This document shows, piece after piece, positions 1-64,000 of a stretch of DNA of 64,000 nucleotides. The stretch is from assembly GCF_025152405.1 (NCBI RefSeq), contig NZ_CP102292.1, positions 2,666,001 through 2,730,000 on the forward strand, read 5' to 3'. Source of the DNA: [Ruminococcus] lactaris ATCC 29176. GTDB lineage: Bacteria > Bacillota > Clostridia > Lachnospirales > Lachnospiraceae. Positions within the stretch are counted from its first letter, which is position 1, and every line of letters starts with the position of its first letter. The translations under genes and the position numbers were made by a program. Under the pieces are notes generated by a model, which was not told where the DNA came from, did no database searches, and saw only the letters and a list, made by a program, of their open reading frames with translations.

Positions 1-41
1 TCCTAAGCGAGGGGTCGGAGGTTCAAATCCTCTTGGCGACG
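1..41 (+). tRNA. tRNA-Arg(CCU), 3' part
   Basis: The first base fits tRNA position 33. The next bases read as anticodon CCT (positions 2-4), then an AA, a 5-nt anticodon 3' strand, a 5-nt variable loop, a T-arm GGAGG-TTCAAAT-CCTCT, a 7-nt acceptor strand TGGCGAC and discriminator G. No CCA is encoded. The 5' half lies outside the window. tRNA-Arg genes are frequent integration sites, which fits the island downstream. Confidence 0.85.
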
Positions 42-47
42 GGCTTC

Positions 48-100
48 AAAGCGTTCGAAAATGTTAGCTGGATTAGCTGACAACGAACGCTTTTGTTATT
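48..100 (+). terminator. Terminator of the tRNA transcript
   Basis: A 10-bp inverted repeat AAAGCGTTCG / CGAACGCTTT (48-57 and 84-93) encloses a 26-nt loop and is followed by a T-rich tract. It lies just after the tRNA. Confidence 0.6.
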
Positions 101-337
101 TTCTAATCACGTTCGTGACACAAAATTCCATTCAAAATGATCAATTTCCAGCTAACATTTGGGTTCCGCTCTGTTGTCACCCCTTATTTGGGGATGTAAA
201 TCAGAGAAAAGGCGGGAAAAGAAAAAATCTCTCCCAAACCTGCAAACATAAATTAGCTGAAACAGTATTCAATTCTATCAGCTACAGTAAAAAAGCTTTT
301 GCTTACAAACTGAAGAATGATGTATTGAAAAGAAAAA
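101..337. other. Gene-poor stretch
   Basis: I see no convincing coding region, strong promoter or RNA here. It may be the scar of decayed insertions beside the tRNA. Confidence 0.4.
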
Positions 338-622
338 GTGAAGGATCTGATCAAAGACGTACATGAAAATGGCGTGAAATCAGATTATAAAGAGCCAAAA
401 CTGTATGATGTTGTTCCAAAAGAAGAAATCGCTGAATTTGAAGAGGTCATGCGTGAAATCATAGCTGACATTGTATCAGAAGCCAGTGACGTTGCTTGCT
501 GGGTATATGTGCAGAAATATGTGAAGCATAAGCCCTTGGATGATATGCTACAAGAATGGTCGGAAGCAAGCCAGTTCATCCTTGCTATGGATACCTGGTT
601 TGAAAGACTGATGGCGGATTAA
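338..622 (+). CDS. Hypothetical protein or gene remnant, 94 aa
   Basis: An acidic, mostly helical-looking protein with a GTG start and no clear Shine-Dalgarno sequence. The lack of a ribosome site and the scrap-like surroundings suggest it is the C-terminal part of a larger, lost gene. I do not recognise the family. It could equally be a short intact gene with an unusual start. Confidence 0.35.
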   Translation: MKDLIKDVHENGVKSDYKEPKLYDVVPKEEIAEFEEVMREIIADIVSEASDVACWVYVQKYVKHKPLDDMLQEWSEASQFILAMDTWFERLMAD

Positions 623-652
623 TAGAAGCTGTGATAGAATGAAGAAAACGAT

Positions 653-856
653 TTGTTGTGCAAATCGGTGTTTATAGGAGTAGATGATATAAAGAACACT
701 TATCTGCCAATGGGCTTTAGCAATTTTAAAATAGAGGGCAGAGGGCTTGGAAGTGTCATGATACTTGAATTTCTGCTTTACTATATGACGAAGCCACCGT
801 ATCAGATACATGTCAGAGAGCACATTTATCTCGATAATATGCTGGATTTATTCTGA
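653..856 (+). pseudogene. C-terminal remnant, possibly peptidase U32-like
   Basis: The frame encodes a FKIEGRG motif followed by a hydrophobic LEFLLYYMTKP segment. FKIEGR-like motifs are typical of peptidase U32-family proteins, but the piece is only about 67 residues and begins with a doubtful TTG. No ribosome site is visible. I read it as the tail of a truncated gene. The family assignment is tentative. Confidence 0.3.
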
Positions 857-934
857 AATGTAATCAGATATAACATTGAATTGATTTATTGTAGATCAAC
901 ATATAAACCACAACAGGAAGGATGATTCTCAAAA

Positions 935-1405
935 ATGAATATTAGAAGAGCACAGGAAAAAGACATACCAAGACTTATAGAATTGTTAGAGCAGGTGCTT
1001 CAGATCCATGCCGATATCAGACCGGATATTTTTATCCCAGGAACGACAAAATATACAAATGAAGAGCTTGCAGATATGATAAAGGACGATACAAAGCCGA
1101 TATATGTTGCGGCAGGAGATGATGATATCTGCATGGGATACGCATTCTGTCAGATAAGACAGCAGCCGTTTTCCAACAACATGGTGCCGTTTACATCACT
1201 TTTCATAGATGATCTGTGTGTAGATGCAAAGACCAGAGGACAGCATATCGGAGAGCAGCTTTTTGAACATGTAAAGAGTGAGGCAAAGCGTCTCGGTTGC
1301 TACGAGGTCACCCTCAATGTATGGAGTGGAAACACATCTGCAGAGAAATTTTATGAGAAGATGGGGCTTAAGACAAAGGAACGCCAGATGGAATATATTT
1401 TATAG
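935..1405 (+). CDS. GNAT family N-acetyltransferase
   Basis: A 156-aa protein with the GNAT fold pattern: N-terminal RRAQEKDIPRLIELL, then a central beta strand FIDDLCVDAKTRGQHIGEQL containing the acetyl-CoA pyrophosphate-binding motif R-G-Q-H-I-G, and a C-terminal NTSAEKFYEKMGL typical of motif B. It would move an acetyl group from acetyl-CoA to an amine; the substrate cannot be told from sequence. The start follows AGGAAGG. The length is normal for the family. It sits 15 nt before a truncated response-regulator reading frame, so the original operon partner has probably been lost. Confidence 0.85.
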   Translation: MNIRRAQEKDIPRLIELLEQVLQIHADIRPDIFIPGTTKYTNEELADMIKDDTKPIYVAAGDDDICMGYAFCQIRQQPFSNNMVPFTSLFIDDLCVDAKTRGQHIGEQLFEHVKSEAKRLGCYEVTLNVWSGNTSAEKFYEKMGLKTKERQMEYIL

Positions 1406-1420
1406 GAGAAAGGCGGAACA

Positions 1421-1624
1421 ATGCCAGATATAATCATAGTAGAGGACAACAAAGAAATAGGTACACTGCTGTGCGATTTCTTGCGAAAAGAAAACTACAG
1501 AGTAAGCCTTGCTGATACAGGGGGAAAAGGCATTATCGATATTCCGGAGAATGATGAAGAGCACGAGTGGCTGGCAAAGCAGAATTTTAAGAACAGCGTC
1601 GATGATGCATATACAGGAGGATAA
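1421..1624 (+). pseudogene. Truncated response-regulator receiver fused to unrelated tail
   Basis: The first ~34 residues (MPDIIIVEDNKEIGTLLCDF and following) are the beta1-alpha1 start of a CheY-like receiver with the acidic E-D pair. The phospho-acceptor Asp region and the DNA-binding domain are absent. The remaining 33 residues match nothing I know. A good ribosome site (AGGAGAAAGG) precedes it. This looks like a deletion junction joining the 5' end of one gene to the 3' end of another. Its last codons supply the ribosome site of the amidase that follows. Confidence 0.55.
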
Positions 1625-1630
1625 TAAACT

Positions 1631-2431
1631 ATGGCAAGAATTGCTTTATTCCAAAATAAAAATAAAGGAAGCGTGAATGAAAATCTGAATGCCGGGATCT
1701 CAGCAATCAAAGAGGCAGCAGAAAATGGTGCTGACCTGATTCTTTTTCCAGAAGTGCAGCTGACAGAGTTCTTCCCGCAATATCCCGGACAGGACGTTTC
1801 CGGATATGCCTGTGAACTTGACGGCGAGATTATACAGGCATTTCAGGCAGCCTGCAGGGAAAATCATATCATGGCAGTTCCAAATGTTTATCTGCGTGAA
1901 GGCGGGCACGATTATGATGCCAGTATTCTGATTGGGCGTGACGGCGAGATCATTGGTATTCAGAAGATGGTACATGTCGCACAGGCGGAGCATTTCTACG
2001 AGCAGGATTACTACACGCCATCCAATGACGGATTCCATGTGTTCGATACGGACATAGGCAGGATAGGAATCGTGGTTTGCTTTGATCGGCATTATCCGGA
2101 GAGTATCAGGACAGAAGCACTGATGGGTGCCGACCTAATCCTTGTGCCGACCGTTAACGAAAAGGCAGAGCCACTCACGATGTTTGAGTGGGAAATCAGG
2201 GTGCAGGCGTTTCAGAATTCTGTAGCCATCGCTATGTGCAACAGGGTAGGCACAGAGGACGACATGCAGTTTGCCGGTGAATCTTTGGTAACCGATGCTT
2301 ATGGGAATCTGATCTGTAAGGCCGGTGACGAAGAAGGGGGGCTCTACGCAGAAGTGGATCTGAAAGAATCGTCCGATTTGCGGAATAAGAAGCCATATAC
2401 CCAGCTGAGACGCACAGAAGACTATCTTTGA
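1631..2431 (+). CDS. Carbon-nitrogen hydrolase (nitrilase superfamily)
   Basis: 266 aa, full length for the superfamily. The catalytic triad is visible: Glu41 in LILFPEVQLTE, Lys112 in IQKMVH and Cys150 in VVCFDRHYPES. These enzymes hydrolyse amide or carbamoyl C-N bonds in the cytoplasm. Overall shape resembles N-carbamoylputrescine amidase and omega-amidase-type members, but no polyamine genes lie nearby, so the substrate stays open. The ATG follows AGGAGG with good spacing. It is a single intact gene between decayed sequences. Confidence 0.85.
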   Translation: MARIALFQNKNKGSVNENLNAGISAIKEAAENGADLILFPEVQLTEFFPQYPGQDVSGYACELDGEIIQAFQAACRENHIMAVPNVYLREGGHDYDASILIGRDGEIIGIQKMVHVAQAEHFYEQDYYTPSNDGFHVFDTDIGRIGIVVCFDRHYPESIRTEALMGADLILVPTVNEKAEPLTMFEWEIRVQAFQNSVAIAMCNRVGTEDDMQFAGESLVTDAYGNLICKAGDEEGGLYAEVDLKESSDLRNKKPYTQLRRTEDYL

Positions 2432-2594
2432 TTGTGCAACACCTGAGAAATAAGGTCGAGTGGATGGGAAATCTCATATTTTCGGACATGTTCCCTCAGA
2501 GCGATGAGTGGAGACGATTGAATAATATGTGCGGTTCCATTATATATGTAGGGACAAGCACATCGACCTGTTTCCGAAAACGTTCGCGGTTGAG

Positions 2595-2607
2595 AAAATC
2601 GGAAGTT
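2595..2607 (-). repeat. Boundary motif copy 1 (AACTTCCGATTTT)
   Basis: Minus-strand copy of the recurring motif near AACTTCCARTTTG. It lies just upstream of the SdpI-like gene, in inverted orientation to copy 2, which lies just after that gene. Confidence 0.4.
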
Positions 2608-2626
2608 GTAGTAAAGGAGGTTTACA

Positions 2627-3004
2627 ATGGGGTTTTGGATTTTTATGTTGATTATGGATTTACTTCTTCCATTTACGATGATTGGTTTTGGAAGATATTT
2701 TATGAAAAAGGCTCCAAAGGAAATAAATTCAGTATTTGGATATCGGACTTCGATGTCTATGAAGAACAAAGACACATGGGAATTTGCTCATAAATATTGT
2801 GGTAAAGTCTGGTATGTCTGTGGAATGGTTATGTTGCCGATAACAGTAATATTCATGCTTTTAGTGATTGGGAAAAATGAAGATTGTGTTGGGAGTATAG
2901 GAGGAATTATCTGTGGTGTTCAACTTATTCCTTTAATTGGGTCTATTCTCCCAACAGAAATAGCTTTAAAAAAGAATTTTGATAAGAATGGAACAAGACG
3001 ATAA
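2627..3004 (+). CDS. SdpI/YhfL-like integral membrane protein
   Basis: 125 aa with three to four hydrophobic segments (about residues 1-22, 58-82, 87-108). The loop GYRTSMSMKNKDTWEFAHKY is the hallmark of the SdpI family, whose founding member gives Bacillus subtilis immunity to the SdpC killing peptide. Here it would act in the membrane, possibly as an immunity protein, but no SdpC-like toxin is adjacent. The ATG follows AAAGGAGG at good spacing. Its stop codon touches a copy of the AACTTCC motif, and another copy precedes the gene, so it sits alone between two motif copies. Confidence 0.75.
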   Translation: MGFWIFMLIMDLLLPFTMIGFGRYFMKKAPKEINSVFGYRTSMSMKNKDTWEFAHKYCGKVWYVCGMVMLPITVIFMLLVIGKNEDCVGSIGGIICGVQLIPLIGSILPTEIALKKNFDKNGTRR

Positions 3005-3015
3005 ATTCCAGTTGA
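3003..3015 (+). repeat. Boundary motif copy 2 (AAATTCCAGTTGA)
   Basis: Begins inside the TAA stop codon of the SdpI-like gene. A longer 13-bp exact match ATAAATTCCAGTT is shared with 12871-12883, on the other side of the mobilizable element, so the pair could also be attachment-site repeats of that element. Confidence 0.45.
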
Positions 3016-3108
3016 TATTTCACATATTTTAGGAAATTTAATAACTGTTATATTTAATTATCAAATTCTTCGCAAACCCTTGAAAATACTAAGTTTGTAG
3101 CAAGTGAG

Positions 3109-3190
3109 CTTTCCCTTACTCTTTCCCTTGTGTTATATTCTCACATTGGTTTTCATGAACCTTAATATGGGAAAAAATAAGGGAAAGAAA
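3109..3190. other. Candidate left-end integrase arm sites
   Basis: Two direct copies of TTTCCCTT (3111-3136), the second ending in CTTTCCCTTGTG, and inverted GGGAAAAAATAAGGGAAAG about 50 nt on. A very similar set, TTTCCCTTATTTCCCTTGTG with AAGGGC and AAGGGAAAC, follows the integrase stop at about 12757-12805. Matching repeats at both ends suggest arm-type binding sites of the integrase. No gene is seen in 3005-3294. Confidence 0.45.
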
Positions 3191-3294
3191 ATTTCATAAC
3201 ACAGTATAACAATAACGACATGGTGAACTGATTGAAATGTTTTCGATATTTAACTCTATAACTGATTATTAAAAGAAAATGGAGATAAGATACG

Positions 3295-3531
3295 ATGAGA
3301 ACAATTTATGCAGAATACAACATAAATCACGATAGTATTGATGTTTACACAAGTGCCGGATATATGCTTCGCATTGATTGCTGGAAAGCTGAAAAAAATC
3401 TAAAAACCACATACGGATCAGAATGTGCGCTTACTTCATTGGCTGTGGATGAGCCTTTGGAATATGCAAGATTATATCTTGAGGGTAATTTACAGATGTG
3501 GGTAGATGCAGAAGACTCACTAGAGTTATAA
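3295..3531 (+). CDS. DUF6061 family protein
   Basis: 78 aa, starting MRTIYAEYNIN and containing GYMLRIDCWKAEK and EYARLYLEGNLQMWVD. I recognise this pattern as DUF6061, small acidic proteins of unknown function seen in mobile elements of gut Firmicutes. A GGAGATAAG ribosome site precedes the ATG. It is the leftmost gene of the mobilizable element and is transcribed towards the bacteriocin operon, ending about 90 nt before the convergent terminator. Confidence 0.65.
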   Translation: MRTIYAEYNINHDSIDVYTSAGYMLRIDCWKAEKNLKTTYGSECALTSLAVDEPLEYARLYLEGNLQMWVDAEDSLEL

Positions 3532-3623
3532 TCCTTATCCATATAAATAATATGCAAATATATATCCCATCAATATAGCGAATATACTGAAATAAAAGTA
3601 TCTTTATAATCAATTTTAACCAA

Positions 3624-3669
3624 AAGAATATGTTCTTAGAGGAGGTGTCTCCCGAAAGAACATATTCTT
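3624..3669 (-). terminator. Terminator of the bacteriocin operon
   Basis: A perfect 14-bp inverted repeat (AAGAATATGTTCTT / AAGAACATATTCTT) with an 18-nt loop, starting 14 nt past the stop codon of the ABC ATPase. A short T tract follows on the minus strand. Confidence 0.65.
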
Positions 3670-3682
3670 CTATTATGGGTAA

Positions 3683-4297
3683 TTATAAATATAGAACATG
3701 CTTTTCTTGTGCTACAATTTCTTCACTATGAGTTACAACAATAACTGTTTTTCCCTGTTCACTTAACTCATGCAATATATTCATAACAATCTCACTATTT
3801 TTTTTGTCTAAGGAACCAGTTGGTTCGTCTGCTAATACAATCGAACATTTCTTTAGCATTAAACGAGCTAACGCAACTCTCTGCTGTTCGCCACCAGATA
3901 ATTGATAGACTTTTTTGTTAATTACTTTCTGTAAACCAACTTTTTCAAGAGCTTCATTTATTGAAATATCCGTTCTACCTGATTTTTTTATTATTTCTAG
4001 ATTTTCTTTTACTGTTTTGTTTTCCAAAAGGGCAAAATTTTGAAATAAAAATCCAACAACTTCTTTGAAATATTTCTGCTTTTTTCCTTTTTTTGCCACA
4101 TCAAAACCATTCACAATAATAGAACCTTTGTCAGGAGTTTCAATACCTCCAATCATATTAAGTAAAGTACTTTTTCCGCATCCACTTTCGCCACTAATTA
4201 CCAAAAAACGGCTATCTGGAATTTCCAAATGAAAATTTTTGAACAAAATTTTATCATTATATGCTTTGCATAGATTTTCAATTGTTATCATAAGCAA
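3683..4297 (-). CDS. Bacteriocin-type ABC transporter, ATP-binding protein
   Basis: 204 aa, a single nucleotide-binding domain. Walker A GESGCGKST (about residues 38-46), Q-loop FLFQNFALLENKTV, signature LSGGEQQR, Walker B IVLADEPTGSLD and switch His in VVTHSEE are all present. It fits the lactococcin-972-associated ABC ATPase group. It should pair with the membrane protein encoded just upstream, whose last codons overlap its start by 10 nt (translational coupling; ATG at 4291 is an alternative start). Last gene of the operon that begins with the bacteriocin precursor. Confidence 0.85.
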   Translation of the reverse strand: MLMITIENLCKAYNDKILFKNFHLEIPDSRFLVISGESGCGKSTLLNMIGGIETPDKGSIIVNGFDVAKKGKKQKYFKEVVGFLFQNFALLENKTVKENLEIIKKSGRTDISINEALEKVGLQKVINKKVYQLSGGEQQRVALARLMLKKCSIVLADEPTGSLDKKNSEIVMNILHELSEQGKTVIVVTHSEEIVAQEKHVLYL

Positions 4298-6228
4298 CCT
4301 CCTTTTAATGATTTCGGTATGTTTGTTTTTTCAACAATTGTGATATTAAAGAAAATAATTGTAAATTCTATTAGTGCCATAAATGAACTAACAAGAATGC
4401 TAATTCCTACTTCAGTCTGTACCGATAATAAAGAATAGATAAGCATACCTACTAATATCACAAAATTTTCCACTACAATCATTTTAAGAAGTGTTTTGTG
4501 CCGTTCAAATAAACTATATCCAAAGATTTTCATCAAGGAAATTTTCATTGCATTTTCTCGGAACTCTAGTCTACTTACTGTAACAATAATCATAATATTT
4601 AAAAGCAATACAATCGTACAAAGAGAACTTAAAAATCCCACGAGTTTTATTAAAAATGTGTGATTATATAAATACTGTTCATGTACGTTTGTAATTACTA
4701 GCTGATAATTTCCAAGCATATCTTCATACTTTTTGCTGATATTTCTTAGCTGTTTTTCATCACATTGAAATAAAACTGCTCCTGCTTTATAGCTTTCAAG
4801 ATACCCACCATTGACTGCTAAATCTTTGTTTGCCTGATAAATAATTATCGGATTTTTGCTTTTTTCGATACCATTTATTCTACTTGTATCTAAATAGGAA
4901 AAGTATTCTGTTTCGCTATACTCTATGTACTGAATATTTAATTGTTGTAAATTATCATGATTTAAAACATGGCTCAAGGAGTCATAGGCTAATTGCTTGT
5001 TTTTAGCAAAATATCTATTCTTTGGAATGAAAATAATCAAATCAGAAGATTCATTCTCTACTGCATTTATCTGCTTCGTAAAACCTTGTAACATATCTTT
5101 TGCATGATTATTTACATATATCACATCATTTTTATCATTTAAAATATTCAAGCATATTACAGGCTTTAATGTGTTATATTCATTCTTGTATAGTTTATTC
5201 CAAAAAGCTTCTTCTTTTTCAGCATTAAAATCAGTAGTCTTTACGGTAAAATAATTTGCATCATAATATTCTTCTAACAAATGTTCATTTGTAAATAGGT
5301 TATTATGAATACTACTAATATTAGTGGTAATTGTAAAAACAGCGGCTACCCCTGCTATAAATTTTAACGAATAAATTAAAAAATCCACTCCTCTTTTGTG
5401 TGTTGCATTTGCGAATGCCTTTCTAATATCAAAAAAGCAAAAAGAACAATATGGAATAGTGGAAAGAATAATTCCAATGGAATATAAAATTGTGACGAGT
5501 CTATTCTCATATGCTCCCGATATATAATTTGACAGCAATATTTTTGCAACAATAAATAATGCAATGTCAAAAGTTACATCGAATAAAGCAGCCTTAAATG
5601 CTATGAAACCAGCACTTTCTCCTAAGGAAACTCGTACAACAACCTCTTTTTTTCGCCTAACCACTTCAATTACATTTAGAACAATCATCAATGCAATAAT
5701 CATACCCCATATAATAAAAATCATGTCCTTTTCCGTAGAATTCCAATATTCTGGATAAGTTAAGCTATATTTTTCTGATAATTTCTGATATGCAGAGATA
5801 ATATTGTCCTCATTTCCTATGTATGAGATAAAGTTTTCATAACCCACAGAGGTACTTTGCAATTCTGAGAGATTATGAAATTTTACTTTCGTAATTCCGG
5901 AAACTAAAGCGGTATATTCTGATTCTTCTATGTTTGCAGTATTTTTTAATGTTTGTCTGATTACTTTATCATCGCCATAAATATGAAGTGTTGAAAGGTA
6001 TTTATTATTGATTTCATTGTACTGAGAAAAAATATGTACATCATTCTCCGTTGCAGTTTCTGATACATCTTTCAGAAACTGCGACATATCTTCACTAGCA
6101 ACTTCATAGCGTGATGACGTAAAATATGCTGTAGAAAAGTTCCAAAGCTGATCTTGAAATATTTCAGATTGCATAAGTATTCCAAAAATCAGGAAACAAA
6201 ACAAACATAAGTTTTTAATTGCTTTCAT
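4288..6228 (-). CDS. Bacteriocin-associated integral membrane protein (ABC permease)
   Basis: 646 aa. An N-terminal membrane anchor is followed by an extracytoplasmic domain, then three to four membrane segments (about residues 170-290), a second large outer domain, and a C-terminal membrane block (about 535-640). This is the MacB/FtsX-like layout of the multi-span proteins that accompany lactococcin 972-family bacteriocins (DUF1430-type). With the ATPase it would export the bacteriocin or protect the producer. It starts directly after the 149-aa gene and overlaps the ATPase gene. Which of export or immunity it provides cannot be decided from sequence. Confidence 0.8.
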   Translation of the reverse strand: MKAIKNLCLFCFLIFGILMQSEIFQDQLWNFSTAYFTSSRYEVASEDMSQFLKDVSETATENDVHIFSQYNEINNKYLSTLHIYGDDKVIRQTLKNTANIEESEYTALVSGITKVKFHNLSELQSTSVGYENFISYIGNEDNIISAYQKLSEKYSLTYPEYWNSTEKDMIFIIWGMIIALMIVLNVIEVVRRKKEVVVRVSLGESAGFIAFKAALFDVTFDIALFIVAKILLSNYISGAYENRLVTILYSIGIILSTIPYCSFCFFDIRKAFANATHKRGVDFLIYSLKFIAGVAAVFTITTNISSIHNNLFTNEHLLEEYYDANYFTVKTTDFNAEKEEAFWNKLYKNEYNTLKPVICLNILNDKNDVIYVNNHAKDMLQGFTKQINAVENESSDLIIFIPKNRYFAKNKQLAYDSLSHVLNHDNLQQLNIQYIEYSETEYFSYLDTSRINGIEKSKNPIIIYQANKDLAVNGGYLESYKAGAVLFQCDEKQLRNISKKYEDMLGNYQLVITNVHEQYLYNHTFLIKLVGFLSSLCTIVLLLNIMIIVTVSRLEFRENAMKISLMKIFGYSLFERHKTLLKMIVVENFVILVGMLIYSLLSVQTEVGISILVSSFMALIEFTIIFFNITIVEKTNIPKSLKGGCL

Positions 6229-6678
6229 TTATTTCAACCCCAGATTCCATACTTTATTTGCTTTTTCAAATATCGTAGTCAATATTGTGCTATTTTCATC
6301 AACAATCCATTGATCTTCTTGATCTTCAGCTTTTTTGCTACTTGACAACATAATTTGAGTATTCAAATCCTTATAGTCATTAAATAGCACGCCTTGACTT
6401 ATTCCTTGGTGAAATGGTTTTATCCAAATAATTAGTGCATATCGAACATCTGACTCAGCTATCGCAAGATTTCCATTCCAAAGCAAATAATCAGGGACAG
6501 ACACACTATACTGGAATCCATCTTTATCTGTGTAAATTTTTACTCCAGATTCTTCTATTTCAGGGAAGTCTTTCTGAAATTCGTTATATGGTTTATAACT
6601 CCCGAAGTACCAAAATAAATTATAGCAACAGAACAAAATAACCAAAACAATTCCTATATATTTTATTTTTTTCTTCAT
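6229..6678 (-). CDS. Small membrane-anchored protein of the bacteriocin operon
   Basis: 149 aa: a lysine-rich start MKKKIKYIG, one membrane segment (about residues 6-28) and an outer domain of ~115 residues with no motif I know. Its stop is adjacent to the ATG of the permease, and it lies after the terminator that follows the bacteriocin gene. Position suggests an immunity or processing accessory. Function is unassigned. Confidence 0.6.
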   Translation of the reverse strand: MKKKIKYIGIVLVILFCCYNLFWYFGSYKPYNEFQKDFPEIEESGVKIYTDKDGFQYSVSVPDYLLWNGNLAIAESDVRYALIIWIKPFHQGISQGVLFNDYKDLNTQIMLSSSKKAEDQEDQWIVDENSTILTTIFEKANKVWNLGLK

Positions 6679-6693
6679 TTATATACACTCCAC

Positions 6694-6723
6694 AAAAAAG
6701 AGTGGTTGGAATTCCAACCACTC
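6694..6723 (-). terminator. Intercistronic terminator after the bacteriocin gene
   Basis: A perfect 12-bp inverted repeat with no loop gap (GAGTGGTTGGAA / TTCCAACCACTC), followed on the minus strand by six Ts. It lies 23 nt after the bacteriocin stop and 15 nt before the next start. It should make most transcripts stop after the structural gene, so the peptide is made in excess over exporter and immunity proteins. Confidence 0.75.
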
Positions 6724-6745
6724 AGCCATTATCCCGAACCTTTGT

Positions 6746-7090
6746 TTAGTAGCTATTACCGTAGGTAATACTATTTCCTTTATGAGCAACCTCAATTTTA
6801 GACCAATTACCTTTACCAACATTTGAACCCGAAAAAGAACCATTTCCATTCTTGACATATGCGTAATGATCTTTAGTTGAATGATATGCGTGTGCATAAT
6901 CTTCATTAATAGCAAGAGTATTATAACCATAAGTCAAAACACCTTTTCCGCCATCAGATGTAGTGCTCAATTCCCACTTTTTATCAAATGTCTTATTCCC
7001 GTTTGTAACAGAAAATGCCATTACTGGAATTGATGAAGAAATTAACATTGCACTAATAGCTACCCCTACAATCACTTTCTTTGCTCTCAT
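6746..7090 (-). CDS. Lactococcin 972 family bacteriocin precursor
   Basis: 114 aa with a Sec signal peptide (MRAKKVIVGVAISAM..., cleavage expected after the VMA at residue 25). The mature part has the family pattern of Gly/Ser/Trp/Tyr-rich strands: KKWELSTTSDGGKGVLTYGYN, then YAHAYHSTKDHYAYVKNGNG and SNVGKGNWSKIEVAHKG. Lactococcin 972 itself binds lipid II and blocks septum formation; the same target here is inference. The mature part (~89 residues) is longer than lactococcin 972 (66 residues). AAAGGAGG precedes the ATG. It is followed by accessory and ABC genes as in known clusters. Confidence 0.85.
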   Translation of the reverse strand: MRAKKVIVGVAISAMLISSSIPVMAFSVTNGNKTFDKKWELSTTSDGGKGVLTYGYNTLAINEDYAHAYHSTKDHYAYVKNGNGSFSGSNVGKGNWSKIEVAHKGNSITYGNSY

Positions 7091-7153
7091 AAGTTTTACC
7101 TCCTTTGATCTGCTGTATTTCTATTTATATTTTATCAAATATTTTGTATCTAG

Positions 7154-8107
7154 TCAATCAGTATCTTGACTTATATAGCGTCGAATTGTAAGATATATTC
7201 CTTGTAAAATTAACCAAAAGAACAACAGATTTATTGATAATGCTTTTTTAATTACTTCTCCAAAATAAATGATGACAGCCGCACTTGTCAGTATCATCAG
7301 TAGGGTAATAACATCCCAACAGTTTTTCTTATATAATTCTATAACCTTTATTTCTATCAGTATTGCCAGTATCCCTGTCCCTGCCACACATATTCCAACA
7401 ACCAATATCATCAATAACCAATATATGATTCCGGCTATAATCTCATTTGGAATTTTTGTGCTGATTTGTGCCACAGATTGCCCGGCATCAATCGTCCAAC
7501 CGATAAAAGTTTGTATGAATGATGCTGCATCATGGAAGAATGATTTGCAATCGGAAAGGAACACATCTGACTGTACTGCCTGAAAAAGAGTGGTTGTCAG
7601 CGAATACCATGCAAGAAGGAACAAGGTTGTTTGGAACATTACCGTTTTTGCTTTATATTGTCCTGCAAGTTGCTCTTTTTGTGTTTCGTATCTTGCTTTT
7701 GCATTCTGATAGGCTGTCCGGTCACAGGCTTCGCATTTTTTATAGAGTACCGGCTTTTCTACCGGTATCTCTACGATTTTCTGATGTGTCCGGGCATAAT
7801 CCCGTTGTTGTGTTAAGCATCGTATTTTATCTTGACATTCCTCTATCGTGACGTTTGCGCTTCGCAGCTTCTCTTTCTCGCTCCGCAATGCTCTGTCTGC
7901 CAGCTTCAAGTCGTTCTTTAATGCTTGAATATTCCCGGCTCTGTTCTCTTTGTTTAATTTCTCGTTCAAGGTCAGAGATTCGTTGAGCTGCGTCTTCAGT
8001 TCCACGATAAGCTGGTCTTTCTGTTCCAACTCTTCTTGTATCTCCTCGGTCAAGAGCAGAAGTTCTTCCAACTGTTCGGCGTTCTTTAATTCTCTGGATT
8101 CGTTCAT
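7154..8107 (-). CDS. Coiled-coil membrane protein (DUF6040-like) of the mobilization module
   Basis: 317 aa. Residues ~5-110 form a Glu/Leu/Lys-rich coiled coil, followed by a CEACDRTAY motif and four to five membrane segments from ~residue 155 to the end. I recognise the arrangement from mobilizable elements that carry a MobA/MobL relaxase (DUF6040-like). Its first 281 nt overlap the relaxase gene in another frame. AAAGGA lies 10 nt before the ATG, supporting real translation. It may couple the relaxosome to the membrane; that is a guess. The 3' end lies 64 nt from the bacteriocin start. Confidence 0.65.
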   Translation of the reverse strand: MNESRELKNAEQLEELLLLTEEIQEELEQKDQLIVELKTQLNESLTLNEKLNKENRAGNIQALKNDLKLADRALRSEKEKLRSANVTIEECQDKIRCLTQQRDYARTHQKIVEIPVEKPVLYKKCEACDRTAYQNAKARYETQKEQLAGQYKAKTVMFQTTLFLLAWYSLTTTLFQAVQSDVFLSDCKSFFHDAASFIQTFIGWTIDAGQSVAQISTKIPNEIIAGIIYWLLMILVVGICVAGTGILAILIEIKVIELYKKNCWDVITLLMILTSAAVIIYFGEVIKKALSINLLFFWLILQGIYLTIRRYISQDTD

Positions 8108-9548
8108 CTATATCACGTCCTTTCTCTACCTGCTGTTCCAGTTCAGCAATTCGGTGTTCTGTTTCAGTAATAAACTGTTTTCGCTGTTCAGCTTCTGTGC
8201 CAATATCTGCCATTGCTGATTTTCGTTTTCCAAAAGTTCTATCTTCGTTTTCTGTTCTTCCATCTTGGAAAGTAGTTCCTCGGTATTTGGCAAAATGTTG
8301 AGCAGCTCGGATAACTCGCTGTTTAATTTTTGCAATTTCTGATTCTGTTCCTGCATAAGAGAGAGTTGGGTGTCCCGGTTCTGCATTTCCAGAAGCATTT
8401 CTGCCATTAAGGTCTGCTGTTCTTCGATTTGCCCAATCATGGACTCCATTAAGGGTATAATTTCCCGGCTTTCTTCTAATGTCATTTAATCGCTCCTTCC
8501 ATAATGATAATGCACCTGATACTTTCCCAAAGGTGTCCAGTATCTTTTGCAATAACGTGTTTTGTTGTTTTATGATTTGATTTTCCGCTACTTTCCACGA
8601 ACCTTTTATTTCCTGCCCGGCAAGAAACTTTTGTTCAATCTTTCTTGCGTCAGCACCTTCATGGATGGTAGGAATCTGGAGTTTTCCCTGCTTTTCGTAA
8701 GAACGGTGATCGACCTGATTATGCAAAGGCAGATGTTCATTACACACCTTTGCCCACTCGCTCCGCCACAGTTCACAGTTTTTTGGATTGTTCCATCCCG
8801 TAGCATCGGTCAGTACCCGTTTCCATTGCAGGCGGTTTCTTGCACCAATCTTCTGGATTCCGTTTTCATCTAATACAGGGATACGGATTCCATGACGGTC
8901 AGGGTTTTTCTTATCCTGCCACCAGTTCGGATGGGATTCATCAATCACGATATTTCCGCTTTTATCTCTGACAAAATCCCAATCTTTGACTTCTTTCTTC
9001 CCCCAAGAATGATCCGGGTTAAAAGGGCGCATTGTCAGAAGCAGATGGACATGAGGATTGCCATCCCCTTTGTCGTGGATACTCCAATCAGCACACATTC
9101 CCTTATCCACAAATGTTTTTTTGATATAGTCGGCTGTATATTGAATCTGTTCCTGTCTGCTCCATTCTTTGGGGAGGGCAAATTCAAATGACCTGCCAAG
9201 TTGGGCATCTGCACTTTTTTCAATCTTCAATACCTCATTCCATAACCGTTGTTTCTGAAATGTGATTTTAAATTTTTCTAAAGCAGCTTCTTTATCTTCT
9301 GACCTTTTGTATCGGACAGATTTTTGAAAGCGTTTTATATTTTCTTCTGGTACTATCTGCCATTCAGGAGGTGCGTTTTCGCACATCATCAGACTGGTGT
9401 AGACCACTTCTTTTTTAGAAGTGTAATAACTGATTCGCCCGGTTTCCTCGTTTTTCATCACATCCCCATTGAGATATGCGGAAGCGGAGATAACAGATTT
9501 CCCTTTACTTCGTCCGACTATTTTGATTGTGTAATGAAAAATCGCCAT
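7827..9548 (-). CDS. mobA: MobA/MobL family relaxase
   Basis: 573 aa from the ATG at 9548, preceded by AAAGGGGG; the upstream in-frame ATG at 9596 has no ribosome site. The protein opens MAIFHYTIKIVGRSKGKSV, typical of MobA/MobL (MOBQ) relaxases. The metal-binding motif is in DGNPHVHLLLTMRPF, after a catalytic N-terminal region with SASAYLNGD. The enzyme nicks the transferred strand at oriT, stays bound to its 5' end and pilots it through a conjugation pore supplied by a helper element. The last ~220 residues are charged coiled coil and overlap two other genes in a second frame. No type IV secretion genes are present, so the element is mobilizable only. Confidence 0.88.
   Translation of the reverse strand: MAIFHYTIKIVGRSKGKSVISASAYLNGDVMKNEETGRISYYTSKKEVVYTSLMMCENAPPEWQIVPEENIKRFQKSVRYKRSEDKEAALEKFKITFQKQRLWNEVLKIEKSADAQLGRSFEFALPKEWSRQEQIQYTADYIKKTFVDKGMCADWSIHDKGDGNPHVHLLLTMRPFNPDHSWGKKEVKDWDFVRDKSGNIVIDESHPNWWQDKKNPDRHGIRIPVLDENGIQKIGARNRLQWKRVLTDATGWNNPKNCELWRSEWAKVCNEHLPLHNQVDHRSYEKQGKLQIPTIHEGADARKIEQKFLAGQEIKGSWKVAENQIIKQQNTLLQKILDTFGKVSGALSLWKERLNDIRRKPGNYTLNGVHDWANRRTADLNGRNASGNAEPGHPTLSYAGTESEIAKIKQRVIRAAQHFAKYRGTTFQDGRTENEDRTFGKRKSAMADIGTEAEQRKQFITETEHRIAELEQQVEKGRDIDERIQRIKERRTVGRTSALDRGDTRRVGTERPAYRGTEDAAQRISDLEREIKQREQSREYSSIKERLEAGRQSIAEREREAAKRKRHDRGMSR
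8126..8485 (-). CDS. Coiled-coil protein nested inside the relaxase gene
   Basis: 119 aa, almost wholly coiled coil (repeated LLEMQ, QNQKLQKLNSELSELL, ELLENENQQW). It lies entirely inside the relaxase gene in the +1 frame relative to it, the same frame as the membrane protein that starts 18 nt after its stop. A strong Shine-Dalgarno (GGAAGGAG, 7 nt spacing) precedes its ATG, inside relaxase codons, which argues against chance. It may be a mobilization accessory. No family assigned. Confidence 0.55.
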   Translation of the reverse strand: MTLEESREIIPLMESMIGQIEEQQTLMAEMLLEMQNRDTQLSLMQEQNQKLQKLNSELSELLNILPNTEELLSKMEEQKTKIELLENENQQWQILAQKLNSENSLLLKQNTELLNWNSR

Positions 9549-9632
9549 GTCTGGATTCCCCCTTTCTGCACATCCGGCATAGATTTCCGGCAACATTGCT
9601 TTCAGTTTTAGAAAAAGCAGTATTGCCGGAAC

Positions 9633-9717
9633 GCCCTCTGCGTAAGAGTGCCCTGCGCATAGCAGCCTGCATGGAATGCGCCCCTCTGGCGAAGAGTGCC
9701 TCCTGCGGCATGAGCAG
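9633..9717. repeat. Two degenerate ~35-bp direct repeats before the relaxase
   Basis: Copies at about 9633-9665 and 9680-9717 share GCCC(C)TCTG, AAGAGTGCC and CTGCG-GCA/CAT-AGCAG blocks. The stretch is markedly GC-rich against its neighbours. It lies between the oriT candidate and the relaxase start and may bind a mobilization protein. Confidence 0.4.
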
Positions 9718-9773
9718 GTCTGGCTGAAAGCCCCGCCGACGGAACGAGCCCGGCAAGCGTGAGCGAAGACCGG

Positions 9774-9830
9774 TTGCCACTTGTGGCAAACTTATTGGGA
9801 CGACCTCTGGTTGTCCATAAGTGCGCCCTT
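9774..9830. other. Predicted oriT of the mobilizable element
   Basis: Three parts in order: a perfect palindrome TTGCCAC-TT-GTGGCAA (9774-9789); an inverted repeat GGACGACC / GGTTGTCC with 3-nt loop (9798-9816; one G-T pair); then ATAAGTGCGCCCTT (9817-9830). The inverted repeat followed by TGCGCCCT matches the known nick-region layout of RSF1010/R1162-type (MOBQ) origins. It lies about 230 nt upstream of the relaxase start, the usual place. Confidence 0.65.
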
Positions 9831-9878
9831 CATGAAAAAGCAATGAAGGGAATGAAAAACTCATCCCCCCCCCCGCCA

Positions 9879-10193
9879 TTACACTTCCTCCATATCGGTA
9901 TGTGTTTCTTTCTGCATTGCCTTTGAAAAAAATTTCCCATTGGCTTCCTGCTTTTTCAGAAAACCAATCAGCTTTGGGATGTCCTCTTCCTCGATAGGCG
10001 CACCGAGAACGGATTCCACCGCACCGCCAACCTGACAGAGCCTATGGGTTCGTTTTTTACTTTCTTCGGCTTTCTTTCGTTTCAGAAGTTCTTTCTTCTG
10101 TGCTGCATATCGTTTTGCTTTTTCAAGGCTTTCCTGTTCCTTCTTTTCCATTTCAAGCATTCGTTCTTCATAACTTTTTGTTGATTTTGCCAT
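9879..10193 (-). CDS. DUF3847 family protein
   Basis: 104 aa, strongly basic. Residues 1-50 are a Lys/Glu-rich helix (KSYEERMLEMEKKEQESLEK...), followed by RTHRLCQVGGAVESVLG and DIPKLIGFLKKQE. I recognise DUF3847, regularly found before MobA/MobL relaxase genes in gut Firmicutes elements. Size, charge and position next to oriT suggest a relaxosome accessory that binds oriT, in the role of MobC; that is inference. Confidence 0.7.
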   Translation of the reverse strand: MAKSTKSYEERMLEMEKKEQESLEKAKRYAAQKKELLKRKKAEESKKRTHRLCQVGGAVESVLGAPIEEEDIPKLIGFLKKQEANGKFFSKAMQKETHTDMEEV

Positions 10194-10308
10194 GATTACA
10201 TTCCCCTTTCTTTTACAAACATAAGTTCTCGGTTGCGTATCAGAAGAAGCACATGGTATAATCTTCTTGCGTGTAGGTATATCATGGCTTCGGTCTGATA
10301 GAACCTTT

Positions 10309-10337
10309 GGCGGTTTCTTTGGAAGCCGCCTTTTTAA
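10309..10337 (+). terminator. Hairpin with T tract at the excisionase stop codon
   Basis: GGCGGTTTC-TTT-GGAAGCCGCC followed by TTTTT on the plus strand. No plus-strand gene is upstream, so it may block antisense reading of the xis region or, as a hairpin, stabilise the xis mRNA end. Confidence 0.45.
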
Positions 10338-10564
10338 TTTGCCGCAGTTCTTGTTACGGCTTTTACATTTCCTCTATCCCTCAAATCACGACCTTCATTC
10401 GCTTCCATAAACATTTCCAGAATATCGGTTTTAATCAGGACTTTGCGACCAACCTTTAATACTGGAAGTTTCTTCCATTCTACAAGCTGTCTTAAGGTGT
10501 TTCTGCCGATTCCCGTATAGTCAGCAGCTTCTTCGATGGATAATGCAATTTTTCTTTGCGTCAT
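10334..10564 (-). CDS. xis: Excisionase-type HTH protein
   Basis: 76 aa, a winged helix-turn-helix of the excisionase (Tn916 Xis/MerR-like) group: LSIEEAADYTGIGRNTLRQL followed by LPVLKVGRKVLIKTDILEMF, in which the wing GRKVLI reads the backbone. It would direct the integrase towards excision. GGAGGTGATTAT precedes the ATG. It has its own consensus promoter with an operator-like palindrome just after it, and diverges from the XRE gene. Confidence 0.8.
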   Translation of the reverse strand: MTQRKIALSIEEAADYTGIGRNTLRQLVEWKKLPVLKVGRKVLIKTDILEMFMEANEGRDLRDRGNVKAVTRTAAN

Positions 10565-10583
10565 ATAATCACCTCCTTATAAA

Positions 10584-10596
10584 TTGCATTATGCAA
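10584..10596. promoter_or_regulatory. Operator candidate TTGCA-N3-TGCAA, xis side
   Basis: Perfect palindrome TTGCATTATGCAA (with a further A/T pair on each side) in the 5' untranslated region of xis. Same half-sites and spacing as the copy at 10670-10682. Likely bound by the adjacent XRE protein. Confidence 0.6.
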
Positions 10597-10609
10597 TTCT
10601 TGTGATGTA

Positions 10610-10638
10610 AGTATATCCTTTTCATATCTTTTTGTCAA
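10610..10638 (-). promoter_or_regulatory. xis promoter
   Basis: On the minus strand TTGACA (10638-10633), 17 nt, TATACT (10615-10610). A near-perfect sigma-A promoter pointing into xis. The operator lies about 13 nt downstream of the -10 box, in roadblock position. Confidence 0.7.
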
Positions 10639-10669
10639 GCGTTACGAAATATTAAAAATAATTTTTAAG

Positions 10670-10682
10670 TTGCATATTGCAA
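10670..10682. promoter_or_regulatory. Operator candidate TTGCA-N3-TGCAA, xre side
   Basis: TTGCATATTGCAA overlaps the -35 box of the XRE promoter, consistent with negative autoregulation. Confidence 0.6.
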
Positions 10683-10705
10683 TTACAGAAAAACAATGCT
10701 ATAAT
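10677..10705 (+). promoter_or_regulatory. XRE regulator promoter
   Basis: TTGCAA (10677-10682), exactly 17 nt, TATAAT (10700-10705). Start codon at 10736 follows AAAGGAGG. Confidence 0.65.
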
Positions 10706-10735
10706 TCATACATACCGAAAAAGGAGGCAGTCAGC

Positions 10736-11365
10736 ATGAAAGATAAAGAACTACGCAAGCTGATAGGCAGCAGAGTAAAACAGCGCCGTCTGGAATTGAA
10801 TCTGACACAGCCTTATGTCGCAGAAAAGATGGGTGTTACCGCTTCTACAATCCTGCGTTATGAGAATGGTTCGATTGACAATACGAAAAAAATGGTGCTG
10901 GAAGGTCTTTCGGAAGCACTCCATGTATCTGTGGAATGGCTCAAAGGGGAAACAGATGAATATGAAACCGACATTACGGATAAGAGAGAGTTACAGATTC
11001 GTGATGCGATGGGAGATATTCTGGAACAGTTACCGCTTGCCCTTACCAAAGAAGAAGATGCTTTTTCAAAAGATTTATTACTGCTGATGTTAAAACAATA
11101 TGGTCTGTTTTTGGATTCCTTCCAGTTCGCCTGCAAAAACTTCAAGGGGAATGCTGGTCAGACGGATATTGCCAAAACAATAGGGTTTGAATCGAATGAT
11201 GAATATAATGAGATTATGTTCTTAAGGGAAATCACTCACACCATCAATGCTTTTAATGAGATGGCAGACGTTGTAAGGCTCTATTCCAAGAAACCAAAAA
11301 CAGCAGAACAAAGGCTTGCAAATCTTTTATCAGAAGTCTTATACGAAGATTCCGAATCGGTATAG
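10736..11365 (+). CDS. XRE family transcriptional regulator of the mobilizable element
   Basis: 209 aa from the ATG after AAAGGAGGCAG; a longer reading frame from 10670 would start inside the operator and is unlikely. Residues ~4-65 are an HTH_3 domain (IGSRVKQRRLELNLTQPYVAEKMGVTASTILRYENG). The rest is helical without a peptidase (SHHIR) motif, so it should be inducer- or partner-controlled rather than LexA-like. It most likely represses xis and itself through the two TTGCA-N3-TGCAA sites, holding the element in the integrated state. Confidence 0.8.
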   Translation: MKDKELRKLIGSRVKQRRLELNLTQPYVAEKMGVTASTILRYENGSIDNTKKMVLEGLSEALHVSVEWLKGETDEYETDITDKRELQIRDAMGDILEQLPLALTKEEDAFSKDLLLLMLKQYGLFLDSFQFACKNFKGNAGQTDIAKTIGFESNDEYNEIMFLREITHTINAFNEMADVVRLYSKKPKTAEQRLANLLSEVLYEDSESV

Positions 11366-11368
11366 TAA

Positions 11369-11427
11369 GACAACCGGAGTTATGATATACTTACACGCAC
11401 GAAGCATTTCATCAGTTCCGATTGTCT
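11369..11427 (+). promoter_or_regulatory. Inverted repeat in the integrase leader
   Basis: AGACAACCGGAG (11369-11380) and TTCCGATTGTCT (about 11414-11425) pair at 10 of 12 positions and enclose TATACT-like sequence. It lies between the XRE stop and the integrase start and could be an operator or an mRNA hairpin. Confidence 0.35.
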
Positions 11428-11451
11428 AATATCGAAAGGAGACATACGATT

Positions 11452-12747
11452 ATGGCAAAAGGATCTGTAAGAAAAAAAGGAAAGAAATGGTACTACCGCT
11501 TCTATGTAGAGGACGCAAGCGGCAATCTTGTTCAGAAAGAATGCGTTGGAACAGAAAGCAAAAGTGAAACTGAAAAGCTGCTCCGTCAGGCAATGGATGA
11601 TTATGAGAAAAAGAAATTTGTTGCCAAAGCGGAAAATCTCACAGTCGGACAGCTTTTGGATGTGTGGGCAGAGGAGGAATTAAAAACAGGTACGCTCAGC
11701 AATGGTACGGTGGAGAATTACCTCGGAACAATCCGAAATATCAAGAAACACCCATTGGCAGAACGGAAACTGAAAAATGTAACCTCTGAACATTTGCAAT
11801 CCTTCTTCGATTTGCTTTCCTTCGGGGGAGTTCATCCCGACGGAAAAGAGAGAAAGGGTTACAGCAAAGATTATATCCATTCTTTTTCCGCAGTCATGCA
11901 GCAGTCCTTCCGTTTTGCAGTATTTCCAAAGCAGTATATTACGTTCAATCCCATGCAGTATATTAAACTGCGGTATCAGACGGATGAAGTGGATTTGTTT
12001 TCCGATGAGGATATGGACGGAAATGTCCAACCAATTTCACGAGAAGATTATGAAAGATTGCTTGCTTATCTGCAAAAAAAGAACCCAGCCGCAATACTTC
12101 CAATCCAGATAGCCTATTATGCCGGGCTTCGTATTGGAGAAGCCTGCGGTTTGGCATGGCAGGACGTAAATCTGGAAGAACAATGCCTTACCATAAGACG
12201 CAGCATCCGATATGATGGCTCAAAGCGCAAATATATCATCGGACCAACCAAGCGGAAAAAAGTAAGGGTTGTTGATTTTGGAGATACACTGGTAGAGATT
12301 TTCCGTAATGCCCGGAAAGAGCAGTTAAAAAATCGAATGCAGTACGGAGAACTTTATCACACGAACTACTACAAAGAGGTCAAAGAGAAAAACAGAGTGT
12401 ACTACGAATATTATTGTTTAGACAGAACAGAGGAAGTCCCGACAGATTATAAAGAAATTTCTTTCGTCTGTTTAAGACCGGATGGTTGTTTGGAACTTCC
12501 AACTACTTTGGGGACTGTTTGCAGAAAGGTGGCAAAAACATTAGAGGGATTTGAAGGCTTTCATTTCCACCAGTTACGTCACACCTATACAAGCAACCTT
12601 TTAGCAAATGGAGCTGCCCCAAAAGATGTGCAGGAATTGTTGGGACACTCAGATGTCAGTACCACAATGAACGTCTATGCTCACTCCACAAGAGATGCGA
12701 AACGAAAATCAGTTCGGCTTCTTGATAAAGTGGTGGGCAATGACTAA
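11452..12747 (+). CDS. int: Tyrosine site-specific integrase
   Basis: 431 aa from the ATG after AAAGGAG. Residues ~1-50 are an arm-binding (Arm-DNA-bind_4-like) domain KGSVRKKGKKWYYRFYVED, ~60-170 the SAM-like core-binding domain and ~200-425 the catalytic domain. Catalytic residues are visible: Arg in YYAGLRIGEACGL, His-x-x-Arg in FHQLRHTYTSN, His in LLGHSDVSTT and Tyr in MNVYAHST. It cuts and joins the element's attachment sites through a phosphotyrosine. It is the last gene of the element; its end lies next to repeats that match the left end. Confidence 0.9.
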   Translation: MAKGSVRKKGKKWYYRFYVEDASGNLVQKECVGTESKSETEKLLRQAMDDYEKKKFVAKAENLTVGQLLDVWAEEELKTGTLSNGTVENYLGTIRNIKKHPLAERKLKNVTSEHLQSFFDLLSFGGVHPDGKERKGYSKDYIHSFSAVMQQSFRFAVFPKQYITFNPMQYIKLRYQTDEVDLFSDEDMDGNVQPISREDYERLLAYLQKKNPAAILPIQIAYYAGLRIGEACGLAWQDVNLEEQCLTIRRSIRYDGSKRKYIIGPTKRKKVRVVDFGDTLVEIFRNARKEQLKNRMQYGELYHTNYYKEVKEKNRVYYEYYCLDRTEEVPTDYKEISFVCLRPDGCLELPTTLGTVCRKVAKTLEGFEGFHFHQLRHTYTSNLLANGAAPKDVQELLGHSDVSTTMNVYAHSTRDAKRKSVRLLDKVVGND

Positions 12748-12756
12748 AAAATTTCC

Positions 12757-12805
12757 CTTATTTCCCTTGTGATTATCTCATAAGGGCAAAAAGAAGGGAA
12801 ACTAC
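12757..12805. other. Candidate right-end integrase arm sites
   Basis: TTTCCCTTATTTCCCTTGTG and inverted AAGGGC / AAGGGAAAC, matching the set at 3109-3190. Location just past the integrase gene is usual for arm sites. Confidence 0.45.
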
Positions 12806-12872
12806 ATATCATTTCACTAATGGACAGGCGGGAAAGCCTATAAAATGGGGAAAGTTAGAGGAATAATTATAT

Positions 12873-12885
12873 AAATTCCAGTTTG
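12873..12885 (+). repeat. Boundary motif copy 3 (AAATTCCAGTTTG)
   Basis: Part of a 13-bp exact repeat (ATAAATTCCAGTT, 12871-12883) shared with 3001-3013. It separates the mobilizable element from the small membrane-protein gene. Confidence 0.45.
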
Positions 12886-12908
12886 CCAGAGAAAGGTATG
12901 GTGAGCGA

Positions 12909-13118
12909 ATGAGAATATTATACGAACTTTCATGGTTATGGGAGACGCTGGTCATTGTGCTTGCGGCTGCGGCTGTTTGCGTGGTTTGTGCCATGCTAAT
13001 CTGTAAGGCAGTAAAGAAGAACTTCAGCAAAAAAACGGCGGCAGTTATCGGCGCAGCAGCGTTTGCGGGTGCTGTTTTGGCAGTCATTGTGATTGCCCGG
13101 ACTCCGATGCCGCTTTGA
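12909..13118 (+). CDS. Small two-span membrane protein
   Basis: 69 aa with two hydrophobic segments (about residues 10-32 and 42-65) joined by a lysine-rich loop CKAVKKNFSKK. AAAGG lies about 12 nt before the ATG, a weak ribosome site. Not recognised. It sits alone between two motif copies (12873 and 13154). Confidence 0.5.
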   Translation: MRILYELSWLWETLVIVLAAAAVCVVCAMLICKAVKKNFSKKTAAVIGAAAFAGAVLAVIVIARTPMPL

Positions 13119-13153
13119 TTAAACGGGATGCTTGATTGCCTGTGCATAAGTAC

Positions 13154-13166
13154 AACTTCAAGTTTG
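13154..13166 (+). repeat. Boundary motif copy 4 (AACTTCAAGTTTG)
   Basis: Less exact copy of the motif. It leads within 8 nt into the ~100-bp repeat also found at 45862-45956, as copy 8 does. Confidence 0.4.
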
Positions 13167-13173
13167 TGAAATT

Positions 13174-13288
13174 ATAGAGTGTATGGATTCCAAATTCCAT
13201 ATGCTCTTTTTCTTTACTTAATTTCAGAAAAAATGCAGAAATCTAATGTTACGAGTTTTTTACGAGTGGCATTAAAAAAAACTCGCAA
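13174..13288 (+). repeat. Array-end repeat, left copy
   Basis: Begins ATAGAGTGTATGGATTC and ends ATTAAAAAAAACTCGCAA, with an internal ACGAGTTTTTTACGAGTGG. The copy at 45862-45956 is clearly homologous but lacks about 20 nt in the middle. Both follow an AACTTCC-type motif and both are followed, at different distances, by sequence from the same integrase gene. It may be an attachment region. Confidence 0.65.
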
Positions 13289-13311
13289 TAAATCTATCGT
13301 TCTCATGCTCT

Positions 13312-14073
13312 TTACGACTTGGTGAGCTGCTTGGTCTTACCTGGGATTGTGTAGATATCTCTCCTGAGGCAATTGAAGAAAATCGTTCATATGTCTTCAT
13401 CAATAAAGAATCACAGCGTATAAGAAAAGAATCTTTGGACGCACTGGATGGAAAAGATGTGTTGCTGGTATTCCCGACAAATCATAAGAAGAATTCTACG
13501 GTACGTATTCTGAAAACACCGAAAACAGAAAGCCGTGTGCGTAAGATATTCTTACCGAAGAGTGTCGCTAATATGCTGGTAGACTGGAAAGCTGAGCAGG
13601 ATGAAATGAAAGAAATCCTGGGTGATGAATATATGGATTATAACCTGGTTATGGCAAGTACCTTTGGTCTGCCTCTAGGCGATGGAGCAATCCGTGGTCC
13701 TTTAAAGAAACTGATCGAGGACTATAATCTCCCACCGGTTGTATTTCACAGTTTCCGTCATAGTAGTGTTACTTATAAGCTGAAATTGAATGGTGGAGAC
13801 ATCAAAGCGGTACAGGGTAATTCCGGCCATGCTCAGGTCAATATGGTTACAGATGTGTACTCTCATATTCTGGATGATGACCGAAGGAAAAATGCAGAGC
13901 TTTTTGAAGAAGCATTTTATGAGAAAAAGAATCTGGATCCACAGATGCATGTACAGCAGGAAAATAATAATGCACCTGTTGCTGATGAAGTCGATCCGGA
14001 ACTTTTGGCAAAAGTATTGGCTAATCCAGAGATGCGGGCATTACTCAATTCGCTGGCGAAGACGATGAAGTAA
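13312..14073 (+). pseudogene. Truncated tyrosine integrase, catalytic part
   Basis: The frame is open from about 13312 (GELLGLTWDCVDISPEAIEE) to the stop at 14073. The Arg of the catalytic domain would lie just before the break; FHSFRHSSVTY (His-x-x-Arg), NSGHAQVNMVTDVYSHI (His and Tyr) remain. The N-terminal arm- and core-binding domains are gone, replaced by the array-end repeat. It should be inactive. The last part is duplicated nearly exactly at 47359-47443, and diverged tails of the same kind occur at 19165-19237 and 25706-25775. Confidence 0.8.
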
Positions 14074-14160
14074 TGAAAAATAGTGAAAAAATAGTGTAAT
14101 TTTAGTGGAAAAACAATTCATAAAACGATATAATATATGGATGAAATGGAGGTGGATCAT

Positions 14161-15261
14161 GTGATTAAGGTTACGCTAACAAATGAAATTTTAAAAAGAA
14201 TATCGGAAATAGACGAAAAGCGTTTTTCTCTTAGTACGATAGAAATGACACCTGTTATAAAAAACAGACTTAGAAAAAACTCTAAGAAAAAAAGTTCCTA
14301 TGCTTCTAATAAGATTGAAGGAAATCCATTAACTGAAAAACAGGCAAATGAAGCTATTGATAGTGATCCTCACAAACATTTTTTAAAGCCAGAACAGGAA
14401 GTTCGTAATTACTTTTTGGCTTTAAATTTTTTAGAAGAAAAACTGAAAAAGAAAGAAGCTTTTTCAAAAGAAATGATTTTAGAAGTGCAGGCAATGGTTG
14501 AAAAAGGTGCGTCAAAAGAAAAGATAGGATTAAGAGGCCCTATGCCGCCTGGAATGTTATTTGCAGTATATGATTCCGAAACAGGCACAGCGGAATATAT
14601 TCCACCAGAGTATATTGATATTCCAGACTTGTTGGATGAACTTGTTGAATATGTAAATACTACAGATGATCATCCGCTGATTATTGCTGCTGTAGTTCAT
14701 TATCAATTGGTTACCATTCATCCTTTTGAAGATGGAAATGGAAGAACCGCCAGATTAATGTCAGGCTATATTCTTGATTATTATGGATATGGTTTTAATG
14801 GAATAGGTTCCCTGGAAGAATATTTTGCCTATGATCCAGATGAGTATTATGCATCACTGCAAATGGGGTTACCGACGTTATATTATTCAGGAAGAGAAAA
14901 CCCTCCTCATCCGGAAATTTGGATCAATTATTTTTTGCGGATGATGGAATTGTATTCTAAAAAGGTATATGAATTATCAAAAACATCCGAAAACGACGAG
15001 TTAGATGGAAGTCTATCTTATTTAAATGCAAAAGAAAAAGAATTCTTAGCATTTCTGTTAAAAAAGCGACTATATGAGTTTACACCAATTGAAGTAAGCA
15101 AAATGCTTGGTGTAACCAACAAAACGATTATTAATCGATGTGCAAAGTTGGTAAATAATGGTTTGTTAATTCCAATCATTGTAAAGACACGAGTCCGATC
15201 TTATCGGTTAAGTGATTTTTCAAAGACAAATGAGAAAAAGATTTTGAAAAAAATATCGTAA
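14161..15261 (+). CDS. Fic family protein (class II)
   Basis: 366 aa from the GTG at 14161, chosen because GGAGGTGG lies 6 nt upstream; ATGs at 14137 and 14146 lack a ribosome site. The Fic motif HPFEDGNGRTAR starts at His187. An N-terminal inhibitory motif S-N-K-I-E-G (Glu53) marks class II, self-inhibited Fic enzymes. Residues ~290-360 form a winged helix (FTPIEVSKMLGVTNKTIINR). The enzyme would AMPylate a protein hydroxyl; the target is unknown. It lies between an integrase remnant and an IS, and no partner antitoxin gene is needed in this class. Confidence 0.85.
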   Translation: MIKVTLTNEILKRISEIDEKRFSLSTIEMTPVIKNRLRKNSKKKSSYASNKIEGNPLTEKQANEAIDSDPHKHFLKPEQEVRNYFLALNFLEEKLKKKEAFSKEMILEVQAMVEKGASKEKIGLRGPMPPGMLFAVYDSETGTAEYIPPEYIDIPDLLDELVEYVNTTDDHPLIIAAVVHYQLVTIHPFEDGNGRTARLMSGYILDYYGYGFNGIGSLEEYFAYDPDEYYASLQMGLPTLYYSGRENPPHPEIWINYFLRMMELYSKKVYELSKTSENDELDGSLSYLNAKEKEFLAFLLKKRLYEFTPIEVSKMLGVTNKTIINRCAKLVNNGLLIPIIVKTRVRSYRLSDFSKTNEKKILKKIS

Positions 15262-15286
15262 TAAAATATAAAATTTGCCAGTCAAA

Positions 15287-15316
15287 AACGCATGGACAAA
15301 CCGTCTCGTATGCGTT
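15287..15316 (+). terminator. Hairpin after the Fic gene
   Basis: AACGCAT / ATGCGTT (15287-15293, 15310-15316) with a 16-nt loop, 26 nt after the Fic stop. No clear T run, so termination is uncertain. Confidence 0.3.
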
Positions 15317-15327
15317 ATATTCCCATC

Positions 15328-17298
15328 TTTGACAGTTGGAAAGATAAAATTGGCTACAAACCCAGTAAACATGGGCTCTGTAGCCGTTTTTTATTTCGTA
15401 ACGATATGTGCTATATTATGATTTTTTTGATTTAATCTGTTTCGTTTCTTTAATGATTGTTCGCATGGAGGCTTTTGTAATGAATTCATAATCCGTTCTA
15501 AAGCCGAATGTTTTGTGCAGAGAATCCGTTAATTCTGTTCTTGTGTAGGAAGGAATATAACCACTTGCTGTATTTAGTAGTGTCATTTGCATAGAACGTA
15601 ATGTCCCAAGTATCTGACTGACCGTATAAGCATCTCCAAGTTTCTTTTCTAATAACCGATAAAGAAGAAGACTGATATAGCAAGTCATGAAATGAGCTTT
15701 TATTCGCTCCTCTCTTCGTACATAGACTGGTCTAGCTTCAAATTCGGTTTTCATAATTCTAAAGTTTTCTTCTATTTCCCAACGCTGTTTGTTAATCCGT
15801 ATGATTTCAGAGACATCACCTTCCAGATTTGTAATAACAGCATAAAAACCATCATACATTTCTTCTTTTTGAATCTGTTCTTCATCGATATTGTATACTT
15901 GTTTATTAGCGATTTCCCCATCTGGCGTCACAGAAGTCTTCTTTACAAAACGCATTGGATCATTCTGATTTTTTCCTTTTCGTTTACGCCCAGGTGTGTT
16001 GATGATCTTTTCAGCATGTTCGATTTGGCGGTCACGAATTCTTCTTTGGTATGCTTTATATTTTGGAGAATAAGTAACAATCAGAGTTTCATCCATGTTT
16101 CCTGTAACCACGGGAACTTCTTTGTAATAAACAGTGTTATAAACTTCTTCATCAGTTTCATCAAGTGTACGCAGATCTATGAATTTTGTGCTACCGACTT
16201 TACGAAACTGCGTAGGGTTCAGAGCAATCTCACGATCTTCTTTCTTCATCTTTTTAAGAGAATGAGTGATGATGTATGCCCGGTTTCCAAGACTGTTAAA
16301 TCTTCTGTTCGCAGCACTTCCAAGTCCGGAATCAGAACAATAGATGAATTCACTGCAGTTAAAGTCCTGGAGAATTTTTGATTCTAAAGGCTTTAAAGTT
16401 GTCTGTTCATTTTGATTTCCTGGATAAACATCAAAAGCAAGAGGAATACCATCAGCATCCATAAATAATCCCATAGTTACAATTGGATTCGGACGGTTTT
16501 CCTTACTTTTACCATAACGCTTAGAATCGCTTTCCTCTTCAATTTCGAAATAGTAGTTTGTGCAATCGTAATAGAGGATACGATTATTTCTTGGATAAAG
16601 GAAATTAGAATTCTTGTAAAGTTCACTTTGAATAAAATCCGATTCTTCTGCAATCACAGAAAGAGAGCGGTAAACATCCTGCAGACTGTATTTAGGTGGC
16701 TCTAACAGTGTTTGACAATAGTCATAGCTAGCCAGCTTGCTAGAAGGCGATAGGATTCGTGCATAAACTAAATCAGTCAGGATTGCTTGTAGATTATATT
16801 TATATTTGTGGCGTTCTTTGATTGTTCTACAAATCTTATCTATACGAAGTTGTGTACAAAGTTCTTGTAAAAAGAGATACCCAACATTGAAAGAACGGCG
16901 TTCATTCATCGGAATGCAAGCAGCTTTTGAAAACTCTACAGAAATCTTTCCAGTAGCTTCTTTATAGAGCTTTGTTTCTTTATCAGCCTGCTCTCTTGCC
17001 CATGCCATCATCTTATCTCTGTCACCATCGAATTGTTCTAAAAGTGTGTTATATTTTCCAAGTTTTTTATAAATACGAGATGAGGAATTACCATTTTCCT
17101 TGCGAAAAGAATGATAAATATACACATCTTTATTGTTTTCACTACCTGTAAGTGCAATATACATGATTAGAAAAAACTCCTTTTCTTTTATTATAACACA
17201 CTATTACAAACAAGTACATATAAAAACGGAAAATTTGACATAAAAAAAGCAGGTTTTATAAGGCCTGCAAGGTATTTTTCTAATATTCAACTGTCAAA
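15328..17298 (-). mobile_element. IS1634-family insertion sequence
   Basis: The transposase gene is bounded by imperfect inverted ends that begin TTTGACAGTTG at 15328 and, reading inward on the minus strand, TTTGACAGTTG at 17298. Length about 1.97 kb fits IS1634/IS4-type elements. A hairpin GGCTACA...TGTAGCC with T7-like tract at 15352-15394 lies inside the left end and could block outside transcription. I could not identify a target-site duplication. Confidence 0.7.
15416..17164 (-). CDS. IS1634-family transposase
   Basis: 582 aa, full length. DDE residues are visible in ILYYDCTNYYFEIEE (first Asp), YCSDSGLGSAANRR (second Asp) and RWEIEENFRIMKTEF (Glu, the Y/R-E signature of the IS4 superfamily), with the long beta-strand insertion between the second Asp and the Glu that marks IS1634. 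It catalyses cut-and-paste movement of its IS. The reading frame is intact. Confidence 0.9.
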   Translation of the reverse strand: MYIALTGSENNKDVYIYHSFRKENGNSSSRIYKKLGKYNTLLEQFDGDRDKMMAWAREQADKETKLYKEATGKISVEFSKAACIPMNERRSFNVGYLFLQELCTQLRIDKICRTIKERHKYKYNLQAILTDLVYARILSPSSKLASYDYCQTLLEPPKYSLQDVYRSLSVIAEESDFIQSELYKNSNFLYPRNNRILYYDCTNYYFEIEEESDSKRYGKSKENRPNPIVTMGLFMDADGIPLAFDVYPGNQNEQTTLKPLESKILQDFNCSEFIYCSDSGLGSAANRRFNSLGNRAYIITHSLKKMKKEDREIALNPTQFRKVGSTKFIDLRTLDETDEEVYNTVYYKEVPVVTGNMDETLIVTYSPKYKAYQRRIRDRQIEHAEKIINTPGRKRKGKNQNDPMRFVKKTSVTPDGEIANKQVYNIDEEQIQKEEMYDGFYAVITNLEGDVSEIIRINKQRWEIEENFRIMKTEFEARPVYVRREERIKAHFMTCYISLLLYRLLEKKLGDAYTVSQILGTLRSMQMTLLNTASGYIPSYTRTELTDSLHKTFGFRTDYEFITKASMRTIIKETKQIKSKKS

Positions 17299-17388
17299 CT
17301 CCCGGCTCCAACAGCATGGCAAACAGCAGATAACTCCCGCTATCGCCAGACCTGATATTGTGTTCAATTCCATCTTTATACCTGATTC

Positions 17389-17691
17389 TCAAAAAATTCC
17401 TTTATTGTATTTGAACTGTCCATACAATATAAAGCCTAATCCGACAATAACTGCTGGAAGAATGATATAATCTATAAATATTTCACTCCAAAACGAAGCA
17501 ATAAAACCTAATACAAGAGATATTCCTATAATCAGCGTTCCTGTGCCGACTGTTTTTCCATACTTTGGTATATCTTCTTCCTTTACTTTTCGCCTGTTAT
17601 AAGAGTGAATTGTGCTGATATTGCCTTTGATATTTACAATTCCCACAACAGATATGAACACTCCCAAAATCAACATTATAATATTTTCCAT
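17389..17691 (-). CDS. Small membrane protein downstream of an XRE regulator
   Basis: 100 aa with three hydrophobic segments (about 3-23, 47-68, 74-92) and a basic loop YNRRKVKEEDIPKYGK, resembling DUF3784-type proteins. It is the last of three minus-strand genes that read as one operon with the XRE regulator 9 nt upstream. Function unknown; such triplets often act as membrane-linked regulatory units. Confidence 0.6.
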   Translation of the reverse strand: MENIIMLILGVFISVVGIVNIKGNISTIHSYNRRKVKEEDIPKYGKTVGTGTLIIGISLVLGFIASFWSEIFIDYIILPAVIVGLGFILYGQFKYNKGIF

Positions 17692-17700
17692 AATGACCTC

Positions 17701-17907
17701 CTAAAAATAGAATAGTTCCTCAAATTTTTTGTCCAATGCAATACAAAGAATTAGAGCCAATTTTGCAGTTGGATTAAACTGTCCTGTTTCAATAGAACTA
17801 ATGGTATTTCTTGATACCCCTACCATTTCTGCAAGCTGAGCTTGAGAAAGATTTGCTTCTGTGCGAACTTCCTTTAAGTGATTTTTCAGTTGTAATTGTT
17901 CTTTCAT
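17701..17907 (-). CDS. Small XRE family regulator (YozG/YgzD-like)
   Basis: 68 aa, a single HTH_3 domain: LKEVRTEANLSQAQLAEMVGVSRNTISSIETGQFNP, followed by the KLALILCIALDKKFEELF helix usual in this small-regulator group. Its start overlaps the stop of the upstream membrane-protein gene by 4 nt (translational coupling). It likely controls its own operon together with the membrane proteins. Confidence 0.8.
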   Translation of the reverse strand: MKEQLQLKNHLKEVRTEANLSQAQLAEMVGVSRNTISSIETGQFNPTAKLALILCIALDKKFEELFYF

Positions 17908-18233
17908 ATTCTCACCTCTAAAAGGTGGCTAACAAATCCAACAAATGCCAAAATGGAAAGCACAAAAAACAGAACAGTCAAGACCAAATCGCTCTTTCGC
18001 TTCATTTTGATAAAGCGAACTAACCATTGTGTTGCAATAATGCTGAAGTATATAACCCACGGACTGTAAATCATAGTATGAGCAAGCACAGAAGATAACA
18101 GCGAAAGCAAACAACACACTAAAGCACCAACTCTGCTTGCGTGACTTCCGGCTTGATATACCACTTCCATTTCAGCCAAGTCCTTATTGCGATGTTCTTT
18201 TCTGCTTGCATTTAAGATTTCGTCCTTTTTCAT
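17904..18233 (-). CDS. DUF6442-like membrane protein
   Basis: 109 aa: a polar N-terminus MKKDEILNASRKEHRNKDLAEME, then three hydrophobic segments. The pattern fits DUF6442, commonly paired with a small XRE regulator as here. First gene of the three-gene operon; ACCTCC complement gives a good ribosome site before the ATG. Possibly a membrane sensor that restrains the regulator; not shown. Confidence 0.6.
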   Translation of the reverse strand: MKKDEILNASRKEHRNKDLAEMEVVYQAGSHASRVGALVCCLLSLLSSVLAHTMIYSPWVIYFSIIATQWLVRFIKMKRKSDLVLTVLFFVLSILAFVGFVSHLLEVRI

Positions 18234-18395
18234 AAAAACACCTCCATGCCAAGTTTTCTTTGCATATTTTAATTATACACATACCAAGTTTTCTTGTCAA
18301 TAGAGTTCATAAAAAAGTTACAACCGATATAAGAGATAACTTTTCTACCACTTCGATTATACTCACGACTTAATGACTTCTTGAATACTTGCCGA

Positions 18396-18428
18396 AAAAG
18401 AAAAACTGCCATCGGTTTGACAGCAGTT
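18396..18428 (-). terminator. Minus-strand terminator-like hairpin
   Basis: AACTGC / GCAGTT with a 13-nt loop and a T-rich tract (TTTTTCTTTTT) on the minus strand. It follows scraps of reading frame (for example one ending KATDMMR at about 18519) that belong to no recognised intact gene. Confidence 0.5.
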
Positions 18429-18620
18429 CTTCTTCGGTTGGTATCCGTTAGGAATACACAATATCATTCAATACAATCTCATCGGCATAGGCTCGAATGT
18501 TATTCATCAATCCTATCTATCTCATCATATCCGTTGCTTTCAGTTCTTCCGTTACACCCTGCTTAAACGCTATTTTTTGCCCTTTAATTGTGGTATTACT
18601 TATAGCAAAGCACAAAATAA

Positions 18621-18650
18621 GGCCCAAAAGGGCACTTTCCCTTTTGAGCC
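18621..18650. terminator. GC-rich hairpin in the decayed stretch
   Basis: GGCCCAAAAGGG and CCCTTTTGAGCC pair at 11 of 12 positions across a 6-nt loop. No strong T run follows on either strand. 18237-18727 holds no convincing gene. Confidence 0.4.
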
Positions 18651-18727
18651 TATACACTTTATCAGCTAACGTATTTTGCTTTCATTTTTCCTCATGGTCA
18701 TGAGGCTTTTTTCTCTTAAATCGCATT

Positions 18728-18880
18728 CTATGAATCCTCAGATTGTTCTTTCTGTTCTTCAATAATTCGTTCTGTCGCTTTATGGATGCTCAAGATGGAA
18801 TCATCTTCACTTAATACCCGGATGATTACCGGTACTTTACGGTATCCCAGTTTCTCCGCAGCATGTTTTCTTCTGATTGT
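18728..18880 (-). pseudogene. ParB-domain protein, C-terminal remnant
   Basis: The minus strand reads RRKHAAEKLGYRKVPVIIRV and continues to a stop at 18728. This is the end of a ParB/sulfiredoxin-like nuclease domain (G-x-R-R-x-x-A). The frame breaks upstream at about 18880. A trace of an earlier plasmid-like or conjugative element. Confidence 0.55.
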
Positions 18881-19164
18881 CTGTTTGGTTCAGTCGTCTT
18901 GACTCCTTTCCTCCAGGATTCAGGAAATAAAAAATGCCTGCCTGGAACTTTTATAGATAGTAAAGTTCCAAACAGACATTGCTGTTTGACCATTAGCTGT
19001 AGCTAATATGGTTATTTTTGTTAATTATATTCTATATCCTGTTTTCACGATCTGGCAATGTAATTTTAGCACTATGGTTAGTATATCCAAAGCAGAATAA
19101 AACATAAAAAAAGATCTGTCACCCTTAGGATTCTTCCCAAAGCCAACAGATCTTACATTTTCCC

Positions 19165-19237
19165 TTACATCTTTATACTCTTTGCCAGACTCGTCAGCAA
19201 AGCTGCCATCTCCGGATCAACCTTTTTTCTTTCTGAC
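19165..19237 (-). pseudogene. Integrase C-terminal tail remnant
   Basis: Reads KKVDPEMAALLTSLAKSIKM and stop, matching the tail VDPELLAKVLANPEMRALLNSLAK of the 13.3-kb integrase remnant with an internal deletion. It abuts the 3' end of the FUSC gene. Confidence 0.55.
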
Positions 19238-19242
19238 CCATG

Positions 19243-20307
19243 TTATTTTGCAGCCACGGTTACCACTGTTTCCTTTTTTTTCGACATAAGCCAATAAAAC
19301 ATAGAACAAAATATTAATGCAAATACAACGCCAAAAACATTCTGAATCACTCTAAGACCAACTGCTCCTTTTAGTCCATAACTCTCTGTAGCAATGGCCA
19401 AAGCACCAAATGTGTTAAATACTGCCTGCCAGCCATATTTTGCAGAAAGTCCTACACCAATTCCGCCAAGGATTCCTATGTATGTATAGATGGATGACGG
19501 AAGCAGAAAATATAGTACTGTAAAACATATTACACCTGCAATATTTCCGACAATCCTTTTGCGGACTCTGTATTGCATGTCCTCCATAAATGGTAAGATT
19601 GCTGACATTGCCGCAATTCCAGCCCACATTGCCCGTGGCATATTGCAGAGTTCCGCAATGCAGAGTACTGCCGGTACGCATATGATCTGACATAACTGCC
19701 ACTTTGTTCTGGAAGAAGATATATCAAATTCCTGTACCAAATCATTCAAATTTCTTTTATACGTTCTGTTTTTATGATTTCGATAAAATATGAAGCAGGT
19801 AAGTGCTGCACCTAATGCCATTCCGGTTAATCGCATCTGATAACTTTTTCCTGTTACATCATATCCATACAATAACAGATAACCAAGAACCAATGTGGAT
19901 TGGTTAAACATGAATGGGTTATGACATCCGAACAGAATCAGCACTGCCAGTGCAGCAATGTTTAACAGCATTCCAAGTACCGGTGAAAGCTGGTTTGCTA
20001 AATGCGGACATACAGTCATAATTACAAAGAACAAAGCCAAAAGCATCGTAGATTGTCCGGTGTGGATCCCCAGATCCGCATTCCGAAATACCATAAGGCA
20101 TAATAAAACTACTACACCCACAATACTATTCTCATTTCCAAATAAGATACTGAAAATAGTAACAAATAAAAAACAAAATGCCATTGTAACAGCTATCTTT
20201 ACCAAATATACCAGTATATGATATGATTTTTCTTTCACTGTTTCACTCTTTTTCAACAGATTTTTAGAACCTGCCTGATTTAACTGCAATTCCTGATAAA
20301 ATGTCAT
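19243..20307 (-). CDS. FUSC family membrane protein
   Basis: 354 aa. Two blocks of four to six membrane segments (about residues 33-165 and 205-340) with the FUSC-like motif NMPRAMWAGIAAMSAILPF in the second block. Family members include aromatic-acid and fusaric-acid exporters and other envelope transporters. It is the last gene of a minus-strand cluster with a two-component system and a phospholipase-D protein, 31 nt after the kinase gene. The cargo is unknown. Confidence 0.75.
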   Translation of the reverse strand: MTFYQELQLNQAGSKNLLKKSETVKEKSYHILVYLVKIAVTMAFCFLFVTIFSILFGNENSIVGVVVLLCLMVFRNADLGIHTGQSTMLLALFFVIMTVCPHLANQLSPVLGMLLNIAALAVLILFGCHNPFMFNQSTLVLGYLLLYGYDVTGKSYQMRLTGMALGAALTCFIFYRNHKNRTYKRNLNDLVQEFDISSSRTKWQLCQIICVPAVLCIAELCNMPRAMWAGIAAMSAILPFMEDMQYRVRKRIVGNIAGVICFTVLYFLLPSSIYTYIGILGGIGVGLSAKYGWQAVFNTFGALAIATESYGLKGAVGLRVIQNVFGVVFALIFCSMFYWLMSKKKETVVTVAAK

Positions 20308-20338
20308 GTAATTCCTCCTCTATCTGTTTTTCTTAAAC

Positions 20339-21382
20339 TTATATGGCCTCATCTTTCTGTATTGGAAGCTCTACAACAAATCTGCATCCACCATATTCCC
20401 GGTTTTCTGCCTTGATTGTCCCGCCAGCACTATCTACGATCCGTTTCACAAGTGCAAGGCCGAGACCATTTCCTTCTGCTTTGTGAGAACCGTCTGCCTG
20501 ATAAAATTTATCAAATATTCTGGTTTTCACATCATCCTCTATTCCCGGTCCTTCATCTTCCAGAATAAACATTACAGAATCCTTTTCCTGCTTCAGAAAC
20601 ATCATAATTGTCCCCTTTGCAGGACTGAACTTAATCGCATTATCTAAAAGATTCATCCATATATGCATAAAAAGTCCTTCATTCCCAGTATATTTAACTT
20701 CCTCCAGCTCTACCTGGAAACCAATTTCTTTTTCTGTCCATTTTGTCTCCAGGGAAAGAAATGCCTGACGGATCTGTTCATCCAAACGATATTCTGTTTT
20801 TTTCATTGGTATGTTCTGATTCTCTAACTTGGATAACAGCAAAATATTTCCAACCAATCCGGAAAGCCTTTGGGTATTAAACAGGATTTTTTCTACATAT
20901 TCCTCCTGCTCCTGAGACAGTTCTTCTCCCTGAAGAAGCATTGTATACCCTTCAATGGCATTAATCGGGGTCTTAAACTCATGAGAAACATTAGATACAA
21001 AATCCATCTGCAGCACCTCTGTTGCACGAAGCTCTTTTGTCATCACATTAAAACTCTGATAAGATTCTCCAACTTCTGCTATACGGCTGTTCGTTTCCAA
21101 ATGCTGTTCAAAATCTCCCCGAGAAACTTCCTTCATTGCTTTACTGAGTCTGGTAATTGGTTCCAGTAACTTTGCATTAATAAAGGAAGTGATCAGCCCT
21201 GCAATCAATGTATTGAAAATCAAAAGCCAGCCAAGCACAGGTATGCTGCCCGGCAGATTAAAAAAATGATTCAAAAAAGCAAATAATAAAGCAGATATGA
21301 CTGTTGAAAATACAAGTGCCAGCCAGATTGCACCAGTCAGACAGGATCGGATCCGCAATCCTTTTTCTTTCTTTTGTTCCAT
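20339..21382 (-). CDS. Sensor histidine kinase
   Basis: 347 aa. Two N-terminal membrane segments (about 15-37 and 41-62) with almost no outer loop, a HAMP-like segment (KLLEPITRLSKAMKEVSRGD), the H-box FVSNVSHEFKTPINAIEGY, N-box LLDNAIKFS, G1 DEGPGIEDD and G2 GNGLGLALV. Such short-loop kinases sense the membrane or a partner protein rather than an outside ligand. Its ATG touches the stop of the response regulator. Partner transporters beside it suggest cell-envelope stress. Confidence 0.9.
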   Translation of the reverse strand: MEQKKEKGLRIRSCLTGAIWLALVFSTVISALLFAFLNHFFNLPGSIPVLGWLLIFNTLIAGLITSFINAKLLEPITRLSKAMKEVSRGDFEQHLETNSRIAEVGESYQSFNVMTKELRATEVLQMDFVSNVSHEFKTPINAIEGYTMLLQGEELSQEQEEYVEKILFNTQRLSGLVGNILLLSKLENQNIPMKKTEYRLDEQIRQAFLSLETKWTEKEIGFQVELEEVKYTGNEGLFMHIWMNLLDNAIKFSPAKGTIMMFLKQEKDSVMFILEDEGPGIEDDVKTRIFDKFYQADGSHKAEGNGLGLALVKRIVDSAGGTIKAENREYGGCRFVVELPIQKDEAI

Positions 21383-22053
21383 TATTTTTTCACCACCTTG
21401 TATCCAATTCCACGCATTGTTACGATTTCAAAATCAGGGTTATCTTTAAAACGCTCTCTGATTCTTCCTATATGTACCTCTATCGTATGTTGGTCTGCCT
21501 CCGTCGCGTATCCCCATACTTCATCCATCAACTGTTGTTTTGTAAATGTTCTGCCTGGCGAAGCTGCAAGCTTATATAAAAGCAGGAATTCTTTTTTAGG
21601 CAAAACAAGACTTTCCTTATCAGTTGTAACCGTCATTGCATCATAATCAAACTCTGTTGAACCGATCACAATTTTGTGTTCATTCAGTATCTGTGCACGG
21701 CGTAGCAGTGCTCCGACTCTTAAAACCATTTCATTCACATTTACCGGTTTTACCATATAATCGTCACTTCCCGAAAGAAATCCCTGACGCATATCATCAA
21801 AGGAACCTTTCGCAGTGATCATAAGCACTGGTATCTGATATCCTGCTGAACGAAGTTCTGACACCAGTTCATAGCCATCCATAACCGGCATCATAATATC
21901 AGAAATGATCAGATCAATATATTCCTTATCCAATACTTCTAATGCCTGTGCTCCATCCGATGCACTTTTGACCTGATATCCATTCTTCTCAAGCACTTTT
22001 TGGAATAGCTGGCTTAATTCTTTATCATCTTCTACAATCAATATTTGAAACAC
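21382..22053 (-). CDS. OmpR/PhoB family response regulator
   Basis: 223 aa from a GTG at 22053, preferred because AAGGAGGAAGG precedes it; the ATG at 22092 lies inside the upstream gene without a ribosome site. Receiver domain: IVEDDKELSQLF, phospho-acceptor Asp in LIISDIMMPVMDG, Lys in MVKPVN. C-terminal winged helix ends IEVHIGRIRERF and VTMRGIGYKV. It pairs with the kinase encoded next and probably controls this cluster. Confidence 0.92.
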   Translation of the reverse strand: MFQILIVEDDKELSQLFQKVLEKNGYQVKSASDGAQALEVLDKEYIDLIISDIMMPVMDGYELVSELRSAGYQIPVLMITAKGSFDDMRQGFLSGSDDYMVKPVNVNEMVLRVGALLRRAQILNEHKIVIGSTEFDYDAMTVTTDKESLVLPKKEFLLLYKLAASPGRTFTKQQLMDEVWGYATEADQHTIEVHIGRIRERFKDNPDFEIVTMRGIGYKVVKK

Positions 22054-22070
22054 GTTTTCCTTCCTCCTTA

Positions 22071-23504
22071 TTAAAACAGATACCTTGCCCATCCAAGCAG
22101 ATGCTGTACCAAAAATATTTTTCTCTGACGTTTCTTTGTTAATTCGATTGGCTCTACATGATACGGATCACGATAGGTTCCATCTTCCAATACCTGTCGG
22201 GACACTCTTTCATATTCCATCATGCCTTCTTCCAACTGTTTATTAATCTCTTTGCTACGTATTACAAGCATCAGTTCCGTATCCAGATACGTGCTTCTCA
22301 TATCCATGTTAAAGGAACCGATTACGGATAGATCATCATCAATCAGGATGCTTTTTCCGTGGTAAGAATAGCCGCCTTCATACTCCCAGATATCAATTCC
22401 TGTATTTAAAATTCTGTTTCTGTTTCTCGCATAATCAGCAGAACCAAACGGATTTCCATTGTTGGCAACCGAATTGGTCATGATAGAAAAATCCGGAACT
22501 CTCTCCGCAATCTCTTTCCATGTATTATACATCATATCATTGCAGATAATATATGGTGTATGAATTTTCACGCGCTCTTTTGCATTTTTCATTAGTTCTC
22601 CCAGTTGATACCAGACTACTGGTTCCTTGGGACCTGTGTGGATAGGATTTGACACTAATGCAATCTTTTCTGTCTCAAAAGTTTCGTCCGTGTAATCGGT
22701 ATCGCAGATTCTTTCCTTATTCTCTTCAAAATATTTCTGATAGCCGTTCTGCAGCTCTAAAACTGCGTTCTTTACAGATTTTCTATTTGCCAGTTTTTTA
22801 TTGTCATGAAAATAACCACTGTCTTCTTGTTCCCATATCGTTTCAAAATACTCTAACAACTGGTTAACTGAATTTTCTTTCTCAGGTTCATCGCAAACCA
22901 CTAACACATCTCTGTCATAGTTCTTATGTCCCAGAAAATCACCCAGGAAATAATTGTATGTATTTCTTCCACCAAGAATATATGTCTTACCATCTGCAAT
23001 CAAATATTTATCATGCATTCTCCCCATCATCTTCCATGGTTTCAACGGATTGGCCTTATTATACAGTTTAATTTCAACATTCTCATGGGAAGATAATCCA
23101 TAGAAATACGGATTGCCTTCCATATCAACCCAGCTCTCCATTCCATCTACTAACAGACGAACATGCACACCTCTGTCTGCCGCATCATGCAGTGCTCCTA
23201 AGATCAATTTTCCACTTTCATCTGATTGAAATGCAAAAGTAGAAAGAATAATGTCTTCTTTTGCATTTCGGATCAAACGCACTCTTTGTAAAAGTGCTTC
23301 TGGATTTTTTTCTATGATCACTGCTCGTTCCATATTCTCGCTGCGTTCGTTCCACGAATCATTTTGTGTTTCTTTTTTGATGGTATTAGACACTTCCGGC
23401 TGTTTTTTATATGCAATACAGATTCCAAATAATTCATAAAAAGCCACACATAAAAAAATTGACAGTATAACAAAAACAATTTTACATATCTTACGTTTTC
23501 CCAT
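22071..23504 (-). CDS. Phospholipase D-family protein (cardiolipin synthase-like)
   Basis: 477 aa. One N-terminal membrane segment (about 8-29), then two HKD catalytic motifs: MHDKYLIADGKTYILGGRN (~165-183) and YHGKSILIDDDLSVIGSFN (~380-398). The two motifs form one active site for phosphatidyl transfer. It lacks the paired N-terminal membrane helices of classical cardiolipin synthase, so it may be an extracytoplasmic phospholipase or a variant synthase. First gene of the phospholipase, regulator, kinase, FUSC operon; its stop lies past the likely start region of the regulator. Confidence 0.8.
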   Translation of the reverse strand: MGKRKICKIVFVILSIFLCVAFYELFGICIAYKKQPEVSNTIKKETQNDSWNERSENMERAVIIEKNPEALLQRVRLIRNAKEDIILSTFAFQSDESGKLILGALHDAADRGVHVRLLVDGMESWVDMEGNPYFYGLSSHENVEIKLYNKANPLKPWKMMGRMHDKYLIADGKTYILGGRNTYNYFLGDFLGHKNYDRDVLVVCDEPEKENSVNQLLEYFETIWEQEDSGYFHDNKKLANRKSVKNAVLELQNGYQKYFEENKERICDTDYTDETFETEKIALVSNPIHTGPKEPVVWYQLGELMKNAKERVKIHTPYIICNDMMYNTWKEIAERVPDFSIMTNSVANNGNPFGSADYARNRNRILNTGIDIWEYEGGYSYHGKSILIDDDLSVIGSFNMDMRSTYLDTELMLVIRSKEINKQLEEGMMEYERVSRQVLEDGTYRDPYHVEPIELTKKRQRKIFLVQHLLGWARYLF

Positions 23505-23625
23505 CGCACATCACCTGACTTTTTTTCATCTTATGTCTATACAATACAAAGTCAACCTCAATTTTACCTCAACAGAATTAATTTTATCCATGTAAATTTC
23601 CTGTACCGGCAATCAGACATAACAA

Positions 23626-23665
23626 AAACGACCTCTCAAAATCAACTATTTTTTGAAAGGTCGTT
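23626..23665 (-). terminator. Terminator of the cardiolipin synthase gene
   Basis: Arms around ACGACCT-CTCAAAA and TTTTGAA-AGGTCGT pair with one mismatch over about 16 bp; T tracts on both sides make it bidirectional. It separates cls from the downstream operon. Confidence 0.75.
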
Positions 23666-23676
23666 TCACTAAATTC

Positions 23677-25236
23677 TTATAACAATCCAGCAAATAATCT
23701 CATAAATAATTGTCCCAGTCGCAAATATGCACTGCGCCCAGTACAATATTGATCTGTTACATCACGACATTCTCCCATCGTTCTTATCAGATCATTTTTA
23801 ATTTCCACAACTGCCTGACAATCTGCCATAAAACAGCCGTTTTCAAAATGATGATATAAGCTTCTATAATCCAGATTGATTGTTCCACAGGTTGCCATAC
23901 AGTCATCCACTATACTCATTTTCGCATGGCAAAATCCTGGTGTCCATTCATAAACTCGCACTCCATGTTTAACCAATCCATGATAAAAAGAGCGAGTTAT
24001 ATTATAAATGAATTTTTTATCAGGAATTCCTGGTGTGATAATTCTTACGTCTACCCCTCGCTTAGCAGCCAGACATAACGCATGTGTCATTTCGTCTGTT
24101 ATAATTAGATATGGTGTCATAAACCAACAGTAATTTTCGGCCTTATTTATCATACTGATATAAACTTCTTCTCCGACCTGCTCATTATCCATAGGACTGT
24201 CTGCATAAGGCTGAACAAAACCTGTTTGCTGTGCTTTATAATCGTAATGAATAATGTATTTACTAAAATCAGTATCATTCGTAGCTTTTTCACTAACAGC
24301 ATTCCACATTTCTAAAAATGTCACTGTAAGCGACTGAACAGCATCTCCTTCTAAACGAATACCGGTATCTTTCCACTGCCCATACGGATGCGTATAATTA
24401 AAATATTCATTTGCAAGATTATATCCACCTGTAAATCCAACTTTTCCATCAATTACTGTTATTTTTCTGTGATCACGATTGTTCAAAAATAGATTTAAGC
24501 CTGGCAAAAATGGATTGAATACACGACAATGAATTCCTATACTCTCCATCTTTTTTACAAAATCTGTGTTAATAAAACCTATAGACCCCATATCATCATA
24601 GAATACCCTGACTTCCACACCGGCTTTTACTCTCTCTTCCAGAACATCTTGAATCTTATGCCAAGCTTCAGCATCTTCTATCGCATGATATTCCATGAAG
24701 ATAAACTTTTGTGCTTTCGCAAGTTCTTCAAGCTGTGCCTCTAATCCCTTCACTGCTTCATCAAAATACTTGATATCCGTATTCTGATAGATTGGATACC
24801 ACGAATTTCTTTGTATGTAACTTGCAATATTTCCTGCTTTCGGAATCTTTTCTTTTATTCTGCTTAAACACTCCTGATTGTCTGGAAGCATTGGTAACAA
24901 TTTGCTATCAATTTCTGCATATCGCTCACGCATTTTATGCGTGCCACCATTCAAGCCAATCAATAAATACAGGCCTACACCCATAATTGGGAAAATCAGA
25001 ATTAAAATGACCCAAGGCATTTTCATAGAAGATGTCTTATCTGACGCATACAATCTCAAAACTAAGATTCCACTTAAAATTCTGGTAAATAAATTTATGA
25101 TTTCTGCATATTCATTCAAGTGCATTACGATAGTAATAATAAAAATCACTTCAAGAAAAATACAGATTATGGAAAAGCACAATCGTTTTATTCCATTTTT
25201 TGTTTTTGCTTTTCCTTCTAAGGTATCTTGCTTCAT
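23677..25236 (-). CDS. cls: Cardiolipin synthase
   Basis: 519 aa. Two membrane helices near the N-terminus (about 17-38, 68-92), then HKD motifs NRDHRKITVIDGKVGFTGG (~240-258) and FCHAKMSIVDDCMATCGTI (~430-448), and RSLYHHFENG near the end. This is the standard architecture of bacterial Cls, which condenses two phosphatidylglycerols to cardiolipin at the membrane. It has its own terminator. A second PLD protein directly downstream is unusual and suggests remodelling of envelope lipids. Confidence 0.92.
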   Translation of the reverse strand: MKQDTLEGKAKTKNGIKRLCFSIICIFLEVIFIITIVMHLNEYAEIINLFTRILSGILVLRLYASDKTSSMKMPWVILILIFPIMGVGLYLLIGLNGGTHKMRERYAEIDSKLLPMLPDNQECLSRIKEKIPKAGNIASYIQRNSWYPIYQNTDIKYFDEAVKGLEAQLEELAKAQKFIFMEYHAIEDAEAWHKIQDVLEERVKAGVEVRVFYDDMGSIGFINTDFVKKMESIGIHCRVFNPFLPGLNLFLNNRDHRKITVIDGKVGFTGGYNLANEYFNYTHPYGQWKDTGIRLEGDAVQSLTVTFLEMWNAVSEKATNDTDFSKYIIHYDYKAQQTGFVQPYADSPMDNEQVGEEVYISMINKAENYCWFMTPYLIITDEMTHALCLAAKRGVDVRIITPGIPDKKFIYNITRSFYHGLVKHGVRVYEWTPGFCHAKMSIVDDCMATCGTINLDYRSLYHHFENGCFMADCQAVVEIKNDLIRTMGECRDVTDQYCTGRSAYLRLGQLFMRLFAGLL

Positions 25237-25281
25237 ATGTATTCCACCTCTTCTTTCTACGTCAGCTCTATATTCAAAATA

Positions 25282-25437
25282 CTATTTATTTTGATAATTG
25301 ATTCGTTCCCCTTGAATTACTGGATAACAAATCAATTTATTACTTTCCAGATCCTCTGCATGCATATCTACCGCACTGATCTGATGATTTTCATAAGTAT
25401 TATAATAATAGATATCAATAAGTTTTTTGTTGAACAA
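25282..25437 (-). pseudogene. Short unassigned reading frame upstream of cls
   Basis: 51 codons from TTG, reading ...YYYNTYENHQISAVDMHAED... and LICYPVIQGERINYQNK to the stop. The composition is protein-like but no ribosome site or family is evident. Probably a gene fragment. The rest of 25438-25700 holds nothing I can name. Confidence 0.25.
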
Positions 25438-25705
25438 TAGTATAGCACAATTCTATTGTTTTGCTTCAAATTCACATATAATCATACTTTCAAGGACTAC
25501 ATTATTTTCTGGGTATATTCCAGCATTTTTAATATAAAATTGATCTAACACTACATACAAAAGGTATTTACCTTAATTATAACTTTAAATATATCTTATG
25601 TACATTATTTTCCATTACAAAAAGTCCACCCACATCTGGATTTCTCCTAATGCCAGTAGACTCTGTTCTATTTCCATTATTATATTTTTATTCAGCTTTC
25701 AAGCT

Positions 25706-25775
25706 CTTCGCCTGTCCTCGTCAATGATATGGCCATATACCTCTGTTACCATGTCCGCCTGTGCATATCCCATTC
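25706..25775 (-). pseudogene. Integrase C-terminal remnant
   Basis: The minus strand reads GYAQADMVTEVYGHIIDEDR and stops soon after, the nucleophile-Tyr region of a tyrosine integrase (compare HAQVNMVTDVYSHILDDDRR at 13.8 kb). Upstream frame is lost. Another scar of past integration. Confidence 0.6.
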
Positions 25776-25811
25776 AGCCGGTCATTCAGTTGTAACCGAC
25801 TTTTGGGCAAC

Positions 25812-25841
25812 AAAAAAGCCGGTACACAAACGCATACCGAC
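25812..25841 (-). terminator. Terminator of the redox island transcript
   Basis: GTCGGT...ACCGGC stem with 12-nt loop, then six Ts on the minus strand, 60 nt after the aldo/keto reductase stop. Confidence 0.7.
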
Positions 25842-25901
25842 TTAACCTCAAAAAGATAGACTTATCCCCTTTGGGTTTCACCTCTTTTTGGAAGTCTGCT
25901 G

Positions 25902-26741
25902 TTAATGCAGCTTTATCATCATCTCTGCAATCGCTGGATCATAGTGAGAGAAAAACAGGCTTTCTTTTTCATCCAATGCCCGGATAGCGTTCATATCACT
26001 TGCGTCCAGAGCAAAATCAAAGACATTGATATTTTCTTCCATACGCTCCTTGTGGGTGGATTTTGGGATTACCACGACATCGCTTTGCAAAAGGAAACGC
26101 AGAGCGACCTGTGCTGCACTTTTATCGTGCTTTTTCCCGATTTCATTCAGCACGGGATTGGTAAAGAAATCCTTTCTTCCCTCGGCAAACGGTCCCCAAG
26201 ATTCGTGCTGTACGCCGTATTTTTCCATATATTCGTGGGCGGCTGTCTGCTGTTGGAAAATATGCGTTTCTACCTGATTGATTGCAGGTTTGACCTCTAC
26301 GAAACTACACAAATCAACCAGTCTGTCTGGATAAAAATTAGAAACGCCGATTGCACGAATCCAGCCCTCTTTATAGGCTTCCTCCATTGCACGGTAAGTA
26401 CCGTAGTAATCATTAAAAGGCTGGTGAATCAAACATAAGTCGATATACTCGGTTTGCAGTTTTCTCAAAGATTCCTCAAGTGATTCCTTTGCTTTCTCAT
26501 AACCGCCGTTTGTAATCCACACCTTTGTTGTAATAAAAAGCTCCTCACGGGGAACGCCGCATTTGTTAATAGCGTTTCCGACCGCTTCCTCATTGCCGTA
26601 TGACTGCGCTGTATCAATCGAGCGATACCCTGCGCTGATTGCGTCTAATACGCAGCGTTCACATTCTTCATTTGATAACTGATATACGCCGTAGCCCAGC
26701 TTCGGCATTTTGATTCCATTGTTCAAAGTTACATATTCCAT
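25902..26741 (-). CDS. Aldo/keto reductase
   Basis: 279 aa, a TIM-barrel AKR. Catalytic tetrad residues visible: Asp and Tyr in SIDTAQSYGNEEAVG, Lys in FITTKVW and His in CLIHQPFNDY. The NADPH-binding end is VVIPKSTHKERMEENI. It reduces aldehydes or ketones with NAD(P)H in the cytoplasm; the substrate is open. Last gene of the minus-strand redox island, 13 nt after the CMD/cupin gene. A second, related AKR starts at 34092. Confidence 0.9.
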   Translation of the reverse strand: MEYVTLNNGIKMPKLGYGVYQLSNEECERCVLDAISAGYRSIDTAQSYGNEEAVGNAINKCGVPREELFITTKVWITNGGYEKAKESLEESLRKLQTEYIDLCLIHQPFNDYYGTYRAMEEAYKEGWIRAIGVSNFYPDRLVDLCSFVEVKPAINQVETHIFQQQTAAHEYMEKYGVQHESWGPFAEGRKDFFTNPVLNEIGKKHDKSAAQVALRFLLQSDVVVIPKSTHKERMEENINVFDFALDASDMNAIRALDEKESLFFSHYDPAIAEMMIKLH

Positions 26742-26754
26742 AATTTATTTCTCT

Positions 26755-27510
26755 TTATTTTATATTTGCATAATCTTCGTTGCTGACAGGCTCGCACCAT
26801 TCGGTATGGGTATTTTCTCCCGGTACTTCCACCACAAGATGAGAGAACCAGCTATCCGGAGCTGCACCGTGCCAATGCTTCACGCCTGCCGGGATATTGA
26901 CGACATCACCCGCCGTCATACAGATTGGTGTCTTGCCCCATTCCTGATAAAAACCTCTGCCGGCAACGCAGACCAAAATCTGACCGCCGCCTTTCTCGGC
27001 GTGGTGGATATGCCAGTTATTACGACACCCCGGCTCAAAAGTTACATTGAAAATGCCCACCTGTTCTTTTGAAACAGGGGCAAGATAACTTTGTCCCACA
27101 AAATACTGTGCAAAGGTATCGTTTGGCTGTCCGATTGGGAACAGCATAGATTTTTCATAAGCGGTCTTTTCGTCCGCTTCATTTGCGTCCTCTTTCCAAA
27201 TATCTTTTGCCAAACGGAAAGCCGCCCACGCTTTGGGCCAACCTGCATAAAAGGCTGCGTGTGTAATAATTTCGGCAATTTCACTTTTTGTAATACCATT
27301 CGCCTTTGCCGATTCCAGATGATGAACGAACGAGGTATCAGTAAGTCCTTGCGAAAGAAGCGCTACCACGGTAATCAAAGAGCGTTCTTTCAAAGAGAGT
27401 TTATCCTCTCTACTCCATACCTGACCGAAAAGTACATCATCATTGAGTTCTGCGAATTTAGGCGCAAATTCTCCGAGGGCGGTTCTTCCTGCTGTTTGCT
27501 TTACTGCCAT
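26755..27510 (-). CDS. Carboxymuconolactone decarboxylase-like/cupin fusion
   Basis: 251 aa. Residues ~20-105 are a CMD/AhpD-like helical domain (SLITVVALLSQGLTDTSFVHH, EIAEIITHAAFYAGWPKAW) without the CxxC of AhpD. Residues ~145-235 are a cupin with metal ligands in NNWHIHHAEKGGGQILVCV and PAGVKHWHGAAPDS. Fusions of these two occur in gut anaerobes; the reaction is unknown, and a role in handling reactive carbonyl or phenolic compounds is only a guess. It sits between a flavodoxin-like oxidoreductase and an AKR. Confidence 0.8.
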   Translation of the reverse strand: MAVKQTAGRTALGEFAPKFAELNDDVLFGQVWSREDKLSLKERSLITVVALLSQGLTDTSFVHHLESAKANGITKSEIAEIITHAAFYAGWPKAWAAFRLAKDIWKEDANEADEKTAYEKSMLFPIGQPNDTFAQYFVGQSYLAPVSKEQVGIFNVTFEPGCRNNWHIHHAEKGGGQILVCVAGRGFYQEWGKTPICMTAGDVVNIPAGVKHWHGAAPDSWFSHLVVEVPGENTHTEWCEPVSNEDYANIK

Positions 27511-27535
27511 ATTGCTATCCTCCTAAAATGTGATA

Positions 27536-27985
27536 TTAGAGCTTCTTTGATAATTTAGCCGCTTCGGAATAGTTGGTTGCCATACCGGCATATTTCATTC
27601 CGTAAAGTCCGGCAAAGCGTTTCATCGTATATTCTCCGGCTTCCAGCATCCATTTTTCCGGCGCAGCACCCTGAAAGAGGAAATAAAGTGTTCTGCCCGA
27701 CAATGAGCCGTTTTCCACCAAACCGTAGAAGCGATCCAGTATATTTCGCACTGAGCCGCAGATATTGTGCCAGTATAGCGGAGAGCCGATAACAATTACC
27801 TCTGCCTGTTTCATTTTGGCAATGACCTGATCGAGTTCGTCGTCCTCAAAGTTTTGTCCGTAACTGCCGATCCTGTAATCAGTCAGATTCAACGTTTCAT
27901 ATTCTTTCCCTTGCAAAAGCTCTTTTGCGAGGGCAGCAGTATTCCCGTTCGAATTTGGGCTTCCGTTGATAAACAAAATGTTCAT
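27536..27985 (-). CDS. NAD(P)H-dependent flavodoxin-like oxidoreductase
   Basis: 149 aa with a flavodoxin-like fold: NILFINGSPNSNGNTAALA (phosphate-binding loop for FMN) and VIVIGSPLYWHNICGSVRNILDR. Short for the family (usually 170-200), but both flavin-contacting loops are intact. It would pass electrons from NAD(P)H to quinone-, nitro- or azo-type substrates. Member of the redox island, followed 25 nt later by the CMD/cupin gene. Confidence 0.8.
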   Translation of the reverse strand: MNILFINGSPNSNGNTAALAKELLQGKEYETLNLTDYRIGSYGQNFEDDELDQVIAKMKQAEVIVIGSPLYWHNICGSVRNILDRFYGLVENGSLSGRTLYFLFQGAAPEKWMLEAGEYTMKRFAGLYGMKYAGMATNYSEAAKLSKKL

Positions 27986-28010
27986 TCTTTATTCCTCCTG
28001 ATTTTATCTG

Positions 28011-28547
28011 CTAAACATTTTTACCCATTTCATAGGCTTCAGCCATAGCCGGGGTATTCAGCACCTTACCTTTTTCATAAACGCCTGTGCCGTAAATTAC
28101 ACCCATTTCTTTTGCACCGTTTACGCAGTCGGCGTAGCCACGAAAACAGGCAAGCGTAGTATCCATAGATGATTTATCTTCATCGGCAGCGGTCATAATG
28201 TAGTAAAATTCTTTGTTTTTCACTTCCAGCCAACGTGCAACCGTTCTGTCGATCACCGCCTTTAATTGTGCGTCAATGGAATAGAAGTAAACGGGGCTTG
28301 CAAGCACAAGCACATCGGCGTCAATCATCGCTTGCAGGATTTCAGCCATATCGTCTTTATAGACGCACTCGCCGCCGTGTTCACCGCAGAAATAGCAGGC
28401 GTGACAGGGCGCTATCTTTTTGCTTGCAACATTGATTTTGGTTACATTGTTGCCGGATTCTTTTGCTCCACGCATAAATTCATCGCAGAGCAAATCGGAG
28501 TTGCCGCCTTTACGGGGGCTGCCGGATAAGATAAGTACATTTTTCAT
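28011..28547 (-). CDS. Flavodoxin family NAD(P)H-dependent oxidoreductase
   Basis: 178 aa from the ATG at 28547, placed by the typical MKNVLILSGSPRKGGNSDLL start with GGGAGA upstream; an in-frame ATG at 28658 lies inside the previous gene. The CHACYFCGEHGGECVYKDDM segment with clustered cysteines and VLASPVYFYSIDAQLKAVID are characteristic of the iron-sulfur-flavoprotein/NADPH-FMN reductase group. An electron-transfer enzyme of the cytoplasm. Paired with the similar 149-aa protein encoded next. Confidence 0.85.
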   Translation of the reverse strand: MKNVLILSGSPRKGGNSDLLCDEFMRGAKESGNNVTKINVASKKIAPCHACYFCGEHGGECVYKDDMAEILQAMIDADVLVLASPVYFYSIDAQLKAVIDRTVARWLEVKNKEFYYIMTAADEDKSSMDTTLACFRGYADCVNGAKEMGVIYGTGVYEKGKVLNTPAMAEAYEMGKNV

Positions 28548-28569
28548 CGTTTCAAATTCTCCCTGTTTT

Positions 28570-29253
28570 TTAATTGTTGTAGCCAAGCTCGGTAAGCCAT
28601 TCGTCAACTGCGCTTTCGGCTTCGTCAACATTGTTGCCCGAATAGGTAAAGTAGTCATCGGTCAGTACGGTGGAATCCGGGCAAAGCTCAGCTACGGTAG
28701 AAATGCTGCTCGCTCCGGACGAACTGCCGTTATGGGTAAAAAACGGAATAATTGTCTTGCCGGACAGGTCATATTCTTCAAGGAAAGACCAAACAGGCAT
28801 TGGCAGGTCGTACCACCAAATGGGGAAACCGACAAAGATAACATCATACTGTTCCATAACCTCTTGATCTATATGTGAGGAAAGCGGCGGGCGAGTACCA
28901 TTGTTTAGTTCGTCCTGCGCTCGGTCAAATACATCGTCCTCTGTATATTCCACTTCGGGGATAATTCTGAACAGTTCACCGCCCGTTTTATCGGAAATCC
29001 AGTTCGCAACCTGCTGTGTATTGCCCGACCACGAAAAATAGGCTACCAAGATATTAGAATCTCCTGCGGTACTTTCTTCGGGGGTGATATCGGCAGAATC
29101 ATCTGTATTGTCGTCTGTGACATTATTATTACTTACATTTGTATCGGTGTTATTCGCAGTAGTGTCGTTGTTCTGCTTACCGCAGGCGGATAGAGCAAGA
29201 ACAAAGCAAACGCATAAAACAAGCGAAAGAATGGATTTTAATGTTTTATTCAT
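28570..29253 (-). CDS. Flavodoxin-domain lipoprotein
   Basis: 227 aa. A lipoprotein signal ends in the lipobox LSAC (Cys near residue 24); an Asn/Thr/Asp-rich linker follows (~27-65). The flavodoxin domain starts ILVAYFSWSGNTQQVANWI and contains VGFPIWWYDLPMPVWSFL and FFTHNGSSSG. It should be tethered outside the membrane with FMN bound. An outside flavodoxin needs an electron donor through the membrane, and the DUF4405 membrane protein encoded 17 nt upstream is the obvious candidate. Confidence 0.85.
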   Translation of the reverse strand: MNKTLKSILSLVLCVCFVLALSACGKQNNDTTANNTDTNVSNNNVTDDNTDDSADITPEESTAGDSNILVAYFSWSGNTQQVANWISDKTGGELFRIIPEVEYTEDDVFDRAQDELNNGTRPPLSSHIDQEVMEQYDVIFVGFPIWWYDLPMPVWSFLEEYDLSGKTIIPFFTHNGSSSGASSISTVAELCPDSTVLTDDYFTYSGNNVDEAESAVDEWLTELGYNN

Positions 29254-29270
29254 GGTGCCTCCTTAATTTT

Positions 29271-29930
29271 TTAGATTTTTGTCTGTCTGCTTTTCATTTG
29301 CAGCAGCTTTTTGCCGTAATAGGATAAGGTTGCAAAGGCAGCCGACATAGCAATCGTCTCAAAAAAGTATAGTGCAGCCGATTTGTCGGTATCAAAAAAC
29401 TTAAACTCAGTAAGGTAAAACAATTCTTCATAAAAGGCTCGGTCAACGAATACATAAACACCATATGCCGCTAATAAAACAGCAATGATTCGACCTGCCC
29501 ACAGGAATTGTCTGTGCTTTTTCAGTTTGTTTGCGAACGGTGCTAAATGTAATCCCAAATGCAGGCTCATCAGTACAAAGACCCACGCAGTCGATACGAG
29601 GTGAAGCGTCCTGCCTATCCTTGCACCGCCCAAATTCAGAAAAGCAAAAACCTTTCCCGAAACCAGCACCGAACTTACCATACAGCACAGCATAGCAGCA
29701 AACAGCGCAATATTGATAACTGCTGATGTTGTCCTTGTCGGAGTGTATTTTCCTTTGAAAAGGGACTGATACCAACGGAAATTCAAGATGGTATGGACGA
29801 TAAACAAGGTAAACAGCGCGATACCGAGCCATTCGTGTAATCCGTCCCATAGGTGTTCCTGCATAAGAGCGACAAAAATCAGATACATTGCAATGTCAAT
29901 GATGAGTTTGACAACCTGTTTATATTTCAT
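29271..29930 (-). CDS. DUF4405 membrane protein (cytochrome b561-like)
   Basis: 219 aa from the ATG at 29930, which follows GGAGGTGAC. Five or so membrane helices carry His residues in pairs: HEWLGIALFTLFIVHTILNF and RTLHLVSTAWVFVLMSLHLGLHL, as in b-type haem di-His proteins. It is flanked by two flavodoxin lipoproteins, so it probably carries electrons across the membrane to them. Haem binding is inferred from histidine spacing only. Confidence 0.75.
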   Translation of the reverse strand: MKYKQVVKLIIDIAMYLIFVALMQEHLWDGLHEWLGIALFTLFIVHTILNFRWYQSLFKGKYTPTRTTSAVINIALFAAMLCCMVSSVLVSGKVFAFLNLGGARIGRTLHLVSTAWVFVLMSLHLGLHLAPFANKLKKHRQFLWAGRIIAVLLAAYGVYVFVDRAFYEELFYLTEFKFFDTDKSAALYFFETIAMSAAFATLSYYGKKLLQMKSRQTKI

Positions 29931-29942
29931 TTTTGTCACCTC

Positions 29943-30041
29943 CATATTCAGCACAGTCCGTTATAAAAGTAGAGCATAGCGTAATATCCCGAATAGGCGA
30001 AATCATTCGTACCCGAAGCGGCAAAGATAAAGAAATCGTCC
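29943..30041 (-). pseudogene. C-terminal remnant of an esterase-like hydrolase
   Basis: In the frame next to the end of the flavodoxin lipoprotein gene the minus strand reads DDFFIFAASGTNDFAYSGYY and ends NGLC-stop. This resembles the (F/Y)IFAATGTxDxAY segment of putative esterase-family hydrolases. It overlaps the 3' end of the next gene, suggesting a deletion that joined the two. Confidence 0.4.
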
Positions 30042-30758
30042 CATGGTAGGCTGCTGTGCTTCGGCAGAAGAATCAGGCTGTTCTTCAGCTTGTTTCAGAT
30101 CAAGAGAATTTACCCAATCTACGATTTCCTGCTCTGCGTCTTGAATATCATTGCGGGAGATAGATTTGCCGTCCAACACCTCGGCGTTGGGTTCAAGCTC
30201 TTTGATTGTGGAAATTGTACCAGAAAAGCCGCTGCCGCCGTGGGTGTTAAAGGGAATAATCGTCTTGCCGGAAAAATCGTACTCGTCAAAGAAAGAGTAC
30301 AGAATCATCGGCATATCGCCCCACCAGTTGGGATAACCGACAAAAATGTTTTCGTAGGTATCAAAGTTTTCAATCGTATCTTTGATTGCCGGTCTTGCAT
30401 TATTGCTTTGTTCTTCACTCGCAAGGTCAACCAGTTCGTCGTGGTCGGTGGGATAGGGCGTTTCCGGCTCAATGCGGAAAATATCAGCACCGACGGTTTC
30501 CTGAATCACATACGCCATATACTGCGTATTACCCAGCGTTTCGCCGTCGATTACAACCGTACTGTCATCAACATTATCGGGCATCGAGAAGTACACCACA
30601 AGATTTTTTCCGTTTGTGTTACTCGGCGTAGGGGTGCTCTCGTTTGTCTGCGAACTGCTTTCTTCGGGTGTTGATTCGCTGGGGGATTGATTTGTCGAGC
30701 AGGCCGCCAGCGACAGCACCATAGTAAGCACCATAAAAAGCGAAATAATCTTTTTCAT
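30003..30758 (-). CDS. Flavodoxin-domain lipoprotein, second copy
   Basis: 251 aa. Signal ends in lipobox LAAC; a Ser/Thr/Glu-rich linker precedes the flavodoxin domain (LVVYFSMPDNVDDS, VGYPNWWGDMPMILYSFF, IPFNTHGGSGFSG). Closely parallel to the lipoprotein at 28570 but the FMN phosphate loop here is MPDNVDD rather than SGNT, as in some long-loop flavodoxins. The last ~12 residues (GRFLYLCRFGYE) run through the remnant of another gene, so the C-terminus is probably not native. Confidence 0.8.
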   Translation of the reverse strand: MKKIISLFMVLTMVLSLAACSTNQSPSESTPEESSSQTNESTPTPSNTNGKNLVVYFSMPDNVDDSTVVIDGETLGNTQYMAYVIQETVGADIFRIEPETPYPTDHDELVDLASEEQSNNARPAIKDTIENFDTYENIFVGYPNWWGDMPMILYSFFDEYDFSGKTIIPFNTHGGSGFSGTISTIKELEPNAEVLDGKSISRNDIQDAEQEIVDWVNSLDLKQAEEQPDSSAEAQQPTMGRFLYLCRFGYE

Positions 30759-30779
30759 CGCTTTTCTTCCTTTCTGTTT

Positions 30780-31955
30780 TTAATAACATTCCTTGAAGAT
30801 TCCAAGGATTTCTTCGTGGGTCATTTTTTTGTAACTGCCGGGCATAAGGGCACAGGAATCTGCAATTTCTTTCAAATCGGTATTTTCATTCACGCCCAAG
30901 TCCTGCAAAGATACAGGCAGTCCGATTTCGACAATGAAATCTTCCAAAGCCTCAATACCTGCAAGGGCGATTTCTTCGTCCGTTTTGGCCTCTGCCGAAA
31001 CTCCCATAACCTCGGTTGCAAACCGTTTGAATTTCGGCAAGCCGTATTTGTAAATATGGCGGTAATAAACGGGGTGCAGAACGGCAAGCCCCTCGCCGTG
31101 GTTGCAGTTTGTGTACGCGCCGAGTTGGTGTTCCATTTGGTGGCACTCAAAATCCATTCGCTTGCCCAGTTTGATAACACGGTTTTCCGCCATTGTCGCC
31201 GCCCACATCAAATTGCTTCGTGCGGTGTAGTCCTGCGGATTCTGAATAGCAGCACGCAGGTTGCGGATTGCACTTCGCATAAGCACCTCGGAAATATCGT
31301 CCGATACATTGTCCTCATTCGGCTCGCTGAAATAAATCTCCATAATGTGCGACAGAATATCAAAGCCGCCGGAAACCATTTGCTTTTTTGGAACGCTGTA
31401 AGTATAGGTGGGGTCAAGCAGGGCAAATTTAGGGTTGCATTGCGGATAATCTCTGCCCGTCTTGATTTTCAATTCCTCATTGGTAATAACTGCTCCGCCG
31501 TTGCACTCGCTGCCCGTACCTGCCACAGTAACGATCACGCCTAGAGGTAACGGCTCGAAGTCAAAAACACCCGGTCTTTTCCAGAAATCTTCCCATACAT
31601 CGCCGTCATAACGGGCGGCAATCGAAATCGCCTTGCAGCAGTCCATAACCGAACCGCCGCCGATTCCCAAAAGCAGACTGACATCATTTTTCTTTGCCAG
31701 CTTCGCACCCTCCAATACCTTCGCATAGGTGGGATTCGCCATAATACCGCTAAACTCCACAACGGTTTTTCCTGCGGCTTCCAAGATGTTTGTTACCTCG
31801 TCATAGATACCGTTTTTCTTGATTGAGCCGCCGCCATAACATAGCATAACGGTATCGCCGTAGGCTTTCGTCAGGCAGCAAAGGTATTCCTTTACACAGC
31901 CTTTTCCGAAAAACACCTTTGTAGAATTTTCAAAAATAAAGTTATTCATTGTCAT
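30780..31955 (-). CDS. Iron-containing alcohol dehydrogenase
   Basis: 391 aa, full length. NAD(P)-binding GGGSVMDCCKAIS and metal ligands in SGGFDILSHIMEIYF, MDFECHQMEHQLGAYTNCNH (Asp, His, His, His) place it in the group III Fe-ADH family, near butanol dehydrogenase/YqhD types. It interconverts aldehydes and alcohols. A fragment of a paralogue (matching NVSDDISE and NPQDYTAR here) is fused into the chimeric pseudogene at 34.1-34.6 kb. Confidence 0.9.
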   Translation of the reverse strand: MTMNNFIFENSTKVFFGKGCVKEYLCCLTKAYGDTVMLCYGGGSIKKNGIYDEVTNILEAAGKTVVEFSGIMANPTYAKVLEGAKLAKKNDVSLLLGIGGGSVMDCCKAISIAARYDGDVWEDFWKRPGVFDFEPLPLGVIVTVAGTGSECNGGAVITNEELKIKTGRDYPQCNPKFALLDPTYTYSVPKKQMVSGGFDILSHIMEIYFSEPNEDNVSDDISEVLMRSAIRNLRAAIQNPQDYTARSNLMWAATMAENRVIKLGKRMDFECHQMEHQLGAYTNCNHGEGLAVLHPVYYRHIYKYGLPKFKRFATEVMGVSAEAKTDEEIALAGIEALEDFIVEIGLPVSLQDLGVNENTDLKEIADSCALMPGSYKKMTHEEILGIFKECY

Positions 31956-32076
31956 AGTCCTTTCTCTGATTTATTGATAATTTGAGCTAATCATTGCATT
32001 TGATTTTCCCAAAAATTCACAGCGTCGTTTATCCAACCCTCTGCAACCGTTCCCGTTCCGAGACCGAAGCCGTGGC

Positions 32077-33210
32077 TTATTCAGCAGACATTACATTCGC
32101 CTGAATCCAATTTTCAATGTGTTCCGCGATCACATCGTTGTTCATGTCCTGGAACATGAAGTGGTCGTTTCCAGTGATGCCCTCGTCAGGAAGATGGACA
32201 ACAGTGCTGATGCCGCCTGCCGCTGTATAGCTTGTTGTAAAGGTATCGGCGGTGGAGGCCATAAAGCCCCACATGGCTGCTGCCGGGACATCGGTAAATT
32301 CCTCACCGATGTAGTCGCCGTAATAGAAGGTGACAGGAATTTTCTTTTCCAGCAGTGCCTTGTAGTCATCGCTGTCCACCTGGGGAGCCATACCGGGCTC
32401 AATCGCTACGATGGCTGCGATGTGATCGGTATACCTGGCGGTCTCCCAACCAGGCATACCGCCCTGAGAATGGGTCACCAGAATGGAATCTTTTCCTGTA
32501 CGTGCATAGACCTCGTCGATGGTTGCTGCGACGGCCTGGGCCACCACGGTGTTGTCGATGTTCTGGTCGCCGCCAGCATTGTCCATGCCGGTATCCGGCG
32601 TCATCTGGCGGAAGAATTGGTCAAGTGCTTCTTCTCCGGCAGGAAACTGGGAGCCTTCGTTGTAGGTAAATTCGTCATTCAGGTAAGTACCAATGCGGAA
32701 CTGGGTGTACCAGGTCTGGTCGGAGGGTTCGGTGTTGATGGTACCGGCTACGGAGGTCTGCCCGGCTTCGCCCCGGCGGGGCTGGTCGATCAGGAATACA
32801 CTATGTCCCATTTTCAGGAACATATCGGACCAGCCTTCCCGGCCATCCGGAGTGGTCATCCAACCCATACGGGACTGACCGTAGCCATGAAGAAATACCA
32901 TGGGCAGGCCAGTCTCCTCTGCGGGAATTTGGTAAAGCACATTGGCATGATCCACATGGGCAGTGGAACCTTCTCTGGACGTATAGTAGTTGGAAACATC
33001 AAAGGTTCCATCTGAGGTGATTACGGTACCGCCAGCAGAGAACATTCCCTGCTCGGCAATCGCCAATACACCTTCCGGAATACTGGGCTGTTCCACGATG
33101 GTCTCAGGTTCACTTGTGGAAGCGGTGTTTTCAGCAGCCTGCTGACCACAAGCCACCAGGGATAATGTCATGATGCCTGCCAAAAGCAATGCGGCAAATC
33201 TGGATTTCAT
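32077..33210 (-). CDS. Alpha/beta hydrolase lipoprotein
   Basis: 377 aa. Lipobox SLVAC (Cys at ~21), then an alpha/beta hydrolase core: PMVFLHGYGQSRMGW (oxyanion region), nucleophile Ser in LVTHSQGGMPGW and a late His in NDHFMFQD. Predicted to be a membrane-tethered esterase facing outside. The GC content here is clearly higher than in the flanking genome, in line with transfer of the whole island. Substrate unknown. Confidence 0.85.
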   Translation of the reverse strand: MKSRFAALLLAGIMTLSLVACGQQAAENTASTSEPETIVEQPSIPEGVLAIAEQGMFSAGGTVITSDGTFDVSNYYTSREGSTAHVDHANVLYQIPAEETGLPMVFLHGYGQSRMGWMTTPDGREGWSDMFLKMGHSVFLIDQPRRGEAGQTSVAGTINTEPSDQTWYTQFRIGTYLNDEFTYNEGSQFPAGEEALDQFFRQMTPDTGMDNAGGDQNIDNTVVAQAVAATIDEVYARTGKDSILVTHSQGGMPGWETARYTDHIAAIVAIEPGMAPQVDSDDYKALLEKKIPVTFYYGDYIGEEFTDVPAAAMWGFMASTADTFTTSYTAAGGISTVVHLPDEGITGNDHFMFQDMNNDVIAEHIENWIQANVMSAE

Positions 33211-33246
33211 ATATGATTTCCTCCTGTCATTTAAATTTCTCTCTGA

Positions 33247-34092
33247 TTATTTCTGCTCGTCTACCGGAGGAACCATAGCTGCATACCGTTGCAGCAGTTC
33301 CGGTGTGCTGGTGTAGTAGCGCACATTCTTATCCATAATGGAAATCTGTGCCATCTCCCATGCTGTCAGGCTGAAATCGAACAGGTCAAAGTTGTCCTGA
33401 ATGTGGGCAGGGCTCTTGGAGCCGGGAATCACGATATTGCCCGCCTGAATGTGCCAGCGCAGAATAATCTGGGCACTGGATTTCCCGTACTTTTTGCCCA
33501 GTTCCTGAAACAGGGGTTCCTCAAGCAGAGCCTTGTCCCCGTGCCCCAGGGGATACCATGCCTGAATGACGATACCTTCCTTCTTGAGGTAATCTTTCAG
33601 CTTCTTCTCCTGATAGTAAGGATGCACCTCGGTTTGCAAAACTACAGGCTTTACCTCACAGATATCCAGAATCTCACGAATCTGAGACTGGCTAAAATTG
33701 GACAGACCGATGGCCTTGACCTTGCCCTCTGTGTAGGCTTTCTCCATCAGCTTGTAACCGGCGATATAGTTTCCAGCGGGCTGGTGGATGAGCAGCAGGT
33801 CAATGTAGTCGGTGTCCAGCCGCTCCAGTGTCTTTTCCACAGCATCAGACTGCTCGTAGAAGGCAGGCCACAGCTTGGTTTCCAGAAAAATCTCCTCTCT
33901 GGACACGCCGGACTTCTTCATTGCACGACCTACGGCCTTTTCATTGACATAGGCGTTTGCCGTGTCGATCAGGCGATAGCCACACGCCAGCACATTGAGG
34001 ACGGATGCTTCCGCCTCGTCCGGGGTCAAAAGAAAGGTTCCAATACCTGCCATAGGCATCTTAATTCCATTGTTCAAAGTAACATATTCCAT
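33247..34092 (-). CDS. Aldo/keto reductase, second copy
   Basis: 281 aa from the ATG at 34092 (MEYVTLNNGIKMPMAGIG), preceded by AAGGAGGAATC; the in-frame ATG at 34173 lies inside the pseudogene. Catalytic residues in LIDTANAYVNEKAVG, FLETKLW and LLIHQPAGNY; cofactor site VIPGSKSPAHIQDN. Its N-terminus is nearly the same as that of the AKR at 25902-26741, so the two are probably ancient duplicates bracketing the island. Confidence 0.9.
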   Translation of the reverse strand: MEYVTLNNGIKMPMAGIGTFLLTPDEAEASVLNVLACGYRLIDTANAYVNEKAVGRAMKKSGVSREEIFLETKLWPAFYEQSDAVEKTLERLDTDYIDLLLIHQPAGNYIAGYKLMEKAYTEGKVKAIGLSNFSQSQIREILDICEVKPVVLQTEVHPYYQEKKLKDYLKKEGIVIQAWYPLGHGDKALLEEPLFQELGKKYGKSSAQIILRWHIQAGNIVIPGSKSPAHIQDNFDLFDFSLTAWEMAQISIMDKNVRYYTSTPELLQRYAAMVPPVDEQK

Positions 34093-34105
34093 TATTGATT
34101 CCTCC

Positions 34106-34654
34106 TTAACATTTTTTGACAATTCTTGATCCGCCGAACACTTCGGACATGGGAATGGTGTCCAAAGCATCATCCAACGCAGAGACTTCGGACGGCGTCA
34201 GTACCACATCGGCTGCACCCGCATTTTCTCTCAACTGCTCCAACTTTCTTGTGCCGGGAATCGGTACGATCCAGGGCTTTTTGCAGAGCATCCACGCCAA
34301 AGAAAGCTGCGCTAGCGTGGCGTTTTTCTCCCTTGCCATATCTTGCGGCAGTGCCAGCAGTTTCTGATTCTGATCCATCGCCTCGGCTGTAAATTCCTCC
34401 AGTACAGGGAACAGTACCTCATGCCACCGGGCCATCATGGAACAACGGTTTTGAATTGCCATGACACCTGCCACTTCCTCTATGGGGACGTTCGGATCGG
34501 TTCGGGCTGTGTAGTCCTGGGGATTCTTGATCGACGCGCGCAGATCGCGGATCACGCCCCGCATCAGAGCCTCTGAAATATCATCGGATACGTTTTCCTC
34601 ATTGTGAAACGGTTCTGATTTATCATCTACATTATAAAAAAATCGAGACTCCAA
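34106..34654 (-). pseudogene. Chimera of iron-ADH fragment and aldo/keto reductase C-terminus
   Basis: Residues ~18-50 (NVSDDISEALMRGVIRDLRA, NPQDYTAR) come from an iron alcohol dehydrogenase like the one at 30780. From ~residue 62 on (GVMAIQNRCSMMARWHEVLF, LAWMLCKKPWIVPIPGTRKL, LTPSEVSALDDAL) the sequence is an AKR C-terminal half of a different AKR subgroup. The frame is open through the joint. Neither part is a complete catalytic domain, so a working enzyme is unlikely. Confidence 0.75.
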
Positions 34655-34668
34655 CAGAAGTCTCGATT
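34635..34668 (-). terminator. Terminator of the LysR gene
   Basis: Perfect 10-bp inverted repeat AATCGAGACT / AGTCTCGATT with 8-nt loop, then a T7 run on the minus strand; 43 nt past the LysR stop. Confidence 0.75.
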
Positions 34669-34710
34669 ACTTATGCAGTATAAACCCAAAAGTTAATACT
34701 AAATATTTCG

Positions 34711-35604
34711 TTATAATTCCATGACAGCAGGAATCGCCTGTAAGAATCGCTGCACAGTTTTTGATGGTTCGGGGGCGTGCAGAATTCCAAAGGGAATTGT
34801 ATAATTCCAATCTACAGGCAGAATTTTCAGCAACGGATGTACTGTTTTCCAGTTTTCTATGGCAATCAAAATGTCGTTGCTGTTTTCACACCGGTTGAAT
34901 ATTTCCAGACTATAAAAATCAAAGTCAACAATATGAATGTTGTAGTGATTGGTCCAAAGGTCATCCCTTAAAAGGTCAATGTAATGGCTCCAGCCACGGT
35001 GCATCAACAATAAGTTTTCCCCATACAAATCCTGTATCGTCAAACGCTTTTTCTTCGCTAACCGATGGTTGACCGATACAGCACAGCACAGCGGCACCCT
35101 GCAAAGCTCAGTTCCGGAACACTGCCGGTAATTCAGCATGCTCTCGTCAAAGATACCAGCGATCACATCAATATTTTTTCCGAGATTTTTGAGAATCTCA
35201 CGGGCATTTTCCGGTGTATTTTCAAACGGAATCATCTGAAACTTTATATCTGGACAATACTCCTGAAACTTTGGCCATAAGTCCACCATGTTTTGGACTG
35301 GGGTCATTGGGGAGGTGCCGATGCGGATCACATTTTCTTCCTTTTGCATCGCCGCTCTGGCACGTTCAACAGATTCCCTGCAATACCCAATGACATATTT
35401 CGCATCCTGATAGAGTGATTTTCCTGCTTCCGTCAATTTCAGGCCACGGTGGGTCCGAACAAATAAAGTCAAACCTAACTGTGCTTCTAACAGATTGATC
35501 TGCTTAATAACAGCGGGTGGGGAAATGAATAATTCTTCTGCCGCTTTATTAAAACTCCCTGCGTCCGCAACACGGATAAAAGTTTCAAGCTGGGGGTTGT
35601 ACAT
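34711..35604 (-). CDS. LysR family transcriptional regulator
   Basis: 297 aa from the ATG at 35604 (MYNPQLETFIRVADAGSFNK), following AAAGGGCGG. N-terminal winged helix AAEELFISPPAVIKQINLLE, then the effector-binding domain (~90-290) with VIRIGTSPMTPVQNM at its start. It is the only regulator of the redox island and lies at its promoter-proximal end, so it is the likely activator. The terminator behind it implies it is transcribed apart from the enzymes. Confidence 0.88.
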   Translation of the reverse strand: MYNPQLETFIRVADAGSFNKAAEELFISPPAVIKQINLLEAQLGLTLFVRTHRGLKLTEAGKSLYQDAKYVIGYCRESVERARAAMQKEENVIRIGTSPMTPVQNMVDLWPKFQEYCPDIKFQMIPFENTPENAREILKNLGKNIDVIAGIFDESMLNYRQCSGTELCRVPLCCAVSVNHRLAKKKRLTIQDLYGENLLLMHRGWSHYIDLLRDDLWTNHYNIHIVDFDFYSLEIFNRCENSNDILIAIENWKTVHPLLKILPVDWNYTIPFGILHAPEPSKTVQRFLQAIPAVMEL

Positions 35605-35779
35605 GAGAATCACCGCCCTTTCTGCGTAAATCATTTGGTTTTGTTGCCGTTTTCGGAATCATCCACGAACGGCCAAACCGCTGCACACCTTCAATTCGGC
35701 CTTCTTCACATAACTTTTGCACCCAGCGCTCAGACAAATTCCACCGCTTCGCAGCTTCTTTTACTGACATTATATCCAT
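35585..35779 (-). CDS. Small excisionase-like HTH protein
   Basis: 64 aa: MSVKEAAKRWNLSERWVQKL followed by RIEGVQRFGRSWMIPKTATK, a MerR/excisionase-type helix-turn-helix with wing. GGAGG lies 8 nt before the ATG. The 3' end overlaps the LysR start by 20 nt. Small HTH genes of this type are common in mobile elements of gut Firmicutes; the role may be regulatory or a relic of excision control. Confidence 0.7.
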   Translation of the reverse strand: MDIMSVKEAAKRWNLSERWVQKLCEEGRIEGVQRFGRSWMIPKTATKPNDLRRKGGDSHVQPPA

Positions 35780-36135
35780 CTTCCAACCTCCGTGAAGTTA
35801 ATGCGTTTATCCGAAGTGTACAATCATATTATATTCATGCGCTTATAACGCATCAAGATATTTTTTCCGAAATTTTTGTGAACAGCTTTAGAAAAAGCAG
35901 GAAATATTTGTGGAGAGACAAATTGGCAAGCAGTGTAAACCTGTACAGGTTCACTCATTTTCTCGATTTTCCCCTTCGGTGCAATCTTCGCAAATTTGCT
36001 TGTTGAGGGAGCATCCCCAATTCCCTTTGAACGGTATCTGCGATACCGGCTACTCGTTCATACTGAACGTTTTCCTGAAGAAGAAAAAACTGGACTACCA
36101 TTTGGCATCCAGGTTAAAATCGTAATTTCTTTGGG
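35780..36135. other. Stretch without a recognised gene
   Basis: The plus frame from 35996 reads MLVEGASPIPFERYLRYRLL and continues to about 36120, which looks protein-like, but there is no ribosome site and I cannot assign it. It may be a scrap of a mobile-element gene. Confidence 0.3.
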
Positions 36136-36375
36136 TTATTCTTTCTTCTCGATCCAGCCAATAAAGATACTGACCTTTTCAAGATCTTCCTCATTCATGG
36201 TTCTCAGCTTCTCGCACAATTCACGATACGGGGTATTCGCATCATCCAGTGGGGCGAAAAATTCTGCCGGTGTCATATCAAAATACGAGATGATATTGAA
36301 CAGTTCCCTGAGAGACGGCAAGGCTGCTCCGCTGGTTATTCCACGAATGTATGAGCCACTCTTATCCAAATCCAA
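36136..36375 (-). pseudogene. XRE-type regulator, N-terminally truncated
   Basis: 79 residues: MDLDKSGSYIRGITSGAALP then LFNIISYFDMTPAEFFAPLD. This is the second half of an HTH_3 domain (recognition helix GKSGSYIRGITSG-like) plus its tail; the first two helices are missing and upstream sequence does not restore them. No ribosome site. Likely inactive. Confidence 0.6.
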
Positions 36376-36411
36376 GGCTTATCTTTTGATAAAGGAGTGA
36401 AATTAATAAGA

Positions 36412-36510
36412 ATGATTATTATTATCCTATCAATCATATTACTACTACTTCTACTTACTTTTTTCCTCTATATTCAAAAGAAAAAAGTGATGTCGCACTA
36501 TTTTATGTGA
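36412..36510 (+). CDS. Tiny single-span membrane peptide
   Basis: 32 aa: MIIIILSIILLLLLLTFFLY then a basic tail QKKKVMSHYFM. AAAGGAG lies 14 nt upstream (long); an in-frame GTG at 36397 overlaps it. A short Leu/Ile helix with a lysine stop could be a real membrane peptide, for example a type I toxin-like or regulatory one, or chance. It lies 67 nt before the thioredoxin fusion gene. Confidence 0.35.
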   Translation: MIIIILSIILLLLLLTFFLYIQKKKVMSHYFM

Positions 36511-36577
36511 TATCATCACCGAAATGTTATTTTAAATTGGCTATACTATAATCAAGCAAAGGAAAGGAGCTGGCAAT

Positions 36578-37843
36578 ATGGAAGTTATCAATATTAATAG
36601 AAATCAATTTGAAGAAATGGTGCATAGCGGAAAGACTGTTCTGGTGGAGTTTTCAGCCCCTTGGTGCGTATATTGCCGCCGTCTGGCTCCATCATTGGAA
36701 AGCGTTGCTGAGGAATATAAGGATACACTGGTATTCACTGCTGTCAACATTGATGATGAACCGGAATTGGCTGAGACCGAGGCTATTGAAGTTGTCCCTA
36801 CTCTGCTGATCTATCATAGCGGACAGACTCTTGGCTCTATCGTCGCTCCAGAATCCAGAGCGCAGCTGGTGGCTTTTATTGAGGAAACCTTACAGCACCG
36901 GACTCAGGAAGTAAATAATGCGCAGCATATCTATGACATGATCGTTGTAGGTGGCGGTCCCGGCGGGTATACCGCAGCCCTTTATGCTGCAAGAGCAGGA
37001 ATGGACACCGTGGTTTTAGAAAAGCTGTCTGCCGGTGGGCAGATGGCTCTGACCGAGCAAATCGACAACTATCCCGGCTTCGAGGATGGCATCGACGGTT
37101 TCTCCCTGGGAGAAAAAATGAAGCGAGGAACGGAGCGGTTTGGTGTGGAAACCAAGCTGACTGAGGTGCTGTCTCTGGAACTGTCGGGTTCTGTAAAGAA
37201 AGCTGTGACCAGCGAAGGCGCTATGTACGCAAAATCCATCGTATTGGCTACAGGAGCCGGTCCCAGAGAGCTGGGTGTTGATGGGGAACAGGCGTTAATC
37301 GGTAAAGGTGTCCATTACTGTGCAGCCTGTGACGGAATGTTCTATCGGAACAAAACGGTTGTCATCGCAGGAGGTGGCAATACCGCTGCGGCGGATGCGC
37401 TGATTCTCTCCCGTATCTGCAAAAAGGTCATCGTCGTTCACCGCAGCGGCACCCTAAAAGCAACAAAGATCTACCATGAACCTTTGATGAAAACAGAAAA
37501 TGTAGAATTTCTCTGGGACAGTAAGATTATAGCTCTGCTCCATAACGAAAAGCTGACCGGTATCCAGATTAGGAACGTGAAAACTGGAGAAGAAAGTACC
37601 CTTGCTTGCGATGGTGTATTTGTAAGCGTGGGAAGAAAGCCTTCCACCGAATTGATGAAAGATCAGATTGAGATTGATCCGGCTGGATACATTATTGCAG
37701 ATGAGAGTACCCGCACCAACATCCCCGGTGTGTTCGCCGTTGGGGATGTCCGCACAAAGGCATTACGGCAGGTCGTAACTGCTGTAGCCGATGGGGCAAC
37801 TGCTGTTCACTATGCAGAGGAATATTTAGCAGGAGAAATGTGA
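36578..37843 (+). CDS. Thioredoxin-thioredoxin reductase fusion
   Basis: 421 aa in two parts. Residues ~1-105 are a thioredoxin with active site APWCVYCRRLAP. Residues ~118-420 are a low-molecular-weight thioredoxin reductase: FAD site VVGGGPGGYTAALYAARAG, redox pair HYCAACDGMFYR, NADPH site IAGGGNTAAADA and closing FAVGDVRTKALRQV. NADPH electrons go through FAD and the CAAC pair to the fused thioredoxin. Order Trx-TrxR is the reverse of the well-known TrxR-Trx fusion of Mycobacterium leprae. GGAGCTGGC precedes the ATG. It is followed by a DUF6132 gene one base later. Confidence 0.92.
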   Translation: MEVININRNQFEEMVHSGKTVLVEFSAPWCVYCRRLAPSLESVAEEYKDTLVFTAVNIDDEPELAETEAIEVVPTLLIYHSGQTLGSIVAPESRAQLVAFIEETLQHRTQEVNNAQHIYDMIVVGGGPGGYTAALYAARAGMDTVVLEKLSAGGQMALTEQIDNYPGFEDGIDGFSLGEKMKRGTERFGVETKLTEVLSLELSGSVKKAVTSEGAMYAKSIVLATGAGPRELGVDGEQALIGKGVHYCAACDGMFYRNKTVVIAGGGNTAAADALILSRICKKVIVVHRSGTLKATKIYHEPLMKTENVEFLWDSKIIALLHNEKLTGIQIRNVKTGEESTLACDGVFVSVGRKPSTELMKDQIEIDPAGYIIADESTRTNIPGVFAVGDVRTKALRQVVTAVADGATAVHYAEEYLAGEM

Positions 37844-37844
37844 G

Positions 37845-38060
37845 ATGAAAGAAAAAATTAAGAACTGGCTGAAGCCAGTTCTTTTTACCGCAGGCGGCGC
37901 ATTAGTTGGCCTTGCATATTACTACTTTGTGAGATGCCCCACTGGAGCTTGTCCGCTGACTTCTAACCCGTTCATCACGATGGCCTATATGGGCTTTATC
38001 GGCTGGCTGTTGTCCGGTATTTTCGGAAAGGGGTGCAGCGGTTCATGCAATACGCAGTAG
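37845..38060 (+). CDS. DUF6132 family small membrane protein
   Basis: 71 aa with two membrane segments (about 12-30 and 42-60) and four or five cysteines: RCPTGACPLTSNP and GKGCSGSCNTQ. The cysteine pairs near the membrane and the overlap with the thioredoxin fusion (start 1 nt after its stop) suggest a thiol-exchange partner or rhodanese-like sulfur carrier. Family function unknown. Confidence 0.7.
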   Translation: MKEKIKNWLKPVLFTAGGALVGLAYYYFVRCPTGACPLTSNPFITMAYMGFIGWLLSGIFGKGCSGSCNTQ

Positions 38061-38410
38061 CTTGGGATAAACAGTTCTTTTCTGGCGCTCCCGATACGGC
38101 TTCGGTGTAATAATGGACAGCCCGTGTTCCAGGCAAACCATATCACTGAGTCTTTGCACCGCCAGACCGGAAAGAAAGAAGTTTTTGAATTTCCGTGTGG
38201 CATCCAGCGAGGTCGAATTATAAATAATATGGTTGTGAATGTGGGGAAAGCAGAAATTCCTCATCTGCTGTCTTTGGATCACACTCATAGGAACTGATAA
38301 ATTCGCTATCATTGGTTTTTGCGGCATTTTGTGAGTAGTCTGTTCTGTCTGCCAAACATTGAGCGACCGTCTTTCCCTTATTCACATGAAGTGCAATCAA
38401 TCGTGTCGCT

Positions 38411-39773
38411 TATAATGGTCTCATAAATTAAGACACTTTTTCGGACAAATATTAATGAATCTGATATACTAAAATCAGTATGAAAGTGAGGATTCATCAT
38501 TATGTCCAGACAAAGAAGAAACTTTAGTGCCAAATTTAAATCAGACCTGGTAATTGAGCTGCTTAAGGGCGAGAAAGATCTCAACACCCTTGCAACCGAG
38601 AATAACATCCAACCAAATCTGCTCCGCAATTGGAAGAAAGAATTCCTTAACAATGCCTCTGCAGTATTCGATGACAAGCGTGAAGAAAACCTCAAAGACA
38701 AGCTTGCTGAAGAACGCAAGGAAAAGGCGGAGTATGCGAAAAAGGTTGGTCAGTTAACCATGCAGGTTGACTGGCTCAAAAAAAATCTGAAGAAATTTGT
38801 GGACCTGACTACGAGAGTAAGTTTAGTCCAAAACCTTTTGACTACTAAAGAAATCCCGGCATCTGTAGGAGCAAAACTGCTTGATATCAACCGTACAAGC
38901 ATCTATTACAAGACTTCACCTGTATCAGACGAAGAACTGGCTTGTAAAGAGATTATCGACCATCTTCATACGGATAATCCAACCTGGGGTGCAAGGCAAA
39001 TGTCTGCACAACTCAAAAACAGAGGTTATCATGTTGGGCGTCGTAAAGCACGCCGCTATATGAATGAGATGGATATTTACCCAATCTATCCTAAGATGAA
39101 TCTTTCCAAGCGGATGCAACAGGCAAAGGTATGTCCTTATCTTCTTCGAAATGTCGTCATAGATGCACCAAATCAGGCGTGGTCTATTGACATTACATAT
39201 ATTCCAATCAGACACGGATTTCTGTATCTGACAGCTGTAATCGACTGGTACAGCCGTTGTATCGTAGGCTGGGAAGTCGATGATACCCTTGATACCAGAA
39301 TGGTTATCAATGTTCTAAAAAAAGCATTTGCTGTGTCAAAACCACAGATTTTGAACTCTGATCAGGGTTGTCAGTTCACAAGTCAGAAATACATTGAATT
39401 TGTAAAAGAAAACGGTATCCGTCAGAGTATGGATGGAAAAAGCCGTTGGGCTGACAACATCATGATTGAGCGATGGTTCCGCAGCTTCAAGTATGAAGAA
39501 GCTTATCTGACGCTGTATAACAACATCAAGGAAGCCAGAGTTGCTATTGGACGATATGTCTACACCTATAACTTTGAAAGATGCCATTCTGCCCTTGATT
39601 ACAAAACACCGGCTGAATGCTACTACCCGGCAATGCTTTTGTCGTATGCAGCTTAATGCATATATGGATCTGGGGAGTGTTCCACTATCCTCCCCATGTT
39701 CCTTGTTACTTATCAACCATATCAGTTCATTATAAAAATCTTAGATTTTTGTCTTGACAACTGAGCCACTATA
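38411..39773 (+). mobile_element. IS3-family insertion sequence with 3-bp target duplication
   Basis: Ends TATAATGGTCTC (38411) and, on the minus strand, TATAGTGGCTC (from 39773) are imperfect inverted repeats that stay similar for ~26 bp (both reach AAGACA). GCT occurs just outside both ends (38408-38410, 39774-39776) as target duplication. Removing 1363 bp plus one GCT rebuilds ATGGCAGCGACACGATTG, the intact start of the relaxase. Confidence 0.8.
38502..39656 (+). CDS. IS3-family transposase, single reading frame
   Basis: 384 aa. Residues ~1-100 are the OrfA part: HTH (RNFSAKFKSDLVIELLKGEK, NNIQPNLLRNWKKEF) and a leucine-zipper coiled coil. The rest is OrfB with HTH_21 and the rve core: IDITYIPIRHGFLYL (Asp), NSDQGCQFTS (Asp) and WADNIMIERWFRSFK (Glu). 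Most IS3 elements split OrfA/OrfB by a -1 frameshift; here an A8 run at about 38779 lies at the usual slip site but the frames are already fused. Confidence 0.88.
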   Translation: MSRQRRNFSAKFKSDLVIELLKGEKDLNTLATENNIQPNLLRNWKKEFLNNASAVFDDKREENLKDKLAEERKEKAEYAKKVGQLTMQVDWLKKNLKKFVDLTTRVSLVQNLLTTKEIPASVGAKLLDINRTSIYYKTSPVSDEELACKEIIDHLHTDNPTWGARQMSAQLKNRGYHVGRRKARRYMNEMDIYPIYPKMNLSKRMQQAKVCPYLLRNVVIDAPNQAWSIDITYIPIRHGFLYLTAVIDWYSRCIVGWEVDDTLDTRMVINVLKKAFAVSKPQILNSDQGCQFTSQKYIEFVKENGIRQSMDGKSRWADNIMIERWFRSFKYEEAYLTLYNNIKEARVAIGRYVYTYNFERCHSALDYKTPAECYYPAMLLSYAA

Positions 39774-39800
39774 GCTGCCATTCCCATCACTTCCTTCCCA

Positions 39801-39830
39801 AAAAGAAAAAGCCACCGGTCGGTGACTTTT
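39801..39830 (-). terminator. Terminator of the hemerythrin transcript
   Basis: AGTCACCG / CGGTGGCT stem (one mismatch, 2-nt loop) followed by TTTTTCTTTTT on the minus strand, 39 nt past the hemerythrin stop. Confidence 0.6.
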
Positions 39831-39868
39831 GTCTAAATTCTCTGAGGGAACACCTTCCCTGTTTTATT

Positions 39869-40303
39869 TTAGTATCGTTTTGGATTTTCTCTCATAAAGA
39901 TAAATTCTGCTACAGAGCAGTCATATGTTTTAATGTGTCCAAACAGCCAGTCAATCACATTCTTCTGTACAAGTTCACTGAACCGATCAGTTGGTCCTTC
40001 ATAATCCTGAAGGTATTCATGCAGTTCCTGAATTGTCTTTTTAAACTCTTCATGTTTTTCATGATGGTTTTCACGCTCTGGATAACCGGATTTTTCCTGA
40101 AGCTTTTCCTCTTCTTTGAAATGAAAGTCAGTATATTCATCCAGATAATCCAGCATTTTGATTGCTTTTACTTTGCTGTTGCCATTTTGACAGGCAGTTA
40201 CAAAGTTCTGGATACGGTCGATCAATTCTTTATGCTGGGTATCAATTGTTTCATTTCCTGTTACTAAATTGTCATCAAAGGTAATATTTAAATCGTAAGT
40301 CAT
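39869..40303 (-). CDS. Bacteriohemerythrin
   Basis: 144 aa from the ATG at 40303 (MTYDLNITFDDNLVTGNETI), since the longer frame runs back through the rubredoxin region. Di-iron ligands in order: His in TIDTQHKELIDRI, His and Glu in YTDFHFKEEEKL, two His in NHHEKHEEF, His and Asp in LFGHIKTYDCSVAEF. It binds oxygen or nitric oxide. Encoded directly after rubredoxin in the same direction, a pair found in anaerobes for oxygen or NO detoxification. Confidence 0.9.
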   Translation of the reverse strand: MTYDLNITFDDNLVTGNETIDTQHKELIDRIQNFVTACQNGNSKVKAIKMLDYLDEYTDFHFKEEEKLQEKSGYPERENHHEKHEEFKKTIQELHEYLQDYEGPTDRFSELVQKNVIDWLFGHIKTYDCSVAEFIFMRENPKRY

Positions 40304-40380
40304 AATCTGGTCTCCATTTCTTTTTATATGTTCTCTTGGGATTTTTTTGTGTCTGTCAGTTTCACACCTGCATTTTCTGC

Positions 40381-40545
40381 TTAGTCTTCTACAGGAACAA
40401 AAACATCTTTTCCTAATCCACAGATCGGGCATACCCAGTCATCTGGAATATCCTCAAATGCAGTTCCTGGAGCGATACCTCCGTCTGGATCGCCTACTGC
40501 CGGATCATAAATATAGCCACATGGTTCACATTCATATTTTTTCAT
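40381..40545 (-). CDS. Rubredoxin
   Basis: 54 aa: [20 protein letters not shown] then [20 protein letters not shown]. Two C-x-x-C pairs bind one iron. AAGGAG precedes the ATG. It carries single electrons, here most likely to the hemerythrin encoded 77 nt downstream or to an oxygen-reducing partner elsewhere. Normal length for the family. Confidence 0.95.
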
Positions 40546-40785
40546 AGTTATTTTCTCCTTTTCAATGTTGATTCATTTTGTTAATAGATTCCTACTGAAT
40601 TTTTCAGTATTTTGTTGCTTTTTTATGTATGTTTATATTATACATGATACTTTCTATTTTGTCAATAACAGTAATTGTTATTATTTTATGTTATGTATTT
40701 TAAATTCAGTAATATCTGACTAAAATGTTACGAAAAAGACTGGTTCTACACTATTTCTGAAAATCTGGCAGTGCATTGCTCTTTC

Positions 40786-40960
40786 TCATGTAGCATCATT
40801 CATTATCCTATAGTCGGTGATGAACCATTCTTCATATGGATGGCCGAAATCATCTTTGGAGCCGATCCCGATCCGTTCAAATACTTTTTGCAGTTCTTCT
40901 GCTGTTGTCGGGAACTTTACCCATTCACCGACCAGTGCACCCTCGTTGTATTTCAGATCG
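40786..40960 (-). pseudogene. ArdA-like antirestriction protein, fragment
   Basis: Reads LKYNEGALVGEWVKFPTTAE and LQKVFERIGIGSKDDFGHPY, EEWFITDY, the N-terminal region of the ArdA antirestriction family (a DNA mimic) of Firmicutes conjugative transposons. It stops soon after, so the C-terminal two thirds are missing. Upstream codons to 41001 run into a terminator and are not native. Marks a lost conjugative element. Confidence 0.6.
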
Positions 40961-40978
40961 TCATCTGGTTTTGGACAA

Positions 40979-41024
40979 CAAAAAAGCGCCATACTCATCA
41001 CCGGTACGGCAATGAGCTGACGCT
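40979..41024 (-). terminator. Terminator with T tract
   Basis: AGCGTCAGCTCAT...ATGAGTATGGCGCT imperfect stem followed by TTTTTTG on the minus strand. It interrupts the ArdA fragment's upstream region. Confidence 0.5.
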
Positions 41025-41143
41025 ATATTTTGAATCCATATTCTTTTGCAAAAGAAAACAAACGAGAGATTGTTGTTGTGTTTTATGTCTCATTTGTCTA
41101 TGATAATATTATCACACTGTAAAACAGAAAAAAAGATTTTTAT

Positions 41144-41191
41144 GGTTAGTGCTTGGTTAGTTTTTGGTTATGGATGGTCAGTTTTTGGTTA
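41144..41191 (+). repeat. Direct repeats GGTTAGTTTTTGGTTA
   Basis: 16-bp copies at 41155-41170 and 41176-41191 (15/16 match, period 21), with a partial GGTTAGT at 41144. The 21-bp spacing puts copies on the same helix face, as in iterons or integrase arm sites. The rest of 41025-41373 holds no gene. Confidence 0.55.
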
Positions 41192-41247
41192 GGATGAACT
41201 CCATTAAGCAATTTTGAAGCTAACATTAAAATATGATAGTAAGTAGA

Positions 41248-41260
41248 CAAATCGGAAGTT
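41248..41260 (-). repeat. Boundary motif copy 5 (AACTTCCGATTTG)
   Basis: Minus-strand copy upstream of the lipoprotein gene, matching copy 1 at 12 of 13 positions. Confidence 0.45.
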
Positions 41261-41373
41261 GCAAAAGAGAATAATGAGAATTACTTAACTGATGAGGAAC
41301 AGCACAAAATCATAATTAAGGATTATGATATGTTGTTTGAATACAGAGAATAGCAAAAAACGGAGGAAAAATC

Positions 41374-42000
41374 ATGAAAAAACGCACTCTTACTGTACTA
41401 GTTGTTGTGTTAGTATGCACATTCTTGACGGCGTGTAGTAAAGAAATAGACGCTGTGACGGAATCTGTAAACGAAAAGGAAAGTAGTGTAATAAAGAACC
41501 CTACAGTTTTAGAAGATACAATAGAAATTGTTTTTCCAGAACAGTTTGAAGGATTGTCTGGGTATGATGAAAAAGCACTAGTTGACTATCTTAAAGAAAA
41601 CAGTGACGGAAATTATCAGAAAATCGAATGTATTGACGGACAAGTTAATATGGTTGCTACTCAGGAAGAAATTGAGTATTGGAAAGGATATGTTGAAAAA
41701 CATATAGATGATCAAAAGGCAGTATTAACAGGTATCAATCAGAAGTATGATATGTGTTGTAATGATTCATATAACACTATTAATATGTACTATGATCAAG
41801 AACTTTCATTTAAAAAAGCTTTTTCATGCGTTGGAAAAACAGCTATATATTGTGCCATGTATCAGATATTAGATGGCAATCCTGATTATTCAATTTATCT
41901 AAATATTTATAATGTCGATACAGGGAAATTAGTAGTTGGCGGAAATCTAATGAATGAAGAAGTTTCATATACAGATGAGGACTGGGAAAAAACTTTCTAG
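41374..42000 (+). CDS. Hypothetical lipoprotein
   Basis: 208 aa. Signal MKKRTLTVLVVVLVCTFLTA ends in lipobox LTAC at ~residue 21. The remaining domain has no motif I know (YDEKALVDYLKENSDGNYQK; CCNDSYNTINMYYDQ). GGAGGAAAAATC precedes the ATG. It is the only gene between boundary motifs 5 and 6. Surface protein of unknown role. Confidence 0.65.
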   Translation: MKKRTLTVLVVVLVCTFLTACSKEIDAVTESVNEKESSVIKNPTVLEDTIEIVFPEQFEGLSGYDEKALVDYLKENSDGNYQKIECIDGQVNMVATQEEIEYWKGYVEKHIDDQKAVLTGINQKYDMCCNDSYNTINMYYDQELSFKKAFSCVGKTAIYCAMYQILDGNPDYSIYLNIYNVDTGKLVVGGNLMNEEVSYTDEDWEKTF

Positions 42001-42085
42001 AGAAAAGAAAAATTTTATGCTTTGTAATAAGATGGATTTCTATTAGAATGACAATCTGGTATGATATATTACTCTGACAGGCTAT

Positions 42086-42098
42086 AACTTCCAATTTA
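42086..42098 (+). repeat. Boundary motif copy 6 (AACTTCCAATTTA)
   Basis: Lies 86 nt after the lipoprotein stop and 38 nt before the next gene. A near repeat AAATTGAAATTTGAGGAG follows. Confidence 0.45.
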
Positions 42099-42135
42099 CA
42101 GAATCAAGAAAATTGAAATTTGAGGAGATTGTTGC

Positions 42136-42738
42136 ATGGATATAATAATTCCACTACTTATAGTGTCGGTTCTTATCGGAATTCCAACATGGTTAATGGT
42201 TCGCACTATGAACAAAGCCGATAAAAACACGATTGTTTACTCACCGGAAGAAGTGACTAAAAAACTTCGCAAAGGATTCTATTTGTCATTTTTGGGGATA
42301 GATTTATTGTTTGGAGCGATTCCTTTGTTTGTTCTTATACTTTACGACCTTCCTAGAGTCTTTCAATTTATCGTTCCGGCTGTAGCATTTGTCGTTGGAT
42401 TTATCATGTTTTTTATTGGAAGAATTCAGGTCGGGCTAATGACCAGATACATAAATTTTTGCAACAGAGAGAGAACGGAATTTGAGGAATGGGTTTTGCA
42501 AGTTATGCTGGGCATCGAGGAAGCAGCCATGAGAAGAAATGGAATAAATTCCATAACAAAAGTAATTCCTGGTGTTACAGATGACATGCTTTCAGCCATG
42601 AACAGTACAGGTATCATCAGTGGTTATATGGAAGTCGGAAGAGTTTACACTGGAAAAAATATATTAAAAAATCACTGGCCAATAATTAGTATTATAGTGG
42701 CAATTCTAATCTCTATTGTAATTACTGTAACAAGATAA
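42136..42738 (+). CDS. Hypothetical membrane protein, 200 aa
   Basis: Membrane segments near residues 3-18, 50-72, 78-100 and 178-198. Between the third and last is a ~75-residue cytoplasmic-looking part (RIQVGLMTRYINFCNRERTE). TTTGAGGAG is the ribosome site. Not recognised. First of three plus-strand genes of membrane proteins between motif copies 6 and 7. Confidence 0.6.
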   Translation: MDIIIPLLIVSVLIGIPTWLMVRTMNKADKNTIVYSPEEVTKKLRKGFYLSFLGIDLLFGAIPLFVLILYDLPRVFQFIVPAVAFVVGFIMFFIGRIQVGLMTRYINFCNRERTEFEEWVLQVMLGIEEAAMRRNGINSITKVIPGVTDDMLSAMNSTGIISGYMEVGRVYTGKNILKNHWPIISIIVAILISIVITVTR

Positions 42739-42775
42739 TTTTTATAGGCAGAAAAAATTAGGAGAAGTTAGGAAT

Positions 42776-43147
42776 ATGCAGAAAAGAGACTTAATCCAAG
42801 CGAATGCTTCATTAGAAAATCTACGACAGAATTTGGACATGAAGGATTTTGCAAAAGAAATATTACTTGAGGAGAATTATAATAAATTTATAAGATCATA
42901 CAAATTTACATTTTGGTTTCAATTAATCGGTGTATTAGCTGGATTTATAGTGCCATCAGTTGTTCTTCTTATTATTTTTAAAGAGTTTATTTACTGTGCT
43001 TTTGGTGCAACTATAGGAATTTTTTGGATGTGTGTATGGATGATGCTAAGTATGGTAATTCCCCCGACAAGGATATATCGAAAATTTGCAAAGTGGTATA
43101 GGAAAAGCGATGTGTCTATACGCGACTTGGATGAGATATTTTATTGA
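42776..43147 (+). CDS. Hypothetical membrane protein, 123 aa
   Basis: A charged N-terminal helix (QKRDLIQANASLENLRQNLD), two membrane segments (about 45-68 and 72-95) and a basic tail. AGGAGAAG precedes the ATG. No family assigned. Same operon-like run as its neighbours. Confidence 0.55.
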   Translation: MQKRDLIQANASLENLRQNLDMKDFAKEILLEENYNKFIRSYKFTFWFQLIGVLAGFIVPSVVLLIIFKEFIYCAFGATIGIFWMCVWMMLSMVIPPTRIYRKFAKWYRKSDVSIRDLDEIFY

Positions 43148-43164
43148 AGGGGACAGAAAAATAG

Positions 43165-43680
43165 ATGGAGATGAAAAAGGAATCTAATATATTGACTGAG
43201 GAAAAACCCAAATACATAATATCGCTAAAGAAGAGATATAGAATTCTTTATATCGTTATGTTTGCCTTATTTTTGGTGTGTACGATGTATTTTGGAGTGA
43301 TATCACTTTGTGCAGGTACAGATACGATGATTTTTGATATTGGAATCACAGTTATTTTTCTTATATTTTTATTCTGTTTTTTGCATGGTTTAACAAGAAA
43401 ATGTGAAAGATACAAAGGCAAAGTTGTGTATTCATTTTTCTTAACAAAGAGAGAATATAAATTGTCAGACATTGCATTCTCTAATGAAAAAATTGAAGAG
43501 TTTTATAAAGATTATGGAGATGGAAATGTAAGCAGCAGTTGGGATAAGGTCACGATTTTCTATAATAAACAAGGTGAAAAGCTCTTTAAATTTGGCTTAG
43601 CTTATGATAACGTTCAGTTATTAGTAAGAGATGTCAAAAATGCACAAAGAAGTATTTCGAATCAGAAAAAGAAGAATTAG
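43165..43680 (+). CDS. Hypothetical membrane protein, 171 aa
   Basis: Two membrane segments (about 28-50 and 58-80) followed by a ~90-residue soluble part (KREYKLSDIAFSNEKIEEFY, WDKVTIFYNKQGEKLFKFGL), resembling bacterial PH-like or DUF6560-type membrane proteins; this is only a shape match. GAAGGGGAC is a modest ribosome site. Its TAG stop lies 2 nt before boundary motif 7. Confidence 0.6.
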   Translation: MEMKKESNILTEEKPKYIISLKKRYRILYIVMFALFLVCTMYFGVISLCAGTDTMIFDIGITVIFLIFLFCFLHGLTRKCERYKGKVVYSFFLTKREYKLSDIAFSNEKIEEFYKDYGDGNVSSSWDKVTIFYNKQGEKLFKFGLAYDNVQLLVRDVKNAQRSISNQKKKN

Positions 43681-43682
43681 AC

Positions 43683-43695
43683 AACTTCCAGTTTG
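43683..43695 (+). repeat. Boundary motif copy 7 (AACTTCCAGTTTG)
   Basis: Starts 2 nt after the stop of the 171-aa gene. The extended form CTTCCAGTTTGGAGAA is partly palindromic. Confidence 0.5.
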
Positions 43696-43739
43696 GAGAA
43701 TTGAAAAAACGGAATTTACCTATTAAGACATATAAACTG

Positions 43740-43795
43740 TTGACAATAAAGCTCCTATATAGTATGTTTTTAACAAACTACTATATAGGAGCTTT
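43740..43795 (+). promoter_or_regulatory. MarR promoter with 17-bp operator palindrome
   Basis: TTGACA (43740-43745), 17 nt, TATGTT (43763-43768). A perfect 17-bp inverted repeat, AAAGCTCCTATATAGTA (43748-43764) and its complement (43779-43795), spans the promoter. The right arm also holds the AGGAG ribosome site of marR, 7 nt before its ATG. Likely operator of the MarR protein. Confidence 0.7.
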
Positions 43796-43798
43796 TGT

Positions 43799-44236
43799 AT
43801 GGAAATGAATGGAGGATTTCTTGTTACCAAAATAAAACAGCTTGGAGACCGGATTTTCGAGAAGATTCTCAGTGAAAAGAATATTGATGCGTTTAATGGA
43901 GCCCAGGGGCGTATTCTTTATGTGCTGTGGCAGGAGGATGGTATCTCAATCAGGTCACTCTCGACTAAATGCGGATTAGCGATAACATCTCTTACTACGA
44001 TGCTGGAAAGAATGGAAAATCAAGGGCTGATAAGCCGTGTTCAGTCTGAAACGGACAAAAGGAAAACGCTCCTGTTTCTGACTGAGAAAGCACATACCTT
44101 AAAGGGCGAGTACGATTCTGTATCTGATGAGATGGGCAGTATTTACTACAAAGGTTTTTCAGAGGAAGAAATTACCCGGTTTGAGGAATGCCTCGACCGC
44201 ATTAGAAAGAATCTTGAGGAGTGGCAGAAGTCATGA
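43799..44236 (+). CDS. MarR family transcriptional regulator
   Basis: 145 aa, full length. Winged helix with recognition region GISIRSLSTKCGLAITSLTTMLERMENQGLISR and wing ETDKRKTLLFLTEKA. MarR dimers usually repress their own operon until a small ligand binds. The 17-bp palindrome over its promoter is the likely target. Its stop overlaps the start of radical SAM gene A (ATGA), so the three genes form one operon. Confidence 0.88.
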   Translation: MEMNGGFLVTKIKQLGDRIFEKILSEKNIDAFNGAQGRILYVLWQEDGISIRSLSTKCGLAITSLTTMLERMENQGLISRVQSETDKRKTLLFLTEKAHTLKGEYDSVSDEMGSIYYKGFSEEEITRFEECLDRIRKNLEEWQKS

Positions 44237-44922
44237 GTATTTGTATCAACGATCAGATTCAGAACATGAATATCGTCATTGGATGCACCGTGGGGTGTAC
44301 ATATTGCTATGCCCGCAACAACGTGAAACGCTGGCATATGATTGATGACTTCGCTGACCCTGAATTCTTTCCGGGTAAGCTCAAGATGATGGAAAAGAAA
44401 CGTCCGCAGAACTTTCTTCTTACCGGGATGAGCGATCTCTCCGGATGGAAGCCGGAATGGAGAGACGAGGTATTTGCAAAGATCCGTGAAAATCCACAGC
44501 ATCAGTTCCTGTTCCTTACCAAGCGACCTGATTTGCTGGATTTTGATACCGATCTGGAAAACGCATGGTTTGGCGTTACGGTGACGAGGAAAGCAGAACT
44601 GTGGCGTATTGACACCCTTCGGAAAAATGTCAGAGCAAAACATTATCATGTTACCTTTGAGCCGTTATTCGATGATCCCGGCACAGTTGACCTTTCCGGA
44701 ATCAATTGGATCGTTGTCGGCACCATGACCGGAGCTCAGAGCAGGAAGATTCATACGGAGCCGGGATGGGCATGGTCTCTGACGGATCAGGCACACGCAC
44801 TCGGCATTCCGGTGTTTATGAAGGAAGACCTTGTCCCTATCATAGGGAATGAAAATATGATTCAGGAAATGCCGGAGGAATTCAACAAAGTGTTGGAGGT
44901 GCAGAGATCATGGAAGAAGTAA
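44233..44922 (+). CDS. Radical SAM mobile pair protein A
   Basis: 229 aa from the ATG at 44233 (MSICINDQIQNMNIVIGCTV), overlapping the MarR stop; GAGGAG lies upstream. The cluster-binding motif is GCTVGCTYCYARN (Cys-x3-Cys-x2-Cys). LLTGMSDLSGWKPEW and FLFLTKRPDLLDF also fit DUF5131/Gp37-like radical SAM proteins. Together with protein B it forms the MarR-linked radical SAM mobile pair, found in mobile regions of Firmicutes with unknown chemistry. Genes A and B overlap by 13 nt. Confidence 0.85.
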   Translation: MSICINDQIQNMNIVIGCTVGCTYCYARNNVKRWHMIDDFADPEFFPGKLKMMEKKRPQNFLLTGMSDLSGWKPEWRDEVFAKIRENPQHQFLFLTKRPDLLDFDTDLENAWFGVTVTRKAELWRIDTLRKNVRAKHYHVTFEPLFDDPGTVDLSGINWIVVGTMTGAQSRKIHTEPGWAWSLTDQAHALGIPVFMKEDLVPIIGNENMIQEMPEEFNKVLEVQRSWKK

Positions 44923-45818
44923 TAAATGGAATCCTCATTCGTGAGGTGGAAACAAAGAACATCATGACCAAGTCCAGTCTGCCGGTAGGCGGGTACTCGG
45001 TCAATCCCTATGTGGGCTGTACACATGCCTGCAAGTATTGCTATGCTTCTTTTATGAAGCGCTTTACCGGGCACAAGGAGGAATGGGGCACTTTCCTTGA
45101 TGTGAAGCATTGGCCGGAAATTAAAAATCCGAAGAAATATGCCGGACAGCGGGTGGTCATCGGTTCTGTGACGGATGGCTACAATCCACAGGAGGAGCAA
45201 TTCGGAAATACCAGAAAACTTCTGGAGCAGCTGATCGGCAGTGACGCAGATATTCTGATCTGTACAAAGTCGGATCTTGTGGTACGGGATATTGATCTGT
45301 TGAAGAAGCTTGGACGTGTAACCGTTTCATGGTCGATCAACACACTAGATGAAAATTTCAAGAACGATATGGATTCTGCTTCGAGCATTGAGCACCGTAT
45401 CGCTGCTATGAAGCAGGTATATAAGGCAGGTATCCGTACAGTCTGTTTCGTATCCCCGGTATTCCCCGGCATCACGGATTTTGAAGCAATCTTTGAGCGG
45501 GTAAAGGATCAGTGCGATCTGTTCTGGCTCGAAAACCTCAATCTTCGAGGCGGTTTCAAAAAGACAATTATGGATTATATCGCCGGAAAATATCCTGATC
45601 TTGTACCACTTTACGACGAGATCTATAACAAGCATAACCGCAGCTACTTTGAAGCGCTTGAAGTAAAAGCTGAGAAAATGGCTAAGAAGTATGATTGTGC
45701 CTTTGTGGATAATGAAATGCCTTATGGCAGAGTCCCGCAGGGGCATCCGGTGATCGTAGATTATTTCTATCATGAGGAAATCCGAGGGACAGAGAATACC
45801 GGAAAAAGAAATCGCTAA
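44910..45818 (+). CDS. Radical SAM mobile pair protein B
   Basis: 302 aa. Motif GCTHACKYCYASFMKRF (Cys-x3-Cys-x2-Cys) near residues 35-50 binds the 4Fe-4S cluster; GSVTDGYNPQEEQFGNTRKL and FCFVSPVFPGITDFE-like segments follow, in line with a spore-photoproduct-lyase-like (SplB-type) radical SAM barrel. The TAA stop is part of boundary motif 8. With protein A and MarR it forms a three-gene, autoregulated unit. Substrate unknown; nucleic-acid repair is a possible guess from the SplB resemblance. Confidence 0.85.
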   Translation: MEEVINGILIREVETKNIMTKSSLPVGGYSVNPYVGCTHACKYCYASFMKRFTGHKEEWGTFLDVKHWPEIKNPKKYAGQRVVIGSVTDGYNPQEEQFGNTRKLLEQLIGSDADILICTKSDLVVRDIDLLKKLGRVTVSWSINTLDENFKNDMDSASSIEHRIAAMKQVYKAGIRTVCFVSPVFPGITDFEAIFERVKDQCDLFWLENLNLRGGFKKTIMDYIAGKYPDLVPLYDEIYNKHNRSYFEALEVKAEKMAKKYDCAFVDNEMPYGRVPQGHPVIVDYFYHEEIRGTENTGKRNR

Positions 45819-45829
45819 CTTCCAATTTG
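45817..45829 (+). repeat. Boundary motif copy 8 (AACTTCCAATTTG)
   Basis: Begins within the TAA stop of radical SAM gene B. The array-end repeat follows 32 nt later. Confidence 0.5.
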
Positions 45830-45861
45830 TTGAATTAAAATGAAATAAAGTTCCAGTAATC

Positions 45862-45956
45862 ATAGAGTGTATGGATTCAATTCCATATGCTTTTTTTCTT
45901 TACTGAAAAATCTAATGTTACAAGTTTCTTACGAGTGGTATTAAAAAAACTCGCAA
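45862..45956 (+). repeat. Array-end repeat, right copy
   Basis: Homologous to 13174-13288: ATAGAGTGTATGGATTC, CCATATGCT, TTTCTTTACT, AATCTAATGTTAC, TTACGAGTGG and TTAAAAAAACTCGCAA in the same order. The adjoining ACTCGTAAAAG extends a set of ACTCG half-sites. Confidence 0.65.
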
Positions 45957-45984
45957 GAAACTCGTAAAAGATATTTCGCCCTGC

Positions 45985-47181
45985 TTATTCTTGTAGTAAC
46001 CAATCGGCTATATCGTGAATTTCGATTCCTTCATAACTATATTGGGGATGTTTGGTTCTGGCAATAATCATTTTCGGATAAGCATCTCGAATCTGAAGCA
46101 GAGGAGAGTATTCTCTCTCAAATGTTTCCTGCCCGGAAATGTTGTCGCTGACCTGAATATAAATCTTCTCGCTGCCTCTCTGAGCAATAAAGTCGATTTC
46201 CTTTTGATAGAGCTTGCCGACATAAACATCATATCCACGGCGAAGAAGCTCGATGCAAACGATGTTTTCATATACTCTGCCATAATCCATATTTCTGCTT
46301 CCCAGTATTGCATATCGAATACCGCTGTCACACAAATAGAACTTTTCAGAGCTTTCAAGGTATTTCTTACCTCGGATGTCGTATCTCTTAATATCATAAA
46401 ATACAAAAGCATTGCACAAATACTTAATGTACTTGCCGACGGTTACATGATTGGTTGGAGTCTCATTTGCTGTCAGCAGCTGACTGACCTTGTTAGGAGA
46501 AGTCAGATTGCTGATATTGTCCATCAAGAACTCGCTCAGACGCTGCAAAACCAAAGTGTCCGGCAGAGCATATTTCTGTACTAAGTCCCGTGTAACAATG
46601 GTTTCGTAGACTTCTTTTATATAGTTTGTTCTGTCTTTTTCGGTTTTATAAGCATAGGAACCTGCTAAACCGCCCTTGATAGCGTACTCATCAAAGAGCT
46701 TATCTTTGTCACTGATATCATCATAAAATTGGCAATATTCCCGGAAGCTGAAAGGAAACACATGAATTTCAATATAGCGTCCGGTAAACAGAGTTGCCAG
46801 ATCCGCACTCAACAGAAAAGCATTAGAGCCTGTTACATAGATGTCGTATTTTCCCTTAGAGTACAGGCTGTTGATTGCCAGCTCAAACTTGGAACACATC
46901 TGAACCTCGTCTACAAACAGGTAGTTCGTTTTGCCTTCCTGATAATGTTCTTCCACATAGGCGTGTAAGGCATGGTATTCCTTGATTTCTTCATACACTA
47001 AATCCATGAAGTCAATGAAGATAATATTGATGTTTTCAAAGTTGCTTTTCAGATACGCAATATACGCCTGCATCAGTTTGGACTTACCAGATCGACGAAT
47101 ACCCGTGATGATCTTGATGTCAGGAGTGCCATTCAGTTCAATGATTCTATCGAGATATTTTGCTCTTGTGATTGTTTTCAT
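45985..47181 (-). CDS. ATPase with DUF4143 domain
   Basis: 398 aa. AAA-type P-loop ITGIRRSGKSKLMQAYIAYL (~25-44), Walker B YLFVDEVQMCSKFEL and sensor VTGSNAFLLS in the first half; DUF4143 with a nuclease-like fold (VYVGKLYQKEIDFIAQRGSE, the D/E-x-K pattern) in the second. Common in gut anaerobes, often in mobile regions; suspected defence or toxin-like role, not shown. It lies between the array-end repeat and an integrase tail. Upstream of its start is a CACTTTC-type inverted repeat. Confidence 0.85.
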   Translation of the reverse strand: MKTITRAKYLDRIIELNGTPDIKIITGIRRSGKSKLMQAYIAYLKSNFENINIIFIDFMDLVYEEIKEYHALHAYVEEHYQEGKTNYLFVDEVQMCSKFELAINSLYSKGKYDIYVTGSNAFLLSADLATLFTGRYIEIHVFPFSFREYCQFYDDISDKDKLFDEYAIKGGLAGSYAYKTEKDRTNYIKEVYETIVTRDLVQKYALPDTLVLQRLSEFLMDNISNLTSPNKVSQLLTANETPTNHVTVGKYIKYLCNAFVFYDIKRYDIRGKKYLESSEKFYLCDSGIRYAILGSRNMDYGRVYENIVCIELLRRGYDVYVGKLYQKEIDFIAQRGSEKIYIQVSDNISGQETFEREYSPLLQIRDAYPKMIIARTKHPQYSYEGIEIHDIADWLLQE

Positions 47182-47276
47182 TTAGTCACCCACTTTCAAA
47201 AAATGAAGTTTTTTTATTTTTCGAAACTGCTTCGTTGTACTTAGTATACTGTCTGCTAATAGTATATGCAAGATGT

Positions 47277-47315
47277 CACTTTCAAAAACACAAATTTTTT
47301 AATTTTTTGAAAGTG
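47277..47315. promoter_or_regulatory. Inverted repeat CACTTTCAAAAA before the DUF4143 gene
   Basis: CACTTTCAAAAA (47277-47288) and its exact complement (47304-47315). A third half, CACTTTCAAAAAA, lies at about 47193-47205, right before the ATPase start. Spacing suggests a regulator binding site or a hairpin. Confidence 0.45.
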
Positions 47316-47358
47316 GAAACTATGTAACGGCAACCCGATTCTTTACTTAATTTCAGAA

Positions 47359-47516
47359 AAAATGCAGAGCTTTTTGAAGAAGCATTTTATGAGAAAAAGA
47401 ATCTGGATCCACAGATGCATGTACAGCAGGAAAATAATAATACTGTTGCCAATGGTAATATCAAGGCATTCCCCGGAGGAACGCTAAAAAAGGTACCGCA
47501 TAATTATCGGATCTGA
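47359..47516 (+). pseudogene. Integrase 3' end, second copy
   Basis: About 85 bp (to 47443) nearly identical to the end of the 13.3-kb integrase remnant (AELFEEAFYEKKNLDPQMHV), then a different tail, TVANGNIKAFPGGTLKKVPH, to TGA at 47516. Just before it, CTTTACTTAATTTCAG (47341) equals the middle of the left array-end repeat. The joint lies in AAAAATGCAGA, shared by both sequences, so a short-homology deletion removed most of the integrase. Confidence 0.7.
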
Positions 47517-47539
47517 CGATTATGCGGTACTTTTATTTT
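47493..47539. terminator. Bidirectional terminator
   Basis: GTACCGCATAA / TTATGCGGTAC (11 bp perfect, plus TCG/CGA inside) with TTTTATTTT on the plus side and TTTTTT on the minus side. Ends the sugar operon coming from the right. Confidence 0.8.
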
Positions 47540-47554
47540 GCAGGAAAAGCTATC

Positions 47555-47947
47555 TTATAAGTACTGACTGAACTCTATTTTTTCTTTATTGGGTCCCTCA
47601 ATTGTAAAAAACTTTACACCATTCTCCCAAAATGGAAGAAAATGGATCTCATCATTGGTCGTATTCATCTGCATTTTTTCAATATACTGATAAATCTCTT
47701 TTATATCTTTTACATTAATTGCTACATGATCGATTGCCCCACTTTCCATGCGGGCAGCTTTGTTTTCATAAGTCTCGATCACAAGTGTCTCCTGTTTTAA
47801 AAATGCCACTTTTTCATTCGCCTCTTCATTGACGGTCCGAAGTGCAATTTCAAATCCAAGCTTTTGATAAAATTCAATTGTCTTCTCAATATCATTCGTT
47901 GGAATTCCAATATGCTGTATTCCGGTTGTATATGTTTTTAAATTCAT
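47555..47947 (-). CDS. VOC family (glyoxalase-like) protein
   Basis: 130 aa, two beta-alpha-beta-beta-beta modules: GIQHIGIPTNDIEKTIEFYQ (first metal-ligand His) and GAIDHVAINVKDIKEIYQYI, ending KFFTIEGPNKEKIEFSQYL (last Glu). Its ATG overlaps the region of the kinase stop, so it is the last gene of the sugar operon. It could act as a metal-dependent isomerase or epimerase for a sugar intermediate; glyoxalase activity is equally open. Confidence 0.8.
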   Translation of the reverse strand: MNLKTYTTGIQHIGIPTNDIEKTIEFYQKLGFEIALRTVNEEANEKVAFLKQETLVIETYENKAARMESGAIDHVAINVKDIKEIYQYIEKMQMNTTNDEIHFLPFWENGVKFFTIEGPNKEKIEFSQYL

Positions 47948-47948
47948 T

Positions 47949-49166
47949 TTATTGTCCCATCCTTTCCCTGACTTCCATCAGTGTCGGCATTGCCGGTATC
48001 GCACCTTTCTTTTCCACACACAGGCTTGCAACCGCATTTCCAAACCGTACATATTCTTTCAATTCATTCAATGTAAATTCTTCCGGTTTTTTTCCTGATT
48101 TACTGATACGGTACAAAAATCCTCCCCAAAAAGAATCTCCGGCCCCGTTCGTATCTGCCACTTTGCTTACAAATCCTGGAATCTGTAGGCCTCCCTCTTT
48201 ACAATAGAGGTAAGCTCCTTTACTTCCCAGAGTTACCACAACGATCTTAACTCCTTTTTCAAATAAAAGCTTTGCCGCCTCTTCTGGCTTTTCCTTTCCT
48301 GTAAGAAGTTCTGTCTCCTCATCTGAAATTTTCATCAGATCCACATATGGAATCAGACTCCGCATTTGTTCCTTTGCTGTTTTTTTATCTTTCCATAAAG
48401 AAGCTCTGTAGTTTGGGTCATAGGATATAATACTTCCTTTTTCCTTTGCCCGTCGGATTGCATAATGAGTCGTATTTCTTGCCGGCTGCTCCGTCAGGGA
48501 AAGAGAGCCTACATGGAATAGGGTTGTCTTGTCTAAAATATCAACATTTATCTCTTCTTTCTCAATTTTGGTATCTGCTCCCGGTTTTCTCGCAAAAGAG
48601 AAAGAACGCTCTCCATTTTCTGCCACGCTTACAAAAGCAAGTGTGGTGAAATAATTTTCGTCCAAAAGCATTCCTTTTGTATCAACTTTTTCTTTTTCTA
48701 ATACAGATTTCAGAAATTCTCCGTGCATATCTTTTCCGGCCTTTCCTATAAAGGCTGTATGTGCACCAAGTTTTTCTGCAGCAACTGCAACATTTGCCGG
48801 AGCTCCTCCTGGATTCTGAGCAAACAATGTCTGTCCCGTATCGCTGACTCCCTGCCACGTAAAGTCAATCAATATCTCACCGAAAGTCGTAATATCATAT
48901 AGAGATCTTTTTGCTGCATCATAAGTATCTGCCAAAAGACCATTTTCTAATAGTTTTTCCAAAATATTACTGCACTCTATCTCTTCATCCGTATGAATAT
49001 GCAGCTCCCCGACTTCAAATTCCGGCATACTCAAAACTCCCAGCATTGACTTTGCATTCACTACATACCTGCCGCTGCAAAGTTCTGCATCATATGGTAT
49101 TTTTTCTACTATGCTTACCAGTTTTCTGGCATTATTCATTGTGCCCAATATTACTTTTGCGATCAT
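47949..49166 (-). CDS. PfkB family carbohydrate kinase with HPr-like N-terminal domain
   Basis: 405 aa. Residues ~1-80 resemble the PTS phosphocarrier HPr (RYVVNAKSMLGVLSMPEFEV matches the Ser46 region) but the His15 motif is replaced by NNARKLVS, so phosphotransfer is unlikely. Residues ~90-400 are a ribokinase/PfkB kinase: GGAPANVAVAAEKLGAHTAF at the start and anion hole DTNGAGDSFWGGFLYRI near the end. Likely a fructokinase or 2-keto-3-deoxygluconate kinase; its operon partners allow either. Confidence 0.85.
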   Translation of the reverse strand: MIAKVILGTMNNARKLVSIVEKIPYDAELCSGRYVVNAKSMLGVLSMPEFEVGELHIHTDEEIECSNILEKLLENGLLADTYDAAKRSLYDITTFGEILIDFTWQGVSDTGQTLFAQNPGGAPANVAVAAEKLGAHTAFIGKAGKDMHGEFLKSVLEKEKVDTKGMLLDENYFTTLAFVSVAENGERSFSFARKPGADTKIEKEEINVDILDKTTLFHVGSLSLTEQPARNTTHYAIRRAKEKGSIISYDPNYRASLWKDKKTAKEQMRSLIPYVDLMKISDEETELLTGKEKPEEAAKLLFEKGVKIVVVTLGSKGAYLYCKEGGLQIPGFVSKVADTNGAGDSFWGGFLYRISKSGKKPEEFTLNELKEYVRFGNAVASLCVEKKGAIPAMPTLMEVRERMGQ

Positions 49167-49177
49167 CTTTTACCCTC

Positions 49178-50536
49178 CTAAGCAAATATGCTAATAACCA
49201 TCGCACAGATCAGACCTGTAAATCCTATGATTGTCTCCATCATTGTCCATGATTTTAAAGTCGTTTTTTCATCAATTTCAAGCAGTGAACTTACCAGCCA
49301 GAATCCTGAATCATTCACATGACTGAATGCAGTTGCCCCTCCGGTGATGGCACAAACCATCGCAGCCAGATAAAGAGGTGAAAGACCGGCAACTGCTGGC
49401 ATAGATGCCATAATTCCGGCTGCCATTGTCATCGCAACCACAGCAGCTCCTACAGATGCTCTGACCAAGGCTGCAATTAGAAATGCTACCAAAATTAATG
49501 GAAGACCACTTTTTTCAAGTGCTGGCCCGATGATATCACCCATTCCGCAATCCTGAAGTACCCAACGGATAATACCTCCACCTGTGATTACCAATAATAT
49601 CTGTCCGGTAGGGCGCAGAGAGCGATCCAAAATTTTCTTTAACTGCTCCCCATTATATCCCTGCTTTTTTCCAAGAAAATACATTGCACAAAGAACTGCT
49701 ATAATTAATGCTACAAAAGGAGTACCCACAAACTCAAGTACCGGACGGATTCCATTTAATGCCAAAATATACTCAGAAAGTGTACTAAACAGAATCAAAA
49801 CCAGTGGAACAAGAATAATGGCGATCACAGTTGAAAATTTCGGAAGATTTGCCTCCTCTTCTTCCCTTACCTCTGAAACTGCCGATGGAAGGCCGGTATG
49901 TATCTTATTTCCGATAACCTTTGACCACAGGATCCCTGCAAAGATCAAAGAAAGGATACCTGTTGGTACACCAACTGCAATCATAATTCCAAGATCTACC
50001 CCCAGCATATTTGCAACCAATACGGAACCGGCTGACGGCGGAATAAATGCAAATCCGGTCGCAAGTCCTGCCAAAAGAGGAATCACATAGTACAGTGTCG
50101 ATTTTCTTGTTTTTTTTGCCAGACCGAATGCCAGTGGGATAAGAATGACAACTCCTGCTTCAAAAAAAACTGTCGTTCCGACAACAAGTCCCGTGATTCC
50201 AAGTGCAATTCCGGCTTTCTTCTCTCCACATTTATTTACCAGTGTCTGAGCTACACACTGTGCACCTCCCGATACCTCTAATATTCCTCCAAATAAAGAT
50301 CCCAGACCGATTAATAATACAATTCCTTGAAGGGTCTCTCCAGCTCCTTTTTCTACTGTATTAACTAAAGTCGGAACCGGCATTCCAGCTCCGAGCCCGA
50401 TTACTAATGCAGAGATCAGCAGGGACAATACTGGATGAAATTTAAATTTAATAATTAACAGCAATAATAAGACAATCCCCGCTGCCGCCGCAACCAGCAG
50501 TCTTGTCGGATCTGCTGCAAATACTGCTTCTGTCAT
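49178..50536 (-). CDS. GntP family permease
   Basis: 452 aa from the ATG at 50536 (MTEAVFAADPTRLLVAAAAG), which follows AGGAGGAAAA; a longer frame to 50593 lacks a ribosome site. About 12 to 14 membrane helices. GGILEVSGGAQCVAQTLVNK and ITGGATAFSHVNDSGFWLVS are typical GntP/GntT segments. It takes up gluconate or a related sugar acid by proton symport. Operon with a mannitol-dehydrogenase-family enzyme and a PfkB kinase. Confidence 0.9.
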   Translation of the reverse strand: MTEAVFAADPTRLLVAAAAGIVLLLLLIIKFKFHPVLSLLISALVIGLGAGMPVPTLVNTVEKGAGETLQGIVLLIGLGSLFGGILEVSGGAQCVAQTLVNKCGEKKAGIALGITGLVVGTTVFFEAGVVILIPLAFGLAKKTRKSTLYYVIPLLAGLATGFAFIPPSAGSVLVANMLGVDLGIMIAVGVPTGILSLIFAGILWSKVIGNKIHTGLPSAVSEVREEEEANLPKFSTVIAIILVPLVLILFSTLSEYILALNGIRPVLEFVGTPFVALIIAVLCAMYFLGKKQGYNGEQLKKILDRSLRPTGQILLVITGGGIIRWVLQDCGMGDIIGPALEKSGLPLILVAFLIAALVRASVGAAVVAMTMAAGIMASMPAVAGLSPLYLAAMVCAITGGATAFSHVNDSGFWLVSSLLEIDEKTTLKSWTMMETIIGFTGLICAMVISIFA

Positions 50537-50609
50537 TTTTATTTTCCTCCTGCCCGGAATGCTGGTATTTCGAGTATTCCGGCTTACCAGCATCCCGCTA
50601 TCCTCTTAA

Positions 50610-52226
50610 TTAGCAAACGTACTTATGGATCGTTGTTTTTACAGCTCCTGATCCCGCAATCATCTCACGGAACATTTCTTCAATTTTCTCACCAATTCCA
50701 TCCTTATAAAGATCTGTAAAGAAAATACGCTCATTGGATAAGATTGGTTTTAACTGATCTGTAAATGTTTCCGGTTTTCCTACAACAATATCACCAAGCT
50801 GCTCCTGAAGTTCCTCATTCATTGGATCTGGAGCAAGTTCATATTTCTTTCCTTCATCATCTACCGCCAGCATATATCTAAGCCATCCTGCAATTCCGAG
50901 TGGGATGGCAGTAAGCTTTGACGCATCTCCATATTTTGCAACATATGCTTTTACTGTCTCTCCAAAACGGATACCAACCATCTGTGATACATCAACTGCA
51001 AGACGAAGGTTTGTATCTCCAAGATACTCATTCGGGAAACGATCATGAAACAACTCATCTACAAATTCCTGCGGTGAAAGGATTCCAGGATCTGCAACTA
51101 CCGGAAGGCCTTCATCATAAGCAACCATACGAGCCATCTTCATCATATCTTCATTTGTATTGAGCATATGTGCGAACAGATCATATCCAAGCACAACGCC
51201 CAAAGGACCTGTTGCTGAGTGAACCGGATTGAGACATACTGTTACTTTCATTCTCTCTGAAAGATTAACGGTATTTCTGTCTGCCAAATAAACTCCAAAT
51301 CCCTTTTCCAAAGCCGGACGGCCATTCGGGAAACTGTCTTCAATTACAAGATACTGTGGTTTCTCTGCATTAACAAACGGTGCAATATAAGTCTGCTTGC
51401 TTGTGATCACCGGCTGCATGTCCTCTACTCCAAGTGCTTCCAGGTCAGCTGCAATCTGCTCACTCGGTCGTGGAGTAATCTTGTCGATCATTGTCCACGG
51501 GAATGCTATAACATTCTCATCGCTGATATAATCAATAAAATCTGTATCTACAAAACCAGCCTTTCTCCATTCTTCTGCCATCATCAGTACAGACTCCCGA
51601 AGCTTTGCACCATTCTGCGAACAGTTATCCATCGATACCAGTGCCAGTGGGTATTTTCCTGCTTTATATCTTTCAAGAAGCATCGCTACAAGCACTGCCA
51701 TCGCTCCTGTTACCTGCTCTGGTCCGTTCTTGATGTCGTTCTCTACAAACGGGAACCAGCTTCCGTCTGCTTTCTGAAGTGCATATCCTTTTTCTGTAAT
51801 TGTAAAGGAAACTAACTGCAAGGATTTACTTGCAAAAATCTTTTTTAACCGGTTCCACTGCTTTGGATCTGCTGACTGTGCCTTTACAGCCTCTGCCAGT
51901 GAACCAAGAACTTTATACTCGCGTGTTCCGTCTCCATGAAGGATCACACTAAGTCCCAAATTATCATATGGATCGTAAATCTTATCAACTACATCATAGT
52001 CAAAGGTCTCTACACATGTGATTGCTCTGTCAAGAACCCCTTCTTCCAAAAGACCATCTGCAATGCCACCAATAAAAATACGGAAAATATTTCCTATTCC
52101 AAAATGTACCCACTTTGGTTCTTCTTTTGCTTTTTGTGAAACCTTTTCCACATCATATCCCGGAAGTGTAATTCCCGCTTTATTCCATAATTCACAATCC
52201 TTAATTCCTTCCAATGTTAACTTCAT
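50610..52226 (-). CDS. Mannitol dehydrogenase family protein (fructuronate reductase-like)
   Basis: 538 aa. N-terminal Rossmann part with WVHFGIGNIFRIFIGGIADG; C-terminal catalytic helix region with Lys in KVTVCLNPVHSATGPLG (the K-x5-N-x2-H active site). Length and the operon with a GntP permease favour D-fructuronate (or a related hexuronate) reduction by NADH; mannitol or arabinitol oxidation to a ketose is the alternative. First gene of the operon, divergent from the ROK regulator. Confidence 0.85.
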   Translation of the reverse strand: MKLTLEGIKDCELWNKAGITLPGYDVEKVSQKAKEEPKWVHFGIGNIFRIFIGGIADGLLEEGVLDRAITCVETFDYDVVDKIYDPYDNLGLSVILHGDGTREYKVLGSLAEAVKAQSADPKQWNRLKKIFASKSLQLVSFTITEKGYALQKADGSWFPFVENDIKNGPEQVTGAMAVLVAMLLERYKAGKYPLALVSMDNCSQNGAKLRESVLMMAEEWRKAGFVDTDFIDYISDENVIAFPWTMIDKITPRPSEQIAADLEALGVEDMQPVITSKQTYIAPFVNAEKPQYLVIEDSFPNGRPALEKGFGVYLADRNTVNLSERMKVTVCLNPVHSATGPLGVVLGYDLFAHMLNTNEDMMKMARMVAYDEGLPVVADPGILSPQEFVDELFHDRFPNEYLGDTNLRLAVDVSQMVGIRFGETVKAYVAKYGDASKLTAIPLGIAGWLRYMLAVDDEGKKYELAPDPMNEELQEQLGDIVVGKPETFTDQLKPILSNERIFFTDLYKDGIGEKIEEMFREMIAGSGAVKTTIHKYVC

Positions 52227-52265
52227 TTCTTTTCCTCCTTGTTCTACTTTTTAATTATGCTTTTG

Positions 52266-52292
52266 ACTTACATTTATCTCTAAGTTGTAAGT
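52266..52292. promoter_or_regulatory. Palindrome between sugar operon and ROK gene
   Basis: ACTTACA (52266-52272) and TGTAAGT (52286-52292), exact complements with 13-nt spacing, 40 nt before the sugar-operon start. A possible ROK operator. The rest of 52293-52440 is AT-rich and holds the promoters of both directions. Confidence 0.4.
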
Positions 52293-52465
52293 TAAGTATA
52301 TATCTGTTGATACCAATTTTCTATTGACAAAAAATACAATTTTATTTTATTATTTTTGTCTATTTTAAACAAACAATGATCCGGATTCTTGTTTTACAAA
52401 TCTATCTATATTAAAATAAGCTTAAATCTTATGCGTATGATTCATCCATAAGTGAAGGAGGAAAA

Positions 52466-53605
52466 ATGAAAGAAAAAGGGATGACCACGATTAATTTAAA
52501 AAAATTTAACCGTAATAAAGTTTACCAATATATTTATCAGCAAAAAGAAACTTCCAAGCTGCAGATTGTCCGGGATCTGCAAATGGGACTTTCTACTGTC
52601 AGTCAGAATTTGAATGAATTAGAACAGGATGGCCTGATCTGCCGAAACGGATATTTTGAATCTACCGGGGGACGAAAGGCCCAGATTATAAGAATTGTTG
52701 AAGATTTCCGCATATCACTTGGACTTGGAATTTTGAAAGATATGTTTCATATTGTAGCAGTAAATTTATATGGCGAAGTCATGGCGACAGAAACCATTGA
52801 ACTTCCTTATGTGAATAGTGATACTTATTATACATCACTCGCAGAAAATGTAGAGACATTTATTCTGAATCGTCAATATGAACCCGAAAAAATTGAAGGT
52901 ATCTCCATCGCTACCCAGGGAATTATTTCCCCGGATGGAACAGCCGTAATCTATGGAGACATCATGGGGAACACGCAGATGAAGCTTTCTGATTTTTCTT
53001 CCAGACTGCCGTACTCCTGTCACCTGGAACATGATTCCAAATCAGCTGCAGATTTAGAGCTTTGGAATCATCCCCAGTTCGACAGTGCATTAATTTTTCT
53101 TCTGAATCCCAACCTTGGCGGTGCAATTATCACCAACCATAAGGTTCATCAGGGAAAACATATGCACAGTGGGCTTTTTGAGCATATTTGTATTGACCCG
53201 AATGGACCTGATTGTTACTGTGGTCATCGCGGATGTCTTGAGACTTACTGCTCAGCTAACGCTTTGAAAGCGGCTGCCGGGATGCCAATTAAAGACTTTT
53301 TCAAGATTCTGCACACTACGCAGACTCCTACGCTTCTTCGAATTTGGAGAGATTATTTGGATCACCTTGCTTTTGCAATCCGTAATCTGAACCTTGTGAT
53401 CGACAGTCCGGTAATCATAAGCGGATACCTTGCACCTTATTTTCGTAATGCCGATATGCAATATCTGTTAGAAAAAATTAATGAACAATCTCTTTTCCAT
53501 ATGGAAGAGGATCAGCTTCTGGTTGGTAATCACGGACAATACACTCCGGCAATTGGAGCTGCACTCTATTATCTGAAAGAATTTTTATCCCCTGTAATTT
53601 CATAA
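52466..53605 (+). CDS. ROK family transcriptional regulator
   Basis: 379 aa. Winged helix at ~15-70 (TSKLQIVRDLQMGLSTVSQN), then a sugar-kinase fold. The ROK zinc motif is visible in HICIDPNGPDCYCGHRGCLE (C-x-C-x4-C). The sugar-binding ExGH region is replaced by SGLFEHIC. AAGGAGG precedes the ATG. Divergent from the sugar operon, so it probably represses it until its sugar ligand is bound. Confidence 0.88.
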   Translation: MKEKGMTTINLKKFNRNKVYQYIYQQKETSKLQIVRDLQMGLSTVSQNLNELEQDGLICRNGYFESTGGRKAQIIRIVEDFRISLGLGILKDMFHIVAVNLYGEVMATETIELPYVNSDTYYTSLAENVETFILNRQYEPEKIEGISIATQGIISPDGTAVIYGDIMGNTQMKLSDFSSRLPYSCHLEHDSKSAADLELWNHPQFDSALIFLLNPNLGGAIITNHKVHQGKHMHSGLFEHICIDPNGPDCYCGHRGCLETYCSANALKAAAGMPIKDFFKILHTTQTPTLLRIWRDYLDHLAFAIRNLNLVIDSPVIISGYLAPYFRNADMQYLLEKINEQSLFHMEEDQLLVGNHGQYTPAIGAALYYLKEFLSPVIS

Positions 53606-53627
53606 AAGAAAAAGAAAATTATTTTAA

Positions 53628-53702
53628 GATACCAGGGTCAAAAGGTCTAAGCCCACATGAGCTTGCTCATAGGTGGGTGTCAGACCTTTTGACCCTGGTA
53701 TC
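53628..53702. repeat. REP-like palindrome copy 1; acts as shared terminator
   Basis: Perfect 21-bp outer arms beginning GATACCAGGGTCAAAAGGTC, and an inner hairpin CCCACATGAGC-TT-GCTCATAGGTGGG. It lies between the convergent ROK and DUF3881 genes and touches the stop codon of the latter. Copies at 54687 and 59740. Confidence 0.85.
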
Positions 53703-54577
53703 TAAAAATTAATATATCCCTGCAGCCAGATCACGCCCTTAAACCTTCTTCCGATCTCAGGTTGTCCCATGACCTCGTCAGCCGGCACACAAACGTCAAA
53801 TTGCAGTTCATTCACACTCAGCTTCATCTGATACAGTCGGACACCTGTAGCACCGTTTATACGCTCTCTGACGGCAAGTATCTCACCCATAATGGAATAA
53901 ATATCACATTCGGCCCCATAAGGCATAAAATAAGTATCTACGATTGTAAAAACATCTTCATTTTTCAACCTTTTTGACATTTTTGAATACATATCCATAT
54001 CATTCAGAGTCAGAGTCTCGATTGCCGTCTGATCTCCGTTCCGTGCTGCATTCATCAATTCCCGACGATTATCAGATGCCGCCTTTTCCCATTGTATCTG
54101 CTGTTCATTTTTTACGACCGGAAGTAAAATCATTCCCGATAATGCCAGCCCTGAGAATGTAACAGAAGTCTGCACTCCTTCCACAAATCCGGCTTTTCTT
54201 TCCCTCATGTATTCAATTCCGTTTTGAATTGTGAAGATCAGGCTGATACCTACTTTTGCATCTTCGCATAAGCCAACATACTGTTCTTTTTCAATCTTAC
54301 GTTCTACTGTAATATCAGCATAGGTGGTAATACCACTTCCTGTGAAATATGGAAAATAGTACGCTCTTTCAAACTTCTCATCTTCCGTCAGTTCCCCACA
54401 GACTGAGATACCGATTCCCTGTCCGTATTCTTTTTGAAATTCGCAGAAATCCTCCCCCTGCCTGTAAGATACTACTGTCTGATGCGTAAAATTTTCTTCT
54501 GTTTCAGATAATAATTTTTTTAAATCTTTTCTTGTATGAATATTATTAAATCCTATCGCTTTTAAATATTGATGCAT
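53702..54577 (-). CDS. DUF3881 family protein
   Basis: 291 aa. MHQYLKAIGFNNIHTRKDLK at the start and FYFPYFTGSG/ERKIEKEQYVGLCEDAKVGI-like segments match DUF3881, a soluble protein family I know only from Lachnospiraceae relatives. Function unknown. Convergent with the ROK gene, and with a DnaA-box-like TTATCCACA (54601-54609) about 24 nt upstream of its start. Confidence 0.75.
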   Translation of the reverse strand: MHQYLKAIGFNNIHTRKDLKKLLSETEENFTHQTVVSYRQGEDFCEFQKEYGQGIGISVCGELTEDEKFERAYYFPYFTGSGITTYADITVERKIEKEQYVGLCEDAKVGISLIFTIQNGIEYMRERKAGFVEGVQTSVTFSGLALSGMILLPVVKNEQQIQWEKAASDNRRELMNAARNGDQTAIETLTLNDMDMYSKMSKRLKNEDVFTIVDTYFMPYGAECDIYSIMGEILAVRERINGATGVRLYQMKLSVNELQFDVCVPADEVMGQPEIGRRFKGVIWLQGYINF

Positions 54578-54686
54578 TGTCTATTTCTTTCTTTTCTGGA
54601 TTATCCACACGGTTTCATTTATAAACGTGAATAATTCACAGCAAATCCCGGTTTACTGTGAATTATTCTCCTATTGTAATTTTTAT

Positions 54687-54747
54687 GATGCCAGGGTCAA
54701 AAGGTCTAAGCCCACATGAGCTTGCTCATAGGTGGGTGAAAGACCTT
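54687..54747. repeat. REP-like palindrome copy 2, truncated
   Basis: Same as copy 1 through the inner hairpin, but the second outer arm stops after AGACCTT and gives way to the candidate small RNA sequence. Confidence 0.75.
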
Positions 54748-54749
54748 AG

Positions 54750-54894
54750 GCCCCGCCCCGATATGAGCATAAAAGTGGGATGATAATCCCACGATATGCG
54801 AATATTGGGTAGGATTGTGGGAGTGCGTAGCACGGAGCAATCCGTAGGCATCAAAGTCGGGGGCTTTTGCCCCCGACTTCATTTTTATTCTTTT
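54750..54894 (+). ncRNA. Candidate small structured RNA
   Basis: A gene-free stretch with three ordered elements on the plus strand: hairpin GTGGGAT-GATA-ATCCCAC (54775-54792); a two-part hairpin GGATTG...GTGC-GTA-GCAC...CAATCC (54812-54843); and a strong intrinsic terminator (54854-54894). No plus-strand gene precedes the terminator, so it must end something non-coding. No clear promoter was found; it could instead be a dispersed repeat. Confidence 0.45.
54854..54894 (+). terminator. Strong intrinsic terminator of the candidate RNA
   Basis: AAGTCGGGGGC-TTTT-GCCCCCGACTT, perfect 11-bp stem, then CATTTTTATTCTTTT. T tract on the plus strand only. Confidence 0.75.
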
Positions 54895-54952
54895 ATAAAA
54901 GTTCTCTGATTATTTTATCGTACCCTATACTTCAGTACTTTAATAATCGTAA

Positions 54953-56239
54953 TTATTTCTTTGGTGTAATTTCTTTATTCCCACCCATATATGGCTGAAG
55001 AACCTCAGGAATCTTTACAGATCCGTCTGCCTGAAGGTTATTCTCAAGGAATGCGATCAACATTCTCGGTGGAGCAACAACTGTATTATTCAATGTATGT
55101 GCAAAGTAGCTGCCTTTTTCACCTTTAATACGGATACCAAGTCTTCTTGCCTGAGCGTCTCCAAGGTTGGAGCAACTTCCTACCTCGAAATATTTTTTCT
55201 GTCTTGGTGACCATGCCTCTACATCTACTGATTTTACTTTCAGATCAGCCAGGTCTCCTGAACAACATTCCAGAGTACGAACCGGAATATCCATGGAACG
55301 GAAAAGATCTACTGTATTTTTCCACAGCTTGTCATACCACTCTTTACTGTCTTCTGGCTCGCAGACAACAATCATTTCCTGCTTCTCAAACTGATGGATT
55401 CTGTATACCCCACGTTCCTCAATTCCATGAGCACCTTTTTCTTTTCTGAAGCATGGAGAATAGCTTGTCAGAGTCTGTGGCAGCTCTGTCTTATCTAAGG
55501 TTGTACCAATAAATTTACCGATCATAGAATGCTCACTTGTACCGATAAGATAAAGGTCTTCACCTTCGATCTTATACATCATTGCGTCCATTTCAGCAAA
55601 GCTCATAACGCCTGTTACAACATTGCTTCTGATCATAAACGGCGGAACACAATAAGTAAATCCTCTGTTGATCATGAAATCTCTTGCATAAGCGATTACT
55701 GCTGAATGCAGTCTTGCAATATCTCCCATCAGATAGTAGAATCCATTTCCTGCCACTCTTCTTGCAGCATCAAGGTCAATTCCGTTAAAAGATTCCATAA
55801 TCTCTGTATGATACGGGATTTCAAAATCAGGAACAACCGGCTCTCCAAATCTCTCTACCTCAACATTTTCACTATCATCTTTTCCGATCGGTACAGAAGG
55901 ATCAATAATATTTGGAATGATCATCATATTCTTTTTGATCTTTTCTTCTACCTCTTTTTCTTCTTCAGAAAGATCATTGATTCTTCCGTTACTCTCTGCT
56001 ACTTTCTTTTTCAGTGCTTCTGCTTCTTCAAGCTTCTTCTGAGCCATCATTGCACCAATCTCTTTGGAGGCTTTATTTTTCTCTGCACGAAGTGCCTCTA
56101 CTTCCTGCTTGATTTCTCTGTTTCTTTTATCCAGTTCGATCACTTCATCTACCAGAGGAAGTTTTTCATCCTGAAACTTATTCTTAATATTCTGTTTTAC
56201 AACATCCGGATTGCTTCTTAAAAATTTAATATCTAACAT
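54953..56239 (-). CDS. serS: Serine-tRNA ligase
   Basis: 428 aa, full length. Residues ~1-110 are the coiled-coil tRNA-binding arm; the class II catalytic domain follows, with motif 2 in SYSPCFRKEKGAHGIEERGVYRIHQF, serine/ATP site LIGTSEHSMIGKF and motif 3 NNTVVAPPRMLIAFLENN. It charges tRNA-Ser (and tRNA-Sec). Ribosome site AAGGAAAGAA before the ATG. Located near parAB, as usual in these clostridia. Confidence 0.97.
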   Translation of the reverse strand: MLDIKFLRSNPDVVKQNIKNKFQDEKLPLVDEVIELDKRNREIKQEVEALRAEKNKASKEIGAMMAQKKLEEAEALKKKVAESNGRINDLSEEEKEVEEKIKKNMMIIPNIIDPSVPIGKDDSENVEVERFGEPVVPDFEIPYHTEIMESFNGIDLDAARRVAGNGFYYLMGDIARLHSAVIAYARDFMINRGFTYCVPPFMIRSNVVTGVMSFAEMDAMMYKIEGEDLYLIGTSEHSMIGKFIGTTLDKTELPQTLTSYSPCFRKEKGAHGIEERGVYRIHQFEKQEMIVVCEPEDSKEWYDKLWKNTVDLFRSMDIPVRTLECCSGDLADLKVKSVDVEAWSPRQKKYFEVGSCSNLGDAQARRLGIRIKGEKGSYFAHTLNNTVVAPPRMLIAFLENNLQADGSVKIPEVLQPYMGGNKEITPKK

Positions 56240-56264
56240 AATTCTTTCCTTCCATTCCCTTTAC

Positions 56265-56792
56265 TTAATTTTTAGAACTTTTTATATCATATTCTTCCTG
56301 ATAGATTGCTTTTTCCAAACAATCTCTTTCTTCCTCAGAAAGCTCAATATAACTTTCACCTTTTATCACTTCTTTGATATAAGTATAACATCCTTCTCTG
56401 CTATGCATTGCATTAAGAATCCATCCTGTATTATTTTCATCCAACATAGTCAATGCAAAACTGAGATCTCCTCCCATCTCATGAAATGCGTCATACTTTA
56501 CAATACCAACTTTCTGATAATGTCCTTCCATCTTTTTATAGATTTTATCAATTTCTTCTCGATTTTCTTCTGCAAGCTTTTCAATTTTTTTCAGCTTTTC
56601 AAACCGGCGAAAGATTGATTTTTCCAGACTCTTTCCATTTTTCCCCTTCATAAATACATTATAGCTGTTCTGTAAGCGATTATATTTATCATAAACCAGA
56701 CATAGTAATACGATAATTGCCACTTGCAGCACAAATAGAATAACAAACAGGTAGAACGGATCTATCCCGAGACTCCCTAGTATTCCGCCCAT
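56265..56792 (-). CDS. DUF4446 family protein
   Basis: 175 aa: one membrane helix (about 12-35), a coiled coil (~40-100), then a conserved globular part VGIVKYDAFHEMGGDLSFAL and LNAMHSREGCYTYIKEVIKG. DUF4446 genes follow parB near the origin in many clostridia. It starts 22 nt after parB and so is probably cotranscribed. Function unknown, possibly linked to the membrane and chromosome segregation. Confidence 0.85.
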   Translation of the reverse strand: MGGILGSLGIDPFYLFVILFVLQVAIIVLLCLVYDKYNRLQNSYNVFMKGKNGKSLEKSIFRRFEKLKKIEKLAEENREEIDKIYKKMEGHYQKVGIVKYDAFHEMGGDLSFALTMLDENNTGWILNAMHSREGCYTYIKEVIKGESYIELSEEERDCLEKAIYQEEYDIKSSKN

Positions 56793-56813
56793 TATTTATA
56801 CATCTCCTTTTAC

Positions 56814-57728
56814 TTATTCTCCCCTTGGTATTGTCATGAGCAGATCATAAATACGCTCAAGTTCTTCCTCTGAATAATATTCTATCTCGATTTTTCCTTT
56901 TCCATTCGCTTTTTGGTTCACACTAACTTTTGTTCCCATAATATTCTTTATCTGCTCTTCTATATTTTCATATATGAACGTATGTTCTGGCTTTTCTTTT
57001 TTAACTTCCTTTTTAGGATTCTTAAGTGCTTTTACCAACTTTTCAGTCTCTCTTACACTTAATTTTTCATCAAAAATCTTATTTGCCAGTATGAACTGCT
57101 GTTCTTCATCATCTATTGCAAGTAACGCTCTTGCATGTCCTGTACTGATCATATCATCTATGATCATTTGCTGGACTCTTGGACTCAGTTTCAGCAGACG
57201 CATCGAGTTAGTAACTGCTGTTCTGCTCTTTGATACCCGTTCTGCAACTTCATCCTGCTTTAACTGAAATTCCTGAAGAAGTCTTTTAAATGCCATAGCC
57301 TCTTCAATAGGGTTCAGGTTCTCTCTTTGAATATTTTCTATCAGAGAAATTTCAACAATTTCCTGGTCTGTATAGTCTTTTACAATAATCGGAACTTCTT
57401 TGATTCCTGCAAGTTTTGCAGCACGCCATCTTCTTTCCCCGGCAATAATTTCATAATAATTTTTCTTTTTTTGCACAAGAAGTGGCTGTAAAATACCGAA
57501 TTGCCTGATAGAATCTGCAAGTTCCATAAGTGCATCTTCATCAAAATCTTTTCTGGGCTGATCCCGGTTCGGTTCAACCTCATTGATCCTTACCATGATT
57601 TCTCCCGATTTTGGTGAATCATTCTCCTTTTCCTGCTTCTTTTCAACTTTTGAATCAGAAATGTCATTTTTTTTATTAGGTATAAGACTATCAAGTCCCT
57701 TACCTAATCCACTTTTCTTCCCCGGCAT
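56814..57728 (-). CDS. parB: Chromosome-partitioning protein ParB (Spo0J)
   Basis: 304 aa. N-terminal GLGKGLDSLIPNK, then the CTPase/ParB domain (PNRDQPRKDFDEDALMELAD, GERRWRAAKLAGIKEVPIIV, ENIQRENLNPIEEA), the parS-binding HTH (KQDEVAERVSKSRTAVTNSM) and a C-terminal dimer domain. It loads at parS as a CTP-dependent clamp and directs origin segregation with ParA. Starts 2 nt after the parA stop. Confidence 0.96.
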   Translation of the reverse strand: MPGKKSGLGKGLDSLIPNKKNDISDSKVEKKQEKENDSPKSGEIMVRINEVEPNRDQPRKDFDEDALMELADSIRQFGILQPLLVQKKKNYYEIIAGERRWRAAKLAGIKEVPIIVKDYTDQEIVEISLIENIQRENLNPIEEAMAFKRLLQEFQLKQDEVAERVSKSRTAVTNSMRLLKLSPRVQQMIIDDMISTGHARALLAIDDEEQQFILANKIFDEKLSVRETEKLVKALKNPKKEVKKEKPEHTFIYENIEEQIKNIMGTKVSVNQKANGKGKIEIEYYSEEELERIYDLLMTIPRGE

Positions 57729-57730
57729 AT

Positions 57731-58498
57731 TTATTCTTCTCCTTTATTGATCACTTCTTCTGCTAATAACAGATAGCTCTCTGTTCCCTTTGATTTTGGG
57801 TCATAGAGATTGATTGGCATTCCATAACTTGGTGCCTCGGCTAATCTTACATTTCGCGGAATGATCGTCTTATAGATATTCTGATTCAAATTATCCTTTA
57901 CATTTTCAACAACCTGCAAAGATAAATTTGTTCTTGCATCATACATAGTAAATACAACACCCTCAATCTCCAGTTCTGGATTCAGGCGTTCCTGCACAAG
58001 TTCAATCGTATGAATAAGCTGGCTTAATCCCTCCAATGCGTAATACTCACATTGAATTGGAACAAGGACCGAATCAGATGTTGTCATTGCATTAATGGTC
58101 AACATACTAAGTGCCGGAGGACAATCAATAATGATAAAGTCATATTTTTCTTTTACTTTGTTGACTTCATCCCTGAGAATGTATTCTTTATTGTCCACAC
58201 CTATCAATTCAATCTCTGCGGCCGAAAGATCTATATTTGATGGAAGAACATCGAGATTTTCAATTACTTCTTCATATATACACTCTTCTATTCCTATATT
58301 TCCAATTATCAGATCGTATACTGTTTTCTCGACTTCATTTTTATCGACTCCAAGACCACTGGACATATTCCCCTGTGGATCCATATCAATTGCCAATACT
58401 TTTTTTCCAAGACTAGCTAATGATGCCGATAAGTTAATTGCCGTTGTCGTCTTCCCTACACCGCCTTTTTGATTAGCGATTGCTATAATTCTTCCCAT
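57731..58498 (-). CDS. parA: Chromosome-partitioning ATPase ParA (Soj)
   Basis: 255 aa from the ATG at 58498 (MGRIIAIANQKGGVGKTTTA), preceded by AAAGGAG; an in-frame ATG at 58567 is less likely. Deviant Walker A KGGVGKTT, switch DMDPQGNMSSGLG, Walker B FIIIDCPPALSMLT. The N-terminus is short as in chromosomal Soj (no HTH). Works with ParB and the two parS sites just upstream. Confidence 0.96.
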   Translation of the reverse strand: MGRIIAIANQKGGVGKTTTAINLSASLASLGKKVLAIDMDPQGNMSSGLGVDKNEVEKTVYDLIIGNIGIEECIYEEVIENLDVLPSNIDLSAAEIELIGVDNKEYILRDEVNKVKEKYDFIIIDCPPALSMLTINAMTTSDSVLVPIQCEYYALEGLSQLIHTIELVQERLNPELEIEGVVFTMYDARTNLSLQVVENVKDNLNQNIYKTIIPRNVRLAEAPSYGMPINLYDPKSKGTESYLLLAEEVINKGEE

Positions 58499-58586
58499 CT
58501 TCGTACTCCTTTCTTTCGGACACTTCATTATTATATCATCTTTCTTTTCATTATTCCATAACATCATCTATTAAAAATCAAAAAAA

Positions 58587-58602
58587 TGTTTCACGTGAAA
58601 CA
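58587..58602. promoter_or_regulatory. parS site 1
   Basis: TGTTTCACGTGAAACA, the consensus 16-bp parS, 89 nt upstream of the parA start. ParB binding here nucleates the segregation complex. Confidence 0.95.
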
Positions 58603-58634
58603 TTCTTTATTAACTTTTTATGATTTACGACTAA

Positions 58635-58650
58635 CGTTTCACGTGAAACA
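58635..58650. promoter_or_regulatory. parS site 2
   Basis: CGTTTCACGTGAAACA, one base from the consensus, 48 nt from site 1. Both are followed by the same CATTCTTTAT, so they may be a local duplication. Confidence 0.93.
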
Positions 58651-58769
58651 TTCTTTATGTCTTTATTTGTTTTACAAAATGTAGTATAATTATGTCAGAT
58701 GATGCTCACCATTTTACAGGCAAAATTATCATTTTTGCATCATTAAATTTATAAAGGCAGGTGACTATT

Positions 58770-59732
58770 TTGAGTTTAAAGAAAAATCTTACATTTTTTA
58801 CTGCACTGACCGGGACAGTAATTGGTACGATGCATGTAGTGAACAGAATCTTTCAATACATTTCTACCGCGGATAATATGCTTTCAGATGATAAATACGA
58901 TTACTATAATTGGAGATTTGGAAAAATTACTTACAAGAAGACCGGATCAGGATCACCCGTTCTCCTGATTCATGATTTAAATGTATGTTCTTCTTCCTAC
59001 GAATTTGAAAAAGTCTGTTCCAAATTATCAAAGACAAATACTGTATATTCGATAGATCTGCTGGGATGTGGTCGTTCAGATCGTCCTGCATTTACTTATA
59101 CTAATTTTCTTTATGTAGAGCTGATTACTAACTTTATCAAGCATATTATTGGAGAAAAAACAGATGTAATTGTATCCGGTGAATCGTGTCCATTTGTATT
59201 GATGGCATGTGCTAATGATGATTCTATTATTAATAAGGTAGTGATGATTAATCCTCCGAATCTTGTAAAAATGGCCAAAATACCTACTAAAGCAAGTAAA
59301 TTATTTAAAAAGCTTATTTTTACACCGGTTATTGGTACATTTATCTACAACTTGAATGTAAATAAGAAGACAATCCTTCAGAAATTTATCTTTTCTTATT
59401 ATTATGCTCAAAATGATATTAAAGAAAGGGATATTCTGACTTATTTTGAATCATCCCATAAAGACCATACGCATTCCAAATATCTTTATGCTTGTCAAAA
59501 GTCACGATATTTAAATGCAAATATTGTTCACTGCCTTTCCAGACTGACGAACAGTATTTATATTATAGTTGGAAATTCTAACCCGGAAAATATTCTTGCA
59601 GCTAATGAATATCAGAATTATCTTCCTTCTATTGAAATTAAGGGAATCGCAAAGACAAAACAGATGCCACATATGGAAAAACCTGAAGAGTTCTTTAGCG
59701 ATGTAAAGATTTTCTTATCTGATGCTCAATAA
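58770..59732 (+). CDS. Alpha/beta hydrolase fold protein
   Basis: 320 aa from the TTG at 58770 (MSLKKNLTFFTAL) with AAAGGCAGGTG upstream; a GTG at 58761 is the alternative. A membrane-like N-terminal segment (~8-30) precedes an alpha/beta hydrolase core: SPVLLIHDLNVCSSSYEFEK, SIDLLGCGRSDRP and nucleophile region VSGESCPFVLM, where the usual G-x-S-x-G ends in Pro-free Cys-Pro instead of Gly. A late His lies in KQMPHMEKPEEF. Divergent from parA across the parS sites. Substrate unknown. Confidence 0.75.
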   Translation: MSLKKNLTFFTALTGTVIGTMHVVNRIFQYISTADNMLSDDKYDYYNWRFGKITYKKTGSGSPVLLIHDLNVCSSSYEFEKVCSKLSKTNTVYSIDLLGCGRSDRPAFTYTNFLYVELITNFIKHIIGEKTDVIVSGESCPFVLMACANDDSIINKVVMINPPNLVKMAKIPTKASKLFKKLIFTPVIGTFIYNLNVNKKTILQKFIFSYYYAQNDIKERDILTYFESSHKDHTHSKYLYACQKSRYLNANIVHCLSRLTNSIYIIVGNSNPENILAANEYQNYLPSIEIKGIAKTKQMPHMEKPEEFFSDVKIFLSDAQ

Positions 59733-59739
59733 TTAAATT

Positions 59740-59814
59740 GATGCCAGGGTCAAAAGGTCTGAAACCACGTGTGCTTGCACACTGGTGGTAGAATGACCTT
59801 GAGACCCTGGCATC
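59740..59814. repeat. REP-like palindrome copy 3
   Basis: Outer arms GATGCCAGGGTC...GACCCTGGCATC and a diverged inner hairpin CCACGTGTGC-TT-GCACACTGGTGG. Compensating changes in the inner stem (TGAGC/GCTCA in copy 1, TGTGC/GCACA here) keep pairing. It starts 8 nt after the hydrolase stop. Confidence 0.85.
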
Positions 59815-59874
59815 TTAAATTTAATACGCTCAATACTTAATGAGATATGTAATTTTAAGCGATTTTCAAATGAG

Positions 59875-59964
59875 TTTTCCACAAAAAGTAAAAAGTTATC
59901 CACATTATCCACATAAGATATCAACATCATGTGAATATCTTATGTGGATAATGTGGATAACTTT
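59875..59964. other. DnaA-box palindrome
   Basis: A perfect 30-bp inverted repeat (59892-59921 and 59935-59964, 13-nt centre). Each arm holds two adjacent consensus DnaA boxes TTATCCACA: 59896-59904 and 59905-59913, and in reverse 59943-59951 and 59952-59960. A fifth, TTTTCCACA, is at 59875-59883, and another TTATCCACA at 60095-60103 inside rsmG. It lies just after the rsmG stop. Confidence 0.85.
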
Positions 59965-59973
59965 CTTGGTGTT

Positions 59974-60723
59974 TTACTTTTTTAAAGGTTCTTTTGATGG
60001 CAAACCTGCTTTTCTTGGATATTTTCCGGCTGTATTCTTAACTTTTTTGATTTTCACAAGCGATCTTCCCATGTCTGTACCGGGTAACTGGAATTTATCC
60101 ACATCTGTTATCTTTCCTCCCAGTACTTTTACTGCAAATTCTGCATCTCTTATCTCTTCATCAGAATCCCCACTTTTATAGGAAATAAACTCTCCTTCTA
60201 CTTTTACAAACGGAAGACAATATTCACTCAATGTCGCAAGATTTGCCACTGCTCTCGATACACACAGATCAAAACATTCTCTGTATTCCTTTTTCTTTGC
60301 AAAATCTTCTGCTCTTCCATGAATTGTACGGATTTTTTCCAATCCCAACGTACGAATCACTTCATCAAGAAATTTAATTCTTTTATTTAATGAATCCAAT
60401 AATACAACTTCCAGCTCCGGATACACTATTTTAAGTGGTATTCCCGGAAATCCGGCTCCTGTTCCTATATCGATCACCGACTGAACCTGATGCATATCCT
60501 TCACTCTCGCGATTGAAAGACTGTCTGTAAAATGCTTTAAGTTTACTTCTTCATACTCCGTAATTCCTGTAAGATTCATTACTTTATTCCATTCTACAAG
60601 AAGTTCATAATATTGATCGAACTGTTCTTTCTGATGTTCATTCAACTCTATTCCAAGATTTGCAAGCTCTTCAGTAAATTTTTCACCGCTTCTGCTCTCT
60701 CTCTGTTCTTTCTCCACTGTCAC
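59974..60723 (-). CDS. rsmG: 16S rRNA (guanine527-N7)-methyltransferase
   Basis: 249 aa. SAM-binding motif SVIDIGTGAGFPGIPLKIVY, then VVLLDSLNKRIKFLDEVI and CFDLCVSRAVANLATLSEYC, all typical of RsmG (GidB). It methylates G527 of 16S rRNA. The first ~20 residues are a little longer than usual. It follows mnmG after a 216-bp gap; in many relatives the two are closer. Confidence 0.95.
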   Translation of the reverse strand: MTVEKEQRESRSGEKFTEELANLGIELNEHQKEQFDQYYELLVEWNKVMNLTGITEYEEVNLKHFTDSLSIARVKDMHQVQSVIDIGTGAGFPGIPLKIVYPELEVVLLDSLNKRIKFLDEVIRTLGLEKIRTIHGRAEDFAKKKEYRECFDLCVSRAVANLATLSEYCLPFVKVEGEFISYKSGDSDEEIRDAEFAVKVLGGKITDVDKFQLPGTDMGRSLVKIKKVKNTAGKYPRKAGLPSKEPLKK

Positions 60724-60939
60724 CCTCCTATATTCTTTTTGCTGCTTTACATTTTGGGGTATAATATATAGTATATAATATATTGCATGCTATATATCAT
60801 ATCTTAATCGACCCATCTGGTGCCTGAAGCTGCTTTGCAGCGATCATGATCGTCATTCGCCGCTCGCACTGAAAAAGCTGTGCTTTCTCCTGCTCGCTAA
60901 CCCCCATTCTATCCTGTATATATAATATAAATCTATTTT
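60724..60939. other. Gap between mnmG and rsmG
   Basis: An AT-rich run of TATA-like repeats (60761-60803) and a GATCATGATC palindrome (60841-60850). The AT tract could hold the rsmG promoter on the minus strand. No gene or clear terminator seen. Confidence 0.4.
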
Positions 60940-62832
60940 TTATTTACTTCCAAGATATACAAGAAGGACTGAGATATCTGCCGGTGATACTCCGGAAATC
61001 CTCGATGCCTGACCAATAGAAGCCGGACGGATCTGATTCAGTTTCTGCTTAGCCTCCAGCCTGAGACTCTGAATTGAATCATAATCAATATTTTCCGGTA
61101 TCCGCTTATTCTCAAGTTTCTTAAACTGCTCTACCTGACGCATCTGACGCTTAATATAGCCGTCATATTTTATATTGATATCGACCTGTTCCTTCACATC
61201 ATATGGAAGCTCCGGCCGTGCATTGTCCACCGGAGCCAGTTTTTCATAGGATAATTCCGGTCTGCGGATCAGCTCTGCCAGTGTGGTTCCTGATGTAAGC
61301 GGCGTACTTCCGTATGCCTCCAATAACTTCTGCACTGCTTCTGAAGTACCTAAATTTACATGATTAACACGCTCTATTTCCTTTGCGATCAGTTCTTCCT
61401 TTTTCAGCAGGCGTGCGTATCTTTCATCATCAATCAATCCAACCTCATGCCCGATTGCCGAGAGTCTGATATCTGCATTATCCTGCCTTAAAAGCAGCCT
61501 GTATTCTGCTCTTGAGGTCATCATACGATACGGTTCGTGGCTCTCTTTTGTCACCAGATCATCGATCAGGACACCGATATATCCCTGGGAACGGTCAATC
61601 ACGATTCCTTCTTTTCCCTGCAATTTTCTTGCAGCATTAATTCCTGCGATCAGCCCCTGTGCAGCCGCCTCTTCATAACCGGAACTTCCATTAAACTGTC
61701 CACCGCTAAAGAGTCCTTCGATTGCTTTAAATTCCAGGGTACTCTTTAACTGCCGGGCATCAATGCAGTCGTATTCGATTGCATATGCATTTCTTATAAT
61801 CTTTGCATGTTCCAGTCCCGGAACACTCCGATACATCTCATACTGAACATCCTCAGGCAGTGAGCTGGACATTCCACCCACATACATCTCCGTGGTCTCA
61901 TTTCCCTCCGGTTCAATGAACACCTGATGTCTGTTCTTATCCGGGAACTTAACGACTTTATCTTCAATAGACGGACAGTATCTCGGACCTGTTCCCTCAA
62001 TCGCCCCTGAAAAGAGCGGTGAACGGTTCAAATTGCTTCTGATGATCTCATGCGTCCTTTCATTTGTATAGGTCAGCCAGCAGGAAGCCTGGTCAATCTG
62101 AACACTCTCCGGGTCTGTCGTAAAGGAAAACGGCACAACCCGTTCATCCCCCTTCTGCTCTTCCATTTTTGTAAAATCAATGGAAGTTTTATCAATCCGG
62201 GCAGGTGTTCCCGTCTTAAACCGATACATTCTGATCCCCAGTGCTTTCAGACTGTCAGTCAGGTAATTTGCACTTTGCAGCCCGTTAGGCCCTGTATGCG
62301 TGCTTATTTCGCCGTAAATGCAGCGAGCCTTCAAATATGTGCCTGTGCATAATACGACCGCTCTACAGCGGTATATCGCCCCTGAATAGGTCTGTACACC
62401 GGTAATCTTCCCGTCTTCTGTCAGAAGTTCTGTTACTTCCATCTGCCGGATATCCAGATTCTCCTGCTTCTGCAGTACCTGACGCATGGTTCTGCTGTAA
62501 TTTGCTTTATCAGCCTGAGCTCTGAGCGAATGAACTGCCGGTCCTTTGGAGCTGTTCAGCATCTTTGACTGGATAAATGTACGGTCAATGACCTTTCCCA
62601 TTTCCCCGCCAAGTGCATCCAGTTCTCTTACAAGATGACCTTTGGAACTTCCACCGATATTTGGATTACACGGCATCAGTGCAATACTGTCTACACTTAC
62701 CGTAAACATCACTGTCTTAAAACCAAGCCTTGCCGTTGCCAGTGCCGCCTCACATCCTGCATGCCCTGCACCGACTACAGCCACATCATATTCATCTTTA
62801 TTTTCCCATACAGAATTTGCTGAATATTTCAT
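60940..62832 (-). CDS. mnmG: tRNA uridine-5-carboxymethylaminomethyl modification enzyme MnmG
   Basis: 630 aa, full length. FAD-binding [20 protein letters not shown] near the start, [20 protein letters not shown] and [20 protein letters not shown], and the helical C-terminus [18 protein letters not shown]. With MnmE it modifies the wobble uridine of several tRNAs. Its start overlaps the end of mnmE by 35 nt, so the two are translationally linked. Confidence 0.97.
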
Positions 62833-64000
62833 TTACTAAATCTTCTCCCATTGATTCTCCCGTAATATTTCCAAGTTCTTCATAAGCATCCATCAGATCG
62901 ATCGAATAAAAATCCTCCGGCATACCGTTTTCGATACTTTCTATTACTTTTTTCATACTTTCCAGTGCATTCACCAATGCATTTTTCTGTCTCGCATTGG
63001 TAATATAAATTTCCTCATTAAAGGAAATATTTCCACGCAGGAACATTTCCTTTAATGTATCCTGAAATGTCTGGATTCCCTGCTCTTCTTTTGCGGAAAT
63101 CTGGATCACCGGAATATTTTCTGATACTTGATACCTCTGACCTTCTGATTTTTCTGTCTGCTCTGCTTCTTTTTTCAGATTAGAAATTTTTTCACGGATG
63201 AGGTTTTCATCAACCACCGTCTCCAGGTCTGATTTATTCAAAAGTATAATTGCTTTCTTATCATAAATCAATTCCATGATTTTTTCATCATTTTCATCCA
63301 GTTTTTTTGATGCATCCACCACATAAATAATCAGATCGGCTTTCTGAGCATATTCTTTTGCTTTATCTACACCCATTTTTTCTACTAAATCCTCAGTCTG
63401 ACGGATTCCCGCAGTATCGATCACATTCAGATTCAGTCCCTGCAGTCTGATCTGTTCCTCCAGGACATCCCTGGTTGTTCCTGCAATATCAGTTACGATC
63501 GCCCGCTCATGCCCTGCAAGCAGGTTTAAAAGAGAAGACTTCCCGGCATTCGGTTTTCCCACAATTACAGTCTGAATCCCCTCTTTCATGATTCTTCCAT
63601 CATCCGCAGAGTCAATCAGTTTCTGTAATTTTTCAATGATCTCTTCTGACACGCCTTTCAATATTTCTCCATATCCATCCACACTGATATGTTCCGGGTC
63701 ATCCAGTGCCGTTTCGATAAATGCAGTATGATACAGAATCTTACTCCGCAGTTCATTAATGGCTGATTTCACACTGCCTTTCAACTGACTGACAGAACTC
63801 TGCAGGGCATATTCATTTTCAGAATTGATCAGGTCGATCACCGCCTCTGCCTGTGACAGATCCATTTTCCCGTTCAGGAAAGCTCGTTTAGTAAATTCTC
63901 CCGGTTCTGCCGCTCTTGCACCGTATTTCAAAACCGTTTCCAACACCCTGCTCACTACATACGTTCCACCGTGACAATTAATTTCTACTGTATCCTCTCC
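62798..64000 (-). CDS. mnmE: tRNA modification GTPase MnmE, N-terminus outside the window
   Basis: The frame stays open to the window edge, reading [15 protein letters not shown] before [20 protein letters not shown], so the first ~75 residues lie beyond 64000. Visible: helical part, G1 [18 protein letters not shown]2 [13 protein letters not shown]3 [14 protein letters not shown]4 LLNKSDLE and the C-terminal FCMGK, whose Cys-x-Gly-Lys is the conserved end of the family. Works with MnmG. Genes rnpA, rpmH and dnaA normally follow further upstream. Confidence 0.97.

Follow-up and report, generated by a model that had tools for sequence, protein, structure and literature searches.

Arrays of putative mobile gene cassettes and an integrase-bearing mobilizable element in [Ruminococcus] lactaris

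Relation to described systems

Integrons are extremely rare in Firmicutes, where IntegronFinder 2.0 lists a single complete integron together with a few CALIN (PMC9024848). We analysed a 64,000-nucleotide stretch of [Ruminococcus] lactaris ATCC 29176 (the window). The two arrays found here resemble integrons (PMC8618304) in having a leader site, tandem cassettes in which each gene is followed by a site, exchange between arrays, and carriage on mobile elements. The arrays differ in that there is no IntI above its cut-off, the sites are ~13 bp or ~35-bp inverted pairs, and a site hairpin is not supported; no integrase adjoined the array leaders that were read. In CIME/IME accretion (PMC5704250), elements are likewise flanked by common att sites into which IMEs integrate; the units described here, however, are the size of genes, share a leader and an end, and do not look like decayed conjugative elements. 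The unit at 43683-45829 consists of the NCBIfam "radical SAM mobile pair" (TIGR04471, TIGR04470), whose name already includes "mobile", and a MarR regulator. As far as we searched, what is new here is the definition of the unit's edges and of its site. Neither the phrase "radical SAM mobile pair" nor a cassette system of this kind was found in the literature searched.

The locus is best read as an integron-like system based on double-stranded core sites of IME-type integrases. It would resemble CIME accretion, except that the cassettes are gene-sized and that there is a leader and a terminator. We propose, with a probability of about 0.65, that the window holds two arrays of mobile gene cassettes from such a system of Lachnospiraceae, with an IME-type integrase acting on the core sites. 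A cassette system in this family would let gut bacteria exchange adaptive genes one at a time, would explain movement of the radical SAM mobile pair, and would predict unit edges missed by annotation.

Motif copies and site architecture

A 13-bp motif had been noted at eight gene boundaries in the preliminary description, and all eight copies were verified at the same coordinates and strands (Table 1). Counting against randomised sequence, the check proposed there, showed an excess at up to one mismatch only: 6 matches (12873, 13154, 41248 on the minus strand, 42086, 43683 and 45817) vs. 0.28 expected from 40 first-order Markov resamplings of the window. Exactly two mismatches gave 6 matches vs. 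6.0 expected from the same resamplings, and up to three mismatches gave 53 vs. 59.2, i.e., no enrichment. The copies at 3003 (three mismatches) and 2595 (two mismatches) therefore say little taken alone; they were rescued by comparison, through the recurring region 661-2630 and the edges of the SdpI unit. The whole genome (2.73 Mb) contained 21 copies with up to one mismatch (18 forward, 3 reverse); the reversed pattern, used as control, gave 2 (1 forward, 1 reverse). Three copies were confirmed to lie at stop codons: those at 3003 and 45817 overlap the stops of SdpI and of radical SAM protein B, respectively, and 43683 starts 3 nt past the end of the 171-aa ORF. Upstream ORFs were on the same strand as the motif in 30 of 38 cases, with a median stop-to-motif distance of 1.5 bp.

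Table 1. Features of the two arrays and of the inserted element (window coordinates)
Feature	Position	Strand	Basis
Array 1
Region upstream of array (genes and leader)	661..2630	+	99.6% match at G000 2034037-2036006
Leader (left) junction	2595..2607	-	Unit edge common to R. faecis
SdpI/YfhL family cassette gene	2627..3004	+	Pfam PF13630; 96.1% recurrence in R. faecis
IME inserted in cassette site	3003..12885		In G018, a 99.3% copy at a different site
Cassette site, now left junction of IME	3003..3015	+	Motif position; IME end comparison
Relaxase, MobA/MobL family	7827..9596	-	PF03389
Excisionase-family protein of IME	10334..10564	-	TIGR01764
Tyrosine integrase of IME (441 aa), candidate cassette recombinase	11422..12747	+	PF00589
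Cassette site, right junction of IME	12873..12885	+	Motif position; IME end comparison
Small membrane protein (69 aa) cassette gene	12909..13118	+	Unit 98.7% at G000 2036624-2036926
End site	13154..13166	+	Motif position, unit comparison
Terminator-like hairpin within shared end repeat	13176..13207	+	
Array 2
Leader (left) junction	41248..41260	-	Motif position
First cassette gene, lipoprotein-like by eye	41374..42000	+	No Pfam match
Full internal site (right junction and inverted left junction)	42086..42121	+	
Three small genes (200, 123, 171 aa), one unit	42136..43680	+	
Full internal site, variant carried by MarR unit	43683..43717	+	
MarR regulator of radical SAM unit	43799..44236	+	PF01047
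Radical SAM mobile pair protein A	44221..44922	+	TIGR04471, 423 bits, cut-off 355
Radical SAM mobile pair protein B	44910..45818	+	TIGR04470, 605 bits, cut-off 410
End site	45817..45829	+	Motif position, unit comparison
Terminator-like hairpin within shared end repeat	45864..45893	+	

The cassette site is of the AACTTCCAGTTTG type, with AACTTC|N as the predicted point of recombination, and several internal sites are pairs of inverted simple sites. Inverted copies with CGATTT precede the first unit of each array, as previously noted; they form the leader junction on the left side, CAAATCG|GAAGTT. The common repeat that closes both arrays was also found again (13160-13280 and 45848-45949). Each end repeat contains a terminator-like hairpin, of a kind that is overall not rarer in shuffled sequence. 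Pair counts did not support attC-like hairpins (83.5% observed vs. 83.2% in shuffles), no covariation above shuffles was detected, and an Rfam search returned only one sub-threshold chance match, giving no support.

A TATAAT-like box precedes several leaders by eye. Beside the array 2 leader, TATGAT (41232-41237) is promoter-like by eye only, and the promoter scan gave no match there; no clear promoter adjoins the leader junction of array 1. The scan did reveal a promoter-like match at 43740-43768, ahead of the MarR gene. Because the array 2 leader has no scan match and the MarR unit has its own, the case for shared expression from the leader is weak.

Recurrence of units and their edges

Alignment edges fell at the motif in both sequences in 44 of 70 scored cases, against a background of 0.23%; the remaining 26 did not. 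Two units are duplicated within the genome (G000), with ends at the motif, and the region 661-2630 is duplicated there as far as the first cassette. R. faecis has the SdpI unit as well, at 96.1% identity and with its ends at the motif. The MarR and radical SAM unit has two copies in the genome, one in the window and one elsewhere; further copies are found in six other genomes and in plasmid records of Lachnospira eligens. Both of its ends are visible in three of the six genomes and one end in the other three (L095, L105, L122); every visible end falls at the motif.

A relaxase-bearing ICE-like element of Lachnospiraceae has one slot with 17 distinct occupants (28 site-bearing copies among 43 loci). 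Mean commonest-base frequency in this slot, averaged by hand, was 0.44 left of the motif, 0.79 in the motif, and 0.89 in the next 14 bases. Conservation thus drops to background at the motif: occupants differ up to it and not beyond, and genes without kinship have a leader and an end in common. A predicted empty platform had one candidate among 397 genomes; it lay in a slot that was occupied, 32 bp past a small ORF, and was not convincing. Reassortment of cassettes was seen between arrays and between species, and tandem cassettes move between arrays, as in integrons. The recurring units with motif edges and the slot occupants support the suggestion in the preliminary description that the motifs mark recombination junctions and bound gene cassettes, a reading that we regard as highly probable.

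Cargo includes acetyltransferase, NUDIX, RibD-type, metallo-hydrolase, methyltransferase, MarR, and radical SAM genes. The name "SdpI-like" was rejected for a gene of the 54.9-kb array, which is DUF3784, and the L139 occupant was not recognisably NUDIX. A cytidine-deaminase match in L142 was below its cut-off.

The inserted element and the candidate recombinase

Division of the region into motif-delimited units held for the cassettes; the largest unit (3003-12885) proved not to be an ordinary cassette but an IME with its own attP. It has integrase, excisionase, and relaxase genes and common sequence at both ends, as is usual for an IME; the three genes are also those of IMEs with Tn916/Tn1549-type integrases. 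The nearest solved chain to its integrase is the Int protein of 6emy/6emz, presumably Tn1549 Int. The present integrase family differs in where its elements sit: of 18 ends that could be read by eye on the integrase side in related IMEs, 7 lie at cassette, leader-like or slot sites, and 8 were off arrays or unclear. The genome also encodes several other tyrosine recombinases.

The IME sits exactly on a cassette site, and its 99.3% identical copy in G018 occupies another cassette-type site. A before-and-after pair was found for a 70% similar IME: a 6,824-bp insert in G256 splits a site whose counterparts in G241 and G488 have no insert. Since IMEs insert at cassette sites, their tyrosine integrase, rather than IntI, is the best candidate recombinase, at somewhat better than even odds. 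A site model (R1) matched 6 of 58 genomes of the genus at E 0.01 or better; four (E below 1e-6) were counted as array genomes, and G025 and G031 were dropped. An integrase homologue was present in 3 of these 4 vs. 4 of the 54 other genomes. Among locus genomes, 6 of 7 with at least two model sites had one, vs. 0 of 6 with one site or none.

In the proposed mechanism, a cassette would carry a single short gene or a small number of them and finish in a core site for a tyrosine recombinase (AACTTCMARTTTG), and an array would begin at the leader junction and close with the terminator-like hairpin. The 441-aa integrase would recombine core sites and insert IMEs there. It could also move cassettes, either in trans or by accretion, in which an IME would integrate beside a cassette, be excised and transferred together with it, and leave the cassette behind. 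Cassettes at the leader would be read from an upstream promoter. No cassette circle was seen. More broadly, gut Clostridia may, on balance, own a counterpart of integrons, in which gene-sized cassettes with double-stranded core sites, held in chromosomal arrays and an ICE-like slot, are moved by integrases of IMEs that share the sites, so that IMEs and arrays belong to a single system of exchange.

In integrons, attC serves certain insertion sequences and introns as a target. Similarly, the IME may merely use cassette sites as attB while another recombinase moves the cassettes, which we consider possible but not likely. The IME carries arm-like repeats (TCCCTT/AAGGGA) near both ends that are absent from the six cassette sites checked; cassette-cassette recombination by its integrase would therefore need to be arm-free. 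Several sites but no close integrase were found in R. faecis (assembly 88% complete) and in G100. Traces of a second tyrosine integrase family follow both arrays, as fragments after array 1 (13435-14073) and an 87-bp DNA repeat after array 2 (47355-47441); however, none of six intact second-family genes examined had a convincing cassette site within 1.5 kb (one two-mismatch match, L271), and no integrase adjoins the leaders of G020 and G003. Decay of IMEs or ICEs into CIME-like units retaining attL and attR (PMC5704250) seems rather unlikely. Accretion is known for IMEs and CIMEs, IMEs do integrate into array sites, and flanking sites are present; yet most of the units are compact, with one gene lying within a few bases of the site, no IME remnant was seen in the units read, and unrelated genes have the same leader and end in common.

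A true integron, with IntI and folded attC sites and degenerate here, is very improbable. The leader, the array, and the sites after genes match integron architecture, but the genome gave 10 weak IntI matches with none above the TIGR02249 cut-off, the IME integrase scored 54.4 bits against a cut-off of 265 in the profile search, and the hairpin lacked covariation. We give equally little weight to the motif being a conserved regulatory element rather than a recombination site. Its intergenic position, close to stops or ahead of start regions, would fit; however, in unrelated contexts homology ends at the motif, and an IME is inserted within it, so that this explanation is refuted in the main.

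Among related species, the exact motif has little value as a marker when taken alone: it occurred in 16 of 99 genomes, mostly as a single copy. Most exact copies read in relatives had no canonical extension by eye. When named genomes were scanned with a longer pattern built from the sites, 56 loci were obtained; many were single copies outside Clostridia and were taken as chance. Viral contigs contributed five loci, one of which (L151) has a site of the same kind as Roseburia L107.

Motif copies and unit edges

The preliminary description had proposed eight copies of a 13-bp motif as boundaries of candidate gene cassettes, and all eight were found at the positions it gave. Enrichment over expectation held for copies with up to one mismatch (6 in the window vs. 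0.28 expected) and failed at up to three (53 vs. 59.2 expected). In the whole genome, the strict motif (up to one mismatch) occurred 21 times and a reversed control pattern twice. Cassettes at 54.2-55.9 kb of the R. lactaris genome encode YitT-family, DUF3784 and GyrI-like proteins.

The proposal that the motif forms unit edges was supported. Identity between the two R. lactaris copies of the MarR unit (MarR plus a radical SAM pair) began and stopped at the motif. A comparison across 16 array loci scored 70 alignment edges, of which 44 lay within 8 bp of a motif in both sequences, vs. 0.23% for random positions, with up to three mismatches allowed and the sequence pairs mutually non-independent. 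Of the other 26 edges, some were off by a few bases and some lay at plain gene divergence. Relatives included [Ruminococcus] faecis JCM 15917 and [R.] torques ATCC 27756 (genomes G008 and G034, identified by contig matches). The MarR unit was also found in Falcatimonas MSJ-15, in two L. eligens plasmid records (sequence of one examined), and in Gemmiger An194, Lachnospiraceae GAM79 and Mordavella An420c, each with a single end of the unit within the sequence examined. Its left neighbours were not alike; to its right, the window and R. torques shared 3.7 kb, in which the array end and a DUF4143 gene lie. The small membrane protein unit of array 1 had a second copy at 2036.6 kb (98.7%). The stretch upstream of that copy was 99.6% identical to the one upstream of array 1; the genes between leader (left junction) and unit differed, as did the end.

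Coordinates of features (window positions unless stated)
Feature	Coordinates	Remarks
Mobilizable element (IME)	3003-12885	MobA/MobL relaxase, excisionase, 441-aa tyrosine integrase
Second tyrosine integrase family, fragments	13435-14073; 47355-47441	Downstream of both array ends
Integrase fragment, R. torques	L083:13721-14029	After end site; N-terminal-looking; second-family assignment by eye
MarR unit	43683-45828	
MarR unit, second copy	chromosome 44797-46943	96.9% identity
Further arrays or single sites, R. lactaris genome	44797-46943; 54888-55940; 228303-228344; 1756860-1756899; 2036624-2036926; 2487057	
87-nt self-folding repeat	53628-53714; 54687-54773; 59740-59826	Similar stretches at 36.0 kb and 79-80 kb of the genome

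Site and leader anatomy

Many internal sites spanned ~35 bp, comprising AACTTCMAGTTTG, ~10 bases (GAGAATTGAG) and AAAATCGGAAKTT; such a site can be read as an inverted left junction placed behind a right junction. The MarR unit had its own spacer variant, constant wherever the left end was seen, and the preceding AACTTYM differed with the neighbour. The leader sequence was CAAATCG/GAAGTT. A TATAAT-like box was seen by eye upstream of the leader in genomes G020 and G003 and several ICE-like elements; it was absent from leader 1, and a promoter scan of leader 2 gave no match. The sites are compatible with a lambda-like scheme, in which platform arms (CAAAT and GTTTG) and cassette arms (AACTT and AAGTT) would yield CAAATCGGAAGTT at the left junction and AACTTCCAGTTTG at the right. 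The empty platform that it predicts was not convincingly found in 397 genomes. Pair counting gave no support for a folded hairpin at the sites (83.5% paired vs. 83.2% in shuffles). In G020 (L034 and L084), the leader at L084:9525 is followed by three small genes with a different palindromic site, CAAATCCTAATTTG, between them, which may represent a further specificity of this system.

The system works like an integron, but in tests of two defining features of integrons, no protein of the genome reached the IntI cut-off and hairpin attC sites were not supported. It is therefore not classed as one, and a true integron is very unlikely. Accretion, described for CIMEs in PMC5704250, would be common to both systems, but the units here are compact genes that share a leader and an end. 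Searches of the open-access literature listed no comparable system in Clostridia.

The slot in an ICE-like element

A variable cassette slot lies in an element with genes for a relaxase and for a sigma-70 region 4 protein; on these genes the element is provisionally taken to be ICE-like. Conserved sequence right of the slot site had matches at E 0.001 in 38 of 397 Lachnospiraceae genomes, in some over the right part only, and the site region was present in 28 of 43 loci examined. Fifteen of 17 distinct occupants had an ORF ending near the site; the occupants include GNAT, NUDIX, RibD_C, metallo-hydrolase and methyltransferase proteins. Mean commonest-base frequency (averaged by hand) was 0.44 in the 48 bases to the left of the motif, rising to 0.79 in the 12 positions that come next and to 0.89 in the 14 after those. 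Leaders at loci L117, L130, L139/L230 and L240 shared a sigma-gene end, box, and CAAATCG or CAGATCG, and diverged afterwards. Those at L102/L229 and L231 were unlike this pattern, and L235 and L244 had no such module.

IME integration and the candidate recombinase

Eighteen integrase-side ends were readable in the IME integrase family. Seven were read as lying at sites of arrays or slots or at leader-like sites (G000, G001, G018, G034, G106, G108, G256), three adjoined an RBS or hairpin, and eight were off arrays or unclear, including a second G018 copy within a permease gene. The other G018 copy (99.3% identity) lay downstream of a GNAT-like gene at AACTTAC/AGTTGATA, its far end being AAATTCC/AGTTTG ahead of a hairpin (both by eye). 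In G256, an IME relative (integrase 71%) formed a 6,824-bp insert inside a cassette site that is unbroken in G241 and G488, with the same gene upstream and the same element end downstream. The right flank was 99.6% identical to G488 over 930 bp; the left was 88% (ungapped count) and identical close to the site. Cassette sites thus serve as attB for this integrase family.

The same integrase likely moves the cassettes. Within the genus, a homologue was present in three of four array genomes vs. 4 of 54 others. Of the 13 genomes to which loci led, six carried one: 6 of 7 with at least two model sites vs. 0 of 6 with fewer. Part of this co-occurrence could reflect kinship and mobilome-rich genomes. 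We grade the role only as likely because arm-like repeats occur close to both IME ends and the six cassette sites checked lack them, and because no close IME integrase was found in R. faecis and G100, which have arrays.

A related IME (62% covered, 96.5%) on Agathobacter rectalis plasmid NZ_CP143948.1 (L260) has an integrase end that runs straight into a small gene's RBS. GenBank MT839570.1 ("Bacteriophage sp.", 4,183 bp) is probably a mislabelled mobilizable element, because it is 99.6% identical to the IME part at 3466-7649.
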